DNA of 55,349 bases from Rubricoccus marinus (GTDB lineage Bacteria > Bacteroidota > Rhodothermia > Rhodothermales > Rubricoccaceae), in assembly GCF_002257665.1 (NCBI RefSeq), contig NZ_MQWB01000001.1, positions 2,709,771 to 2,765,119 on the forward strand, given 5' to 3'. Positions 1 through 55,349 of this stretch are shown piece by piece; the stretch's first letter is position 1; every line of letters starts with the position of its first letter. The notes under the pieces are model-generated. The model saw only the letters and a list, made by a program, of their open reading frames with translations. It had not been told where the DNA came from and did no database searches. The translations under genes were made by a program, and so were the position numbers.

Positions 1-1
1 C

Positions 2-1147
2 GCTGGCGCCAACTCGATCCGCACGTGGGGCGCGGGCGAAGCCATCGGCGTGCTGGACGAGGCGCACGAAAAGGGCCTCTCGGTCGTCTTCGGCCTGTGG
101 ACCGGGCAGGAGCGGCAGGGCTTCGATTACAACGACAGCAAGGCCGTGCAGGCGCAGCTCGCGCAGTTTCGCGAGGTCGTGCGCGAGTACAAGGACCACC
201 CCGCGATCCTCATGTGGGGGCTGGGCAACGAGAACGACCTGTTCTACACCGACTTCAAGGTATGGGACGCGATCAACGACATCGCGGAGATGATCCACGA
301 GGAGGACCCGAACCACCCCGTCATGCACGTCACGGCGGGACTGGACGTGGCCGAGGTGCAACTCATCATGGACCGCGCGCCTGCCATCGACGTGTACGGC
401 ATCAACACGTACGGCGAGCTCGTGGGCGGCACGAGCGAGCTCCGCTCCTACGGGTATGAAGGCCCAAGCGTAGGCACCACGCTCCGGCGCGCCGGCTGGG
501 ACGGCCCGTACGTGATCGCGGAGTGGGGCCCGGATGGGCACTGGGAAGTCCCCAAGACGGCGTGGGGCACACCCATCGAGCAGACGAGCCACGAAAAGGC
601 GCAGATGTACCGCATCCGCTACGAGCGCGGCATCGCGGCCGACAAGGCGCGCGGCATCGGCTCCTACGCGTTCCTGTGGGGCGACAAGCAGGAGACCACG
701 CCGACGTGGTACGGCATCTTCACGCCGGGCGGCTTCGAGACTGAGGTCTTGGACGAGCTCCAGTACCTCTGGACGGGCGCCTACCCCGACAACCGCGCGC
801 CCGCCATCACGGCGTACACCGCCAATGGGCAGGACCGCTACGCCAGCGTCTACGCCGACGCCCGCTCCCGCGTGACCTTCGAGGCGACGGTTACGGACCC
901 CGACGGCGACAACCTCCGCTACGAATGGGAGCTGCTGCCCGAGAGCACCGACATCCGGGCCGGCGGCGACGCCGAGGCCCGCCCCGACGCCGTCCGCATC
1001 GACGCCGTCCGCCGCGACGGTGGCACGCTCGAAATGCGCGCCCCGACGACCGACGGCCCGTACCGCATGTTCGTCTACGCCTACGACGGCAACGGAAACG
1101 TGGCCACGGCCAACTTCCCGTTCTACGTCGGCCAGCCCGCCAACTAA
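2..1147 (+). CDS. Clan GH-A type glycoside hydrolase, 5' truncated by window edge
   Basis: The open frame runs in from the left edge, so the N-terminus is missing. The visible part reads as the second half of a TIM-barrel hydrolase: GANSIRTWGAGEA near the start, the acid/base-type motif GLGNEND, and a nucleophile-type IAEWG. An Ig-like tail of about 110 residues (NRAPAITAYTANG onward, with DPDGDNLRYEWELL) follows. It is clearly paralogous to the lipoprotein at 11201-12568, which has the same motifs in the same order (GANSFRTW, GIGNELN, ITEWG, DPDGDGLRYRWEV). Its neighbours are beta-glucanase-type genes, so an extracytoplasmic beta-glucan hydrolase or transglycosylase is likely. The exact GH family cannot be fixed by eye. 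The stop TAA is followed directly by CCTCTGGCG, part of the iterated decamer. Confidence 0.8.
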   Translation, partial: AGANSIRTWGAGEAIGVLDEAHEKGLSVVFGLWTGQERQGFDYNDSKAVQAQLAQFREVVREYKDHPAILMWGLGNENDLFYTDFKVWDAINDIAEMIHEEDPNHPVMHVTAGLDVAEVQLIMDRAPAIDVYGINTYGELVGGTSELRSYGYEGPSVGTTLRRAGWDGPYVIAEWGPDGHWEVPKTAWGTPIEQTSHEKAQMYRIRYERGIAADKARGIGSYAFLWGDKQETTPTWYGIFTPGGFETEVLDELQYLWTGAYPDNRAPAITAYTANGQDRYASVYADARSRVTFEATVTDPDGDNLRYEWELLPESTDIRAGGDAEARPDAVRIDAVRRDGGTLEMRAPTTDGPYRMFVYAYDGNGNVATANFPFYVGQPAN

Positions 1148-1197
1148 CCTCTGGCGCGGCCCCTGCGGTTTCCGCATCGCGGCTTTGCCTTGCCCAT

Positions 1198-1215
1198 CGC
1201 CAGAGGCCTCTGGCG
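1198..1215. repeat. Iterated decamer pair, tail-to-tail palindrome
   Basis: CGCCAGAGGCCTCTGGCG is a perfect 18-base palindrome made of two overlapping decamers. It sits just upstream of the GH16 start codon at 1235, in the leader or promoter region of that gene. Confidence 0.9.
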
Positions 1216-1234
1216 ACGCCTTTCTCTCCCCATC

Positions 1235-2098
1235 ATGACGTCCCGCATCCGCCCCCTTCTTCTCGCCTTCGGGCTCCTCGCCATCGGCGCGGGCGTCGCG
1301 GTGGGCTGTGACAACTCCGTCGACCAGGTCGTCCCTGATCCGATGGCTACCCCGGACGGGTGGGCTCTGGTCTGGTCCGATGAGTTCGACGGGAGCGAAG
1401 TCGACGAGACCAAGTGGAGCATCACGTCGGGCGACGGCTGCCCGGAGCTGTGCGGGTTCGGCAACAACGAGCTCCAGATCTACACCCGGGACAACCACAC
1501 GGTCGCAGACGGGCTCCTCACGATCACGGCGCGACAGGAGGCCGACGGCGGGTACACCTCGACCAAGCTGGACTCCAAGGGCAAGGGCGACTGGACGTAC
1601 GGCCGGTTCGAGATCCGCGCCAAGCTCCCTCAGACGCAGGGCATCTGGCCCGCCATCTGGATGCTCTTCTCCGAGGACACCTACGGCGGCTGGGCGGCCT
1701 CTGGCGAGATCGACATCATGGAGAACATCGGCAGCCGCCCGGACGAGGTGTTCGGCACGCTGCACTACGGCGGCCCGGCGCCGGCCAACGTGTTCTCGGG
1801 CGACGAGCTCCAACTACGGGACGGCAGCACGTTCGCGGACGACTTCTACGTGTTCGCCATCGAGTGGGAAGAAGGCGAGATCCGGTGGTACGTCAACAAC
1901 GTGCTCTACCAGACCCAGACCTCGGACGACTGGTACACGACGGGCAGCGACGACCCGGCGGCGCCGTTCAACCACGACTTCTTCCTGCTGCTCAACGTCG
2001 CCGTCGGCGGCAACCTCCCCGGCCCGCCGGACGAGACGACGGTCTTCCCGCAGACGATGCAGGTGGACTACGTCCGCGTGTACGAGCGCTCCGAGTAG
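1235..2098 (+). CDS. GH16 family beta-glucanase lipoprotein (laminarinase-type)
   Basis: A 287-residue secreted endo-beta-glucanase. The start at 1235 (MTSRIRP) was chosen over an upstream TTG because it begins a clean lipoprotein signal: a hydrophobic stretch ending VAVGC with C25 as the lipidated cysteine. The GH16 core begins at GWALVWSDEFDG (about residue 42). It contains YGRFEIRAKLP and the catalytic ExDxxE signature GEIDIMEN (E158, D160, E163), the form typical of laminarinases with a beta-bulge. It ends with the family's typical MQVDYVRVYE. It probably cleaves beta-1,3- or mixed-linkage glucan at the cell surface. It follows the truncated hydrolase by 87 bases in the same direction and may share its transcript. 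A second GH16 at 17566 has a different catalytic signature and secretion route. Confidence 0.93.
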   Translation: MTSRIRPLLLAFGLLAIGAGVAVGCDNSVDQVVPDPMATPDGWALVWSDEFDGSEVDETKWSITSGDGCPELCGFGNNELQIYTRDNHTVADGLLTITARQEADGGYTSTKLDSKGKGDWTYGRFEIRAKLPQTQGIWPAIWMLFSEDTYGGWAASGEIDIMENIGSRPDEVFGTLHYGGPAPANVFSGDELQLRDGSTFADDFYVFAIEWEEGEIRWYVNNVLYQTQTSDDWYTTGSDDPAAPFNHDFFLLLNVAVGGNLPGPPDETTVFPQTMQVDYVRVYERSE

Positions 2099-2205
2099 CG
2101 CCGCCAGAGGCCTCTGGCGGCTGGGTGAGGCAGGGCCGTTGCCGGCCCGAGCCTCTGGCGCTTTCCGCAGCCATGCCGTTCGCGAACGGGCGGCTTCGTG
2201 CCTCC

Positions 2206-3009
2206 TTAGGCATCGCGGAGCATCTGGGCGAAGTCGTTCGGAAGCGGACTGGCCTCGATAGCCTGCGCTGTCTCCTCCACGTCGTACTCCACGCGGATGA
2301 ACTCGGCAGAACAGTATCCAGGGTCTGTCTTCGGGCGCTCTGAATCGACGGTCAGCAGTACATAGCACGAGCGCGGGTCGCCGTCCTTGGGCTTGCCAAC
2401 GGAGCCGATGTTGACGGCGTGTCGGTACAGCGTTTCGCCCGTCTCGGTCTCGACCGCGAGAGCCTTGTGGTACGGCTTGTGGGTGTGGCCTACGAGCATC
2501 ACGTCGGCTCTAGCCTCGGTCATCCGCTTTAGGATCAAATCGTCAGGCCGGTCCTCGAACAGGTACTCATTGATCCGACGCGGACTGCCATGGACCATCA
2601 GCACCTCGATGGGTTCAGCTTTCCGCTCGCGCGGCGGCGCCAGTGTCACGCGAAGATGCCGGGGGAGACTCCGGAGATATCGCCGCGTCGCGTCGGTAAC
2701 GGCCCCGTTGGTATATGCGATGGACTCAGCTCCGCGAGCTTTGTCCTCGTCGGTCAGGTAGGCGCACCCACAGTCGTCGGAGCCCAGCCCAACGCCCTCG
2801 TCGTAGTTGCCAGCGATCGTCGCAATACCCCGCTCTTGAACGGCGGTCACGACTTCATTGGGCCACGTCGCGTATCCAACAAGGTCCCCGAGGCAGTACA
2901 CGGCGTCGACCTCCCCGCGGCCAAGCCGCGCGTCGATGTCGCGCAGGACCGCTTCGAGGGCGGGAAGGTTGGCGTGGACATCGGAAAAGACGGCAAACGT
3001 TGTAGTCAT
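2206..3009 (-). CDS. Calcineurin-like metallophosphoesterase, last gene of the ars operon
   Basis: A 267-residue metallophosphoesterase. The start MTTTFAVFSDVHANL was chosen because the family's first metal motif (FSDVHAN) begins within ten residues. Further metal motifs are CLGDLVGY, AGNYDEGVG, MVHGSPR and VGHTHKPY, in the usual order, followed by NIGSVGKP. The layout matches the YfcE/predicted-phosphodiesterase group. It starts 26 bases after the arsA stop on the same strand and is probably co-transcribed. The link to arsenic is inferred from position only; a role on phosphate or arsenate esters would be a guess. It contains no exact copy of the iterated decamer. Confidence 0.85.
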   Translation of the reverse strand: MTTTFAVFSDVHANLPALEAVLRDIDARLGRGEVDAVYCLGDLVGYATWPNEVVTAVQERGIATIAGNYDEGVGLGSDDCGCAYLTDEDKARGAESIAYTNGAVTDATRRYLRSLPRHLRVTLAPPRERKAEPIEVLMVHGSPRRINEYLFEDRPDDLILKRMTEARADVMLVGHTHKPYHKALAVETETGETLYRHAVNIGSVGKPKDGDPRSCYVLLTVDSERPKTDPGYCSAEFIRVEYDVEETAQAIEASPLPNDFAQMLRDA

Positions 3010-3035
3010 GAGAGGGAGTGGAGGAATGAGAGGGT

Positions 3036-4829
3036 CTAGACGAGAACGGCGTCGCCGGCGAGCGCGCGAAGGCGGCTCGCACCAACTGGCGGCTCGGGCA
3101 AGTACGGGAGGACCGCCAGGCGCGGACCGTCGGGCCCTGTCGGAGCGTGATCGCGCGCCACCGCCTCTATTTCTGGTCCCTCTGCCGCAGCCCGGGCCGC
3201 GAGCAGCGGATCGGTTGGACGGGCGGCAGCGAGCGAGCGGTTGACAACCCACGCGAACGGCTCAACGCCAGCACGTTGGAGGTCCGCTTGAAGCGCAGCG
3301 GCCTCACGAACCGGCGTGGTCTCCGCAAGGGTGACGACCAAAACGCGAGTAAACGCAGGGTCCTGGAGGCGCATCAGCGGCGTCGTCACGCGTCCGTCGG
3401 GAAGCCCGCTCGACCGCAAGACCTCGCGGTGGTAGCTGCCCGTCGCGTCGAGGAGCAAGAGAGTGTGGCCGGTCGGCGCTGTGTCCATCACCACAAACCC
3501 ACGCGCGGCCTGACCAACAGCGCGGCTGAAGGCGTGAAACACGGCGACCTCCTCGGTGCACGGGCTCCGCAGATCCTCGAAGAGGATCTGTAGGGCGTCG
3601 CTATCGAGGCTCGCCCCCTTTGTTCGGAGCACGCGCTCGGTGTAGCGGCGAGTCTCCTCGGCCGGATCTATCCGGCTCACGGAAATCTGGCCTGGCACGT
3701 CATCACCTAGTGTGTCGCTCAGGTGCGCCGCCGGGTCGGTCGTCGTGAGGTGAACGGCGTGGCCTCGCCCGGCGAGTTCGGCGGCAACAGCTGCGGCAAC
3801 GGTCGTTTTTCCCACGCCGCCTTTGCCCATCACGAGGACGAGCCCCTTTCCGTCGGCCTCCACTTCGTCTACGATTGCCGCGAGGTCGCCAACCTCGCTC
3901 GGGAGCACTGAAGAACTCACCTCTTGGGGTAGAGGACGAGCTTCGTGACCGGAGGCCAAGTCCCGGAGCGCCGACAACCCGACCAAGTTATGAGGCCGGA
4001 GCGCGAGGGTCTCAACTGGAAGCGCCGCGAGTGACGCAGGGAACTCTTCTAGCGAAACCTGTGCCTGACGTTCGATTGCCGCTGCGAGAGGGTCTCCTGG
4101 GTCTGTCGCCTGGAACATGCCGTTGACGACCAGTCGCTGCCCTGCCACGCCAAGCGCGGAGAGCTCCGCCGCGGATCGCGCCGCTTCTGCGAGCGCTGAC
4201 GGCTCGGGCCGTGCCACCAACACCAGGATCGTTCGCGCGGGATCGCGAAGCGCTTGGGCCGCTGCCTGATACCTCTCGCGCTGAGTTTCCAGCCCACTTG
4301 CAGGTCCCAGGCACGAAGCCCCGCCGGGGTTCTCATCGATAAAGCCGCTCCATGCCGCAGGCAGTTCGAGAAGCCGGAGTGTGTGCCCCGTTGGAGCCGT
4401 GTCAAACACGACCACGTCGGCGCCAGAGGCCTCGCCCTCACCTGCCAACATCGATGCGAAGCGGTCGAACGCGGCGATTTCAGTCGTGCAGGCACCTGAG
4501 AGGCCTTCCTCGATGCCCCTCAAGGCATCATCAGGTAACACGCCTCGCATGGGGCCCACGACGCGCTCGCGGTACTCGCGGGCGGCCGCTTCGGGATCTA
4601 CGTTGAGAGCTCGCAAGCCTGGAACCGTCGCGACGTCAGAGGCCGTCGGCCCTACGGGCGCACCGAGCACGTCGGCAAGGTTGGAGGCAGGATCGGTCGA
4701 GACGAGAAGCACGCGGCGGCCGGCGTCGGCGAGCGCAACAGCCGTCGCGCACGCCAGAGACGTTTTGCCAACGCCGCCCTTGCCCGTAAAGAAGAGAGTG
4801 GGTGTTGGGGACTCGATAAAGGACAGCAT
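3036..4829 (-). CDS. arsA: ArsA arsenite-stimulated ATPase (two-domain)
   Basis: 597 residues, close to the E. coli plasmid ArsA length. The start at 4829 puts the first Walker A early. There are two halves, each with a P-loop GKGGVGKT (residues 16-23 and 335-342) and the signature DTAPTGHT (143-150 and 449-456). Three cysteines, C114, C173 and C424, lie almost exactly where E. coli ArsA has its arsenite-binding C113, C172 and C422, so metalloid sensing looks intact. ArsA normally energises ArsB or Acr3, but neither is in this window. The gene follows the ArsM-ArsD fusion by 29 bases. The ArsD domain there would be its natural metallochaperone. Only one exact decamer copy is present. Confidence 0.96.
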   Translation of the reverse strand: MLSFIESPTPTLFFTGKGGVGKTSLACATAVALADAGRRVLLVSTDPASNLADVLGAPVGPTASDVATVPGLRALNVDPEAAAREYRERVVGPMRGVLPDDALRGIEEGLSGACTTEIAAFDRFASMLAGEGEASGADVVVFDTAPTGHTLRLLELPAAWSGFIDENPGGASCLGPASGLETQRERYQAAAQALRDPARTILVLVARPEPSALAEAARSAAELSALGVAGQRLVVNGMFQATDPGDPLAAAIERQAQVSLEEFPASLAALPVETLALRPHNLVGLSALRDLASGHEARPLPQEVSSSVLPSEVGDLAAIVDEVEADGKGLVLVMGKGGVGKTTVAAAVAAELAGRGHAVHLTTTDPAAHLSDTLGDDVPGQISVSRIDPAEETRRYTERVLRTKGASLDSDALQILFEDLRSPCTEEVAVFHAFSRAVGQAARGFVVMDTAPTGHTLLLLDATGSYHREVLRSSGLPDGRVTTPLMRLQDPAFTRVLVVTLAETTPVREAAALQADLQRAGVEPFAWVVNRSLAAARPTDPLLAARAAAEGPEIEAVARDHAPTGPDGPRLAVLPYLPEPPVGASRLRALAGDAVLV

Positions 4830-4858
4830 GGTGGAGGAGCGAGGGGGCAAGTACAGGG

Positions 4859-6022
4859 CTAGCAACACGACGAGCCGGGGCCAAAATTGGCGACGCCCAG
4901 ACCGATGACGGGCATGGGGTCGGCACACACGATCGACGCTAGCTCAGCGCGGCTCGGGTACCGACCGTGCGAGACGATGCGCCCCCCAATCACGAGAAGC
5001 GGTAAGACGGACGTTCCAACGACGTTCACGGCCTGCACTACTGAGGGCTCGGCCACGAACGCCTCGGGCTGCTGAGCGAGGTTGAACCGCTCGACAGCGA
5101 CGCCAGAGGCCTGCAGAGCCACAAGATCAGCGGCAAACTGGACGAGGGCTGGGTCCACATCGGGCCCGCATACGCCTGTGGAGCAACACTGTGGTGGGTC
5201 ATAGACACGGAGCGTGGTCGCGCCCGTAGTCGCCGGGGGGGCGGCATCTGTCGCCGGGCGCGTGCCGCGGACGGTGATGCTGAAGAGTGAGGCTTCGGCG
5301 CCGCCGGGCAGGAGGTCGGTTGGCAGAGCGATCGGCCGCTCGGTGACGACTTCGACTCCGTCGAACCCGGCGTCAGCCAGGAGTGCGAGGTAGTCGTCCT
5401 GGTCCAGCGCGCCGGCCACACAGCCGGCGTAGAGTTCGGCGGAAGCTCGGGTGGATGCCGGCAGTTCCCCCCGGCTCACGACGTCGGAAATGCAGAAGTG
5501 GCCGCCCGGACGGAGCACGCGTGCCGTCTCGGCAAACGCCTGGGCCTTGTCGGGAACGAGGTTGAGTACGCAGTTCGAGATGACGACATCGACTGCCGCG
5601 TCGGGGAACGGGAGCGCCTCGATGTCACCGCACTCAAATCGGACGTTGGTGTACCCCAGCGCAGCAGCGTTCTGGCGAGCTTTCTCGACCATTCCGGGCG
5701 TGAAGTCGACGCCGAATACTTGCCCGCTGTCGCCGACTACGCGTCGAGCTACAAAGGCATCGAGGCCTGCACCGGCGCCGAGGTCGAGGACCCTTTGCCC
5801 CAGCGCGAGCCCAGCGTGCTCGACCGGGAGCCCACACCCGAGTCGCAGATCGGCCGCGCTGACGTACCCATCAACACCGTCATAGGCGTCGCCGATCATC
5901 TCGATCTCGGTTTCACATGAGTTGTCTGGACCGCAGCACGAGAGAGCTTCGCCGCGAGCGACAGCGGCGTACTTGTCGCGGACGGACTGGCGGAGGGCGG
6001 CGTCGGAGAGCGTGTTGGTCAT
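4859..6022 (-). CDS. arsM: ArsM arsenite S-adenosylmethionine methyltransferase fused to ArsD
   Basis: 387 residues with two recognisable parts. Residues 1-255 are ArsM: SAM-binding VLDLGAGAGLDAF (79-91), GDIEALPF, and the conserved cysteines in LRLGCGLP (C63), SNCVLNL (C151) and AGCVAGAL (C201), plus a CC pair at 29-30. After a short Pro/Ala/Thr linker, residues about 270-370 are an ArsD metallochaperone: QCCSTGVCG holds C279, C280 and C285, matching E. coli ArsD C12/C13/C18. ERFNLAQQP, LPLLVIGG and GRYPSRAEL are also ArsD hallmarks. The protein ends in a vicinal SCC pair. It would methylate As(III) and also bind it for transfer to ArsA, encoded next. The start is MTNTLSD at 6022, 19 bases after the aquaporin stop. 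Confidence 0.95.
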   Translation of the reverse strand: MTNTLSDAALRQSVRDKYAAVARGEALSCCGPDNSCETEIEMIGDAYDGVDGYVSAADLRLGCGLPVEHAGLALGQRVLDLGAGAGLDAFVARRVVGDSGQVFGVDFTPGMVEKARQNAAALGYTNVRFECGDIEALPFPDAAVDVVISNCVLNLVPDKAQAFAETARVLRPGGHFCISDVVSRGELPASTRASAELYAGCVAGALDQDDYLALLADAGFDGVEVVTERPIALPTDLLPGGAEASLFSITVRGTRPATDAAPPATTGATTLRVYDPPQCCSTGVCGPDVDPALVQFAADLVALQASGVAVERFNLAQQPEAFVAEPSVVQAVNVVGTSVLPLLVIGGRIVSHGRYPSRAELASIVCADPMPVIGLGVANFGPGSSCC

Positions 6023-6041
6023 GTCGGGGCGAGGAGCCGTA

Positions 6042-6764
6042 TCAGAGAGGGAGAGCAAAGGGTGAGGGCGCGCGGTCGCCGTAAACCGCGCGGTACGCCG
6101 GGACAGCCAAGAGCGCACCTAGTGTGGGGCCGACGAGGTAGACCCAGAGAGCACTCAGCCCGCCCGCGCCGGTCGCCGCGCCGATGACGGCCGGCCCGAT
6201 GGAGCGCGCCGGGTTCATAGATGCCCCCGAGATCGGGCCGCCCATCAACGCCTCGAACGCGACGGTCCCCCCGATGGCGACGCCCGCCAGAAGCCCGACC
6301 TCTCGCGCACCAACGGCTACGCCCAGGATGACGAACATGAGCAGGAACGTGAGCACGCCCTCGAGCACTCCGCTCTGAAGGGCCGTCCCACCCGGGACCG
6401 TCTGGCCCAGCGTGGTGGAGGACGGAAAAAGGGCCGCGATCAAGCCGCTGGCGACGAGGGCACCCATGACCTGAGCGAGCGCGTACGGCACGACGCGAGC
6501 AGCGGGAAACCGCCCGGCAGCCCAGAAAGCAATGGTGACAGCCGGGTTGATGTGGGCGCCAGACACCTCACCGACGCTGTAGATCACCGCCATGACCGCG
6601 AGCCCGAACGAGAGCGCTACGCCGGTGTGGCCAAGCGCCCCCGTCTGAGCGTCAACTACGACGGCGCCAGTGCCTGCGAAGACGAGGGCGAACGTGCCGA
6701 ACCCCTCTGCAAGCGACGCCCGCCAGGTAGATGGAGGGAAGGCCCGTGCGGCGTCAGCAGCCAT
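6042..6764 (-). CDS. MIP/aquaglyceroporin family channel (AqpS-like)
   Basis: 240 residues, a normal MIP length. The two pore motifs are present: HINPAVT (N73-A75) and SMNPARS (N184-A186), each in the usual half of the tandem-duplicated six-helix fold. The start MAADAARAF at 6764 overlaps the end of arsR by 11 bases, indicating translational coupling. In Sinorhizobium meliloti an aquaglyceroporin (AqpS) in an ars operon lets arsenite leave the cell down its gradient. The same position here, with no ArsB/Acr3 gene, suggests that role. Glycerol or water transport cannot be excluded from sequence. Confidence 0.92.
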
Positions 6765-7110
6765 TGTCGGAGCAGTCGCCGCCTCTGGCGAGGGAGTCGA
6801 GGATGGGGCCGAGAAAGCCCAAGAACCCATCGGCGAGCCCGCGAAGCGCGTCTGCGTCGATGCAGTAGCACGACCGTGGTCCATCGACCTCACCGCGGAC
6901 GAGGCCCGCCGCTTTGAGCGCCTTCAGGTGCTGGGAGACCGTGGCCTGAGCCAGGGGGAGTTCGTCGACGACCTCGCCGCAGACGCACGTTCCGCGCGCG
7001 GCCAACGTCTGCATGATGGCGAGCCGCGCCGGGTGGCCAAGTGCTTTAGCGGCCTGAGCGAGGCGCACGAGGTCGGGGGGGAAGAGGTCTGTCTTGGCTT
7101 GCATAGTCAT
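6754..7110 (-). CDS. arsR: ArsR-family arsenic-responsive repressor
   Basis: A 118-residue winged-helix repressor. The recognition region is [23 protein letters not shown] pair (C42, C44) lies in [12 protein letters not shown], the helix position where classic ArsR proteins bind As(III). Additional cysteines occur in SCYC and in the C-terminal GGDCSDNGC, so a third thiol is available. It heads the operon arsR-aqp-arsM/D-arsA-phosphoesterase. An ATCGTA inverted repeat lies 6 bases upstream of the start. An internal ATG at 7104 is an alternative start. It would repress its own operon until As(III) binds. Confidence 0.95.
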
Positions 7111-7115
7111 CGCTT

Positions 7116-7131
7116 ATCGTAGATATACGAT
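7116..7131. promoter_or_regulatory. Probable ArsR operator
   Basis: ATCGTA-GATA-TACGAT is a perfect 6-base inverted repeat with a 4-base spacer, in an AT-rich patch unusual for this window and 6 bases from the arsR start. Size and position fit an ArsR dimer site overlapping the operon promoter. No clear -35/-10 pair could be assigned. Confidence 0.65.
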
Positions 7132-7493
7132 AGCTACAATGTCCTTCCCTGTCAACCTCGAGGACCGCTCTCCCTCCTACTTGCGAACGAACGCCAGAGG
7201 CTCCGGCCGTAGACAGACCAGAACGTGACCTGCCTCTGGCGCCGACTGGACCGAGACATGGCACCGCGAGCGCACGATAGCCGGGCGGTTCAGGAGCCGC
7301 TGGCGCGTGGTCACAAGGCCTCCAGTCCAGTCCGCCTCACCCGGCAGGTCGCTAGCGACCTCGCGCGGCGCGAGACCGCAGAGCGATGGACGCTAGATGT
7401 CGCAGCTCACCCGCATCGCGATCGCGCAAGTAGCAGCCCCAACCAGACCATGCGTAATCGCACGCCCCCATTCCCGCCCGTGCACCCGCAGCG
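7132..7493. other. Gene-free stretch between arsR and the phosphorylase gene end
   Basis: About 360 bases upstream of arsR with no convincing frame. It holds two iterated decamers (7192-7201 reverse, 7232-7241 forward), and part of it must carry the ars promoter. Nothing else was recognised. Confidence 0.6.
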
Positions 7494-10400
7494 CTACGCG
7501 GCGCTTGGTAGCGATGGCATAAGCCCCACCTCGATCCTCGCGATGGAGCCCGTGCGGCCGAAGACCTCTGCGCTGGCCTCTGGCGAAAGCGCCGCACCGT
7601 CTACCTCCGTCGTTTCGCCAGAGGCTGCGACGAGGCGGAGCGACGGCGCCTCGGACCGCGTATAGACGACCGGCACCTGGCAATACGTGAACGCCAGCGA
7701 GCCGGCGTGGAGCGCGAGCGTTTGGGCGTCGCCGTGGACGTCCACGAAGTGGAACGTGGCGCTCTCGGTCAGGAACTCGTCCGCGCGCAAGAGGCTCGGG
7801 CGGAACACGATCCGGCCCCCTTCGATGTGCACGCCGAGCTCGCCCCAACGGCACAGGATGTCCTCTTTGACCTGCCCGGTCATGCCGGGCTGCTTGGCGC
7901 CCGCGTGGCCCGGCGTGTGGGAGTACGCGTCGGTCGGGAAGGCGCCGTAGGCCTGGGGCGTTTTGCTGCCGCCGAGACCAGCGCGGATGTCGTAGTACGC
8001 CTCGGCGAGCGCATCCAGCGTGCCAGCATCGGCGCCCGCGTCGTGAGCGCGAAGAAAGGTCTCCTGCGCGGCGAGCGCGAGCTTGGAGACCATGTGCCAA
8101 TAGATGCTGCCCAGCCCTTCGTAGCCGAAGAATGTGCCGGAGCGGCCGGTGTACGCGCGGTGGTCGAACACCTCCTCGAAGGTCGCCAGCACGCCAGAGG
8201 CCTCTTGCGCGACGAGGTCCGCGTGGGGGCCGGTGCGTAACGCGTCGAGCGCGACTTCGAGGTCGGTTTTGTTGCGGAAGGCGCCGTTGAAGTGGACGCC
8301 GCCTCGCACGTCGCGCACGACGACGCTCGTGTCGCCCGCATCGAGGAGCGCCTGCAACAGCGGTGACGACTCGACGGCCTCTGGCGGGACGTTGTTCTTC
8401 TCCAGAAAGCTCGGGAGCTCGCGGTCCGGGTAGAGTCGGTAGCTGTGCTGGTCGGCGCGGTAGATGCCGCTGGCGCGGAGCGCGCGGAGCACGTCCAGCG
8501 AGGCCTGGGGCGAGAGCACGCCCGCGTCCAGCGCGGCGACCTGCCCTTCGAGCATGGCGTAGAGATGGCCCACGCCGATCTCGTCGCCAGAGGCCGTCAT
8601 GAGGTTGTAGGCGTGGTACAGCCCGTCCTCGCGGCGGTTGACGGCGATGGTGTGGTCCGCGAAGGCCTGCGCGCGGTCCAGCAGCGCGCGGACGTTACTC
8701 AGCGGCACCTCGCGGACGTCGCCCGAGAGCCCATCGGCGTAGAGCCTCTGGCGGTAGGCGCTGCCCGCCTCACCGAGTGCGTCCACGACCTCTTTGCGCT
8801 CGGCGTCCGTCAGGTCGCGGTCGGCACGGTCCGCGAAGCGCCCGAACGCGTCGGAGACGGCATTGAGCAGGTCGGCGACCTCGGCGGAGAGCTCGACGCT
8901 CTCGCCAGAGGCCGGCGCGAGGATCTCGCGCAGCACGTCGAGGTAGCGGCGGAGCGCGAACAGCGTCACCATGGAGACGCCGTAGCCGACGAGGGCGTTG
9001 TTGGCGTCGTTCCACTCGGGGCGCTGCGTGTTCATCCAGATGCCGCCCTCGGGGATGAAGTTGGTCAGCTTCGCGAGGAGTGGGACGAGCAGCTTCTCCG
9101 CGAGCGTGACGAGCAGTACATCGCCAGAGGCATCCTGGAGCAGCTTGCCGTCGGCGCCGATGGCCTCGACACGGCGCTCGATCTCCTCCTCCAACTCGGC
9201 GTCGAACTCGACGGTGTCGTGCGGATCGCGCAAGAGGTCGGCGTACGGCTTGATGCGGTACGGGACGTTGGCGTACGAGAACCGGCGGCGCGAGAGGAGC
9301 GCATCCAGACGCCCCGGGTGGTGCGCGCCCGAAAGGACGAGCAGCCGCAGGAGGTAGATCAGCTGGTGATCTCCCCAGTAGCCGATGTAGCTCCACGGGT
9401 CGTCGGGCTCGATGGTCTCCCAGTCGATGCCCTCGTCGGTGATGCGGTACGGGTTGTAGCCGTCTGCGGTGGAGGCGCCGAGGAACGTGGCGATAAAGCC
9501 CTCCAGGTACTCCGGGTACGAGCGGCCAAGCGCTTCCCAGTTCTGGAAGATGTCGCGCCAGTTGCCTTCGTAGCCGCGCTTGATGCTCCCGTCCTCGTTT
9601 TTGAGGTCGATGGTAAAGTGGTTCCACGGGCGGCTGGGGTCGCCGTGGCGCCGGCTAAAGCTCAGCGGCAGGTACGCCGCGCACAGCCGCTCAAGCTGCG
9701 GGCCTCTGGCGCGCGAGTCCTCGCGCAGCGCCTGGACGGTTACGCGCTCGGGGAGGCTATCGAAGAAGTCCGCGTGGGCGTCCGCCAGAGGCCGGTTGTG
9801 GTGCGCCACGTACGCGCGCACATCGTCGCGGACCAGGCTGTAGCCCTCGTCGAAGACGCCGCCGCGCATGATGTTGAACATCACGTTCATGCGGTGGCGC
9901 GCGGTCGTCATCGGCTCGGCGGTCAGTTGCTCGGCGTCGGCACCAGCGGCCAGGCGGCACAGCCGCTCCGTTCCCGCCTGCACGTCCGCGGCGACGGCCG
10001 TTCTCAAGTAGTCCAGCTTGCCGGCCTCGGGGCTCAGCAGGTCGACAAGCGCGATCACGTCCGCCGCGTCCTGCTCAATGTCCGCGACGGTCTCCCAACT
10101 CTTCGACTCGCCCCCGCCGAGCTCGACGGTGGCCTCGATGAAGTACGCGCCGCGCTCGGCGCGGACGGCGTCTTCTGGCGCCAGAGGCTGGCCCGTGCGG
10201 AAGCGGTCGAGCTGGCGCGAGGAGAGCAGGATCGTGTCGGGGTCGAGGCCGACGGACCAGACGACTGTGGCCTTAAGCGCTTCGCTGGGCTCGGCCTTGT
10301 CGACGGGGATCGCGCTCAGCGTGAACAGGCCGAGCGTGGTGCCGCTGACGCGTTCGTTCTTTTTGTAGGCGTCGGTCAGCACGCTGCGCGTCGCCTGCAT

Positions 10401-11039
10401 CTCGCGGCTGATGCCGTACGGCATGAGGTTCTGCAGCCCGTCCAAAACGCGGACGCGCGCGCCCGCTTCCGCGGTGAGCTCGGAGCGCTTGACGAAGCCG
10501 AACCGCTCGCTCGTGCACCACGTGACGGCAAACGTCAGGCCGAGGTCGTCGTTGGTCTCCTCGAACCGGAGGCGGTCGCCCTGCAGGCTCTTGGTCAGGC
10601 TCCGCCGCGTGCGGTAGACGCCCGCGTAGCGGTCCGAGAACGGCTCCCAGAGCCTGGCGCGCGCGGCGCTCTCGCCGTCGCCAGAGGCCTCTGGCGTGAC
10701 GAGGAGGAGCGTCTTGCTGCCCGTCTGGCCCTGCGCGTCGTGGATGCGGTCGACGGTCTCGTAGGGGAACAGCGGGTGGTCCGGCGAGTGGCGCCCGGCG
10801 CTGAGCGAGCCCAGACTGCTCGCGAACAGCCAATGGTCGGCGTCGCTGACGACGCTGACGAAAAAGGGCGCCATCCGGTCGACGTTCTCGATCCGGTAGC
10901 TCTCCACCCCGTCGACGGTCACGAACTCCCCCCGTACGGCTCCCGCGTTGCGCTGCACCGCGCGGTCTCCGATGGCAACCCCTAGCGCGTCGGCCTCTGG
11001 CGCTAGCGGCGCGTCCGTCGTCTTGTTCGTGCGTGTCAT
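7494..11039 (-). CDS. Large GH94/GH149-like glycoside phosphorylase (candidate beta-1,3-glucan phosphorylase)
   Basis: 1181 residues, cytoplasmic (no signal peptide). The sequence has the (alpha/alpha)6-barrel style of GH-Q phosphorylases. RPEWNDANNALVGYG, with D678, resembles the WND catalytic-acid motif of GH94 cellobiose phosphorylases. EGNWRDIFQNWEALGRSYPEYLEGF and YIGYWGDHQLIYLLRLL look like substrate-channel regions. The length suits GH149 beta-1,3-glucan phosphorylases far better than GH94 (about 800). The neighbours (two GH16, GH3, GH-A hydrolases, sugar porter) argue for phosphorolysis of imported beta-1,3-gluco-oligosaccharides to glucose-1-phosphate. The family assignment is from memory of motifs and length, not alignment. 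About 14 iterated decamers lie within the gene, read in frame as PEA, ASG, PLA or ARG. It is followed upstream on the same strand by the hydrolase and porter genes. Confidence 0.6.
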   Translation of the reverse strand: MTRTNKTTDAPLAPEADALGVAIGDRAVQRNAGAVRGEFVTVDGVESYRIENVDRMAPFFVSVVSDADHWLFASSLGSLSAGRHSPDHPLFPYETVDRIHDAQGQTGSKTLLLVTPEASGDGESAARARLWEPFSDRYAGVYRTRRSLTKSLQGDRLRFEETNDDLGLTFAVTWCTSERFGFVKRSELTAEAGARVRVLDGLQNLMPYGISREMQATRSVLTDAYKKNERVSGTTLGLFTLSAIPVDKAEPSEALKATVVWSVGLDPDTILLSSRQLDRFRTGQPLAPEDAVRAERGAYFIEATVELGGGESKSWETVADIEQDAADVIALVDLLSPEAGKLDYLRTAVAADVQAGTERLCRLAAGADAEQLTAEPMTTARHRMNVMFNIMRGGVFDEGYSLVRDDVRAYVAHHNRPLADAHADFFDSLPERVTVQALREDSRARGPQLERLCAAYLPLSFSRRHGDPSRPWNHFTIDLKNEDGSIKRGYEGNWRDIFQNWEALGRSYPEYLEGFIATFLGASTADGYNPYRITDEGIDWETIEPDDPWSYIGYWGDHQLIYLLRLLVLSGAHHPGRLDALLSRRRFSYANVPYRIKPYADLLRDPHDTVEFDAELEEEIERRVEAIGADGKLLQDASGDVLLVTLAEKLLVPLLAKLTNFIPEGGIWMNTQRPEWNDANNALVGYGVSMVTLFALRRYLDVLREILAPASGESVELSAEVADLLNAVSDAFGRFADRADRDLTDAERKEVVDALGEAGSAYRQRLYADGLSGDVREVPLSNVRALLDRAQAFADHTIAVNRREDGLYHAYNLMTASGDEIGVGHLYAMLEGQVAALDAGVLSPQASLDVLRALRASGIYRADQHSYRLYPDRELPSFLEKNNVPPEAVESSPLLQALLDAGDTSVVVRDVRGGVHFNGAFRNKTDLEVALDALRTGPHADLVAQEASGVLATFEEVFDHRAYTGRSGTFFGYEGLGSIYWHMVSKLALAAQETFLRAHDAGADAGTLDALAEAYYDIRAGLGGSKTPQAYGAFPTDAYSHTPGHAGAKQPGMTGQVKEDILCRWGELGVHIEGGRIVFRPSLLRADEFLTESATFHFVDVHGDAQTLALHAGSLAFTYCQVPVVYTRSEAPSLRLVAASGETTEVDGAALSPEASAEVFGRTGSIARIEVGLMPSLPSAA

Positions 11040-11183
11040 CGTGGTCTCGCCTCCCCTCTCGCCCGGGCGTTCTCCCCGCGAAAGCGGGAATTCAGAGCGG
11101 CAAGCAAGAGAGGAATCAGGTCTCGGGAAATCAGGAAAAGAAGCCGGCGGGGTCCCGCGTCTCAGAGTGGGCGCGTGATCGGC

Positions 11184-11201
11184 GCCTCTGGCGCCAGAGG
11201 C
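11184..11201. repeat. 18-base decamer palindrome abutting a stop codon
   Basis: GCCTCTGGCGCCAGAGGC. Its last base is the first plus-strand base of the TAG (read on the minus strand) that ends the hydrolase gene, so the palindrome begins inside the stop codon. It may form an RNA hairpin at the 3' end of that message, but no T-tract follows. Confidence 0.9.
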
Positions 11202-12568
11202 TAGTCCACCGGCTCGTAGTCGCCGACGTGGAAGGGGATGTTGGCGTGCGCGGCGTGGTTCTGGCCGTCGAAGACGTACACGAAGAGGCGGTAGGCGCCG
11301 GGCGTCTCGGGCGCAGTTACCGCTACCTCGGCGGCCTCTGGCGCGTCGATGGAGCCGGGGATGAGCTGCGGGACGGACTCGTCATCGCCGCCTTCGCTGA
11401 GGTCTTTTTGCTCCTCGCGGACCTCCCAGCGGTAGCGGAGGCCGTCGCCGTCGGGGTCGGACGAGGAGACGGCCGCGGGTACGGTCTGGCCGGGGTCGAG
11501 TTGGATGGCGTCGAGCGCGCCGCGGCCGTCGAGCGTGACGGCATCGAGGCGGGGAGCGCGGTTGGCGGGGACCTTCTCGGTCCACAGCTCCTCCATCGTG
11601 CCGATGGATTCGGTCTCTTCGCCAGAGGCCAAGAACATGCCGTACCACGTGTCCGTGCGCTCCTGCTTCTGGCCCCAGAGGAACACGTAGGAGCCCAGGA
11701 TCTGCTCGCGGTTGCTCAGGATGGCCGTGCGGTAGCGGGAGCCGTAGAGGTCGGCTTTGACCGACGAGTTGTTCTCGATCGGCGCGCCCCAGGGTGTTGT
11801 AGGTACTTCCCAGTGGCCCGTCGCGCCCCACTCGGTGATGACGAGCGGGCCGTCCCAGCCGGCGTCCGCGATGCGCTGCGGAAGGTTCTCGATGTCGGCG
11901 TACATCTGGATGCTGAGCAGGTCCAGGCTCGGCGCGCGCTCGCGGATGTCCTCCACCAACTCGGGGCCGATGCCCGCGAGCATCGTCGTGGTCGGGTGGT
12001 TGGGGTCCACCTCGTGGATCATCTCGCTGATGCCGTTGACGGCGTCCCAGACCGCCGGGTTGTCGGCGCCCAGGTTGAGCTCGTTGCCGATGCCCCACAT
12101 GAGGAGCGCCGGGTGGTCCTTGAGCTCCATCACCTCGGCGCGCACGCGCTCTAGTTGCGCCGCGACCGCTTCCTCATCGTCATAATCGAAGCCGAACACG
12201 CCTCGCCCCTGCCCCTCGCGCTCGCGGGCGATCTCCAGGCCCATCGTGACCATCAGGCCCGCGGCGTGAGCGCGGTCCAGCACCTCCTTGCCTGTGGCCT
12301 CGCCGTTGTCCGTCCGCCACGTGCGGAACGAGTTGGCGCCGTGCGCCGCGAGGGCCTCCACGTCGCCGAATTCCAGCCCGGCGCCCTTGATGTAGAACGG
12401 TTCGCCGTCCACGAACAGCCCGTAGCCGGTGCTGTCGCCGCGGACCTCCACCTTCGCGGGTCCCTCGGTGGCGGCCACGGCGGTCTCGCCAGAGGCCTCT
12501 GGCGCGGACGGGTTGCACGCAGCGAGAGCGAAGAGGCCCAGGAGGGCGCAGCAGGAGCGGAACAGCAT
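11201..12568 (-). CDS. Clan GH-A type glycoside hydrolase lipoprotein
   Basis: 455 residues. The signal peptide ends ALAACN with lipidated C18. It is followed by a short linker, APEASGE, created by the iterated decamer. The TIM-barrel domain (about 45-330) has GANSFRTWRTDNG, LLMWGIGNELN with acid/base candidate E163, and LVITEWGATGHWEV with nucleophile candidate E246. A C-terminal Ig-like domain (about 345-455) contains DPDGDGLRYRWEVRE. It is a paralogue of the truncated gene at the left edge. The enzyme probably acts on beta-glucan or its oligosaccharides in the outer membrane or periplasm. The GH family (GH2-like barrel, GH5 or a newer GH-A family) cannot be decided by eye. The gene lies 54 bases after the MFS porter on the same strand, in an apparent porter-hydrolase-phosphorylase operon. 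Confidence 0.8.
   Translation of the reverse strand: MLFRSCCALLGLFALAACNPSAPEASGETAVAATEGPAKVEVRGDSTGYGLFVDGEPFYIKGAGLEFGDVEALAAHGANSFRTWRTDNGEATGKEVLDRAHAAGLMVTMGLEIAREREGQGRGVFGFDYDDEEAVAAQLERVRAEVMELKDHPALLMWGIGNELNLGADNPAVWDAVNGISEMIHEVDPNHPTTTMLAGIGPELVEDIRERAPSLDLLSIQMYADIENLPQRIADAGWDGPLVITEWGATGHWEVPTTPWGAPIENNSSVKADLYGSRYRTAILSNREQILGSYVFLWGQKQERTDTWYGMFLASGEETESIGTMEELWTEKVPANRAPRLDAVTLDGRGALDAIQLDPGQTVPAAVSSSDPDGDGLRYRWEVREEQKDLSEGGDDESVPQLIPGSIDAPEAAEVAVTAPETPGAYRLFVYVFDGQNHAAHANIPFHVGDYEPVD
12487..12504. repeat. Tail-to-tail decamer palindrome inside coding sequence
   Basis: CGCCAGAGGCCTCTGGCG lies in the linker just after the lipobox of the hydrolase gene and encodes PEASG in that frame. 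It shows the motif sitting in an unconstrained protein segment. Confidence 0.9.
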
Positions 12569-12605
12569 GGGAGAGCGGGAATGCGTGGATGGCGCCAGAA
12601 GCCGG

Positions 12606-12623
12606 GCCTCTGGCGCCAGAGGC
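12606..12623. repeat. 18-base decamer palindrome abutting a stop codon
   Basis: GCCTCTGGCGCCAGAGGC at the 3' end of the MFS porter gene. The final C is part of that gene's stop codon (TAG on the minus strand). A degenerate partner lies just before it at about 12594. Confidence 0.9.
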
Positions 12624-14239
12624 TAGATGGCCGGTGAGACCTGCGGCGCCTCGGGCGCGCGGACCAGTTGGGCCTCCAGCTCTTCGAGCGACTTGCCCTT
12701 GGTCTCGGGGACGACGAACAGGACGAACACCAGGCCAAAGGCGGCGATCACGCCGAAGACGGCGAACGTCGTCGCAGCGCCGAGGGCGGCGAGTTCGACG
12801 GGGAAGATCTGCTGCACGGCAAAGCTCACCGCCGAGTTGATCAGCCCCACGAACGAGATGGCGATGCCGCGGATGCGGTTGGGGAACAGCTCGGAAAAGA
12901 GCACCCACATCACCGGCCCGAGCGAGACCGCGAAGGCGGCCACAAAGCCCAGGATGCCGATCAGGATCAGCGTCGGGTTGATGGTGATCGCCGAGGTGAT
13001 CAGCGGCGCCTCGTACTCCGTCGCCGCGGACTCGCCGAGGGCGCCCTGGAGCGCCGTCTTAAAGGCCACGTCGTTGCCGTACGTCTGCCCCACGAGAGGC
13101 GCCAGCGCGGCGGCCTGCTCACCGGTCATGCCCTCTGGGACGCCAGAGTCCGTCTCGGTTGTTGCTGCCTGGAGGTCGGGGAGCGTGTAGGTGGCCTGGC
13201 CGAAGCCGTACGCCAGGAGTCCCATCGCGAGCGTGATGCCAATCAGGCCGCCGATGAGCAGCGGCTTACGCCCGAGCTTGTCGATCAGCGCGATGGCAAT
13301 CAGCGTGAACACGAGGTTGATGACGCCCACGAAGATGGCCTGCACAAACGACGCGTCGGTCCCGATGCCGGACTGCTCGAAAATGGTCGGCGCGTAGAAG
13401 AACACGGCGTTGATGCCCGTCGCCTGCTGCACGATGCCGATCACGACGCCGATGGTGACCACGAGCCGGAGCGAGGGCATAAAGAGCTCCCGGAGGCTGC
13501 CCTTCTCCTTCTGCGCATCCGCGGCCATGCTCTTCTGGATCTCGTCCATCTCCTGCATCGCCGCCACGTTGCCGACGGCCATCTGCATGATGGGCAGCGC
13601 CTCGTCCTTGCGGCCCTTCATGAGCAGCCAGCGCGGGCTCTGCGGCACGAAGAACAGCCCGACGAAGTACAGGACCGCTGGGAGCGCCTCTAGGCCGAGC
13701 ATCCAGCGCCAGGGGCTCTCCACAAACCCCATCGACTGCGCCCACTCGGCGGGGGAGTCCGCGAGCTGGAGGATGAGGTAGTTGGTAAAGAACGCGACGG
13801 TGATGCCGAGAACGATGTTGAGCTGGTTGAACGACACCATCCGGCCGCGCGACTCCGGCGGCGCGATCTCCGCGATGTAGAGCGGCGCGATGATGAGCGA
13901 GGCGCCAACGCCGAAGCCGCCGATCATGCGCGCGATCACAAGCGTCACAAACGAGGGCGCAAACGCCGACGCAATGGCCGAGATGGCGTACAGCGTCGCG
14001 GCCACGAACAGCACGTTCCGGCGCCCAAAGCGGTCGCTGAGCGGCCCCGATACCATCATCGCGAGCGTCGCCGTGAGCGTCAGCGAGGCGACGGAGAAGC
14101 CGAGCTGGCCCTTCGTGAGCGCGAACTCGGTCTCGATAAACCCGACGACGCCCGAGATGACGGAGGCGTCGAAGCCCATGAGGAAGCCGCCGAGCGCTAC
14201 GATGAGCGCGGTTCGGACGACGTAGAAGCGATTCGGCAT
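12623..14239 (-). CDS. MFS sugar porter (SP family)
   Basis: 538 residues, twelve-helix sugar porter. Family signatures: GGFLMGFDASVISG in helix 1, LSDRFGRRN after helix 2, PLYIAEIAPPESRGRMVSFNQ between helices 4 and 5, PQSPRWLL after helix 6, GIVQQATGINAVFFYAPTIFEQSG in helix 7, and the C-terminal VPETKGKSLEELE. An insertion of about 80 residues between helices 9 and 10 (LPDLQAATTETDSG onward) is longer than usual. It likely imports glucose or short beta-glucosides released by the neighbouring hydrolases, by symport. It starts the minus-strand run porter, hydrolase, phosphorylase and is divergent from GH3 across an operator-bearing gap. Confidence 0.92.
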   Translation of the reverse strand: MPNRFYVVRTALIVALGGFLMGFDASVISGVVGFIETEFALTKGQLGFSVASLTLTATLAMMVSGPLSDRFGRRNVLFVAATLYAISAIASAFAPSFVTLVIARMIGGFGVGASLIIAPLYIAEIAPPESRGRMVSFNQLNIVLGITVAFFTNYLILQLADSPAEWAQSMGFVESPWRWMLGLEALPAVLYFVGLFFVPQSPRWLLMKGRKDEALPIMQMAVGNVAAMQEMDEIQKSMAADAQKEKGSLRELFMPSLRLVVTIGVVIGIVQQATGINAVFFYAPTIFEQSGIGTDASFVQAIFVGVINLVFTLIAIALIDKLGRKPLLIGGLIGITLAMGLLAYGFGQATYTLPDLQAATTETDSGVPEGMTGEQAAALAPLVGQTYGNDVAFKTALQGALGESAATEYEAPLITSAITINPTLILIGILGFVAAFAVSLGPVMWVLFSELFPNRIRGIAISFVGLINSAVSFAVQQIFPVELAALGAATTFAVFGVIAAFGLVFVLFVVPETKGKSLEELEAQLVRAPEAPQVSPAI

Positions 14240-14333
14240 AGACCCTCAGGAAGATGTGGGAGAGCGCCTGGGTCCCCTCCTCTGCCCCCCCGGACCGCGC
14301 CGGGGGCCTCTGGCGGAGGCGTAGATTGCGGAC

Positions 14334-14349
14334 CTGAAAACGTTTTCAG
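14334..14349. promoter_or_regulatory. LacI-family-type operator palindrome between porter and GH3
   Basis: CTGAAAACGTTTTCAG is a perfect 16-base palindrome with a central CG, the architecture of LacI/GalR-family operators. It lies 95 bases upstream of the porter start and 101 bases upstream of the GH3 start, so one site could control both divergent units in response to a glucan-derived sugar. The cognate repressor is not in this window. Confidence 0.75.
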
Positions 14350-14386
14350 ACGTTCAGCATGATAGAACCCTGAAGGCTACGGGCGC

Positions 14387-14394
14387 AAGCGCTT
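14387..14394. promoter_or_regulatory. Possible second, weaker operator half
   Basis: AAGCGCTT, an 8-base palindrome with central GC, lies 55 bases before the GH3 start. The related GAAGCGCTTC occurs at 17303-17312 upstream of the second GH16 gene. The same octamer also occurs inside genes (near 9529 and 10275), so support is weak. Confidence 0.25.
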
Positions 14395-14449
14395 CCAGCC
14401 GCCTCTGGCGCCCATAGACCGGCCTTCAGCCCACCTGCCACGCCCCCCG

Positions 14450-16945
14450 ATGCGTCTCTGTTTCCTGGCCTTCGCGCTTGTCCTCACCAGTTGCGGTGGC
14501 GCCCGCGTGCCCGCGCCAGAGGCGCCCCGCCCGGCCTCTGGCGAACCGGCGCCCGACACGCCGGCGCAGATCCAGACGCCGAGCGCAGCCGGGAACACGG
14601 CGCCCGGCCTCGCCTCTGGCGACTCGACGCGCGTCGCGCCCGACGCCTCGCGCCTGTCGCTGGCGCCGCGTGGCCCGGTCCAGACCGATCTGGCCGACTC
14701 CCAGGTCTACCTCCGCGAGGCGAGCGTCCACCCGGCGCCAGAGGCCGATCCCCGCGTCGACGCGCTGCTGGGGCAGATGACGCTGGAGGAGAAGGTGGGC
14801 CAGATGACGCAGATCACCCTAGAGGTCATCGCGGACAAGCGCCAGAGGCCGTACATGGTGGACCGCGCCAAGCTGCGCCGCGCTGTGGAGGATTTCCACG
14901 TCGGCAGCGTGCTCAACGTGGTGGACGAGGCCTACACCGTAGACGAGTGGCGCGAGATCACGGGCGTCGTCGACAGCCTCTCGCGCGCCTCGCGGCTGGG
15001 CGTGCCGGTCCTCTACGGCATCGACGCCGTGCACGGCGCCAACTACACGCGCGGCGCGGCGCTCGTGCCGCAGAACATCGGGCTCGCGGCCACCTTTAAC
15101 CCGGCGCTCGTGCAAGAGGCCGCGGCGGTCACGGCGCGCGACATCCGCGCGGGCGGTCTGCCGTGGGACTTCGCGCCCGTTCTCGACATCGGTCGCCACG
15201 TCGCGTGGTCGCGCTTCTACGAGACGTTCGGCGAGGACGTGCACCTCGCGAGCGTGATGGGTGTGGCCCAGGTGCGTGGGCTCGAAGGCGACGACCTCGC
15301 CTCTGGCGTCCGCGCCGCGGCCACAGGCAAGCACTTCCTGGGCTACAGCGGCCCGCGAACAGGCCGCGACCGCAGCAGCGCATTTATCACCGAGCGCGAG
15401 TTGCGCGAGTACTACGTCCCGCCGTTCCAGGCCGCCATCGACGCGGGCGTGGCGACGATCATGATCAACTCGGGCGACATCAACGGCGTCCCCGTCCACG
15501 CCAGCCATGACCTCCTCACGGGCCTCTTGCGCGACGAGATGGGCTTCGAGGGCGTAGCGGTCACGGACTGGGAGGACATCAAAAAGCTCGCGACCCTGCA
15601 CCGCGTCGCGGAGAATGAGCGCGAGGCGACCAAGATGGCCGTGCTCGCGGGCGTGGACCTCAGCATGGTGCCCAACGACTTCTCGTTCCACACCACGCTC
15701 GTGAGCCTCGTGCGCGACGGCGAGGTGCCTCTGGCGCGCATCGACCAGGCCGTGCGGCGCATCCTCACGCTTAAGAGCCGCCTCGGCCTGCTGGACGCGC
15801 CCGCCGCCACCGGGTCGACGCCAGAGGCCGTGACCGCGCCCGCCTCGCGCGCGCTCGCGCTCCAAGCCGCTCGCGAGTCCATCACCCTCCTCCGTAACCG
15901 ACCGGACGCCTCTGGCGCCCCGCTCCTGCCGCTCTCGCCAGAGGCCAACGTCTTCGTGACTGGCCCAGCCGCCACGTCCATGCGCGCGCTCAACAACGGC
16001 TGGACCTATACGTGGCAGGGCGACGGCCGCGCCGACCTCTACATGCCCGAAGGCCGGACCGTCCTAGACGGCATCCGCGCCATCGCGCCAGAGGCCACCT
16101 ACGAGCCGGGCGCAGGATTCGACGGGAGCCTGGACCTGGAGGCTGCGGCCTCTGGTGCCCGCGCCGCCGATGTGGCGGTCGTCGTGCTAGGCGAGGAATC
16201 GTACGCCGAGGTGCCGGGCAGCGTGACCGACATGTGGCTGCCCGACGCCCAACTCGCGCTGCTGGACGCCGTCGCCGCGACGGGCACGCCGGTCGTGCTG
16301 GTTCTGGTAGAGGGCCGTCCGCGCATTCTGGGCGAGCACGAAGCGGGCGCCGACGCGCTCGTGATGGCCTACAACCCGAGCCACGAGGGCGGCCAGGCCA
16401 TTGCCGAGGTGCTGTTCGGCCGCGTCAACCCGAGCGGGCGCCTGCCGTTCACCTACCCCTCCGGCCCCAACATGCTCGTCGCGTACGACCGCACGCTCTC
16501 GGACGACGTGGACACGAGCTACGGCTTTACCGGCTTCCAGCCTCTGGCGCGCTTCGGCGACGGCTTTGGCTACACGACGTTTGCGACCTCGGGCCTCACC
16601 GTCGCGCCAGAGGCCGAGATAGGCGAGCCTCTGGCGGTAACGGTCACCGTCCAAAACACCGGGGCCGTGGCCGGACACGAAGTCGTGCTGCTCTACGTCT
16701 CCGACACGGTGGCGAGCGTCGCGCCCGCGACTGAGCGACTCGCGCGTTTCGCGAAGGTCTACCTGGAGCCCGGCGAGAGCCGCACGCTCACGTTCTCGCT
16801 CGATCCCGCCGCGCTCTCGTTCGTGGACGCCAGAGGCCGCCGATTGGTGGAGCCGGGCGCGTTCTCGGTCCGCGTCGCGGATCAGACGGCCGAATTCGTG
16901 CTCACCGGCGACGCGCCGCTCGTCCTCTCCACGCCCGCGCGATAG
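14450..16945 (+). CDS. GH3 family beta-glucosidase lipoprotein
   Basis: 831 residues. The signal ends VLTSCGG with lipidated C15. It is followed by a low-complexity linker of roughly 85 residues, rich in PEA/ASG from the iterated decamer. The GH3 N-domain holds LYGIDAVHG, GKHFLGYSGP and the nucleophile motif VAVTDWEDI (D373). The second domain has ESITLLRN and LGEESYAEVPGS. A C-terminal Fn3-like domain starts near VTVTVQNTGAVAGHEVVLLYV. It would release glucose from beta-gluco-oligosaccharides in the periplasm or at the outer membrane. It is divergent from the sugar porter across the palindromic operator. I counted 16 decamers (one degenerate) from 14501 to the stop. A 7-base hairpin, GCGATAG/CTATCGC, overlaps the stop codon but lacks a T-tract. 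Confidence 0.94.
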   Translation: MRLCFLAFALVLTSCGGARVPAPEAPRPASGEPAPDTPAQIQTPSAAGNTAPGLASGDSTRVAPDASRLSLAPRGPVQTDLADSQVYLREASVHPAPEADPRVDALLGQMTLEEKVGQMTQITLEVIADKRQRPYMVDRAKLRRAVEDFHVGSVLNVVDEAYTVDEWREITGVVDSLSRASRLGVPVLYGIDAVHGANYTRGAALVPQNIGLAATFNPALVQEAAAVTARDIRAGGLPWDFAPVLDIGRHVAWSRFYETFGEDVHLASVMGVAQVRGLEGDDLASGVRAAATGKHFLGYSGPRTGRDRSSAFITERELREYYVPPFQAAIDAGVATIMINSGDINGVPVHASHDLLTGLLRDEMGFEGVAVTDWEDIKKLATLHRVAENEREATKMAVLAGVDLSMVPNDFSFHTTLVSLVRDGEVPLARIDQAVRRILTLKSRLGLLDAPAATGSTPEAVTAPASRALALQAARESITLLRNRPDASGAPLLPLSPEANVFVTGPAATSMRALNNGWTYTWQGDGRADLYMPEGRTVLDGIRAIAPEATYEPGAGFDGSLDLEAAASGARAADVAVVVLGEESYAEVPGSVTDMWLPDAQLALLDAVAATGTPVVLVLVEGRPRILGEHEAGADALVMAYNPSHEGGQAIAEVLFGRVNPSGRLPFTYPSGPNMLVAYDRTLSDDVDTSYGFTGFQPLARFGDGFGYTTFATSGLTVAPEAEIGEPLAVTVTVQNTGAVAGHEVVLLYVSDTVASVAPATERLARFAKVYLEPGESRTLTFSLDPAALSFVDARGRRLVEPGAFSVRVADQTAEFVLTGDAPLVLSTPAR

Positions 16946-17052
16946 CGCCTCACCTATCGCCTGGAACAGACGCTCCGTTCACTTCCGCTACGCTCCATCC
17001 TGGGCCTCTGGCGGCGAGATCCTTTGCGCCAATCCGGACGGCCGCGGTAAGG

Positions 17053-17187
17053 CTAGGCGCGAGATGGAGTCTTGCCCACTTCGATGACCGCTTCTAGCGA
17101 TTCGCCGACGTACACAAGGCCGCGAATGGCCATGCCAAGGATGAGGAAGAGAAAAGGCGGGAAAAGCAGGATGCTGAGAATCCACAT
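17053..17187 (-). CDS. Small single-pass membrane protein, hypothetical
   Basis: 44 residues starting MWILSILLFPPF, with a hydrophobic segment at about 2-25 and then GESLEAVIEVGKTPSRA. No ribosome binding site is evident and no family is recognised. The hydrophobic pattern and the absence of an alternative gene between GH3 and GH16 are the only support. It could be a chance frame. Confidence 0.35.
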   Translation of the reverse strand: MWILSILLFPPFLFLILGMAIRGLVYVGESLEAVIEVGKTPSRA

Positions 17188-17565
17188 GGGAGTGGGGAGC
17201 GGTGTGCACGTGTCGTTCTGATTCCCCCTATCAACGCTGCTACGCGGTGGTTGTCGCACCGCTCGGCTCCTGAAAGCCCTTCCTGTGCAATGACTTAACA
17301 CCGAAGCGCTTCCGGGAGGGCTTCCACCCTTCCCCTCCTGTCTGCATGAGCCGTCGCCGAGCCTTGGTCCGGGCCTCCTTCCACTGCCAAGAGGCGCCGA
17401 GAACGCCCGACCCATTGATCCCAAGCCGCTCGCGCGCGCCGATTTCCCACCTGGACGGAAGCCTCTGGCGGCCCCATCCGACAAGCGCGGGCCGCGCCGC
17501 TCCAAACCGCGAACGTGGTCAGCGGTACACCTCATCCTGTTTCCGGGGCCTCGGCTCCACCTCCT
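17188..17565. other. Intergenic region upstream of the second GH16 gene
   Basis: About 380 bases without a convincing gene. It includes GAAGCGCTTC at 17303-17312, a possible LacI-type half similar to the one before GH3, and an iterated decamer near 17461. It probably carries the promoter of the GH16 gene at 17566. Confidence 0.5.
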
Positions 17566-19149
17566 ATGCGTCTGCCTCTTCTCGCCCTTCTTCTCACCCT
17601 GGCCGCTGGCGCCAGCAGCCAGGACACGCCCGAGGGCTGGGTCCTTCTCTGGGAAGAGAACTTCGACGCCCGCGATGCCGCCTTCGACGCGCGCTGGGAC
17701 ATCGGCACGCACACGTTCGACGGCAACGAGGCGCAGTTCGTGGAGGACAACGTGGTCGTGGAAGATGGGCTCCTCACGCTTCGGCTCACGCCAGAGGCCG
17801 CGGGCTCGCGCCTGTACTCCGGCGCCGAACTCCGTACGGACAACCAAACGGGCTTCTTCACCTACGGCCGCTTCGAGGCGCGCATGAAGGCCGCCAGAGG
17901 CTCAGGCGTCATCTCGTCGCTCTTCACCTTCCGCTACGACCCGTGGCAGGAGATCGACATCGAGTTCAAGGGCCGCGACACGCGCGCGATGCAGGCCAAC
18001 ATCTTCTACAACCGCCCCGGCGACAACGCGCCATACGAGGTCCCGCCGTTCCCCCGCGACTCGCCTCTGGCGTACGACGCCGCCGACGAGTTCCACGTCT
18101 ATGCCTTCGAGTGGGAGCCAGGGATCATTCGCTGGTTCGTGGACGGCGAGCAGGTGCTGGAGAGCCAGGACCCGGCGCAGGTGCCGTACCTGCCGCAGCA
18201 GATCATGATGAACATCTGGAACACGAACCTGAGTTGGGCCGGCCCGCTGGACCCCGGCGCGCTGCCCACCGAGGCGCAGTACGACTGGGTGCGCGTCTAC
18301 AGGCGCGAGAACGCCGGGCTCGTCTTCGACACGTTCGACGACGGCGACGTGAGCAACGTGTTCACCTTTAGCGAGACCGAGGGCGGCATCGGCGTCGGCC
18401 CGTATGCCGACGCGAACGGCGTGCCCGACCGCGCGCTCAACGTCGGCATCGACCCGGCGGGCACGGGCGGCTATGCGGGCGTGGTCCTGGCCGGCGCGCC
18501 CGGGACCGTGGACGCCTCTGGCGCGAGTGCGCTCACGTTTAAGCTGCGCCCCGGCGTGCAGGCCTCCAATCTCCCGCTCACGCTGGAGATCAACCTCCAC
18601 GAGGACACCAACGGCAACGGCACGTACGAGGGCGCGTTGGAGGACGAATACCAGGCAACCTACCAGGTCACAGGCGGCTCCGGCTTTACTGACGTGTCCA
18701 TCCCGCTCTCGGCCTTTACCGACGACAACAGCGTGTTCCAGGGCACGAACGACGGCTTCGACTACTCGCGCCTGCTGGAGGTCGTCGTCGCCATCGTCGG
18801 CCCGACTGGCCCCGGCTACTCGCTCTCGTTCGACGAGATCACCTTCGCGCCCGGGAGCGCCACCGCCGGCGAAGCCCAGCCCCTCGCGCCAGAGGCCGAG
18901 GTCCGCGTCTACCCCAACCCCACCTCTGGCGCGGCGACGGTCGCCTTCCGCCTCGCGCAGGCATCCGAAGTCACGGTCGACGTGGTGGACCTGCTCGGCC
19001 GGCGCGTGGCAACCGTCGCCAGAGGCGCCCGCGTTGCGGGCGCCGTCCGCCTGGACATGCCCACAGGCTCGCTCGCGCCCGGCGTGTACCTCGTGCGGGT
19101 GCAGACCGAGACGGGCGTCTCCGCCACGCGCTTCTCGGTCGTCCGGTAG
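17566..19149 (+). CDS. GH16 beta-glucanase with carbohydrate-binding-like domain and T9SS sorting domain
   Basis: 527 residues. The start MRLPLLALLL at 17566 gives a clean signal peptide ending at about residue 18. The GH16 domain spans about 20-245 with catalytic QEIDIEF (E129, D131, E133), the ExDxE form typical of lichenase-type members; the other GH16 here has ExDxxE. Residues about 250-430 (FDTFDDGDVSNVF to SFDEITF) resemble a CBM11-like beta-sandwich. The last 80 residues (VRVYPNPTSGAATVAF, LLGRRVA, LAPGVYLVRV) form a type IX secretion C-terminal domain, so the enzyme is probably exported to the cell surface or medium. It is probably active on mixed-linkage or beta-1,3-glucan. The stop TAG is directly followed by GCCTCTGGCG, and an intrinsic terminator follows. 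Confidence 0.93.
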   Translation: MRLPLLALLLTLAAGASSQDTPEGWVLLWEENFDARDAAFDARWDIGTHTFDGNEAQFVEDNVVVEDGLLTLRLTPEAAGSRLYSGAELRTDNQTGFFTYGRFEARMKAARGSGVISSLFTFRYDPWQEIDIEFKGRDTRAMQANIFYNRPGDNAPYEVPPFPRDSPLAYDAADEFHVYAFEWEPGIIRWFVDGEQVLESQDPAQVPYLPQQIMMNIWNTNLSWAGPLDPGALPTEAQYDWVRVYRRENAGLVFDTFDDGDVSNVFTFSETEGGIGVGPYADANGVPDRALNVGIDPAGTGGYAGVVLAGAPGTVDASGASALTFKLRPGVQASNLPLTLEINLHEDTNGNGTYEGALEDEYQATYQVTGGSGFTDVSIPLSAFTDDNSVFQGTNDGFDYSRLLEVVVAIVGPTGPGYSLSFDEITFAPGSATAGEAQPLAPEAEVRVYPNPTSGAATVAFRLAQASEVTVDVVDLLGRRVATVARGARVAGAVRLDMPTGSLAPGVYLVRVQTETGVSATRFSVVR

Positions 19150-19178
19150 GCCTCTGGCGCCTGCGGGAATGTTCGCAC

Positions 19179-19211
19179 CGCGCCGATCCTTTCGGGGGTC
19201 GGCGCGTTTTT
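19179..19211 (+). terminator. Intrinsic terminator after GH16
   Basis: The perfect 8-base stem CGCGCCGA/TCGGCGCG has a 12-base loop and is followed by TTTTT, 30 bases after the stop. It separates GH16 from the phosphodiesterase gene. Confidence 0.8.
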
Positions 19212-19259
19212 GTGGGTCTGCGGCGTTTCGCCGTGCCGCTCGCCCCACCTCTACGCTTG

Positions 19260-20390
19260 ATGCGCCGCCCTTCCTTCCTGCTCGGCCTGCTCGTGCTCGC
19301 CGGATGCATCCCGTTCGGCCCCACCTCCCCCATCGTCCGGCTCCCTCCGCAGCCTGAGAGCCTGGAGGCGCGGCCCGGCGGGCCCGGCTCGCTGGATTCG
19401 GTCCGCTACGTGATCCACGTCAGCGTGGACGGCCTCCGCCCCGACGCGATCTCGCGCCAGGCGCCAGAGGCGCTTCCGGCGTTTGCGCGTCTGCGCCGCG
19501 AGGGCGCCAGCACGTACAACGCGAGGACCGACGCGGACGTCCGCAAAACGCTTCCCAACCACACCGCGCAACTCACCGGCCGGGGCGTCTTCGGGGACGA
19601 CGGCCACCAGTGGACGGTCAACGTGGACCCCGCGCCCGGGGTCACGCTCCACTCCAACAAAGGCAGCTACATCGCAAGCGTGTTCGACGTGGCGCACGAC
19701 GCGGGCCTGCGCACCGGCGCCTGGGTCAGCAAATCCAAGTTCTCGCTCTACGACGTCAGCTACGACGGCAGCCACGGCGCCGAGGACGAGAGCGGGGAGG
19801 ACAACGGGCGGGACAAGATTGACCGCTACGTGTACGAGCCCGACACCGCGATTCTCACCACGCGCATGCTCTCGGACCTGGAGAGGCAGCCGTTCGAATA
19901 CGCCTTTATCCACATCCGAGACCCCGACGCATCGGGCCACGTCAACACGTGGAGCGTCCGCAACGGGAGCCGCTACCTCCGCGCCGTGCGCCGCGCGGAC
20001 GCGCAGATCGGCAAGATCCTGGACTTTATCGAAACCGATCCGCGGTACGTCGGCCGCACCGCGCTCATCGTGACCGCCGACCACGGCGGCGACGGGCGCA
20101 TCCACTACGACGAGGACCCACTCAACTACACGATCCCGTTCTACGTCTGGGGCCCCGGCGTGCCCGCGGCCAACCTCTACGCTCTCAACGAGGGCATTCG
20201 CGCAGACCCGGGTACCGAGAACGTGGGCTACGATGCGGACCCGCAGCCCATCCGCAACGGCGAGGCCGCCAACCTCGCGCTGCAACTCCTGGGCCTAGAC
20301 CCGGTCCCCGGCTCCACCATCAACCGCTCGAAGCCGCTGCGCCTGGGCGTCGAGCAAGGCCGCGCCGTGGCGCCAGAGGACGTGAAATGA
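19260..20390 (+). CDS. Alkaline-phosphatase superfamily phosphodiesterase lipoprotein
   Basis: 376 residues from MRRPSFLLG. The lipobox is LVLAGC. Motifs of the type I phosphodiesterase/nucleotide pyrophosphatase branch occur in order: HVSVDGLRPDAI (first metal Asp), KTLPNHTAQLTGRG (nucleophile Thr), HIRDPDASGHVNTWS (second metal site) and LIVTADHGGDG (DHG metal site). It would hydrolyse a phosphodiester or phosphomonoester outside the cytoplasm; the substrate is unknown. The upstream start in the same frame was rejected because it lies before the signal peptide. Confidence 0.88.
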   Translation: MRRPSFLLGLLVLAGCIPFGPTSPIVRLPPQPESLEARPGGPGSLDSVRYVIHVSVDGLRPDAISRQAPEALPAFARLRREGASTYNARTDADVRKTLPNHTAQLTGRGVFGDDGHQWTVNVDPAPGVTLHSNKGSYIASVFDVAHDAGLRTGAWVSKSKFSLYDVSYDGSHGAEDESGEDNGRDKIDRYVYEPDTAILTTRMLSDLERQPFEYAFIHIRDPDASGHVNTWSVRNGSRYLRAVRRADAQIGKILDFIETDPRYVGRTALIVTADHGGDGRIHYDEDPLNYTIPFYVWGPGVPAANLYALNEGIRADPGTENVGYDADPQPIRNGEAANLALQLLGLDPVPGSTINRSKPLRLGVEQGRAVAPEDVK

Positions 20391-20480
20391 CCGCCTCTGG
20401 CGCGGCCGGTCCAGCGCGATAGAGTTGCCCTCTGGCGCCAGGGGCCGTACCTAACGGCTTCCTCCGCTCTCTGGCTACAC

Positions 20481-21659
20481 ATGCGCCGCGCCGCTCTCGT
20501 TCTCAGTTTTGTGATGTCTGCGCCTGTCATGGCGCAGAACCCGGCGCCAGAGGCACCTGACGCCTCTGGCGAGGTCTTCGAGGTGGTGGAGCAAAAGCCC
20601 GAGTTGCTCGGCGGGTTGGAGGGACTCATGGGGCGCATCGTGTACCCGGAGATGGCACGCCGCGCGGGCATCGAAGGAAAGGTGTTCGTGCAGTTTGTGG
20701 TGAACGAGTCGGGGTACGTGACCGACGCGACCGCCGTAATGTGCCCGAACCAGTTGTTGTGCGACGCCGCGGTATCAGCGGTGCGGGAAAGCCGCTTCGC
20801 GCCCGGTCGCCACCAGGGTGTCCCGGTCAAGGTCCGCTTTACGATCCCCATTGACTTCAAGCTGCGCGACGCGGACGAGAGCACCCCGCAAGAGGCCTCC
20901 CCGTTGGGCTACCTCTCGGACGTGCTCGGCGACGTATGGGACGGGCCGCGTACCGATGCCGTTATCGGGGCTCCCGTCTTCGGCCAGGTCAAAAATGGCA
21001 ACGGGACGCTTATCTACGAAGCGCCTTCCGACCCGGAGTTGGACCGCGTTCTCGCAACCGTCCGATCTGGCCGCCTCAGCGTGCTCGATGTCCGGCTCAT
21101 CGGCGCGACGGAGCAGCTCGAAACCGACCGCGCGTTCTACGCCGCGGAGTACAGCGAATCGGAAGGCGGGTGGTTCTCCATGCACTCCATCGGCGAGCCC
21201 AGACGCATCCAATTCTTGCCGCAGGAAAACCGCGTCATCATTGAGTATTCGCCTCTGGCGGCTGAGCCGGAGAGTCCGCGAGACCAAGAGCCACCATCGC
21301 CGGCTCCAAGCCCACAGGCCTCTGAGATCTACGAGACGGTGGAGATACCGCCCGTGCTCATTGGTGGACTCGAGGCCCTGCAACGGCGCGCCGTTTATCC
21401 GCCAGAGGCCATCGAGCAAGGCGTGGAGGGGCAGGTTTTCGTGCAGTTCGTCGTAGACGAGCGCGGCGTGCCGGTGGACCTCCGCATCGCCAAAGGCATC
21501 CCGCGCGGCGGCCTCTCCGCGGAGCAGCGTGAGGCCGCCCGGCTTCTGGAGCGCAACGCGCTTAGTGCCGTCGCCGTAGCGCGCTTCGAGCCGGGCACGC
21601 AGCGCGGACAGCCGGTCAAGGTGCTGTTCACGATCCCGATGAACTTCCGCCTCCGCTAG
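20481..21659 (+). CDS. Secreted protein with two TonB C-terminal-like domains
   Basis: 392 residues. The signal peptide ends PVMAQ and there is no membrane anchor. Residues about 35-135 (EVVEQKPELLGGLEGLMGRIVYPEMARR, GKVFVQFVVNESG, VRFTIPIDFKL) and about 285-392 (ETVEIPPVLIGGLEALQRRAVYPPEA, GQVFVQFVVDERG, VLFTIPMNFRLR) are two copies of a TonB_C-type fold. A segment of about 140 residues with no recognised family lies between them. Canonical TonB has an N-terminal membrane helix and a proline-rich spacer; both are missing here. Direct energy transduction is therefore unlikely, and a periplasmic partner or adaptor role is a guess. Confidence 0.82.
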   Translation: MRRAALVLSFVMSAPVMAQNPAPEAPDASGEVFEVVEQKPELLGGLEGLMGRIVYPEMARRAGIEGKVFVQFVVNESGYVTDATAVMCPNQLLCDAAVSAVRESRFAPGRHQGVPVKVRFTIPIDFKLRDADESTPQEASPLGYLSDVLGDVWDGPRTDAVIGAPVFGQVKNGNGTLIYEAPSDPELDRVLATVRSGRLSVLDVRLIGATEQLETDRAFYAAEYSESEGGWFSMHSIGEPRRIQFLPQENRVIIEYSPLAAEPESPRDQEPPSPAPSPQASEIYETVEIPPVLIGGLEALQRRAVYPPEAIEQGVEGQVFVQFVVDERGVPVDLRIAKGIPRGGLSAEQREAARLLERNALSAVAVARFEPGTQRGQPVKVLFTIPMNFRLR

Positions 21660-21856
21660 ACTCTCGCGCGAGAGGCGACAGGCGCCGTAGCGACGGCTCC
21701 GCCTCTGGCGCGCCCGACACTTGCACACGGACGCGAGAACGCACGCGACGCCCGTTCGGATCTTTCGCGCGTGACGCTGCGCCCCGCGCCAGCGGCACGG
21801 GCTTTGGACCTCATACGGGTACACCCACTCTCCGGGCGCCTCCGCCCCTCCCACCG

Positions 21857-22489
21857 ATGCGTACGCTCTCCCCTCCCCGCTTTTTTGCCCTCGTCCTCGC
21901 CGCCGGCGTCCTCTTTGCTGGACAGGCATCGGCTCAGAACGCCGACGCTGTCGCCCGCCGCCTCCAGTCCAAGTACGCGAACATCAACACGCTCGCGGCG
22001 GACTTCACGCAGACGGCCGGTGGCCAGACGCTCCGCGGCCAGATCTCGGTCCGCGATGAGGCCTTCCGCCTCCAGCTTCCCGGCCAAACCCTCGTCACCG
22101 ACGGCTCCACGCTGTGGTCTTACAGCGAGTCCGAGGAGCAGGTTGTGATTCAGGACTACGATCCCTCGGACGTCGGCTTCCAGATCGGCCAGCTGTTCAC
22201 GGACTACCTCAGCGTGTTCCGCGCCACGGGCGCCAGCCGCGCCAAGATCGGCGGCGTCGACCACGACGTGCTCGCGCTGCGTCCGCGAGAGGCCGGCTCC
22301 TCCGTTCGCGACGTGACGGTCTACGCCCGCTCGTCCGATGGCGTCCCGACGCGGATCCGCGTCCACGACGTGAACGGCGCCACGCTCGCGTTCGACCTCA
22401 AGAACGTGCGCCTCAACCCGAGCCTGCCCGCGAGCACGTTCCGCTTTACCGCCCCGCGCGGCACGGAGACCGTCGACCTGCGCGGCTAA
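21857..22489 (+). CDS. lolA: LolA-like outer-membrane lipoprotein carrier
   Basis: 210 residues. The signal peptide ends at GQASAQ. The LolA features include a start at DAVARRLQSKYANINTLAADFTQT, GGQTLRGQISV, LVTDGSTLWSYSESEEQVVIQDYDP and a C-terminal FRFTAPRGTETVDL. It would ferry lipoproteins from the inner-membrane Lol complex to the outer membrane, consistent with the many lipoproteins here. The downstream terminator is built from an inverted decamer pair. Confidence 0.9.
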   Translation: MRTLSPPRFFALVLAAGVLFAGQASAQNADAVARRLQSKYANINTLAADFTQTAGGQTLRGQISVRDEAFRLQLPGQTLVTDGSTLWSYSESEEQVVIQDYDPSDVGFQIGQLFTDYLSVFRATGASRAKIGGVDHDVLALRPREAGSSVRDVTVYARSSDGVPTRIRVHDVNGATLAFDLKNVRLNPSLPASTFRFTAPRGTETVDLRG

Positions 22490-22512
22490 CGCCTGCGGCA
22501 GCACTCCGCATG

Positions 22513-22545
22513 ACCGGGCCTCTGGCGCCAGAGGCCCGGTTTTTT
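22513..22545 (+). terminator. Intrinsic terminator made of a decamer palindrome
   Basis: A perfect 28-base palindrome (22513-22540) consists of GCCTCTGGCGCCAGAGGC flanked by ACCGG and CCGGT, followed immediately by a run of T to 22545. It lies 24 bases after the lolA stop. This is the clearest case of the iterated motif doing a job. Confidence 0.88.
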
Positions 22546-22666
22546 GTGTGCGCTCTTTGGCCCCCTGGCGAGGGGCAACGGACGCCCCAGGCGCCGGCCC
22601 TCCGCGAGAAGCGCACGTGGACGCCAGAGGCCGCGACGTAGCTTTTTCGGACTTCCCCGCCGACTC

Positions 22667-23695
22667 GTGAACCCCCGCCTCAAGACCGCTCTCGCCCTCG
22701 TGGGCAGCTTCGCGCTCGGCGGCGGGCTGCTGTGGCTCGCGCTCCGCGGCGTGGACCTCTCGTCGGTAGGGACGGCATTAGCGGATGCGCGTTGGGGATG
22801 GGCGCTGCCGCTCGTGCTGGTGACCGTCGCCTCGCATGCGCTGCGGGCGTGGCGGTGGCAGTTGCTGCTCGGCGCGATGCCGGGCGAGCACGAGCGCGTC
22901 GGCTTTGGCAACGCGTTCGCGAGCCTGCTGATCGGGTACCTCGTCAATCAGGCCGCTCCGCGGCTGGGCGAGGTGGCGCGCGCGGCGAACCTCTCGTCCC
23001 GCTCGGACCACACGTTCTCCGGCGTGTTCGGGACCGTTGTGGCCGAGCGCGTGCTGGACGTGGTCTCGCTCGCCATCGCGCTGCTCTCGGTCGTACTGCT
23101 GTTCGGCTCACGTGTGGGCGTGATCACGGAGCGGTTCGTGGCCGGAACGATGGCCGCGCTGGAAGCACTGCCCATCAGCGGGACCGTGCTGGTCCTGCTC
23201 CTCGCGGCCTCTGGCGCGGCGCTTCTCGCGCTCGCGTGGTTCGCCTTCGCCAGAGGCGGGGAAAAGGTCCGCGGCGTCCTGATGGGTTTCAAGGACGGCC
23301 TCGCGAGCCTCTTGCGCGTCCGCCAGAGGCTCGCGCTCGTGGGCAGCACGTTGGGCATCTGGGTGCTCTACGGCGTGATGACGTACATCCCGCTCGCGCT
23401 GCTCGGCCTGACCGACGCGTACGGGCTGGGCTTCGCGGACGCGTGGGCGCTGATGAACCTCGGCGCGGTGGGGATGTCGCTGCCCTCGCCGGGCGGGACG
23501 GGCTCCTACCACTACATCGCGGTGCAGACCCTCGTGCTCTTGCTCGGCGTCGCGCAGGCGCCAGCGGCCGCCTACGCCATCCTCACGCACGCCTCCCAGC
23601 TCGTGCTGATGTGCGTACTGGGCGTGATCGCGCTAGTCTGGCAAGGCACCTCGTTCCGCGCCGTTACGCGCTCCGCCCGAGACGCCTCGGCATGA
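22667..23695 (+). CDS. YbhN/UPF0104-like integral membrane protein
   Basis: 342 residues from a GTG start (VNPRLKTALALVG). The frame is open further upstream, but that part is decamer-rich and lacks a membrane pattern. About eight hydrophobic segments. Family features are HALRAWRWQLLLG, LLIGYLVNQAAPRLGEVARAANLS, GTVVAERVLDVVSL and SLPSPGGTGSYHY. Relatives include YbhN, AglD and the flippase region of lysylphosphatidylglycerol synthases, proposed to move lipid-linked substrates. Its stop overlaps the next start (ATGA), so the two are co-translated. A TAGCTTTTT run 28 bases before the start may be a -10 element. Confidence 0.85.
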   Translation: MNPRLKTALALVGSFALGGGLLWLALRGVDLSSVGTALADARWGWALPLVLVTVASHALRAWRWQLLLGAMPGEHERVGFGNAFASLLIGYLVNQAAPRLGEVARAANLSSRSDHTFSGVFGTVVAERVLDVVSLAIALLSVVLLFGSRVGVITERFVAGTMAALEALPISGTVLVLLLAASGAALLALAWFAFARGGEKVRGVLMGFKDGLASLLRVRQRLALVGSTLGIWVLYGVMTYIPLALLGLTDAYGLGFADAWALMNLGAVGMSLPSPGGTGSYHYIAVQTLVLLLGVAQAPAAAYAILTHASQLVLMCVLGVIALVWQGTSFRAVTRSARDASA

Positions 23696-24180
23696 AGCGC
23701 GCGCTCCTCGCACTCGCAGGCATCCTCGCGCTGGGCGCGGCAGGCTGGGCCGTGTGGTCCTTCGGCCCGGAGTCCATCGGCGGCCCCACGCGCGTCGACA
23801 TCGGCGCGGGGCCTCTGGCGCGGCTGGACTCGGTCTCGCTCCGCCGCCGCATCGTGACCGCGAGCGTGACTGGGCGGGTGATTGAGAGCGAGAGCGACGT
23901 GGACGTTCTCCTGACCGACGGGGACGGCGCGATCACCGTTCGGCTGGACGACGAGCACGACATCCAGCAGGGCTCGACGCTTCTCGCGGTCGGGCGCGTG
24001 CGGGAGCAGAAGGGAGCGCCCCGGCGGCTGGACGCCGTCTCGTGGGCGGAGGTCGAGGGCTTTACTGTCCCCTCGTTCGACGGGCCGGACTCGGTCCGCG
24101 TGCTTCCGGATTCGACGCGGTTCGGCACCGAGTCGGACCGTTCGGGGGATGGATCGGACCGTTCAGGAGGGCTACGCTAG
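23692..24180 (+). CDS. Hypothetical OB-fold-like envelope protein
   Basis: 162 residues with an N-terminal membrane anchor or signal (about 1-24). The beta-rich segment RRRIVTASVTGRVIESESDVDVLLTDGDGAITVRL is of a kind seen in OB-fold domains. The tail (residues about 125-162) is rich in Ser, Asp and Arg, with the near-repeat SDRSGDGSDRSGG. It overlaps the YbhN-like gene by four bases. The function is not known. Confidence 0.7.
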   Translation: MKRALLALAGILALGAAGWAVWSFGPESIGGPTRVDIGAGPLARLDSVSLRRRIVTASVTGRVIESESDVDVLLTDGDGAITVRLDDEHDIQQGSTLLAVGRVREQKGAPRRLDAVSWAEVEGFTVPSFDGPDSVRVLPDSTRFGTESDRSGDGSDRSGGLR

Positions 24181-24239
24181 GGACGCGGCGGTTGGGTGCG
24201 TACCGTCTGTTGTAGCCACGCCGACGCCCCTCGCCGATC

Positions 24240-24485
24240 ATGGAAATCCACGCCGCCAATCCCCTTCAAGGACTCGTCCCGGAGAACGTGTACGCACTCC
24301 TGGAGCAGCACAACCTCCTCAACGAGAAGGGCGTGCGCGACTACCAGATCCGGCAGCAGTTCCAGTCCATGCGCCGCGAGAACGTCCCGGCCTACGAGGC
24401 CATCGAGGAGCTCCGCGAGCAGCACCCCTACCTCCAGTTCGATACGATCCGCAAGATCGTGTACGGCCTCCGGCGGAGGTCCTAG
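24240..24485 (+). CDS. Small helical protein, hypothetical
   Basis: 81 residues, soluble, rich in charged helices: LVPENVYALLEQHNLLNEKGVRDYQIRQ and AIEELREQHPYLQFDTIRKIVYG. The C-terminal half resembles a helix-turn-helix in spacing, but no family is recognised. The strong protein-like composition, which differs from the low-complexity shadows around it, and a good terminator downstream support it as real. Confidence 0.7.
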   Translation: MEIHAANPLQGLVPENVYALLEQHNLLNEKGVRDYQIRQQFQSMRRENVPAYEAIEELREQHPYLQFDTIRKIVYGLRRRS

Positions 24486-24573
24486 ATCCCGGCCGCGCCA
24501 GCGGCCACCGAGTCTCTCCCGGGTTGGGTGAGAAAGCCACGCGGGGTGCCCATGCCCCGTGCGGTTCAGAGGG

Positions 24574-24609
24574 AAGCGCGGCGGTCCAGACGGGCCGCCG
24601 CGCTTTTTT
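24574..24609 (+). terminator. Intrinsic terminator
   Basis: The perfect 11-base stem AAGCGCGGCGG/CCGCCGCGCTT has a 10-base loop and runs into TTTTTT. It lies 89 bases after the small helical gene and shortly before the end of the convergent ppx gene. Confidence 0.85.
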
Positions 24610-24634
24610 GTGCTCAGGCCTCTGGCGTGGTGGG

Positions 24635-25537
24635 CTAGGGCGCCGCGCTCGCCGCCTCCAGCGCGAGGCCGTGCCGCAGCCCGCCCGCCGACGCCACGAA
24701 GCGCTCGGCGCCAGAGGCCTCCAGGATCGTCTGCACGATCACGAGCGCCGAAAGCGCGACGTCGGCGCGGCCCGTCATCACGTCGGGCGCGAGCGCCGTG
24801 ATCGCCTCTGGCGAGAGCGTGGCGAGCCGTTCGCGCGAGGCGCGGATCTGCGCCAGAGGCACGTCTGAGCCGCCCGCGAGGTGCGCGATCACCTTGGCCG
24901 TGCTGCCCGTGCCCACCAGTGGGCCATCCACCCAGACCTCCGGCGGGATCTCCGCCAGCGCCGCACGCACATCCGCCGCGACCGCTGCCAGAGGCCCGGA
25001 GCCGTCCAGTCCCGGATCGACGGGCGGGACGGCGCCGTGCCGCTCGGTGAGGCGCACGGTCCCCACGTTGAGGCTGCGCGCAAACGCAGGGGCCGCGCCT
25101 CTGGCGCCAGAGGCGATCTCGGTGGAGCCACCGCCGACGTCGAACACGACGGCGCGGGGCACGGCTGGCAACATCGCGAGGGCGCCGAGAAAGCTCAGCC
25201 GCGCTTCGTCCGCCCCCGTGATGACGGCGTAGTCCAGACCCAGTTCGTCGCGCACGCGCGCCTGTAGCTCGCCCACGTTGGAAGCGTCCCGGCTCGCGCT
25301 CGTCGCGCCGATGACGACGCGCTCCACGCCCAGGCCTCTGGCGGTCGCGAGCGATTGCGCGAGGCGGTCCACGACGCGGTCCATGGCCTCTGGCGCGAGG
25401 CGCCCGGCGCGGTCCACGCCCTGCCCGAGACGGGCAAAGCGCTCGTCGTCCGCGAGGACGACGAGGCGCCCGTGCGCGAGATCGGCGACGAGGCTGTTGA
25501 CCGTGTTGGTGCCGACGTCGATGGCGCAGATGCGCAT
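24635..25537 (-). CDS. Ppx/GppA family exopolyphosphatase/guanosine pentaphosphatase
   Basis: 300 residues, the short single-module form of the family. The actin-fold phosphate loops are ICAIDVGTNTVNSLVAD at the N-terminus and VVFDVGGGSTEIA at about 130. The family motif IGATSASRDASN and the C-terminal GLRHGLALE are also present. It would degrade polyphosphate or pppGpp. It lies 45 bases after prmA on the same strand. An 18-base decamer palindrome at 25097-25114 lies inside the gene. Confidence 0.9.
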   Translation of the reverse strand: MRICAIDVGTNTVNSLVADLAHGRLVVLADDERFARLGQGVDRAGRLAPEAMDRVVDRLAQSLATARGLGVERVVIGATSASRDASNVGELQARVRDELGLDYAVITGADEARLSFLGALAMLPAVPRAVVFDVGGGSTEIASGARGAAPAFARSLNVGTVRLTERHGAVPPVDPGLDGSGPLAAVAADVRAALAEIPPEVWVDGPLVGTGSTAKVIAHLAGGSDVPLAQIRASRERLATLSPEAITALAPDVMTGRADVALSALVIVQTILEASGAERFVASAGGLRHGLALEAASAAP

Positions 25538-25565
25538 GGGAAACGAGGATAAATGGGAATGAAAG

Positions 25566-25583
25566 GCCTCTGGCGCCAGAGGC
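25566..25583. repeat. 18-base decamer palindrome abutting the prmA stop
   Basis: GCCTCTGGCGCCAGAGGC. Its last C belongs to the TAG that ends prmA on the minus strand. It lies between prmA and ppx. Confidence 0.9.
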
Positions 25584-26446
25584 TAGCCCTTCACGACGCG
25601 GCCCGCCCACCACTCGTTCTCGGTCTTCTCCGCGCTGAGGGCCAGGCCATGCGCCTCGCAAGCGGCCACGACCTCGTCGCGCTCCGTGCGGAGAATGCCC
25701 GCGAGGATCATCGCGCCGCCAGAGGCCATCCGCGTCACGAGATCAGGCAGCATGGGCAGGATGGTGCTTTTGAGGATGTTGGCGAAGATGAGCCCGTACG
25801 GGCCATCGGGCGCGGCGCCGAGGTCGCCCTCGCGGACGGTGAACCGCGCGCTCATGCTGTTGCGCTCGGCGTTCTCCTCGGCGTTGGGCACGCTCCACGG
25901 GTCGATGTCCACGCCCCAGGCCTCGCCCGCCCCCATCGCGAGGGCCGCGAGCGCGAGCACGCCCGTCCCGGTCCCCACGTCGAGAACGCGAGCGCCAGAG
26001 GCTGCGTCGGCGCCGCCAGAGGCCTCTGGCGGGTGCTCCGAGAGCAGGCGCAGGCACAGCCGCGTGCTCTCGTGGTAGCCCGTCCCGAAGCTCATCTTTG
26101 GGTCGATGCGCAGAACGTAGCGGTTGGTCGGCGCGATGTCCGCCCACGTCGGCGCGACGACGAACGCGCCGGCCTCGATGGGCTGGAGGCTGGCTTCCCA
26201 CGTCGCGTTCCAGTCCTGGCCCGGCATCACCTCTACGGTCATGGCCTCTGGCGAGGCGCCGTGCGCGGCGAGCGCGCGGGCGACGGTCTCGCGGACGGAT
26301 TCGCTCCAGCGCGGCGCCGGCATCCACGCGCGGAGCGCATCGGCGTCGGACTCGAAGGCGTCGAAGTCGAGGTCGGACAGTTCCGCGATGATCAGGTCGT
26401 GGGCGTCGTCGGGGAGGCGCAGCGTGAGCGCGATCGTATCGGTCAT
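25583..26446 (-). CDS. prmA: PrmA, ribosomal protein L11 methyltransferase
   Basis: 287 residues. PrmA pattern: an N-terminal substrate-binding region with QDWNATWEASLQPIEAGAFVVAPTW, then LRIDPKMSFGTGYHESTRLCLRLL, SAM-binding VLDVGTGTGVLALAALAMGA, GVDIDPWSVPNAEENAERN, and the catalytic-region IFANILKSTILPML. An acceptor-type insertion, PPEASGGADAASGA, interrupts the SAM domain and is encoded by iterated decamers. It trimethylates L11. Start MTDTIALTLRLP. Confidence 0.95.
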   Translation of the reverse strand: MTDTIALTLRLPDDAHDLIIAELSDLDFDAFESDADALRAWMPAPRWSESVRETVARALAAHGASPEAMTVEVMPGQDWNATWEASLQPIEAGAFVVAPTWADIAPTNRYVLRIDPKMSFGTGYHESTRLCLRLLSEHPPEASGGADAASGARVLDVGTGTGVLALAALAMGAGEAWGVDIDPWSVPNAEENAERNSMSARFTVREGDLGAAPDGPYGLIFANILKSTILPMLPDLVTRMASGGAMILAGILRTERDEVVAACEAHGLALSAEKTENEWWAGRVVKG

Positions 26447-26481
26447 GGGGCGCCTACGCCAGAAGCGGGCTGCGGTGCCCG

Positions 26482-26499
26482 GCCTCTGGCGCCAGAGGC
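26482..26499. repeat. 18-base decamer palindrome abutting a stop codon
   Basis: GCCTCTGGCGCCAGAGGC between the YdjM-like gene and prmA. The final C is the last base of the YdjM-like stop codon read on the minus strand. Confidence 0.9.
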
Positions 26500-27047
26500 T
26501 ACGCCGCCCGAACCCGTCGCCACGTCCAGACCGCCGCCACGAACGCCAGCGCAGGCAGGCCGATCCACACCGCCTCGCTCGCCACGACCGCCACGCCTCT
26601 GGCGGAGAAGAACGCGCCCGCGCCGATGGGCGAGACCGCGATGGGGCGAAACGGAAAGAAGAACCGCTCCGCCGAGAACGGGATCCAAAAGCCGACGCCG
26701 AGGCCGCCCGTCGTCATCGCGTCCAGAACGGCGTGCGAGAGTGTGGCGAGCGCCGCGTAAACGCCCAGCGCTCGCGCCGAAACCGCCGCTGGCGCCAGAG
26801 GCCTGCGCGCGCGCCAGAGGCGGACGGCGGCCCACACACACGCGCCCACCAAAAGGGCGAACGCGACGGAGTGCGTCGCGCCACGATGCCCTAGCGGGTG
26901 CTCGTACGGGATGCCGAGCGCGAACGCCACCACGTCGGCATCCGGAAGCGCGGAGCAAAACGCGCCCAGCGCGAACACGCGCCAGGACGGCTTCACCGCC
27001 GTTCCGAGCGCTCCCGCCGCGACCGCGTGGCCAAAAACCGACGCCAT
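26499..27047 (-). CDS. YdjM/DUF457-like membrane-bound metal-dependent hydrolase
   Basis: 182 residues with about four hydrophobic segments. Family motifs are FGHAVAAGALG, ALPDADVVAF, LGHRGATHSVAF and SHAVLDAMTTGG, whose His and Asp residues are the presumed metal ligands. The start ATG overlaps the stop of the upstream gene by one base (TAATG), so translation is coupled. The substrate is unknown. Confidence 0.85.
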   Translation of the reverse strand: MASVFGHAVAAGALGTAVKPSWRVFALGAFCSALPDADVVAFALGIPYEHPLGHRGATHSVAFALLVGACVWAAVRLWRARRPLAPAAVSARALGVYAALATLSHAVLDAMTTGGLGVGFWIPFSAERFFFPFRPIAVSPIGAGAFFSARGVAVVASEAVWIGLPALAFVAAVWTWRRVRAA

Positions 27048-28879
27048 TACGCGTCGAACGCGATGCCCGGCAGCACGCACGCCTCCACGCCAGAGGCGTC
27101 GTCGTCGGCCTCTGGCGTAGCCCAGACCTGCACGCCCCAGAGGTCCGGGTAGGTGGGCTCGTCCATCGTGAAGTCCCCCCACGCGTGCGAACCATCCGTT
27201 ATAAAGCGCGCGGTGTAGCGGCCCGGCGCGAGGCGGAGGCGGGTGACGGCGAGGCGGTTGTCATCGGCGCCGCCGCCAGACTGGGAATCGGCGTAGGTCA
27301 TCTCCCAGATCAGGTCTCCGTCGTCTCCGTTGATGAACGCGGCGTCGCTGCGGCGGCTGTCTGTGATCTCGCCGAGGCTCATCACGCACACGTCGGTGGG
27401 TTCAGAGAGGGTGAACTGGCCGGAGGCCTCCCGGTTGTCTCCGATCTGCGTGAGCGAGGCCAGGATCTCTCCGGGCGGCGCCGGGGTCTCGCCGCCAGAG
27501 GCGGGCGCGGCCTCTGGCGCGAGCAGCCGGACGCGGTCGCCGGGCTCGTTCCCATCGGCGGAGAGAACAACCACACCCCAGAAGTCCTCCACGTCGGGCG
27601 GGCGGCGGTTGAAGTCACCGCAGTGGTGGGAGTCGTCAGTCCGGTAGGCGAGAGAGTACGTGCCAGGCTGCAACGTCAGCGTTTGCTCCGCGCGGCGGTT
27701 ATCCTCGTCGCCGCCAGCGGGCATCGTGGTTACCGTGCGCATATCCCAGATCACCTCGCCGAACCGGGAAAGCGTGCCATAGTCGTAGCTCGTGCCACCG
27801 ACGATCTCGCCCACGCCGACGACGAGCACGTCCAGCGCTTCCACCACTTCGAAACGCACCCGCTCGTCCGCGTCCTCGCCTGCGCACTCGATCTCGGCGA
27901 TGCGCGGGAAGTCCTGCAGCGGGTCCAGCGGCGCGATGGCGCCAGAGGCGGCGGCGGAATCGGCGGGCGCGATGCGGAGCCCCCATTTCCACGGCTCCCA
28001 CGGCGGGTTGGCTGTCCACGAGCCGCTGGCGTGGTCCCGGTCGGTGTGGAACGCAACGCGGTAGAGGCCGGGCTCCAGGCGCAGCGTCTCGCTCTGGCGG
28101 CGGTTCTTGATAGAGCCCCCGGCCCACTCGGAGCCCTCCCCACGCGCCACCCACAGCGTATCGCCAGAGGCCGAGAGCACGAACGCGCTGTCGGCGACCG
28201 AGCCGCCTGTGGCCTCGAACACGGCATCCAGCCGGACCGTGACCGGGGCCGTCGCGCGGAGCGTGGTCCCGTACTCCGTCCGGCTCCGCGCCGCGCCGCT
28301 GCTCCACACCAGGCCTTCGGGGTCGTCCGGCCAGTCGGAGTCGATGCCGTGGGCGCGCTCGCGGTCCTCGGCCGCTGCGGGCGTGACGATAAAGCGCCAG
28401 CGGCCGGAATCGCCCAGCCAGCCGCGCCCGCCGCTGCTCAGGAAGTCGTTGAAGCGCGCGCCGATGCCGTCGCCAGAGGACCGCGTCTGGCGCACGAGCG
28501 GGTCGCCGAGCGCGGCGTAGACGGCGTCGTAGGTGCCGGGCGCGAGCGCGAGCGTGTCGCGCATGAGCACGTAGGAGCCTCTGGCGGGACGCTCCGCCGG
28601 GCGCATGCGCCAGACGACGCGGCCGGTCTCGCGGTGCACCAGCCATCCCTGCGCCGCGAGGGTGCTGTCGCCGCCGCCCGTCTCGAATGAGCCCGAGGCC
28701 TCGATGGCGACACGCATCGCCTCGTCCACGCGGAAGGCGCGGTGGATGGGCTCCCCCTCGGCCGAAATGCTCTCGATAGAGGCGAGCGTCCCGCCCCGCT
28801 CGTCGGCGCGGACGATCAGGAAGACGATGATGGCGCCGACGAGGCCGACGAGGAGAAAGCGGGAGGCGAAACGTCGCAC
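27047..28879 (-). CDS. Membrane-anchored protein with four related beta-rich domains
   Basis: 610 residues. N-terminal transmembrane anchor (about 8-24), rest outside the membrane. Four related units are visible, each ending in a pattern like R-x-x-LxLxPGxYxxxYxTDxxHxxGxFxxxPPxxxxxWGxxV: DTLALAPGTYDAVYAALGDP (degenerate first copy), SETLRLEPGLYRVAFHTDRD, EQTLTLQPGTYSLAYRTDDS and VTRLRLAPGRYTARFITDGS. Copies 2-4 end in a WG motif (KWGLRI, FWGVVV, LWGVQV). Each unit also has a strand like V-I-WDM or L-I-WEM. No family is recognised; the fold may be a jelly-roll or Ig-like sandwich that binds a partner or sugar. It is coupled to the YdjM-like gene. Confidence 0.75.
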   Translation of the reverse strand: MRRFASRFLLVGLVGAIIVFLIVRADERGGTLASIESISAEGEPIHRAFRVDEAMRVAIEASGSFETGGGDSTLAAQGWLVHRETGRVVWRMRPAERPARGSYVLMRDTLALAPGTYDAVYAALGDPLVRQTRSSGDGIGARFNDFLSSGGRGWLGDSGRWRFIVTPAAAEDRERAHGIDSDWPDDPEGLVWSSGAARSRTEYGTTLRATAPVTVRLDAVFEATGGSVADSAFVLSASGDTLWVARGEGSEWAGGSIKNRRQSETLRLEPGLYRVAFHTDRDHASGSWTANPPWEPWKWGLRIAPADSAAASGAIAPLDPLQDFPRIAEIECAGEDADERVRFEVVEALDVLVVGVGEIVGGTSYDYGTLSRFGEVIWDMRTVTTMPAGGDEDNRRAEQTLTLQPGTYSLAYRTDDSHHCGDFNRRPPDVEDFWGVVVLSADGNEPGDRVRLLAPEAAPASGGETPAPPGEILASLTQIGDNREASGQFTLSEPTDVCVMSLGEITDSRRSDAAFINGDDGDLIWEMTYADSQSGGGADDNRLAVTRLRLAPGRYTARFITDGSHAWGDFTMDEPTYPDLWGVQVWATPEADDDASGVEACVLPGIAFDA

Positions 28880-29083
28880 GGGATAGACCGGAGGGAGGGC
28901 GGGCTACGGGAGACCTCGGGGAGTGTTGCTCGCCGGGTATATTCGCACCGCGCGGCAGCGGCCGGGCGCGGCGCCGTGCAACTTGGCCTCTGGCGAACCC
29001 CGTAGGGACGCCCCGCTCTTTCTCGGCGCCGGCGACGGCGCGCCCCTCTGCCGCCCTCGCGCCAGAGGCCCTTCCCCCCTCCT

Positions 29084-31363
29084 GTGCCGACCACGACCGC
29101 CCCTGCCTCCGACCGGCCCTCGCTGGGCGCGCGGCTCTCGCGGCTGCCGTCGGTGATGGTGTCGTCGCGGGTGCGGCAGGTGGCGTTCTGGTCCGTAGTG
29201 GCCCTCGGGCTCGGCGGCGTGGCGTTCGCGAATGGCTCGCTCGGGATCGCGCGGACGCCGCCGTCGGTCGGCGTCCGCATTGGGCTAGACCTGGTGGCGG
29301 TGTTCTCCGTCGCGCTGGCGTACCTGCTCCTGACGGGGCGGCGGCGCCAGAGGCTCGGCACGCCGACAGAGCCGATCCGCGTCCTCTGGCGCCTGCTTTT
29401 GCTGGCGGTGCTCCTATTGGGCGCGGAGTTCTCGTTCTCGCTCCTCGTCGAAGGCGCCGTGGACGCGAAGTCCCGCCTGCCGATGGACCTCCCGACAGCC
29501 CTCGTGGCCGGGAGCGCGCTCGTCACTGAGGCGCTGTTCGTGGCCGCACTTCTGGCCGGGCTGCGCACGCTGGTGCTGTACCGTCGGAAGCCTCTGGCGG
29601 TAGGCCTCTGGCGCGGGCTCCTGCTCGCCACGCTGCTACTCGGCCTCATCACCGCGGGGATGCTGCCCAGCGACGACGGGCGCCGCCTCGCGACGGCGTT
29701 CGTGCTCATGCTCGGCAGCGTGTTCGCGCTCGCGTGCGCGTTCCGGCAGGGCTGGGTCGGCGCGCTCTCGCTGCGCCAGAGGGCGATCGCGGCGGCGGCG
29801 GCGGCGCTACTCGGCGGCGCGCTTACGGGCCTGTTCGCGCTGCGCGTGACGGGCGGCGCCGCGCGCTTCCCCATCGCGGACGCGCTCATGAACGGGCGCA
29901 CGCTGGCGTACTCCGCCTCCGTCAGCGTCCCGGTCGATCTGGTCATCCGGCTCGTGCTCATCGCGGGCGTGCTCTACACGCTCACGGCCACGCTTGTCCT
30001 GCTGTTTCAGTTGCCCACGAGCGAGGCGCTTGCGCAACGCGCCGGAGAGCGCCGCGCGATGCGCTCGCTCGTGGACCTCTCCGGCCAGGGCCTCGACGTG
30101 GACTCTATCTCGCAGGCCGTCGCCCTCGCGCCCGTCGAGGCGGGACTGGCCGACGCCGCCTGGGTGGCGCTGCCCGATCCGGACTCGGGCACGCTCACGC
30201 CGCGCATCGCCTCGGCGCACCCGCTCTCGACCCAAGCCGCCTCTGGCGCCGCAGACCACCGGGCGCTGGCGGACGGGGCCTCTGGCGAGCCGCTGGTGAT
30301 CGAGCACGCGGCGGCGGACCACCGCATCCGCACCCGGCCCGGGAGCGACCTCGGCAGCCTCGTCGCGCTCCGCCTCGGGACGGGCCCGGAGGCCGGGACG
30401 CTGATCGTGGCGCGCCGGTCGCCAGAGGCCTTCCAGCCGGACGATGTGGCGGCGCTAGAGACGTTTGCGGCGCACGCCGGCCTCACGCTCGCCAACGCGC
30501 GGCTCTTTGCGAGCGCGCTGGAGCGCGAGAACCTGGAACGCGAGATGGCGCTCGCCCGCGAGGTGCAGCAACGGCTGCTCCCCGAGACGCTCCCCGAGGT
30601 GGCGGGCGCTCGGCTCGCGGCCATCGAGAAGCCCGCCCAAACCGTCGGCGGGGACTACTACGACGCCGTCACGATCGACGACCACTGCCTCGGCATCATC
30701 GTGGCCGACGTGAGCGGCAAGGGCGCGGGGGCGGCGTTTTACATGGCCGAGATGAAGGGCATCTTCCAGGCCGCGAGCCGGCTGACGCGCTCGCCCTCGG
30801 AGTTCCTCTGCCGCGCCAACGAGGCGCTCTCGCCGTCGCTCAAGCGTGGCGCCTTCGTAAGCGCCATCTACGGCGTGCTGGACGCCGAGGCGGGAACGCT
30901 CTCGCTCGCCCGCGCGGGCCACTGCCCCGCCCTCGTCGTTCGCGCGGCGCCAGAGGCCTCTGGCGAACCTACGAGGACGGGCGCAGGCGAGAGCGCGGTG
31001 CCTTCCTCCGATGTCGCGCGCCGCACCGAATACGTCCGCCCCGATGGCCTCGCACTCGGCCTGGACCGCGGCCCGCTATTCGAGCGCACGCTCGCGGAGA
31101 CCCAGATCACGCTCGCCGCTGGCGACGTGGTGATCCTCTTCACCGACGGACTCGTCGAAGCCCGCGACGCCTCGGGCGAGGGCTACGGCTACGACCGCCT
31201 CGCCGATGCCGCCGCGCGCCTGTGCGCACGCATGGACCACTGCGATCCCGCCGCGCTCCGCGACGCCCTCTTGGACGACGTCGCCCGCTTTTCCGGCCAT
31301 CCCGAAACCGACGACGACGTGACCGTCGTGGTCGTCGCGTGGGACGGCCTCACCCCCGCCTGA
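29084..31363 (+). CDS. Membrane SpoIIE/RsbU-type serine phosphatase with GAF domain
   Basis: 759 residues. The start is a GTG (VPTTTAPASD); an in-frame ATG at about 29156 is an alternative. Residues about 30-310 contain about eight hydrophobic segments. A GAF-like region spans about 325-480 (VDLSGQGLDVDSISQAVAL to TFAAHAGLTLANARLFA). A coiled linker, LERENLEREMALAREVQQRLLP, leads into the PP2C/SpoIIE domain, with metal motifs VGGDYYDAV, GIIVADVSGKGAGAAFYMAEMKG, LARAGHCPALV, LFTDGLVEARD and DDDVTVVVVA. It would dephosphorylate the STAS protein encoded three bases downstream in response to a membrane or small-molecule signal. Confidence 0.93.
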   Translation: MPTTTAPASDRPSLGARLSRLPSVMVSSRVRQVAFWSVVALGLGGVAFANGSLGIARTPPSVGVRIGLDLVAVFSVALAYLLLTGRRRQRLGTPTEPIRVLWRLLLLAVLLLGAEFSFSLLVEGAVDAKSRLPMDLPTALVAGSALVTEALFVAALLAGLRTLVLYRRKPLAVGLWRGLLLATLLLGLITAGMLPSDDGRRLATAFVLMLGSVFALACAFRQGWVGALSLRQRAIAAAAAALLGGALTGLFALRVTGGAARFPIADALMNGRTLAYSASVSVPVDLVIRLVLIAGVLYTLTATLVLLFQLPTSEALAQRAGERRAMRSLVDLSGQGLDVDSISQAVALAPVEAGLADAAWVALPDPDSGTLTPRIASAHPLSTQAASGAADHRALADGASGEPLVIEHAAADHRIRTRPGSDLGSLVALRLGTGPEAGTLIVARRSPEAFQPDDVAALETFAAHAGLTLANARLFASALERENLEREMALAREVQQRLLPETLPEVAGARLAAIEKPAQTVGGDYYDAVTIDDHCLGIIVADVSGKGAGAAFYMAEMKGIFQAASRLTRSPSEFLCRANEALSPSLKRGAFVSAIYGVLDAEAGTLSLARAGHCPALVVRAAPEASGEPTRTGAGESAVPSSDVARRTEYVRPDGLALGLDRGPLFERTLAETQITLAAGDVVILFTDGLVEARDASGEGYGYDRLADAAARLCARMDHCDPAALRDALLDDVARFSGHPETDDDVTVVVVAWDGLTPA

Positions 31364-31365
31364 TC

Positions 31366-31773
31366 ATGCCCTCCTTTTCCGTCTCGTTCCGCACGCTCCC
31401 CGCGCCCGCCTCCGGCGCCGACATCCGCGTGCTCGACCTTGCGGGGGAGCTCGACGCCCACACCGCCCCCGAGTTCGAGAACGCGCTCCAGTCCTGCCTG
31501 GACGAGGGCCACGCGCGCCTCATCGTCGCCGGTGACGACCTGCGCTACGTGTCCTCGGCGGGGCTCGGCGTGTTCATGGCGTTTCTGGAGCCCGTCCGGG
31601 AGCGCGGCGGGGACCTCAAAATCGCGGCGCTCTCCGAGGAGGTCTTCGAAGTGTTCGACCTGCTCGGCTTCCCGCTCCTGTTCGACCTCGCGCCAAGCGT
31701 GGACGAGGCCGTCGCGCGCTTCGCGCCAGAGGCCGCAGGCGCCGCCGCTGGCGAGTCCTCCCCGACCGCCTGA
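31366..31773 (+). CDS. STAS-domain anti-sigma-factor antagonist (RsbV/SpoIIAA-like)
   Basis: 135 residues. The STAS core is IRVLDLAGELDAHTAPEFENAL, with the phospho-acceptor region LRYVSSAGLGVFMAFL, where SS is the expected serine site. The C-terminal 20 residues are an Ala/Pro-rich tail from decamers. The start at 31366 lies between a tight upstream stop and the family's first strand. It is the middle gene of the phosphatase-STAS-kinase set. Confidence 0.92.
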   Translation: MPSFSVSFRTLPAPASGADIRVLDLAGELDAHTAPEFENALQSCLDEGHARLIVAGDDLRYVSSAGLGVFMAFLEPVRERGGDLKIAALSEEVFEVFDLLGFPLLFDLAPSVDEAVARFAPEAAGAAAGESSPTA

Positions 31774-31777
31774 CCCG

Positions 31778-32191
31778 ATGCCGCGCCGCGCCCACACCCT
31801 CCGAATTCCAGGCCAGACGAGCGAGCTCGAACGAGTGCGCCGGCACGTCGAGGACTGGGCGGGCGAGGCGGGGCTCTCTCCTAAAGAGACGCGCCAGTTG
31901 CGGACGGCCGTGGACGAAGCCGTCGCCAACGCCATCGAGCACGGCCTCGATGACCAGCGCGATCACATCACGATCCGCTCCGCGTCCGATGCCAGCGGTC
32001 TAGCGGTGACCGTCCGCCACCGCGGCGACCGATTCGACCCCACGCTTCCGCCGGTGCCTCTGGCGGAGGCCCGCGAGGCCCGCGCCGTGCACGGCTACGG
32101 CCTGCACCTGCTCAAAACGCTCGTCGACAGCCTGAGCTACCGCTTCGTCCGGGGTGCCAACGAAGTGCGGCTGTACAAGCGGAAGCGGTAG
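31778..32191 (+). CDS. Anti-sigma-factor serine kinase (RsbW-like HATPase)
   Basis: 137 residues. The GHKL ATPase core is QLRTAVDEAVANAIEHGL (N-box) with RHRGDRFDP (G1 region) and HGYGLHLLKTLVDSL (G2), the short stand-alone form typical of RsbW/SpoIIAB. It would phosphorylate the adjacent STAS protein and hold an unidentified sigma factor. No sigma gene is in this window. Four bases separate it from the STAS gene. Confidence 0.92.
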   Translation: MPRRAHTLRIPGQTSELERVRRHVEDWAGEAGLSPKETRQLRTAVDEAVANAIEHGLDDQRDHITIRSASDASGLAVTVRHRGDRFDPTLPPVPLAEAREARAVHGYGLHLLKTLVDSLSYRFVRGANEVRLYKRKR

Positions 32192-32223
32192 CGCTGGGAA
32201 CTGGGGACTGGAAGCAATCTGTC

Positions 32224-32249
32224 CCGGGCCTCTGGCGCCAGAGGCCCGG
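32224..32249. terminator. Palindromic hairpin between convergent genes
   Basis: A perfect 26-base palindrome, GCCTCTGGCGCCAGAGGC extended by CCGG on both sides, lies 33 bases after the RsbW-like stop and 17 bases from the end of the S15 peptidase gene. It has no T-tract, so a bidirectional terminator role is inferred from position and the similar element at 22513. Confidence 0.5.
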
Positions 32250-32265
32250 TGCGTCCGCCAGAGGC

Positions 32266-34107
32266 TTAGTTCTGCCCCATAGCCGCCTGGAGCGCAGCGG
32301 CGCCACCCACCACGGGCAGTTCGAGCGCGAGCGCGTCGAGGTCCACCATCAACTCCGTGCCCGGCTGCGGCCAGAGCGTGAACTCCCGGTCGCTGGAGAA
32401 GACGAGGAGGCCGAGTTGCTGACCTGCGGCGAGGATCTGGTCGTCGGGCTGGAGGTAGAACTGCATGTCCACGTACTCGCCCGGCGTGAGAGGCATGCTC
32501 GATGTGAGCGTGCCTTCCACCGACGAGACGTAGTTCTGCGGATCGGCCCAGCCGCGTGTCACGATGCCGCCTCTGGCGCCCCGCCCTTCGGTCCACGGCA
32601 GCGACACGAGCCAGACCGAGAGGTTCACGGCCGGCTTGTTGGACGCCACGCGAAGCCGGATGGTGGAGGTGCCGGAGAGGTGCAGCGGCGCCGCCAGTTC
32701 AGGTGTGACGAACAAGAGCCGGTGCTGCGTCCACTCCGCTGCGGAAAGCGCCTGCCCCCCGAAGGAGACGTTGTCCACGACCGTCGCCATTCCCTGTCCG
32801 CCAGAGGCCTCTGGCGCCAAAGCGCCGACGCCGTTCATGTCGTTCACGACCTGCCCCGCGCGGGGGTACAGCATCACGGGCGACGCGTCGGGGTTCGGGT
32901 ACGCGGCGTAGGGCGTCGGGTTGTCGCGCTCGTCGCCCTCGCGGACGATCCATGCCTTGGGGTCGTTCTCGACGCCGTTCTCGACGTCGTAGAGGTAGCG
33001 CGTGAACCAGCGGTTCATCTGCGCCAGAGGCGGCGGCCCGCCGTGGCCGCCCTGGTGGAAGTACTCCTGCACGGGCACGCCGCGCGCTTTGAGCGCTTCG
33101 CTGATGCGGGTGCTGTGCTCCGGCATCACGTTCCAGTCGTTAAAGGCGTGGGCCATGAGCGTGGCGGCCTGCACGTTCTCGACGACGTTGAGGTAGTCGC
33201 GGCCGGCCCAGAACTCGTTGTAGTCGCCCGTGAGGCGGTCGAGGTTGGGACCCATCTCGCCGTCTCGGACCGAGGCGTCGCAGGTGGCGCGGAGATCGGA
33301 GTCGCGGCTGTGGATAAAGTCATACAGCACGTCGATGTCCTCGCCGAGGTAGCCGCCGGGGCTGCGCACGAGCCCGTTGGAGCGGTAGTAGTGGTAGTAC
33401 GACGTGTTGGGCGCGATGGGAATGATGGCCTCCAGCCCCTCCACCCCGGTCGTCGCCGCCGCCAGAGGCAGCGTGCCGTTGTAGGATGTGCCGGTCATGC
33501 CCACCTTGCCGGTGCTCCAGTCCGCCGTGACTTCCTCGCCGCCTCGCGCTGCGGTGAAGCCTCTGGCGCGGCCGTTCAGCCAGTCCACCACGGCTTTGGG
33601 CGCGAGCGATTCGTTGATGCCGCCGACGGTCGGGCAGCCCTCGGAGAGACCCGTTCCGGGCGAGGAGGAGTGGACAACGGCGAACCCGCGCGGCACCCAC
33701 GTGCTCACGTGGCTGGAGGAAATGCCGGGCCGGAGGCGAAGCGGCACATCCGGCCCCATGGTGCGCGCCGGGGGCGTCTCGCCGATCTCGTGCTGCACGT
33801 TCCAGAACAGGCCCGGGGAGTCGCCGGCGGTCCCCGCGAAATAGGGGCTCGTCTCGTAGATGACGGGCACCTTAAGCCCCTCGGTCTCGGTCTGCTGAGG
33901 GCGCACGACGGCCGTGTGCACGCGGTCCATCATCCCATCGCCGTCGGAGTCGAACTCGGTCTCGACCCAGAGCTCTTCCTGGATCCACGCCTCGGCGTCC
34001 TCGAACGCGGGGACGACCTGCGCCTGCCCATCCTCGAACCGAGGGCCCGCCTGGCCGCTGGCGGGAAGGGCGATGAGAAAGGCCAGGGGAAGGAGAAGCA
34101 AACGCAT
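32266..34107 (-). CDS. S15-family Xaa-Pro dipeptidyl-peptidase/CocE-like hydrolase
   Basis: 613 residues. The signal peptide ends PASGQ; the start at 34107 (MRLLLLPLAFLIALP) was chosen for it. Family features are a substrate-site region TSPYFAG, then WVPRGFAVVHSSSPGTGLSEGCPTVGG and the nucleophile elbow VGMTGTSYNGTL (S208). The Asp region is AHAFNDWNV and the His region FHQGGHGGPP. A C-terminal jelly-roll (about 450-613) has LRVASNKPAVNLSVWLV. It probably cleaves dipeptides or esters in the periplasm. The stop TAA is followed directly by GCCTCTGGCG on the minus strand. Confidence 0.9.
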   Translation of the reverse strand: MRLLLLPLAFLIALPASGQAGPRFEDGQAQVVPAFEDAEAWIQEELWVETEFDSDGDGMMDRVHTAVVRPQQTETEGLKVPVIYETSPYFAGTAGDSPGLFWNVQHEIGETPPARTMGPDVPLRLRPGISSSHVSTWVPRGFAVVHSSSPGTGLSEGCPTVGGINESLAPKAVVDWLNGRARGFTAARGGEEVTADWSTGKVGMTGTSYNGTLPLAAATTGVEGLEAIIPIAPNTSYYHYYRSNGLVRSPGGYLGEDIDVLYDFIHSRDSDLRATCDASVRDGEMGPNLDRLTGDYNEFWAGRDYLNVVENVQAATLMAHAFNDWNVMPEHSTRISEALKARGVPVQEYFHQGGHGGPPPLAQMNRWFTRYLYDVENGVENDPKAWIVREGDERDNPTPYAAYPNPDASPVMLYPRAGQVVNDMNGVGALAPEASGGQGMATVVDNVSFGGQALSAAEWTQHRLLFVTPELAAPLHLSGTSTIRLRVASNKPAVNLSVWLVSLPWTEGRGARGGIVTRGWADPQNYVSSVEGTLTSSMPLTPGEYVDMQFYLQPDDQILAAGQQLGLLVFSSDREFTLWPQPGTELMVDLDALALELPVVGGAAALQAAMGQN

Positions 34108-34323
34108 CGCGTCGGAGGCTGGTGGTGCAGGGGCAGCATCGAACGTAACCACTGCGCGCGGGCGTGCTCAACAGAGCCTCTGGCACTTAGCGCTCTGCAT
34201 TCGCGGAAGCGTCTGGCTATGCGTTTGCCCTTGTCAGTTCACGCGCGGATGCGTACGCTGTCATTCTCACCTGCGCTACAGCGCCTATACACAATCGGTA
34301 CGCCCCCCTTCACCCCACGCGCT

Positions 34324-34980
34324 ATGCTGTACCGTGCCCTGTTCGTCTCGCTGTTTGCCCTCATCGCCCTCGCAGGCTGCGATACGCAATCGCCTCCTGA
34401 AGAGAAGGCGCCGCTGATCCCGCTAGAGGTAGGCAACGAGTGGGTGTTCGACATGGAGAGGACGTATTCGTACCACGGGACCACGTTCCCTGGACGCACG
34501 GCAGACACGTTGCGAATCGTGTCGGAGATCGAGGAAGACGGTGTTCGCTGGGTCGAAATGCGGTCCAACTACCACGCGCTAGACCAAAACATGGGTGGCT
34601 TCTATGCAGACATCGACGGCGATATCTGGCACTCGTCCGATCCGAGGAATAATGATCCCTATCTGCTATTCTCGAGAGACGAGAGCTCCTATGCTGTGAA
34701 CAGGCTGTCCTACGATGCCTCTGTCACCGTCCAGAACTCTGGTGACCTCTACGAATACGCATTTAGCCTGCGCCGCCTTCGTATTCCGTCGACGGGGGAG
34801 GCCGCTCGAGATTTTGCTTTCACGCCTGGGAGCCCCGAGTACATCCGCACCCTCGTGGCAGGTGGGGGCTTCCAGCGGTATGACCAAGCCTACGCCTTTT
34901 ACACAGAAGGGCAAGACTCGATGCGCGTCGTTCTAATCGAGACGTTTACCCAGACGGACTTTCTGCCCGCCTCGAACTAG
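34324..34980 (+). CDS. Hypothetical lipoprotein, atypical base composition
   Basis: 218 residues with a lipobox LIALAGC (C19). No family recognised. The mature part starts PLIPLEVGNEWVFDMERTY, a pattern common in beta-rich envelope lipoproteins. The DNA is visibly less GC-rich than its neighbours (AATAATGATCCCTATCTGC near 34650), uses codons rare elsewhere here, and contains no iterated decamer. Both point to recent acquisition. It is divergent from the S15 gene. Confidence 0.78.
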   Translation: MLYRALFVSLFALIALAGCDTQSPPEEKAPLIPLEVGNEWVFDMERTYSYHGTTFPGRTADTLRIVSEIEEDGVRWVEMRSNYHALDQNMGGFYADIDGDIWHSSDPRNNDPYLLFSRDESSYAVNRLSYDASVTVQNSGDLYEYAFSLRRLRIPSTGEAARDFAFTPGSPEYIRTLVAGGGFQRYDQAYAFYTEGQDSMRVVLIETFTQTDFLPASN

Positions 34981-35066
34981 ACAGCAGGGGCCTCTGGCGC
35001 CGTACGACCGCGCGCCCATCGGGAAGCGCCGACGCCACGGGCCTCCTCGTCTCTAGCGCCAGAGGC

Positions 35067-36605
35067 TCAGGGCCTCTGGCGGAGCCAGCCCCGCGCCATC
35101 GCCAGCCCGTTGCGGATCTCACGCACCTCGTACAGCCCCAGCGCGAATAGCGCCGCTGGGTAGCACGCCAGAAGCCCTGCCCGGAGCGCCACGCGCGGCC
35201 ACAGGCCCCATGCCTCAGACGGCATCGCTGCGAGCGCTAAGACGGCGGCGATCACGCCAGAGGCGAGCGCCGCGCCCCACGGGTAGCGGATCGGCGCGTG
35301 TCGGCGTGCGACGCGCTCGGCGTAGAGCGCCAGTCCCGCGAACGACGCGACCGTAGCGAGGGCCGCGCCCATCGCGCCGAACGGCGGGATCAGCAGTAGG
35401 TTGAGGACCGCGTTCCCGACCGCGGCGCCGATGACGCCCTGCGAGATCCGCCGCGTCTCCCCCGCCGCGTACAGCACGTTCACGACGACGAAGTACAGCC
35501 CGTAGCCCACGTAGCCCAGGGCGACGGGCAACACGAGGCCGCTGGCGCCGAGGTAAGCCGGCTCGGACGAGAGGATGCGCGTGCCGTCGAACGTGACGAG
35601 CGAGAGGCCGAGCGCGGCGAAGCCGCCCAGCGCCGCGAAGTGCCGGAAGACGCGCGGGTGCAGCGTGCTATCGGTCAGCTTGCCATCGGCACCGTAGAGC
35701 GTCTTCAGGCCGATTGCGAGGAACGCCAGTTGCAGACTCTGCACGAGCAGCACGTTCAAGATCCCCCCGATCCGCGCCGCCCAGCCGTAGACGGCCAGCG
35801 CCTCGTCGCCCGCGATCCAGCCCAGCAGGTAGCGGTCGCCCGCGTTCAGCATCAGCCCACCGAGCCCACCCAGCGCCAGCGGCACGCCGTACACCGCCAG
35901 AGGCCGGATGAGCCGCGTGCGGATCCGCCACCCGCCTCTGGCGAGCACGACGGCCACGAGGATGGCCGCTGAAGCGCCCGCCGACATCGCGTAAGCCCGC
36001 ATCACGCCCTCTAGCCCGAGCCCCTCGGTCCCCAAGAAGTACCACACCGCCGCCACCAGAACCGCCATCTCGACCGCCACGCCCAGCGCGAATACGCCTG
36101 CCCGCTCCTTCGCGCGCAGCACGGCATACGGCACCCCGCCGATGACCTTCATCGCGACGTATAGCCCGAGCCACCAGATGATCGCCGGGTTCGCCTGGGG
36201 CGCCATCAAGACCGGCGCGAGGACGGGAGCAAGCAGCCCGAACCCCAGCGCGACCAGCGCGGCGACGGCGCCAGAGGCCACGAGTGCCGTCCCGGGCAGC
36301 GCCGCGTGGTCGTCGGCGTGCTTGGGGTCGGCGAGAAAGCGCAAGAGGCCGCTGGCGAGGCCCAGCCCGCCCAGCAGCACGCCGATCTGCGCGGTCACTT
36401 CCAGTTGGAAGAGCTGGCCGTACTCCGCTTTGGAGAGCAGCGCCGTATCGAGGTAGAGCGGCGCGAGCAGCAGCCCGCCGAGCTTGAGCGCCACGCCCGA
36501 AAGCGCGTACAGCCCCGACTGGCGAATCAGCCGCCACCCGCCACCAGAGGCGGTCTGGGCCTCTGGCGCGGCGTCGGCGGAGTCGGGGGCGGGAGCGTCG
36601 GGCAC
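35067..36605 (-). CDS. Polysaccharide/lipid flippase (MOP superfamily, Wzx-like)
   Basis: 512 residues from a GTG (VPDAPAPDSADAAPEA). Upstream frame is open but has no membrane pattern. About twelve to fourteen hydrophobic segments. RLIRQSGLYALSGVALKLGGLLLAPLYLDTALLSKAEYGQLF is typical of the oligosaccharide flippase N-terminus. Other features are YGVPLALGGLGGLMLNAGDRYLLGWI and TRRISQGVIGAAVGNAVLNLLLIPPFGAMGAALAT. It would export lipid-linked glycans. No other polysaccharide gene is next to it except the divergent HprK-like gene. The stop TGA is followed by GCCTCTGGCG. Confidence 0.9.
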   Translation of the reverse strand: MPDAPAPDSADAAPEAQTASGGGWRLIRQSGLYALSGVALKLGGLLLAPLYLDTALLSKAEYGQLFQLEVTAQIGVLLGGLGLASGLLRFLADPKHADDHAALPGTALVASGAVAALVALGFGLLAPVLAPVLMAPQANPAIIWWLGLYVAMKVIGGVPYAVLRAKERAGVFALGVAVEMAVLVAAVWYFLGTEGLGLEGVMRAYAMSAGASAAILVAVVLARGGWRIRTRLIRPLAVYGVPLALGGLGGLMLNAGDRYLLGWIAGDEALAVYGWAARIGGILNVLLVQSLQLAFLAIGLKTLYGADGKLTDSTLHPRVFRHFAALGGFAALGLSLVTFDGTRILSSEPAYLGASGLVLPVALGYVGYGLYFVVVNVLYAAGETRRISQGVIGAAVGNAVLNLLLIPPFGAMGAALATVASFAGLALYAERVARRHAPIRYPWGAALASGVIAAVLALAAMPSEAWGLWPRVALRAGLLACYPAALFALGLYEVREIRNGLAMARGWLRQRP

Positions 36606-36639
36606 GGCCGCGAAGGTACCGGTTGGTGGGAGGGACAGA

Positions 36640-36657
36640 GCCTCTGGCGCCAGAGGC
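36640..36657. repeat. 18-base decamer palindrome in a divergent promoter region
   Basis: GCCTCTGGCGCCAGAGGC lies between the flippase start (36605) and the HprK-like start (36718). Unlike the stop-codon copies it cannot be a terminator for either gene. Confidence 0.9.
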
Positions 36658-36717
36658 CCGCGCCGTCTGCACCCTGCATTCGCCCTCGCCCGCGCCGCGA
36701 GCCCGCTAGCTTGCCGC

Positions 36718-37821
36718 ATGGACCCACTCCGCCTCCACATCTTCGGCCGCACCGTCGCCGTCCACGCCGGCAGCGGCGTGGCGGGCCGCGTGCTCCGCGA
36801 CGAGCTCGCGCACTACCCCGCCGCGGCTCCCGATAGCTCGCCCGACCTCACGCTCAGCTTTGACGCCCCGCACCCGCGGCGCGTGATCGCCGCCAACCCG
36901 TCGGCGCAGGTGGAGAACGAGGGCGGCTTCACGGCGCGCTTCACGATGGCCGAAGTCGACTACTCGTGGGGCGCCGGGCGGCTCCGCGCGCTCGGCGTGC
37001 GCGTCAACCGGCCCGCCAGCGGCCTCTGGCGCCAGGCGCAGCGCGCGGCCGACATGCAGTTTGCGACCCGCGAGGCGCGCGCGGGCATGATCGCGCACGA
37101 GCTGGCGCTCGTCCCCGCGATGCTCCTGGATCCCGAGCGGCTGCCCATCCACGCCAGCGGCCTGCAATCACCCGATGGCGGCGTGTTGCTCCTCGGCGGG
37201 ACCGGTGGCGTGGGCAAGACCTCGCTCTGCCTCGAACTCGGCCGCAGCGCGGGCTACCGTTTCCTCGCCGATGACATCGCGGTTCTCGACGCCAGAGGCC
37301 GCGTCTTCCCCAACCTCGCGTACCCGAAGGTCTACGGGTACAACATGGTCGGCCACGACGACCTGCGCGACTCCGTGCTCAAAGGCCGCGGCGCGCTGGA
37401 CCGTCTGCACTGGCACCTCCACAAAGCGCGAGGCCTGGACAAAGTGCGCCGCCGCGCCGCGCCCGAAACCCTCTACGGCCCCGTCTCCGAGGGCGGGCCT
37501 CTGGCGCGCTACGTGATCCTCATGCGCGAGGCGCGCGACGAGATCGCCGTGGACTCTGTCGGCGCCGACGAAGCCGCTGAGCTATCGGTCCGCGTGCTCC
37601 AGACTGAGTTCGCGCAGTTCCTGACACACCTTCAGTGGCACGCCTACAACCGTGGCCTCCTCGGCCTGGAGCCCTTCGCGACGCCAGAGGCCACGATCAG
37701 CCGCTGGCGCGATGGGCTCGCACAGGCGCTGGGCACGGCGGAGTGCGTCGTCGCACGAATCCCTATCGGCATGGAGCACGGAGCCTTCCGGCGCGAGATG
37801 AGCGCGGTGCTAACGGCGTAG
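36718..37821 (+). CDS. HPr-kinase-like P-loop protein
   Basis: 367 residues. ERLPIHASGLQSPDGGVLLLGGTGGVGKTSLCLELG contains a Walker A (GGTGGVGKTS) of the HprK/serine-kinase type, preceded by the characteristic HASG. FLADDIAVLD is the matching Walker B-type region. The N-terminal 150 residues are a separate alpha/beta region. Such HprK-like proteins often sit near surface-polysaccharide or peptide-modification genes. Here the neighbour is a divergent flippase. TAGCTTG at 36707, five bases from the ATG, may be a -10 element giving a nearly leaderless message. The stop TAG is followed by GCCTCTGGCG. Confidence 0.78.
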   Translation: MDPLRLHIFGRTVAVHAGSGVAGRVLRDELAHYPAAAPDSSPDLTLSFDAPHPRRVIAANPSAQVENEGGFTARFTMAEVDYSWGAGRLRALGVRVNRPASGLWRQAQRAADMQFATREARAGMIAHELALVPAMLLDPERLPIHASGLQSPDGGVLLLGGTGGVGKTSLCLELGRSAGYRFLADDIAVLDARGRVFPNLAYPKVYGYNMVGHDDLRDSVLKGRGALDRLHWHLHKARGLDKVRRRAAPETLYGPVSEGGPLARYVILMREARDEIAVDSVGADEAAELSVRVLQTEFAQFLTHLQWHAYNRGLLGLEPFATPEATISRWRDGLAQALGTAECVVARIPIGMEHGAFRREMSAVLTA

Positions 37822-37968
37822 GCCTCTGGCGCCAGAAGCCGCCAGACCACCCGTAGGGACACACCGCTGGTGTGTCCTCCGTCCTGAATGCCGCGACATC
37901 AGCCGCAGCCCCCCCCGTAGTCGCACGAGACCTACGCTCCGAGACACGGCGGCCTGATGCGCCAGAGG

Positions 37969-40170
37969 CTATTCCGGCGGCTCCTCCCCCGCTACAATCG
38001 CGAGAACGGCCTCCCCGTACTGCTCCAGCTTTGCCGGGCCGATGCCCTTGACGGCCAGCAGGTCGTCGTTGGACTCCGGCATCGCAAGGGCCACGGCACG
38101 GAGCGTCTTGTCGTTGAACACGACGTAGGGCGGCACGCCTTTTTCGATGGCGAGGTCGGAGCGCCAGGCGCGGAGCAACTGGAAGACCTCGCCGGCGTCG
38201 TCGTCCAACTCGATGTCGTCCGAGCCGCCTCTGGCGCCAGAGGCCGATCCGCCAGAGCCTCTGGCGCCGCGAGTCAGCTTGTCCGCCAGCCCATCGCGAC
38301 CCACGTCGATGGCCTCGCGATGCGCGAGCGCCTGGCGGCCCAACGGCGCCACGTCCAGAACCTGGAACTGGTTACCGCCCGAGCCCTCCACGCTGACCGT
38401 CTTGAGGTAGCCCTTGAGGAGTAGCCCCTTGTAGAGCGCGTCCACGTCGTCCAGGCTCATCATGCCCAGGCGGCCGTAGTACGGGTGCCCCTCGTACTTG
38501 TCCATGCCCTTGGCTTTGGAGCCGGCGAGGATCTTGGTCATCGTCTTGCGCCCGACGGGCCACTTGAGTCGCGTCACGGCATCCAGCAGGCCCAGCGCGA
38601 TGCGCGAGTGCATGGGGATCTGGTCCCACTCCGGGATCTCGTCCGGTGCGTCCTGCATCCGCGATTCCACGGCGCACACGTCGCAGCACTCGGCGCCTTC
38701 CACGGACGGTTCTGCCTTGTCGCCGAAGTGCGTCAGCAGCACGCGACGGCGGCACCGGTCGGCCTCGGCGTAGCTGACCACCACGCGGAGCTGGTCGGTT
38801 TTGTGCTGCTTGTGCCGGTCACTACCGCCCAACTCGTCTTGCACGCGGGAGCGGTCCCACGCCTGCACGCGCCAGACGCGCGTCGCGCCCTCGTCGTCCA
38901 GCCGTTGCGCCAGGCCGCTCCGCTCCAGAATGCTCAGCGCGACGCGCGCGAGGACGGGGTGCACGCCAGAGGCATCGGCGATTTGGTCGGGCTCGGCGCG
39001 CGCGATGCCGTTCTCATCCGCGCGGCGGGCGAGCGCGCGGTAGGTCGTGTTCACGTCGGTCTGCTCCGGCGCCTGCTGCTCGATAAACCACTCGCGGAGG
39101 CCTCGGTCCTGCGGCGCGTAGAACAAGACGGCGCGAGACGGCTTCCCATCGCGCCCTGCGCGCCCCGCCTCCTGGTAATACGCCTCCAACGTGGACGGAA
39201 TCGACCAGTGCGCCACAAAGCGTACATCGCCTCGGTCCACGCCCATGCCGAAGGCGTTTGTCGCCACGACGAGATCCAGTTCGCCGCCGATAAACCGGTC
39301 CTGCACGAACGCCCGCTCGCGGTCGGGCAACCCGGCGTGGTATGCCTCGCAGGCCAAGCCCATCTCGGCGCGGATGTACTGCGAGAGCTCCTCGGTGTCC
39401 TTGCGCGTGGAGGCGTAGACCAGCCCTGCGCCTCTGGCGCCAGAGGCCTCGGCGTCGCTCGCGTACTCGTCCAGCACGTCGAGCAGCGCGCGCCGCTTCT
39501 GCGCGCGGCCGGATGTGGAAACGACCTCGAAGAGCAGGTTCGGGCGGTCGAAGCCCGTCACCACCACCTCCGGGTCGCGGAGTTCGAGGTTGGCGCAAAT
39601 GTCGCGCTGCACGTCGCGCGTGGCCGTGGCTGTCAGCGCCACGCACGGCGGGTTGCCCATCTGGTCCCGCGCGGGGCCGATGTTGCGGTAGTCCGGGCGG
39701 AAGTCGTGGCCCCACTGACTCACACAGTGCGCCTCGTCCACGGCCAACCGGGCCACCTTGCACGCGTCTAGCGCGCGCAAAAAGCCCCGCTGCCGCAGCC
39801 GCTCCGGAGCCACGTAGATCATGTCCAGCCCGCCTCTGGCGAGGAGGTCCAAGACCGCCTTCTGCTCCTCCATCGTCATCGCGGAGTGGACCGCCGCCGC
39901 GGCGATGCCCTTGGCCTGGAGGCCGTCCACCTGGTCCTTCATCAGCGCGATAAGCGGCGAGACGACGACCGTCGTGCCACGCCCCGCCAGCCGGTCCATG
40001 ACCGCGGCGAGCTGGTAGATAAGGCTTTTGCCCGCTCCCGTCGGCATCACGACCAGGGAGTCCCGGCGCTCCAGGACTGGCGCGAGCGCGCGCTCCTGCC
40101 CCGGCCGCAGGCCCACGTGGCCAAAGGTCCGCAGGAGCACGTCGGGAAGATGGGGAGCCGTCTCGTTCAT
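37969..40170 (-). CDS. recQ: RecQ ATP-dependent DNA helicase
   Basis: 733 residues. Helicase motifs are RPGQERALAPVL, VMPTGAGKSLIYQLA (I), VVSPLIALMKDQV (Ia), LAVDEAHCVSQWGHDFRPDY (II and aromatic loop), ALTATAT (III), VVATNAFGMGVDRGDVRFVAHW (V) and YYQEAGRAGRDG (VI). The zinc region has CRRRVLLTHFGD and GAECCDVC. A winged-helix domain follows, and an HRDC domain ends the protein (about 650-733, KTLRAVALAMPESNDDLLAVKGIGPAKLEQYG). An Arg/Ser/Gly-rich spacer (TRGARGSGGSASGARGGS) before HRDC is encoded by clustered decamers, including a full palindrome at 38227-38244. Another palindrome lies at 39430-39447. Confidence 0.96.
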   Translation of the reverse strand: MNETAPHLPDVLLRTFGHVGLRPGQERALAPVLERRDSLVVMPTGAGKSLIYQLAAVMDRLAGRGTTVVVSPLIALMKDQVDGLQAKGIAAAAVHSAMTMEEQKAVLDLLARGGLDMIYVAPERLRQRGFLRALDACKVARLAVDEAHCVSQWGHDFRPDYRNIGPARDQMGNPPCVALTATATRDVQRDICANLELRDPEVVVTGFDRPNLLFEVVSTSGRAQKRRALLDVLDEYASDAEASGARGAGLVYASTRKDTEELSQYIRAEMGLACEAYHAGLPDRERAFVQDRFIGGELDLVVATNAFGMGVDRGDVRFVAHWSIPSTLEAYYQEAGRAGRDGKPSRAVLFYAPQDRGLREWFIEQQAPEQTDVNTTYRALARRADENGIARAEPDQIADASGVHPVLARVALSILERSGLAQRLDDEGATRVWRVQAWDRSRVQDELGGSDRHKQHKTDQLRVVVSYAEADRCRRRVLLTHFGDKAEPSVEGAECCDVCAVESRMQDAPDEIPEWDQIPMHSRIALGLLDAVTRLKWPVGRKTMTKILAGSKAKGMDKYEGHPYYGRLGMMSLDDVDALYKGLLLKGYLKTVSVEGSGGNQFQVLDVAPLGRQALAHREAIDVGRDGLADKLTRGARGSGGSASGARGGSDDIELDDDAGEVFQLLRAWRSDLAIEKGVPPYVVFNDKTLRAVALAMPESNDDLLAVKGIGPAKLEQYGEAVLAIVAGEEPPE

Positions 40171-40259
40171 GCCTCACGATACCACGCCACCCTGCGCCAT
40201 CGGGGCGTCACACCCGTGCGGAAGAGGGGGAGAAAAGGACCACGGAGAGTGTGCATCCG

Positions 40260-40277
40260 GCCTCTGGCGCCAGAGGC
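40260..40277. repeat. 18-base decamer palindrome
   Basis: GCCTCTGGCGCCAGAGGC lies 11 bases after the stop of the small membrane gene and 90 bases upstream of recQ. It could terminate the former on the minus strand; no T-tract. Confidence 0.9.
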
Positions 40278-40287
40278 CGCGCCGACC

Positions 40288-40476
40288 CTACCCCGCCCCA
40301 TCGCCGGACGGCGGCTCCCGCCTCTGGCGCTTCGCGATGGCATCTTTCGTCCAGTTCTTTTCCAGGTCCTCCTCTTTGCGCATAAATCGGTACACCGGAT
40401 ACAGCAGGATGAACGCTAGGGCGAAGAACCCGACGGTCGTGGCGATGATGACGAAGGTCCAGTTGGTGTCTTCCAT
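40288..40476 (-). CDS. Small membrane protein, hypothetical
   Basis: 62 residues: a short N-terminus (MEDTNWTF), a transmembrane segment VIIATTVGFFALAFILLYPVY, and then a basic, charged tail RFMRKEEDLEKNWTKDAIAKRQRR. The topology and composition are typical of a real small inner-membrane protein. No family is recognised. It is divergent from the NUDIX gene, with about 50 bases between them. Confidence 0.7.
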   Translation of the reverse strand: MEDTNWTFVIIATTVGFFALAFILLYPVYRFMRKEEDLEKNWTKDAIAKRQRREPPSGDGAG

Positions 40477-40529
40477 GAAAGCGAGGGCGTGGTTGGTGAA
40501 CCCGCCAGAGGCCGCCGCGTTCTCCAGAT

Positions 40530-41000
40530 ATGCCCCAAGCCACTGTCCGTGTTGTCGATGTGTACCCGTACCGGTGGCGCGAGGGCGCGCTGGAGTTCCT
40601 GGTTCTGCGCCGCGCGGCGGGCCACGCCTACGCGGGGACGTGGCGCATGGTGGGCGGCAAGATTGACGCGGGCGAGACGGCGTGGCAGGCCGCGATCCGC
40701 GAGATGGCCGAGGAAACGTCGCTCGCCGTCCACCGATTCTGGGCCATCCCGAGCGTGAACGCGTTCTACGAATGGCAGCGCGATGTCGTCGCGCTGATTC
40801 CTGCGTTCGCCGCAGAGGCCTCTGGCGCGGTCGTGCTGGACGGCGAGCACGACCGCGCGGAATGGCTCCCGCCAGAGGAAGCGGCCGAGCGGCTCGCGTG
40901 GCCGGAGCAGCGCCGGCTGCTACGGCTCGCCGCCGCGACCGTGGCCTCTGGCCGGATCGCCCCAGAACTCTTCATCGCCCTCCCAAAAGGCACCCGGTAG
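40530..41000 (+). CDS. NUDIX hydrolase
   Basis: 156 residues. The Nudix box is GGKIDAGETAWQAAIREMAEET, written in two parts: GGKIDAGET at about 45-53, then AAIREMAEET, matching GX5EX7REUXEEXGU except that the final G is replaced. The strand WRMVGGKI precedes it. It would hydrolyse a nucleoside diphosphate derivative; the substrate is not predictable (dATP-type pyrophosphohydrolase-like). It ends 18 bases before the LOV kinase start. Confidence 0.88.
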   Translation: MPQATVRVVDVYPYRWREGALEFLVLRRAAGHAYAGTWRMVGGKIDAGETAWQAAIREMAEETSLAVHRFWAIPSVNAFYEWQRDVVALIPAFAAEASGAVVLDGEHDRAEWLPPEEAAERLAWPEQRRLLRLAAATVASGRIAPELFIALPKGTR

Positions 41001-41017
41001 GGTTTCCCCTATGTGCG

Positions 41018-43297
41018 ATGTACATTAACCAAAAGAACGTCCCCTACGCGAGAATGAACGATTCGTCCTCGGCTACCCGACTCCATCAGAACGACGGCTT
41101 CCAGCTTATCGCACAGGCGTTGCCCGACGCCGTTTTCGTGGTGAACGCCGACGGATTCATCACGTACGTGGGGGACAAAGTGGAGCCCATGTTGGGGCAC
41201 GCGCCAGAGGACATCCTCGGGAAAGCGTTCCGCGAACTTATCCACGAAGGCGACCGGTCCGGTCTCCCGCACCGGTTCAGCGAGGTGCAGGGCGGCGCGT
41301 GGGATGCGCGCTTCCTCAACCCGAACGGGGTGCCGATGTGGACCAACGTGTCGGTTCTCGCGCCGACGGCCAACGGCGTGCTGGATACCGGGGACATGAT
41401 CGTGCTCGTGCGCGGGATCCGCGAGAACGAGCTTCCGCGAGACCGGACGATGCTGTACCGGCGCGCGCTGGACGCCTCGAACAACCTCATCGTGGTCACC
41501 GACCCGTGCTTGCCGGACAACCCCATCGTGTTCGTCAACTCGTTCTTCCTGGAGGCCACGGGCTACGAGCGGGAAGAGATCGTCGGCCAGAACTGCCGCT
41601 TTCTGCAAATCGGCCCCGATGGCGTGCGCGACGATTACCAGCCGGGGTTCGATGGAAAGCCAGGCCTCGACGCCTTGCGCGAAGCCATCGCGACGGGGAG
41701 CGACATCACGGTCGTGCTGCGGAACTACCGCAAGAGTGGGGAGATGTTCTACAACGAACTCTTCCTCACGGCCGTCCTCGACGAAAACGGCGAGGCCCTC
41801 GCGTTCGTGGGGGTGCAGAACGACATCACGGCGCGGATTGAGGCCCAGTCCACGCTGGAAGACCGCGAAAAAGAGCTCGGCGCGTTCTACAACCGCGCGG
41901 AGCTCCGCATGGGCATCCTCGAAGTGGACGGCGAGCAACTCGTCCACCGCTCTGCCAACCGGGCCGCCTGCGAGCTGTTCGGCGTAAAGGAAGTGGACGG
42001 CGCGACGTCAAAAGACCTCGGGTTCACCGACGCCGAGACCCGCAGGTGGTATGAGCACGTGCGCACCTTCCGTTCCGGCGACGATGTCGCGTTCGAGACG
42101 CGCTTCCCGTGGGACGCCTCGTCCGAGGACCCCGGCGCCACGCACTTCCGCGTGCTCATCAGCCCCATCGGGGACGGGCCGCTGTTTGCGTACGTGATGG
42201 AGGACCAGACGAGCACCCGCGCGCTGGAAGCCGAACGGCGGCGGCTCTACGCCGCCGTGGAGTCCCTCCGCGACCCGGTGATGATCACGGACGCGACCCT
42301 GAACCGCCCTGGTCCGTACGTCCTCTACGTCAACCCGGCTTACACCAGCGTGTTTGGCTACGAGGCCGAAGAGGTGATCGGCAAGACGCCGCGCATCTCC
42401 CAAGGGGCCGCCACGGACCACTCGGTCCTCGCGCGCATGCGCCGGAAACTGGAGGCTGGCAAGCCCGCCAGCGGCGAGGTCATCAACTATAAGAAGGACG
42501 GAACGCCGTTCCTGCTCCAGTGGGAAGTCGCGGCCGTCAAGGACGAGACCGGCCGCGTGGTTCACTTCGTGGCGACGATGCGCGACGTGACCGACCGCCG
42601 GCGTCTGGAGCGCGCCGTTTTGGAAGCGACGGCCCGTGAGCAAGAGCGGATGGCGCGGGACCTCCACGACGGACTCGGGCAGGTTCTCGCCGGCACGCGC
42701 TACGCGCTCTCGGCGGTGGCCGGCTCGCTGACGCAAGAGGACCACCGCGAGGCCTCTACCGTACGCGCGGCAGCGGACCAGATCGGGGTGGCGCTGAACC
42801 AGGCGCGCACCATCGCGCACGGCCTCCTCCCGACGCATCTGGAGAACAACGACCTACCGACGGCCATCGCCGAGCTCGCGCGTGACGTGAGCCAGGCGTA
42901 CAGCGTGGTCTGCTCCTTCGAGGGCGGCCTCACCGTAACGCCGGCCTCGCACTCGCACCACCTGTACCGGATCGCGCAAGAGGCCGCCACCAACGCGGTC
43001 CGCCACGGCGGCGCGCACCGCATCGATATCCGTTTGGAGGCACTAGAGGCGCACCCCAGCGGTTTCGGCGCGTCTCTGACCATCGTAGACGACGGGTGTG
43101 GCATCGACGCCGGCTCGGCTTCTAGCAACGGGCTCGGAATGCGGAGCATGCATTTCCGCGCGCAGTCCATCGGCGGCGAGTTGCGCGTGGAGAGCGCGCC
43201 GGGCGAACGCGGCACGCAGATCGTGTGCCTGTTCGACGCGGAGACCTCCCAAACGGCCGGCTCTGCCGACCGCGAGGCCGTGATGGGCATCGACTGA
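41018..43297 (+). CDS. LOV-domain blue-light sensor histidine kinase (PAS-LOV-PAS-PAS-HisKA_3)
   Basis: 759 residues from ATG 41018; ATG 41054 (MNDSSS) is an equally plausible start. Residues about 26-145 form a PAS domain. Residues about 145-270 are a LOV domain: IVFVNSFFLEATGYEREEIVG, then GQNCRFLQ with adduct-forming C193, NYRKSGEMFYNELF and FVGVQNDIT, covering the flavin-contact Asn, Asn and Gln of known LOV proteins. Two more PAS domains follow (about 278-400 and 402-528). The last looks LOV-derived but has TPRISQ in place of NCRFLQ, so it has no reactive Cys. The kinase is the NarL-partner type: EQERMARDLHDGLGQ with H550, then an HATPase with AQEAATNAVRHGGA and DDGCGID. Cytosolic, with no membrane segment. 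No response regulator is adjacent. The gene has no exact iterated decamer. Confidence 0.93.
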   Translation: MYINQKNVPYARMNDSSSATRLHQNDGFQLIAQALPDAVFVVNADGFITYVGDKVEPMLGHAPEDILGKAFRELIHEGDRSGLPHRFSEVQGGAWDARFLNPNGVPMWTNVSVLAPTANGVLDTGDMIVLVRGIRENELPRDRTMLYRRALDASNNLIVVTDPCLPDNPIVFVNSFFLEATGYEREEIVGQNCRFLQIGPDGVRDDYQPGFDGKPGLDALREAIATGSDITVVLRNYRKSGEMFYNELFLTAVLDENGEALAFVGVQNDITARIEAQSTLEDREKELGAFYNRAELRMGILEVDGEQLVHRSANRAACELFGVKEVDGATSKDLGFTDAETRRWYEHVRTFRSGDDVAFETRFPWDASSEDPGATHFRVLISPIGDGPLFAYVMEDQTSTRALEAERRRLYAAVESLRDPVMITDATLNRPGPYVLYVNPAYTSVFGYEAEEVIGKTPRISQGAATDHSVLARMRRKLEAGKPASGEVINYKKDGTPFLLQWEVAAVKDETGRVVHFVATMRDVTDRRRLERAVLEATAREQERMARDLHDGLGQVLAGTRYALSAVAGSLTQEDHREASTVRAAADQIGVALNQARTIAHGLLPTHLENNDLPTAIAELARDVSQAYSVVCSFEGGLTVTPASHSHHLYRIAQEAATNAVRHGGAHRIDIRLEALEAHPSGFGASLTIVDDGCGIDAGSASSNGLGMRSMHFRAQSIGGELRVESAPGERGTQIVCLFDAETSQTAGSADREAVMGID

Positions 43298-43427
43298 GCG
43301 GGAACAGCGGACCGGGAACGGGAATCCACCCTGCACGGCCTCTGGCGCCAGGGGCCGTTCGCCTCTGGCAGCTCGCGTTTACGCCAGAGGCCGCGGCGCT
43401 CCGTCTGTCTCCGCTTCCCCCCTCTCC

Positions 43428-44657
43428 ATGATCGTCCTCGTCGTCAACGCCGGTTCCTCGTCCCTCAAGATGGACCTCATCGACAGCGAGAGCGAGGCGA
43501 CGCTCGCCGGCGGGATGGTGGAGCGGATCGGCGCGGTGACGTCGCTGGCGCGGTTCGCGGTTGCAGGCGAGAAGCCCCGGAAAAAGGCGGTGGAAGCGCC
43601 CGACCACGGCGCGGCGCTGGACGTGCTGCTGGGCGCGCTAAAAGACGCGCAGAAGGCGGGCGAGGAGGCCGGCGTCCCGCTCGGGCCTATCGAGGCCGTA
43701 GGGCACCGCGTGGTCCACGGCGGCGAGGCCTTTTCCGAGGCCGCCCGCATCGACGACGAGGTGAAGGAGGCCATCCGCGACGCGTTCGACCTCGCGCCGC
43801 TCCACAACCCGGCCAACCTCCGCGGCATTGAGGCTGCGGAGTCCCTCTTCCCCGACCTCCCGCAGGTGGCCGTGTTCGACACGGCGTTCCACCAAACGCT
43901 CCCGCCCGAGGCCTACCTCTACGCACTCCCCAACCGGCTCTACCGCCGCCACAAGATCCGCCGCTACGGCTTCCACGGGCCCAGCCACCGCTACGTGTCC
44001 CGGCGCGCGGCCGAGCTTGCGGGCGTGCCGCCAGAGGCCTCTCGCGTGATCACGCTGCACCTCGGCAACGGGTGCTCGGCGTGCGCGGTCCGCGACGGCC
44101 ACAGCGTGGACACGAGCATGGGCGCCACGCCGCTCGAAGGCCTGGTGATGGGCACGCGCTGCGGCGACTTAGATCCCAGCCTCGTCTTCGAGCTGGTAGA
44201 GTTGGAGGACGCCTCGCTGAGCGAGATCCACGCAATGCTGAACCGCTACAGCGGCCTGCTCGGCCTCAGCGGCTACGCCGCCGACATGCGCGATTTGCTC
44301 GCCGAGGCGGCCTCTGGCGACCGCCGCTGCCAGCAGGCGATCGACGTGTTCTGCCACCGTGCAAAAAGCTACGTCGGCCGCTACATGGCGGTTTTGGGCG
44401 GGTGCGACGTGCTCGCGTTCACGGCCGGGATCGGCACGTTCGCGGCGCCCATCCGCGAGCAGATCTGCGCCGGGCTCGAAGGCCTCGGCATCGAGATCTC
44501 GCCTGAGGCCAACGCCGACGCTAGCGGCAAAGAGGCGCGCATCTCCACCGACGAGTCCCGTACGCAGGTCTGGGTGGTGCCCACGAACGAGGAGCTCGTG
44601 ATCGCGCAGGACGCCGCCCGGCTCGCGACCGCCGCGCAGCAATCGCCGTACGCTTAA
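43428..44657 (+). CDS. ackA: Acetate kinase
   Basis: 409 residues, the normal length. Family signatures: VLVVNAGSSSLKMDL at the start, GHRVVHGGEAFSE, PLHNPANLRGIEAAES, VAVFDTAFHQTLPPEAYLYALP, RYGFHGPSHRYVSRRAAEL, ITLHLGNGCSACAVRDGHSVDTSMG, PLEGLVMGTRCGDLDP, and FTAGIGTFAAPIREQI. It interconverts acetate + ATP and acetyl phosphate. No pta gene is nearby. A degenerate decamer palindrome lies upstream at about 43339. Confidence 0.96.
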   Translation: MIVLVVNAGSSSLKMDLIDSESEATLAGGMVERIGAVTSLARFAVAGEKPRKKAVEAPDHGAALDVLLGALKDAQKAGEEAGVPLGPIEAVGHRVVHGGEAFSEAARIDDEVKEAIRDAFDLAPLHNPANLRGIEAAESLFPDLPQVAVFDTAFHQTLPPEAYLYALPNRLYRRHKIRRYGFHGPSHRYVSRRAAELAGVPPEASRVITLHLGNGCSACAVRDGHSVDTSMGATPLEGLVMGTRCGDLDPSLVFELVELEDASLSEIHAMLNRYSGLLGLSGYAADMRDLLAEAASGDRRCQQAIDVFCHRAKSYVGRYMAVLGGCDVLAFTAGIGTFAAPIREQICAGLEGLGIEISPEANADASGKEARISTDESRTQVWVVPTNEELVIAQDAARLATAAQQSPYA

Positions 44658-44703
44658 GGCGGGGACTGGGACCTGTCCCCGCTCGGCCTCTGTCGCCAGG
44701 GGC

Positions 44704-45174
44704 CTACACGCCGAACTGCGTGAGGTGGTGGTCGGTGTGCTTATAGAACATCGCGCTCCACTCCTCTGCCGTGATCTTGCCGAAGGAGTGAGACTCCCGG
44801 CCTTCGAACGCCGCGGCGCCCTCGCCAGAGGCCCGCGAGATGTAGGCCTTCAGCTTCTGGCGTTCGGTCTCGAAATCGCGCGCGTCGGTGACGAGAAAGG
44901 ACGGCGCCGTTTTGCCGTTCTTGCGGTACGGCGTCTCGCTGACCACGACCGGCTTGACGAGAAAGCGCATGACCAGCTTCATCGGCCCCCGCGGCTTCGG
45001 ATGCCGCTGCGCAAACGCCGGGTCGTAGAGCGCGTCGAACGGCTTCGCCGTGTGCGCGAGCATCTGCGCGACGCTCATCACGCCCCACTCGGGCTGGCTC
45101 TCGGGCGTCAGGCGGTCGATCCGCGCGAGGAGGCCGCGAGCGACCGAGCGGTCGAAAAAGTTGGGCAGAGGCAT
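44704..45174 (-). CDS. DUF1569/DinB-like protein
   Basis: 156 residues from MPLPNFFDRS. The pattern is DRLTPESQPEWGVMSVAQMLAHTAKPFDAL and the C-terminal FYKHTDHHLTQFGV, whose histidines sit where DinB-fold proteins bind a metal. It belongs to the DUF1569 group by resemblance; the function is unknown. It converges with ackA, and a degenerate decamer pair (GCCTCTGTCGCCAGGGGCC, near 44685) lies between them. Confidence 0.8.
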   Translation of the reverse strand: MPLPNFFDRSVARGLLARIDRLTPESQPEWGVMSVAQMLAHTAKPFDALYDPAFAQRHPKPRGPMKLVMRFLVKPVVVSETPYRKNGKTAPSFLVTDARDFETERQKLKAYISRASGEGAAAFEGRESHSFGKITAEEWSAMFYKHTDHHLTQFGV

Positions 45175-45306
45175 GGAAGCGAGGGCAAACGGAAAGGGAG
45201 TGTACGGGCACCCAGAGACCCTCTCGCGGTGCGAGCATGAACTCTCCCCGCCGCCTCTGGCGCCTGAGCCCGCAGTCAGACGCGGGGGCGGCTCGTACCA
45301 TCGGGT

Positions 45307-46080
45307 ATGCGCACCCTTCTCGCCCTGGCGCTCGCCGCCGCTCTCACCGCCTGCTCCGACGCCCCCGCCAGAGGCCCTTCGGGCGACGCCGAGGCCGTCG
45401 CGCTCGTCCGCGCTGCCCAGCAGGCGCACGGGTCGGACAACCTGGAAGGCGCCACACTCCATTTCACCTTCCGCGGCGACGCGTTCACGGCGCGGCGCGA
45501 CGGCGGGCGCTTCCGCTACACCCGCACCACGCGCGACGAGCAGGCACGCGAGGTCGTGGACGTGCTGGACAACAGCGGCCTCTCGCGGACCGTGGGCGGC
45601 GAGGCGGTGCGTCTGGCGCCAGAGGAGATCGGGCCGATCACGACGGCGGTCAACTCCGTCGTCTACTTCGCGACGCTGCCCGCCGCGCTCAGCGACGCCG
45701 CGGTGCAAGCGCGGAGCCTGGGCCGGGACTCGGTCGCGGGCGAGCCGTACGACCGCCTGGAGGTCACCTTCGCGCAAGAGGGCGGCGGGAATGACTGGGA
45801 GGACCGGTACCTTTACTGGCTCCACCCCGAGCGGCGCACGCTGGACTACATCGCGTACTCCTACCGCGTCGCGCCCGGCGCCTCTGGCGCCAACGACACC
45901 GGCCACCGCTTCCGCCGCGTGATCGGCACGGCAGACGCCGGCGGCTTCCGCGTGCAGGACTACGCCAACCTCACCGCCGACTCGCTGTCGGCCCTGGAGG
46001 AATACCCCGCCGCGCTCGCCAGAGGCGTCACGCGCGAGGTCTCCGAGGTGCGGACCGAACAGGCACGCCTGGAGCGCTAG
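45307..46080 (+). CDS. Hypothetical lipoprotein (DUF6503-like)
   Basis: 257 residues with lipobox LTACSD. The mature part begins ALVRAAQQAHGSDNLEGATLHFTFRG and contains YLYWLHPERRTLDYIAYSY, a beta-rich pattern resembling Bacteroidota lipoproteins of the DUF6503 kind. The family name is a tentative call. Probably located in the outer membrane and shares no operon partner. Confidence 0.75.
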   Translation: MRTLLALALAAALTACSDAPARGPSGDAEAVALVRAAQQAHGSDNLEGATLHFTFRGDAFTARRDGGRFRYTRTTRDEQAREVVDVLDNSGLSRTVGGEAVRLAPEEIGPITTAVNSVVYFATLPAALSDAAVQARSLGRDSVAGEPYDRLEVTFAQEGGGNDWEDRYLYWLHPERRTLDYIAYSYRVAPGASGANDTGHRFRRVIGTADAGGFRVQDYANLTADSLSALEEYPAALARGVTREVSEVRTEQARLER

Positions 46081-46103
46081 CGGCTCGCGCCAAGAACGGG
46101 GCA

Positions 46104-46120
46104 GCCTCTGGCGCCAGAGG
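46104..46120. repeat. Near-perfect decamer palindrome
   Basis: 17 bases of GCCTCTGGCGCCAGAGGC (the last base is T), 24 bases after the lipoprotein stop. It is a possible hairpin at the 3' end. Confidence 0.85.
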
Positions 46121-46259
46121 TGAGACCGGTGTCTGCATGGGTTCTGGATATCCGCTGGCGAGACTGGGGTCTCCCCTGCGTCCTGTGGCGCGCAGGACCC
46201 ACCGCTCGCCGCCGGCCCCTCCCGGGAGGCGTATCGTACTCCTGCCCTCCAGCCCGCCG

Positions 46260-46937
46260 ATGCCCACCACCCTGCTCGTCGCCGAAGACGAAGCCTCGAT
46301 CCGGGACCTCCTCCGAGACTTTTTCGAGGGGCAGGGATACGCCGTCGTAACGGCGACCGACGGGCAAGAGGCGCTGGCCGCGGCCCGCGAGGCCGCCCCC
46401 GACCTCGTCCTGCTCGACGTGATGATGCCGTGGATGGACGGCTTCGAGGTGATCCGCCAACTGCGGCGCGACGGCGAGACGCCGGTCATCCTCCTCACGG
46501 CCCGGGCGGGCGAGGCCGACAAGGTGGAAGGGCTCGGCCTCGGCGCGGACGACTACGTGACCAAGCCGTTCAGCTTCCACGAGGTCGCCGCGCGCGTCGA
46601 GGCCGTGCTCCGGCGCGCTCGGCGGGGCGCCGACGTGCTCCGGGGCGGCGACATCGTCCTCGATACAGGCGCGCACCGGACCTCCGCCAGAGGCCAGGCC
46701 GTCGACCTCACGCGTGCGGAGCAGACCGTTCTCCGCGCGCTGATGGAGGCCTCGGGCCGGGTCCTTTCCCGCGCCGACCTGCTCGACGTTCTCGGCCTCG
46801 AACACGGCTCCGAGCGGACCGTCGACTCGCACGTCCGCAACCTCCGCGCAAAGGTCGAGGCCGACCCCGGCGCGCCGACCCACGTCGAGACCGTGTTCGG
46901 CGTCGGGTACCGCTTCGGGCCCCCGGTCCGGTCGTGA
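46260..46937 (+). CDS. OmpR/PhoB-family response regulator
   Basis: 225 residues. The receiver has acidic pair ED at 9-10, phospho-acceptor D53 in LVLLDVMMPWMDG, LLTAR, and K in DDYVTKPFS. The C-terminal winged helix is LTRAEQTVLRALMEASGRVLSRADLLDVL, RTVDSHVRNLRAKVE and VFGVGYRF. The start MPTTLLVAEDE at 46260 was chosen over frames upstream. The stop TGA overlaps the ATG of the kinase gene by one base. Confidence 0.95.
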   Translation: MPTTLLVAEDEASIRDLLRDFFEGQGYAVVTATDGQEALAAAREAAPDLVLLDVMMPWMDGFEVIRQLRRDGETPVILLTARAGEADKVEGLGLGADDYVTKPFSFHEVAARVEAVLRRARRGADVLRGGDIVLDTGAHRTSARGQAVDLTRAEQTVLRALMEASGRVLSRADLLDVLGLEHGSERTVDSHVRNLRAKVEADPGAPTHVETVFGVGYRFGPPVRS

Positions 46938-48457
46938 TGCGCGGGCTCCGGTCGCTCCGCACCCGGTGGACGCTTGCCCTGATGGCGGTGTGCGTGCTCG
47001 AAGCCGCGCTGGTCGCCGTCGCCGTCCGGGTGTCCACGTCGCGGGCCTTTGGCCGCTTTGTCGTGGAGGAGTCCTTCGAGGTGTTCGTGGCCGATGTGGA
47101 GTCGGCAGTGCAGCGCACGGGCGACCTGAACGCTGCGCTGTCCACGCTCGGCACCCGGCCGGCCTCTGGCGCAGAGGCGCCGCGCGCGGAGTCGCCAGAC
47201 GGCTCGCTCTCGCCAGAGGCGCCTCTGGCAGGCGCCCGGCGCCCGGACAGGCCCCGTGGGGAGGGCGCCCCTCCGGCACGGCCCGGCGCGCGCCCCCGAG
47301 GCGGCGGCATGCGCCCCCCGGACCTCGGCCGGAGCATCGCCTTCGGGCTGGCCGACGCCGAGGGCCGCGTGGTTCGCCCGTTCGACGGGTACGCCTCTGG
47401 CGACGCCCTCGCGCTGGAGACCCTCGCCAGAGGCCGCGCGGTCATCGTCGGCGGCGAGCAGGTCGGGACGGCCTTTGTGCCGAGCGGCGCGGCGGCGGGC
47501 CTCGCGGACTTCCCCGAAACCAGCCCCGAGGCGCGCTTTGTCCGCTCCTCCACCACCGCGCTGGTCGTGGCGCTCGGCGTCGCGCTCGCGGTCGCGCTGG
47601 GGGTCGGCGTGTGGCTCACTGGGCGTACCGTGCGCCCGCTCCGCCGGCTGACCGACGCCGCGCGCGGGATCGCGAGCGGCGAGCTCGGGCGGTCGGTCCA
47701 GGTTTCGCGCGACGACGAGGTCGGCGCGCTGGGGGAGGCCTTTAACACCATGAGCGCGCGCCTGGCGGAGTCGACGGCGCTCCGCCAGAGGATGACCTCG
47801 GACGTCTCGCACGACCTCCGGACGCCGGTCACGGCCGTGCTCGGCACGCTGGAACTCATCGAGAGCGGGGCGCTGGCGCCCACCCCGGAGCGCATCCGCA
47901 CGGCCCGCCTCCAGGCCGAGCGGCTGGCCCGCCTGATCGAGAGCTTCCACACGCTCGCCATCGCCGATGCCGGCGAGCTCCCGGTTCACCCCACGCGCGT
48001 GCCTCTGGCGGAGGCGTTGCGCCACGCCGCTCTCGCCTTCGAGGCCCAGACCGACGCGGCCGAGGTCGAGATCGCCGTCGAGGCCGACGCCCCCGACGTC
48101 CGCGCCGACCCCGACCGCCTCGCGCAGATCCTCGCCAACCTGATCTCGAACGCGCTCCGACACACGCCGCCCGGAGGGCGAGTCACCCTCTCGGCGCGAG
48201 AGGCGGCCTCTGGCGTGGAGATCGCCGTGCGCGACACGGGGCGCGGCATCCCGGCCGGCGTGCTGCCCCACATATTCGAGCGCTCGGTCCGGGCCGACGG
48301 GTCGCGGTCCGGCGAGGGCGCCGGGCTAGGGCTCAGCATCGTCCGCTCGCTGACCGACGCAATGGGGGGCGCCGTGGGCGCCGCAAGCGCGCCAGAGGCC
48401 GGGACCACGGTGACGGTCACGCTGCCGGTATGGGACGGCTCTCCGGACTCGGTCTAG
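46937..48457 (+). CDS. Membrane sensor histidine kinase (EnvZ/BaeS type)
   Basis: 506 residues. TM1 is about 10-32. An extracytoplasmic region follows, with a long Pro/Arg/Ala-rich stretch (about 72-130, RPASGAEAPRAESPDG onward) largely encoded by iterated decamers. TM2 is about 208-228. A HAMP domain is TGRTVRPLRRLTDAARGIASGELGR. HisKA: MTSDVSHDLRTPVTAVLGTLELI with H292. HATPase: ILANLISNALRHTPPGG, RDTGRGIPAG, GEGAGLGLSIVRSLTDAMGG. It pairs with the response regulator encoded directly upstream. The stimulus is unknown. Confidence 0.94.
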   Translation: MRGLRSLRTRWTLALMAVCVLEAALVAVAVRVSTSRAFGRFVVEESFEVFVADVESAVQRTGDLNAALSTLGTRPASGAEAPRAESPDGSLSPEAPLAGARRPDRPRGEGAPPARPGARPRGGGMRPPDLGRSIAFGLADAEGRVVRPFDGYASGDALALETLARGRAVIVGGEQVGTAFVPSGAAAGLADFPETSPEARFVRSSTTALVVALGVALAVALGVGVWLTGRTVRPLRRLTDAARGIASGELGRSVQVSRDDEVGALGEAFNTMSARLAESTALRQRMTSDVSHDLRTPVTAVLGTLELIESGALAPTPERIRTARLQAERLARLIESFHTLAIADAGELPVHPTRVPLAEALRHAALAFEAQTDAAEVEIAVEADAPDVRADPDRLAQILANLISNALRHTPPGGRVTLSAREAASGVEIAVRDTGRGIPAGVLPHIFERSVRADGSRSGEGAGLGLSIVRSLTDAMGGAVGAASAPEAGTTVTVTLPVWDGSPDSV

Positions 48458-48505
48458 ACAGCTCCGGCGCAGGCTTAAACCGTCGACCAAAACCCGAGGT
48501 GGAGC

Positions 48506-48623
48506 CATCGCGAGGAGCCCGTTCGGCTGCGCTCGGGGCAGGCTCTGCGACGTGGCGCTCTCGTGATTCCGCGCTCGGGTGCACGAGATCGCCGCGCTTC
48601 GCTCGCGATGACACCGGTTTGGG
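48506..48623. repeat. Dispersed inverted-repeat element, copy 1
   Basis: Begins CATCGCGAGGAGC and ends GCGATGACACCGGTTTGGG, with the interior GAGATCGCCGCGCTTCGCTC. It shares both ends with 55143-55261 and has inverted ends (CATCGCGAG/CTCGCGATG). The sequence type (GTCATTGCGAGNNNAGCGAAGCAATCTC) is a known dispersed palindromic element in many bacterial genomes. Confidence 0.85.
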
Positions 48624-48654
48624 CGTACTCGCCTCACGCCGCTGACGTGTGACT

Positions 48655-48672
48655 GCCTCTGGCGCCAGAGGC
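48655..48672. repeat. 18-base decamer palindrome
   Basis: GCCTCTGGCGCCAGAGGC, followed by a third half-site CGCCAGAGG a few bases on. It is about 130 bases before the beta-helix lipoprotein start. Confidence 0.9.
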
Positions 48673-48801
48673 TGGGACGCCAGAGGACTGAGCGGTTCGA
48701 GGCATCAGGAGGGGCGCAGGCGAGGCGTAAAGGGCCTCTGGCATGCACAGGATCTGGACATCGGCTCCCGAGACTGGTGAGACATCCCCACCTCTCCCGC
48801 T

Positions 48802-50574
48802 ATGCACCCGTTCGTCCGCTGGGCTCTCCCGGCCCTCCTCGTCACCCTCGCCGCCTGCGACAGCACCTCCAGCGGAGGCGCCTCTAGCGACGCGTCCATC
48901 GCGCTCGCGTCGCTTACGTGCGACGTCGACGGCGTCAACGCCGCGCCGTTCACCGTCGCCGACGCCCTCGCCGAGAACGCGGCCGACCACGAGGCCACAG
49001 GCGACTACGATTACGACGCGGCAGCGGCAACCACGATCGCCCTGAGCGGCACGTCGGCCACCGTTACCGGGGGCGGCGCGAGCGCCAGCGGCGGCGTCGT
49101 CACCGTGGCCGAGCCCGGCACCTACGTCGTAAGCGGGACGCTCTCCGACGGCCAGATCGTCGTCGATTCGCCCGCTAACGGGACCGTCAAGCTCGTCCTC
49201 GCGGGCGCGAGCATCACCCACCTGTCCGACTCCGCCATTCGCGTGGATGAGGGCGACAAAACAGTCCTCATCCTCGCCGCCGGCACGGTCAACACCGTCG
49301 CCGATGGCGCGGTCTACGCCGACGCGGTCGAGCAGAACGCGGCCCTCTGGAGCGACGACGACCTCTCTATCGGCGGATCGGGCACGCTCGTGGTCACGGC
49401 CAGCTTCGAGGACGGCATCGCGAGCAAGGACGGCCTCGTGATCGCGGGCGGCACGATCACCGTGACCGCGCCCGACGAGGGCATCCGCGGCAAGGACTAC
49501 CTCGTCGTCCGCGACGGCACGCTAGACGTGACCGCCGGCGGCGACGGCCTGAAGTCCGACGAGGACGGCGACGCCCAGCTCGGCTACCTCCACATCGCCG
49601 GCGGGACCCTCGCGGTCGACGCCTCTGGCGACGCCGTCACGGCCGAGACCGACGCGCTCGTCAGCGGCGGCACCCTCACGCTCCGCTCCGGGGGCGGCGC
49701 GGGCGTCGCGCCCGGCGACGCCTCCACCAAGGGCCTCAAGGCCGGCGCGCTCCTCGTCGTCGACAGCGGCGCGCTCACGGTCAACGCGAGCGACGACGGG
49801 TTCCACTCCGACGGCGACGTCGTCGTCAACGGCGGGACCATCGAGATCGCGACCGCCGACGACGCCGTCCACGCCGACCTCGACCTCACCGTCAACGGCG
49901 GCACGATCAACGTGACGCAGAGCTACGAGGGGCTCGAATCCGTGCTCGGGGACCTGACCATCAACGGCGGGACCATCGACGTGGTGGCGAGCGACGATGG
50001 CTTCAACCTCTCCGGCGACGGCGACGACGAGCCCGGCGTCGAGTCCGAGGGCGACCCGTACGACATGGTCTTCAACGCCGGCCGGGTCACCATCACGTCG
50101 GGCAACGACGGCATCGACTCCAACGGCTCCATCGTGATGACCGGCGGGTGCCTCGCCATCAGCGGCCCCGTTCCGGGCACGCGGCCGGAGCAGGGCGCGA
50201 TCGACTACAACGGTGACTTCGAGATCACCGGCGGCGTGCTCGTCGCCGCAGGCGCGGCAGGCCGGATGGCGCAGACGCCGGGCACGGCCTCGACGCAGCC
50301 CACGCTTGCCGTCACGTTCTCATCGCCGCAGGCGGCCGGGACCGTCGTCGCGCTCGATGGCGGCAGCGCGCTGGCGGTGGCGCCGGGCAAGACGTTCCAG
50401 TCGCTCGTGGTCTCGGCGCCGTGGCTCTCCACCGGCGGCGAGGTCTCGCTTTACCGGGGCGGAAGCGTCTCGGGCAGCGCCACCCCGGTCCTGTTCGATG
50501 GCGGGGCGGTAAACGGCGCGACGCTGCTCGAAACCGTCACGCTCTCCTCCATCATCACGGCCGTCACGTCCTGA
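48802..50574 (+). CDS. Cthe_2159-like carbohydrate-binding beta-helix lipoprotein
   Basis: 590 residues. Lipobox TLAACD. The body is a long run of short beta-helix turns of the form GGT(I/L)xVxAxDDGhxxxGDVVVNGG, for example KDGLVIAGGTITVTAPDEGIRGKDYLVV, LDVTAGGDGLKSDED, LTVNASDDGFHSDGDVVVN and TIDVVASDDGFNLSG. A C-terminal beta domain follows (about 480-590). This resembles Pfam Cthe_2159, whose founder binds acidic polysaccharides. The outer-membrane location is inferred from the lipobox. Aspartate-rich turns suggest Ca2+ binding. Only one exact decamer. Confidence 0.82.
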   Translation: MHPFVRWALPALLVTLAACDSTSSGGASSDASIALASLTCDVDGVNAAPFTVADALAENAADHEATGDYDYDAAAATTIALSGTSATVTGGGASASGGVVTVAEPGTYVVSGTLSDGQIVVDSPANGTVKLVLAGASITHLSDSAIRVDEGDKTVLILAAGTVNTVADGAVYADAVEQNAALWSDDDLSIGGSGTLVVTASFEDGIASKDGLVIAGGTITVTAPDEGIRGKDYLVVRDGTLDVTAGGDGLKSDEDGDAQLGYLHIAGGTLAVDASGDAVTAETDALVSGGTLTLRSGGGAGVAPGDASTKGLKAGALLVVDSGALTVNASDDGFHSDGDVVVNGGTIEIATADDAVHADLDLTVNGGTINVTQSYEGLESVLGDLTINGGTIDVVASDDGFNLSGDGDDEPGVESEGDPYDMVFNAGRVTITSGNDGIDSNGSIVMTGGCLAISGPVPGTRPEQGAIDYNGDFEITGGVLVAAGAAGRMAQTPGTASTQPTLAVTFSSPQAAGTVVALDGGSALAVAPGKTFQSLVVSAPWLSTGGEVSLYRGGSVSGSATPVLFDGGAVNGATLLETVTLSSIITAVTS

Positions 50575-50633
50575 GCCGCACGGCCCGTCCGAGTCCGCGC
50601 CCGCCTTATGAGAGGCGGGCGCGGCGCGTGTAG

Positions 50634-50651
50634 GCCTCTGGCGCCAGAGGC
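50634..50651. terminator. Decamer palindrome between convergent genes
   Basis: GCCTCTGGCGCCAGAGGC lies between the beta-helix gene (ends 50574) and the T9SS cargo gene (ends 50675 on the minus strand). Position suggests a shared terminator hairpin; no T-tract. Confidence 0.5.
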
Positions 50652-50692
50652 GCACGACGGTCAGCGCACGACGGTCAGCGCACGACGGTCAG
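50651..50692. repeat. Three tandem copies of a 14-base unit across a stop codon
   Basis: CGCACGACGGTCAG occurs three times in a row. On the minus strand the first unit read encodes the last residues LTVVR of the T9SS cargo protein and its TGA stop, and the next two lie just after the stop. The unit is not a multiple of three, so the extra copies do not extend the protein. Confidence 0.95.
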
Positions 50693-53296
50693 CGTCCGGC
50701 TCTGCGCGCCTGCGCCCGTCACCAGCCGCGCGATGTAGACGCCCGCGGGCAGCGCGCCGGTCGCGAACCGAACCTCGTGCGCGCCCGGCGCCAGAGGCCC
50801 ATCGAGCAACACGGCTACCTCGCGGCCGAGCGCGTCGAACACGGCAAGGCGCGTCTCGCCAGAGGCATCGAAGCGGAGCGTCGTCGCGTCTCTGGCGGGG
50901 TTAGGTGTGGCGCGGAGGGTGGTGCCAGAGGCTGCGGATGGGCGCTCGGTGGGCGTACCCTGAGCGAGTTCGTACGCTGCGACGGTGCTATTGGGCATTC
51001 CACCTGCTGCCCTGAAGTCGCCCCCGAGGTAGAGCCGGCTGTCTGCGAGTGCCAGCGTGTAGACGGAGCCACCTACATTGCCCAGCGTCTCCCAGCCCGT
51101 CTCGCCATGGATAAAGAGGTGGTCACGTGGGCGGGGTGGATACACCTCAGATGAAGCGCCAACTACGACCCGTCCGTCAGGCAATAAGGCGATGGAGCGA
51201 GGCAAAATTTCCATCGGTCCGGCGTCCGCCCATACACTCCCGGACCATTTCGCGAGGTGCCGGGCCGGTGTGACAGGACGGTTGGGCTGAGCGAATGTCT
51301 CGAAGTCTCCTCCCACATACAGCGCGCCATCGAGTCCGAGCGTCATGGCGGTGATGGTCGAGGTAGAGTATGGCCCATCCGCCTCAGGCCCACCGATCCA
51401 CGCCCACTCCGTCCCAGTCCAGTGTGCGAGACCGTTAACGACGAGCGTCAACCCATTGGACTGCCGAACGGTTTGAAATCCACCGCTGACGTACGCGCCA
51501 CCGTTACCGTCCGCTACGATCTCGTTCACAACCCCGACGGTTCCTCGACCCAGGACCTCCCAGGTGTGCCCGTCAGACATCTTGATGGCTCCGACGTACT
51601 CCGACTGGGCTTCGCTGTAGATCGAGCCACCGACGTAGAGCGTTCCATTTCCATACGCAAGCGTCAGCGGGTAGCCCTGAGGCAGAGGTGTACTCAGGGC
51701 TTGCCACGCCGTCCCGTCCCATAACGCGATCCGGTCTACATCGATCATGGACCCGTCAGGCTGAATAGCAGACGTGAACGTCCCGGCGACATAGAACTGC
51801 GGGAGCCCCCCATCGCATCCTGCAGAGGCGATGGCCTCCACAGTCCCGATCGCGTCCTGATTCCAGCCGATAGAGCGCAGTCCTCCCCCGAAGGCGCGCC
51901 ACTCCCCTTGTGACCACAGCGCGACGCTGTGCACAAACGCGTCCCCTGCGCCTTCAAACCCGCCCACTACAATGACGCCTTCACCGCACGGCGACGCGAC
52001 GATCTGGTGGGCGATGGAATACACGTCGTCACGGACTCTCCAACCGATCGCGTCTTGCCCACTATAGGCGCTGAGTGAGTTCCACCCGCTGGGTCCGAGT
52101 TGCGCTATTCCAGATGACCTGGCGACGCGGCCATCGTGGGACTGAGCGCCGACGAACTCGCCACCTGCTACCAGCCCGTTCGCGCTTCGTGCGAGAACGT
52201 ACACACCCCCACCAGAGGCGCTCTCGCTGCTACCTAGAGGCAGAACATCACCGATGCGCTCCCAAGATCCGCCCCTCCATCGAATGATGCCTCCCGATAC
52301 GACCGGTGTGTTCCCGCTCTGAATGCCCGCCTTAAAGAAGCCACCGAACACAGCGGAGCCGTCTGCATCGATGAGGATATCCCTCACGCTTGCACTGAGA
52401 CCGCTCCCAAGAGTGTGCCATGTGGACCCATCCCAACGCGCGGCGTTTTGGAACCCGTCCCCGAGCTCGCTCCAGTTAAAAAACCCGCCCGCGTATAGAT
52501 CGTCTCCCGCCCACGCTAGCGCGGCAGGCACGTCGCTTCCACCGTTGCTCTGCAGAGGCGTCCACGAGGTCCCATTCCACAGGAGCACGCCCGAGAAAAA
52601 TCCCTGAGCGTCTGAATGCTGCACGCTGCTGATGCTGAAGGCGATGCGCCCATCGGGATGGACGGCAACTGCAGATCCAGAACTCGTGTACCCGGAGGCG
52701 GATCGGAAACCAAAGTCCACCCACTCGGACCCGGTCCACTTGACGAGACCATACGCCGAAACGGATGTACCTGAAGGCTGAACCACGCTCCTGAATGTTC
52801 CTGCAACGAGGATGCTTCCGTCGGGGGCCTCGGTGAGTTTGCCCCCAAACCCTGGGGAGTTGCCGATGCGGAGCCCTCCACCGACAGCGTGCCATCGTCC
52901 GTTGGCCCACCGCACGACGCCAGAGGCCGAGACGGCCGCACCGTTGCTCTGGTACGCCTCCTGGAACGACCCCGCCACGTACAGTGACCCATCCGAGGCG
53001 AGGAGGATATCTGACACCGAGACCATGTCCACCGATGACGCGCCCAGGCCTCGTCCCAACGGCGACCACCGAGAGCCATCCCAATGCGCGAGGCTTTGCA
53101 CCTCCACTCCGTCGACGGATGCAAACCGCCCCCCGACAAAGAATCCTCCTGCCGCATCGGGCTCAACGGCGTACACAGCCTCGCCGTACCCCGCAATCCC
53201 TGGGTAAGAGAACACGCCTGACCAGCGGTCCTCCTGGCCTCTGACGGGGAGCGCGGCGAGCAGTACGAGAGCGAATAGAGAGGCGCGTAGGGTCAT
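50675..53296 (-). CDS. Large secreted protein with T9SS sorting domain
   Basis: 873 residues. Signal peptide ends LPVRGQ. Repeating units of about 50-60 residues each carry GGxFxxx-(S/V)-xxLAxWDGSxWxxLGxGL, for example GGRFASVDGVEVQSLAHWDGSRWSPLGRGL and GGDFETFAQPNRPVTPARHLAKW. This is a beta-propeller-like pattern. The last 80 residues (LRATPNPARDATTLRFDAS, DALGREVAVL, LPAGVYIARL) are a T9SS C-terminal domain, so it is exported to the surface. No enzymatic motif is seen. GC is lower in the body than in neighbours, and only three exact decamers occur, two of them in the conserved C-terminal end, which suggests the propeller part has a different history. Confidence 0.85.
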   Translation of the reverse strand: MTLRASLFALVLLAALPVRGQEDRWSGVFSYPGIAGYGEAVYAVEPDAAGGFFVGGRFASVDGVEVQSLAHWDGSRWSPLGRGLGASSVDMVSVSDILLASDGSLYVAGSFQEAYQSNGAAVSASGVVRWANGRWHAVGGGLRIGNSPGFGGKLTEAPDGSILVAGTFRSVVQPSGTSVSAYGLVKWTGSEWVDFGFRSASGYTSSGSAVAVHPDGRIAFSISSVQHSDAQGFFSGVLLWNGTSWTPLQSNGGSDVPAALAWAGDDLYAGGFFNWSELGDGFQNAARWDGSTWHTLGSGLSASVRDILIDADGSAVFGGFFKAGIQSGNTPVVSGGIIRWRGGSWERIGDVLPLGSSESASGGGVYVLARSANGLVAGGEFVGAQSHDGRVARSSGIAQLGPSGWNSLSAYSGQDAIGWRVRDDVYSIAHQIVASPCGEGVIVVGGFEGAGDAFVHSVALWSQGEWRAFGGGLRSIGWNQDAIGTVEAIASAGCDGGLPQFYVAGTFTSAIQPDGSMIDVDRIALWDGTAWQALSTPLPQGYPLTLAYGNGTLYVGGSIYSEAQSEYVGAIKMSDGHTWEVLGRGTVGVVNEIVADGNGGAYVSGGFQTVRQSNGLTLVVNGLAHWTGTEWAWIGGPEADGPYSTSTITAMTLGLDGALYVGGDFETFAQPNRPVTPARHLAKWSGSVWADAGPMEILPRSIALLPDGRVVVGASSEVYPPRPRDHLFIHGETGWETLGNVGGSVYTLALADSRLYLGGDFRAAGGMPNSTVAAYELAQGTPTERPSAASGTTLRATPNPARDATTLRFDASGETRLAVFDALGREVAVLLDGPLAPGAHEVRFATGALPAGVYIARLVTGAGAQSRTLTVVR

Positions 53297-53500
53297 AACC
53301 GCCGGGGGAAAGGGGGCGACAGAGAGAGAGCAAAAGCGGCCGAAGAAACGTCATCCCCTGACGCCGTCAAATCACAATCACTGGGCGCGCGTCATTTCAC
53401 AGTCCCGACGCCAGAGGCCGTCTTCGCCCGGTCCTCCACGCGGCCTCTGGCGCGGCGCGGTAGCTTGGCGGAAACGCTTCCGATCCGCCCCTCTACGCCC

Positions 53501-54880
53501 ATGTCTCGCTCCCTCAAAGGCCGCTCGTCCCTCCGCATTGCCTCCGGGCAGGGTTTCTGGGGCGACTTGCAGCGCGCGCCCATCGACCAAGCCCGCAACG
53601 GCCCCATCGACGTGCTCGTCATGGACTACCTCGCCGAGGTGACCATGTCCATCATGCAGAAGCAGAAGCTGCGCAACCCCGAGATGGGCTACGCGCGGGA
53701 CTTTGTCGAGGTCTGCACCGAGCTCGCGCCCGACATCATGGAGAAGGGCTTCAAGATCATCTCCAACGCCGGCGGCGTGAACCCCGTCGCCTGCGCCGAG
53801 GCCATCGTCGAGGGCGCCCGTGCGCGCAGCGCGGGTGGCCTGAAGGTGGCCGTCGTTACGGGCGACGACCTGCTGGACCAGTTGGACGCGCTCCTCGCGG
53901 ACGGCGTCGAGCTCAAGCACATGGAGACCGGCCAGCCTCTGGCGGAGGTGCGGGACCAGATCGTGAGCGCGAACGCCTACCTCGGCGCCGGCCCCATCGT
54001 GGAGGCGCTGGAGATGGGCGCCGACATCATCGTGACCGGCCGCACGACCGACACGGGCCTGACCCTCGCGCCCATGATGCACGCCTTTGGATGGGAGGCC
54101 GGCGACTGGGACAAGATGGCCGCCGGGACCGTCGCCGGGCACATCTTGGAGTGCGGCGCGCAGTCCTCTGGCGGCAACTTCACCGACTGGCAGACCGTCC
54201 CGGACATGGCCGGCATCGGCTTCCCCATTGTGGAGGCGCAGCCCGACGGCACGTTTACGGTCACCAAGCACGAGGGGACCGGCGGCGTCGTCAACCGCGG
54301 GACGGTGAGCGAGCAGCTCCTCTACGAGATCGGCGATCCCAAGGACTACATCACGCCGGACGTGATCGCGGACTTTACGAGCATCCACCTGGAGGACGAG
54401 GGCGGCGACCGCGTGCGCGTCCACGGCATCGAAGGCCTCGCGGACACGCCGTTCCTCAAGGTCTCCGGCGCCTACGCCGACGGCTGGAAGTCCACCAGCA
54501 CGCTCGTCTACGCCTGGCCCGACGCCGCCCAAAAGGCCCGCGCCGCCGCCGAGATCCTCCGCCAGAGGCTGGACAACCTCGGCCTGCAGTTCGACGAGTA
54601 CCGCGCCGAGATCCTCGGCCTTTCGGCGCTTTCCGAGGTGGACGACATCGACGCGCCAGAGGACCTCGACGAGGTGCAGCTCCGCGTCTCGGTCCGCGGC
54701 CAGGACAAGGCCGCCATCGAGCAGTTCGGCCGCGAGATCGCACCGCTGATCCTGACCGGCCCGAGCGCGGTCACGGGCTTCGCCGGAGGCCGCCCGCGCC
54801 CCAGCGAGGTGATCGCCTACTGGCCCGCGCTGATCCCGAAAGACCGCGTCCAGACGGAGGTGCGGATCCTGGAGGTGTAG
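53501..54880 (+). CDS. AtuA-like protein (DUF1446, acyclic terpene utilisation family)
   Basis: 459 residues from MSRSLKGRSSLRIASGQGFWGD. Features include RNGPIDVLVMDYLAEVTMSI, KIISNAGGVNPVACAEAIVEGAR, DIIVTGRTTDTGLTLAPMMHAFGW, AGTVAGHILECGAQSSGGNFTDW and TKHEGTGGVVNRGTVSEQLLYEIGDP. It matches the AtuA/DUF1446 core, whose founding member is linked to citronellol/geraniol catabolism; the exact reaction is not settled. No other terpene genes are in view. TAGCTTGG at 53461 may be a -10 element. Confidence 0.88.
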   Translation: MSRSLKGRSSLRIASGQGFWGDLQRAPIDQARNGPIDVLVMDYLAEVTMSIMQKQKLRNPEMGYARDFVEVCTELAPDIMEKGFKIISNAGGVNPVACAEAIVEGARARSAGGLKVAVVTGDDLLDQLDALLADGVELKHMETGQPLAEVRDQIVSANAYLGAGPIVEALEMGADIIVTGRTTDTGLTLAPMMHAFGWEAGDWDKMAAGTVAGHILECGAQSSGGNFTDWQTVPDMAGIGFPIVEAQPDGTFTVTKHEGTGGVVNRGTVSEQLLYEIGDPKDYITPDVIADFTSIHLEDEGGDRVRVHGIEGLADTPFLKVSGAYADGWKSTSTLVYAWPDAAQKARAAAEILRQRLDNLGLQFDEYRAEILGLSALSEVDDIDAPEDLDEVQLRVSVRGQDKAAIEQFGREIAPLILTGPSAVTGFAGGRPRPSEVIAYWPALIPKDRVQTEVRILEV

Positions 54881-55349
54881 ACCGTACTGCGTAGTCCGTA
54901 CGGTGTAAGGGAGTTCTCTGTTGGACCTGTGCTCGCCTCTGGCGCCGGGGTGATGCGGGGTGATGCGTGATTCGTACTGCGTAAAGGGACGGCGGCAGCG
55001 CGGGCCTCTGGCGCTGGAGGCGGCACGCGATGCGTAGCTCCGTGAGGGGTGAGAAACCGGTCGCTACGTCCCCTACCGATACCCGCCCACCGCCACGCCC
55101 AGCTCCCTTGGCGCCGCGTCCACCGCCAGAGGCTAAGAGCGCCTACCCAAGCCTCACTGGTGTCATCGCGAGGAGCGCAGCGACGCGGCGATCTCGCCGC
55201 TCAGCGCTCGTCATCACGAGATTGCTTCGCTGGCGCTCGCAATGACAACCGGTTTGGGTAAGGCGTCGAAGCTCATCTCGACTGGAAACGCCCTACTCGC
55301 CACTCCCTACTGCCCCTCCCCACCGTGCCCCTCTCCCCCGCCGACGCCC
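54881..55349. other. Gene-free right edge
   Basis: 469 bases without a convincing gene. It contains short direct repeats of GTACTGCGTA (near 54892 and 54972), iterated decamers, and the second dispersed element at 55143-55261. Confidence 0.65.
55143..55261. repeat. Dispersed inverted-repeat element, copy 2
   Basis: The left end reads TACCCAAGCC...GTCATCGCGAGGAGC and the right end CGCTCGCAATGACAACCGG then TTTGGGTA. The ends are inverted repeats (TACCCAA/TTGGGTA and TCATCGCGAG/CTCGCAATGA). It shares both ends with copy 1 at 48506-48623 and contains GAGATTGCTTCGC, typical of this element class. Confidence 0.85.

Follow-up and report, generated by a model that had tools for sequence, protein, structure and literature searches.

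The window analyzed here, a stretch of 55,349 nucleotides from the genome of Rubricoccus marinus, carries GH2-like and GH16 genes, a sugar transporter gene, an arsenic module, and prmA-, ydjM-, and recQ-like genes, within and between which the ten-base word GCCTCTGGCG (the decamer) occurs 182 times (0.58 ± 0.81 expected from shuffles). Inverted copies of this word overlap in two arrangements, the 18-base palindrome GCCTCTGGCGCCAGAGGC and the reverse arrangement CGCCAGAGGCCTCTGGCG. The features concerned are the following:

1148 to 1156, plus strand: 9-mer CCTCTGGCG, one base short of the decamer, adjoining the TAA of gene 2-1147
1198 to 1215, plus strand: the other overlapping arrangement, CGCCAGAGGCCTCTGGCG, in the spacer of tandem genes
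1697 to 1706, plus strand: intragenic decamer, inside the GH16 gene 1235-2098
2206 to 7110, minus strand: arsenic module (arsR, aquaporin, arsM/arsD, arsA) and a phosphoesterase gene, motif-poor
11184 to 11201, minus strand: overlapping inverted pair GCCTCTGGCGCCAGAGGC, one base in common with the TAG of the GH2-like gene 11201-12568
12606 to 12623, minus strand: palindrome GCCTCTGGCGCCAGAGGC, one base in common with the TAG of the sugar transporter gene 12623-14239
19150 to 19159, plus strand: lone decamer, adjoining the TAG of the GH16 gene 17566-19149
25566 to 25583, minus strand: palindrome GCCTCTGGCGCCAGAGGC, one base in common with the TAG of the prmA-like gene 25583-26446
26482 to 26499, minus strand: palindrome GCCTCTGGCGCCAGAGGC, one base in common with the TAG of the ydjM-like gene 26499-27047
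32228 to 32265, minus strand: palindrome (32228-32245) and decamer (32256-32265), the latter adjoining the TAA of gene 32266-34107
35057 to 35081, minus strand: divergent pair, whose copy at 35057-35066 adjoins the TGA of gene 35067-36605
37822 to 37839, plus strand: decamer and inverted partner with one mismatch, adjoining the TAG of gene 36718-37821
37960 to 37969, minus strand: decamer, one base in common with the TAG of the recQ-like gene 37969-40170

The initial annotation had noticed four palindromes merging with the TAG stops of minus-strand genes and six single copies directly after other stops. All four palindromes (11184-11201, 12606-12623, 25566-25583, and 26482-26499) were confirmed, each sharing its terminal base with the stop codon. 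Five of the single copies also stood: the decamer begins on the base adjoining the stop at 19149 (TAG), 32266 (TAA), 35067 (TGA), and 37821 (TAG), and overlaps the G of TAG at 37969. The sixth, at 1147, proved to be only the truncated 9-mer CCTCTGGCG. The impression that this arrangement is too regular to be accidental was borne out in 335 kb of R. marinus DNA (the window plus blocks L032-L045), in which genes were called with a simple hexamer model that renders stops firm and starts approximate. A decamer abuts about 11% of the 289 stops: at 23 of them the two overlap by one base, and at another 10 the decamer comes immediately after, against roughly 2 at each of the other offsets. These stop-abutting decamers are a small minority of all copies. 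In each of the five Rubricoccaceae genomes sampled, TAG ranks first or second among the stop codons, despite a GC content of about 70%.

The entire genome of R. marinus SG-29T (4,430,441 bases in 15 contigs) contains 14,176 copies of the decamer, about 3.2 per kb (the reversed control word is found 61 times), and 873 exact copies of the palindrome. The boundaries of the word are sharp. In the 335-kb sample, 1,084 exact decamers contrast with 546 one-mismatch forms, all 30 kinds pooled, whereas a control word yielded 5 exact and 129 one-mismatch occurrences. The 8- and 9-base parts of the decamer are rare apart from the full word; for instance, the 9-mer GCCTCTGGC is found outside it only 22 times. 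GCCTCTGGCG is thus a discrete ten-base word, not palindromic in itself, and no clear extension into its flanks was discerned in R. marinus.

Decamers are 4.4-fold denser between genes (10.9 per kb) than in coding sequence (2.46 per kb), and still 749 of the 1,084 sampled copies are intragenic. Comparison of 53 ortholog pairs revealed ungapped alignment to the relatives at 115 of 140 intragenic sites, and most of these copies therefore arose by substitution. Amino acid identity was 0.50 at decamer sites and 0.65 in the permutations, all 1,000 of which gave higher values, and gaps amounted to 13.6% against 3.7%. The decamer is therefore located where proteins tolerate change, having settled at poorly conserved positions mostly through point substitution. 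Of the codons sampled, 67% of AGA and 39% of TCT lie within decamers. Neighboring intragenic copies run mostly in opposite directions, an excess that fades with distance (92% at 20 to 40 bp, 64% at 80 to 160 bp, 57% at 160 to 320 bp, and 50% beyond 640 bp); same-direction pairs may be removed by slippage between direct repeats.

About a fifth of the decamers sit in overlapping pairs, 76 of them in the 335 kb arranged as GCCTCTGGCGCCAGAGGC and 36 as CGCCAGAGGCCTCTGGCG; 30 of these 112 pairs are intragenic. Per kilobase of spacer, the overlapping pairs of R. marinus number 4.2 between convergent, 3.2 between tandem, and 1.1 between divergent genes. The 60 nucleotides past a stop fold with a mean energy of -29.7 kcal/mol when they contain both arms and of -18.1 kcal/mol when they lack any copy. 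No T-run follows the palindromes (at no position does T rise appreciably above 30%), which rules out a classical intrinsic terminator. The initial annotation had read these structures as 3′-end hairpins serving termination or RNA stability. For paired copies, such a role is likely, given their 3′ bias, their strong folds, and their counterparts in relatives. As the reason for the motif, that reading fails, because most copies are intragenic, only about one in five belongs to an overlapping pair, and the T-run is absent; 3′-end hairpins explain a minority of copies only.

Motif statistics were also computed for four relatives, sampled at 140 to 254 kb each, and for a far smaller sample of G001. 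In the eight other Rubricoccaceae genomes, GCCTCTGGCG itself hardly exceeds background, if at all. G004, of the same genus, and G008, of another genus, instead share GCTGGCGG as their commonest 8-mer, with about four copies per kb between genes and fewer inside them. Certain bases flanking GCTGGCGG, e.g., C(-6) and C(18), are kept in several reading frames, and its inverted pairs form post-stop hairpins. In G005 and G006, CGAGGCGG is weakly iterated, barely over the coding background, and no iterated variant was seen in the small G001 sample. Relative to GCCTCTGGCG, GCTGGCGG represents dialect-like variation, to which CGAGGCGG perhaps also belongs. Contig G001:C130 (L068), 3.3 kb long, is 81% identical to R. 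marinus throughout and shares four of the five aligned R. marinus sites, so that a sibling carrying the same word probably exists. The recurrence of decamer sites in this separate assembly also makes an assembly artifact unlikely. The contig was binned with another genus, as either a misbinned sibling or a transfer.

Beyond the family, no comparable word of similar strength was detected in samples of 20 to 60 kb from other families of the order. The palindrome gave one single match among 393 other genomes of the phylum and one chance 20-mer match in a genome collection from which the record of the window itself was possibly left out. A phage source was dismissed, as the palindrome is in none of 2.9 million viral contigs, a set that likewise possibly omits the window's own records. 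Other short words are iterated elsewhere. GCCGGC is over-represented about ninefold (139 versus 15) in G016 (L150-L152), a genome of 51% GC from a different family of Rhodothermales, and could be a HIP-like word, and CCCCCCCC occurs 134 times in 47 kb of G022 (L157-L159), far over expectation.

Some stretches of R. marinus are poor in the motif. The arsenic module contains 3 decamers in 4.9 kb, against about 12 expected (P about 0.002), and was likely acquired. In the poorest sampled block, no decamer occurs over 3.6 kb (L044:5172-8787; GC 0.60), close to a capsule synthesis gene. Motif density did not correlate with compositional atypicality, as measured by tetranucleotide distance (rho -0.12, p 0.31), and depletion of the decamer in foreign DNA is no more than suggestive.

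R. marinus encodes ComEC, ComEA, DprA, and PilT- and PilQ-like proteins; the PilT-like and secretin genes lie 5 kb apart (C1:694-700 kb), and the PilT and PilQ matches score under the curated cut-offs. ComEC and DprA are widespread, with ComEC in 53 of 60 genomes of the order. Because competence genes are also found in genomes devoid of an iterated word, and G004 iterates a motif with no PilT match, their presence in R. marinus is permissive and not proof of uptake. We found no report of transformation in this lineage among the open-access papers examined. A further R. marinus locus that is not in most relatives (C11:11398-21258) encodes an extra secretin, a secretion ATPase, and two N-methyl pilin-like proteins, and resembles a type II secretion system or a second pilus locus.

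Several explanations for so abundant a word were weighed. The main rival to uptake, which we regard as unlikely, is a HIP1-like word kept by DNA methylation, a mismatch-repair bias, or a recombination or repair protein, with no link to uptake. It gains from the cyanobacterial precedent, in which HIP1 is comparably over-represented, sometimes gives way to a different word, and is associated with methyltransferases (PMC4390886). However, HIPs are short palindromes, whereas GCCTCTGGCG is non-palindromic and its 8- and 9-base parts are rare on their own; uptake sequences also account better for the gradient of pairs toward 3′ ends and for the related words of other Rubricoccaceae. It is improbable that the motif exists for 3′-end hairpins, in termination or RNA protection, with intragenic copies as spill-over. 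The preference of pairs for convergent over divergent spacers, their contact with stops, and their strong folding speak for this notion, but the bulk of the copies are intragenic and mostly unpaired, and any complementary arms would make a hairpin, with no need for a single fixed word repeated 14,000 times.

A Chi-like, segregation, or nucleoid-protein site would be brought to mind by GCTGGCGG of the relatives, which is one base off the Escherichia coli Chi sequence GCTGGTGG. Chi and segregation motifs are strand biased with replication, however, whereas GCCTCTGGCG is divided 7,049/7,127 between the strands of the whole genome and is near balance in the sampled blocks (335 kb). Given the lack of strand bias, Chi or segregation sites were rejected, and the wider class is quite improbable. 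Finally, identical palindromes past stops, in hundreds of exact copies, might recall a selfish REP/MITE-like element inserting near stop codons. This origin is hardly credible and was discarded: the identity stops at the decamer edge, with no longer repeated unit, and most intragenic copies stand in place of aligned sequence and are not insertions into an empty site. Copying by local template switching was also rejected, since the flanks of inverted partners are not complementary.

We favor, with somewhat better than even confidence, the interpretation of GCCTCTGGCG as a DNA-uptake-sequence-like tag of R. marinus, belonging to a putative and so far undescribed system in Rubricoccaceae (Rhodothermales). 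Most features examined agree with the uptake sequences of Neisseriaceae and Pasteurellaceae, whose copies likewise serve in 3′-end hairpins: the density of the word, its neutrality to strand, its non-palindromic form, its placement at tolerant sites, its variants in relatives, and its inverted pairs at 3′ ends. In this view, the type IV pilus/ComEA/ComEC machinery would include a surface receptor with a preference for DNA bearing the decamer, so that tagged fragments of dead kin would be taken up and recombined. Uptake and recombination would then spread the copies born by point mutation and keep the old ones, and the word would accumulate throughout the genome at sites where neither proteins nor spacers are harmed by it. 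Receptor preference may drift between lineages with the genome following, which would yield dialects such as GCTGGCGG and perhaps CGAGGCGG. Pairs just past stops may have been reused as 3′-end hairpins because inverted copies are common.

The open-access literature examined describes uptake sequences in Pasteurellaceae and Neisseriaceae only. We consider it marginally more probable than its opposite that DNA-uptake specificity evolved independently for a third time in Rubricoccaceae, with dialects that change fast and a word density above that of the known uptake sequences in this literature. If so, this further origin, lying in a distant phylum and with several dialects in one family, would make possible a comparative test of whether uptake specificity is adaptive, as a means to choose kin, or a by-product driven by receptor bias. 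Such a system would also open a practical route to Rubricoccaceae genetics, i.e., placing the proper decamer on donor DNA.

The closest likeness is to the DNA uptake sequences (DUS) of Neisseriaceae, which also diversify into dialects and reach up to about 2.5% of the genome (PMC3630211). Both are ten-base non-palindromic words present in thousands of copies, on both strands and in genic and intergenic DNA, with inverted pairs at 3′ ends, a tail-to-tail preference, and dialects in relatives. Kingella oralis holds nearly 6000 DUS copies in 2.4 Mb, about 2.5 per kb (PMC3630211), compared with 3.2 decamers per kb in R. marinus. The uptake-sequence hairpins counted by Kingsford et al. in Neisseria meningitidis (94 tail-to-tail, 10 head-to-head, and 3 intragenic; PMC1852404) follow the same convergent-over-divergent gradient as the R. 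marinus pairs, which are, in contrast, often intragenic. R. marinus further differs in its phylum, in the sequence of its word, and in hairpins that lack U-tracts; its uptake and receptor are putative. The uptake signal sequences (USS) of Pasteurellaceae resemble the Rubricoccaceae words in copy number and hairpin use, and their conserved flanks are matched by those of GCTGGCGG in G004 and G008; USS flanks are A/T tracts, however, whereas those of GCTGGCGG are C/G positions and the R. marinus word has no clear extension. Cyanobacterial HIP1 (GCGATCGC) is likewise a very dense iterated short word (PMC4390886), but it is a palindrome tied to methyltransferases, whereas the R. marinus word is non-palindromic and its pairs mark 3′ ends.
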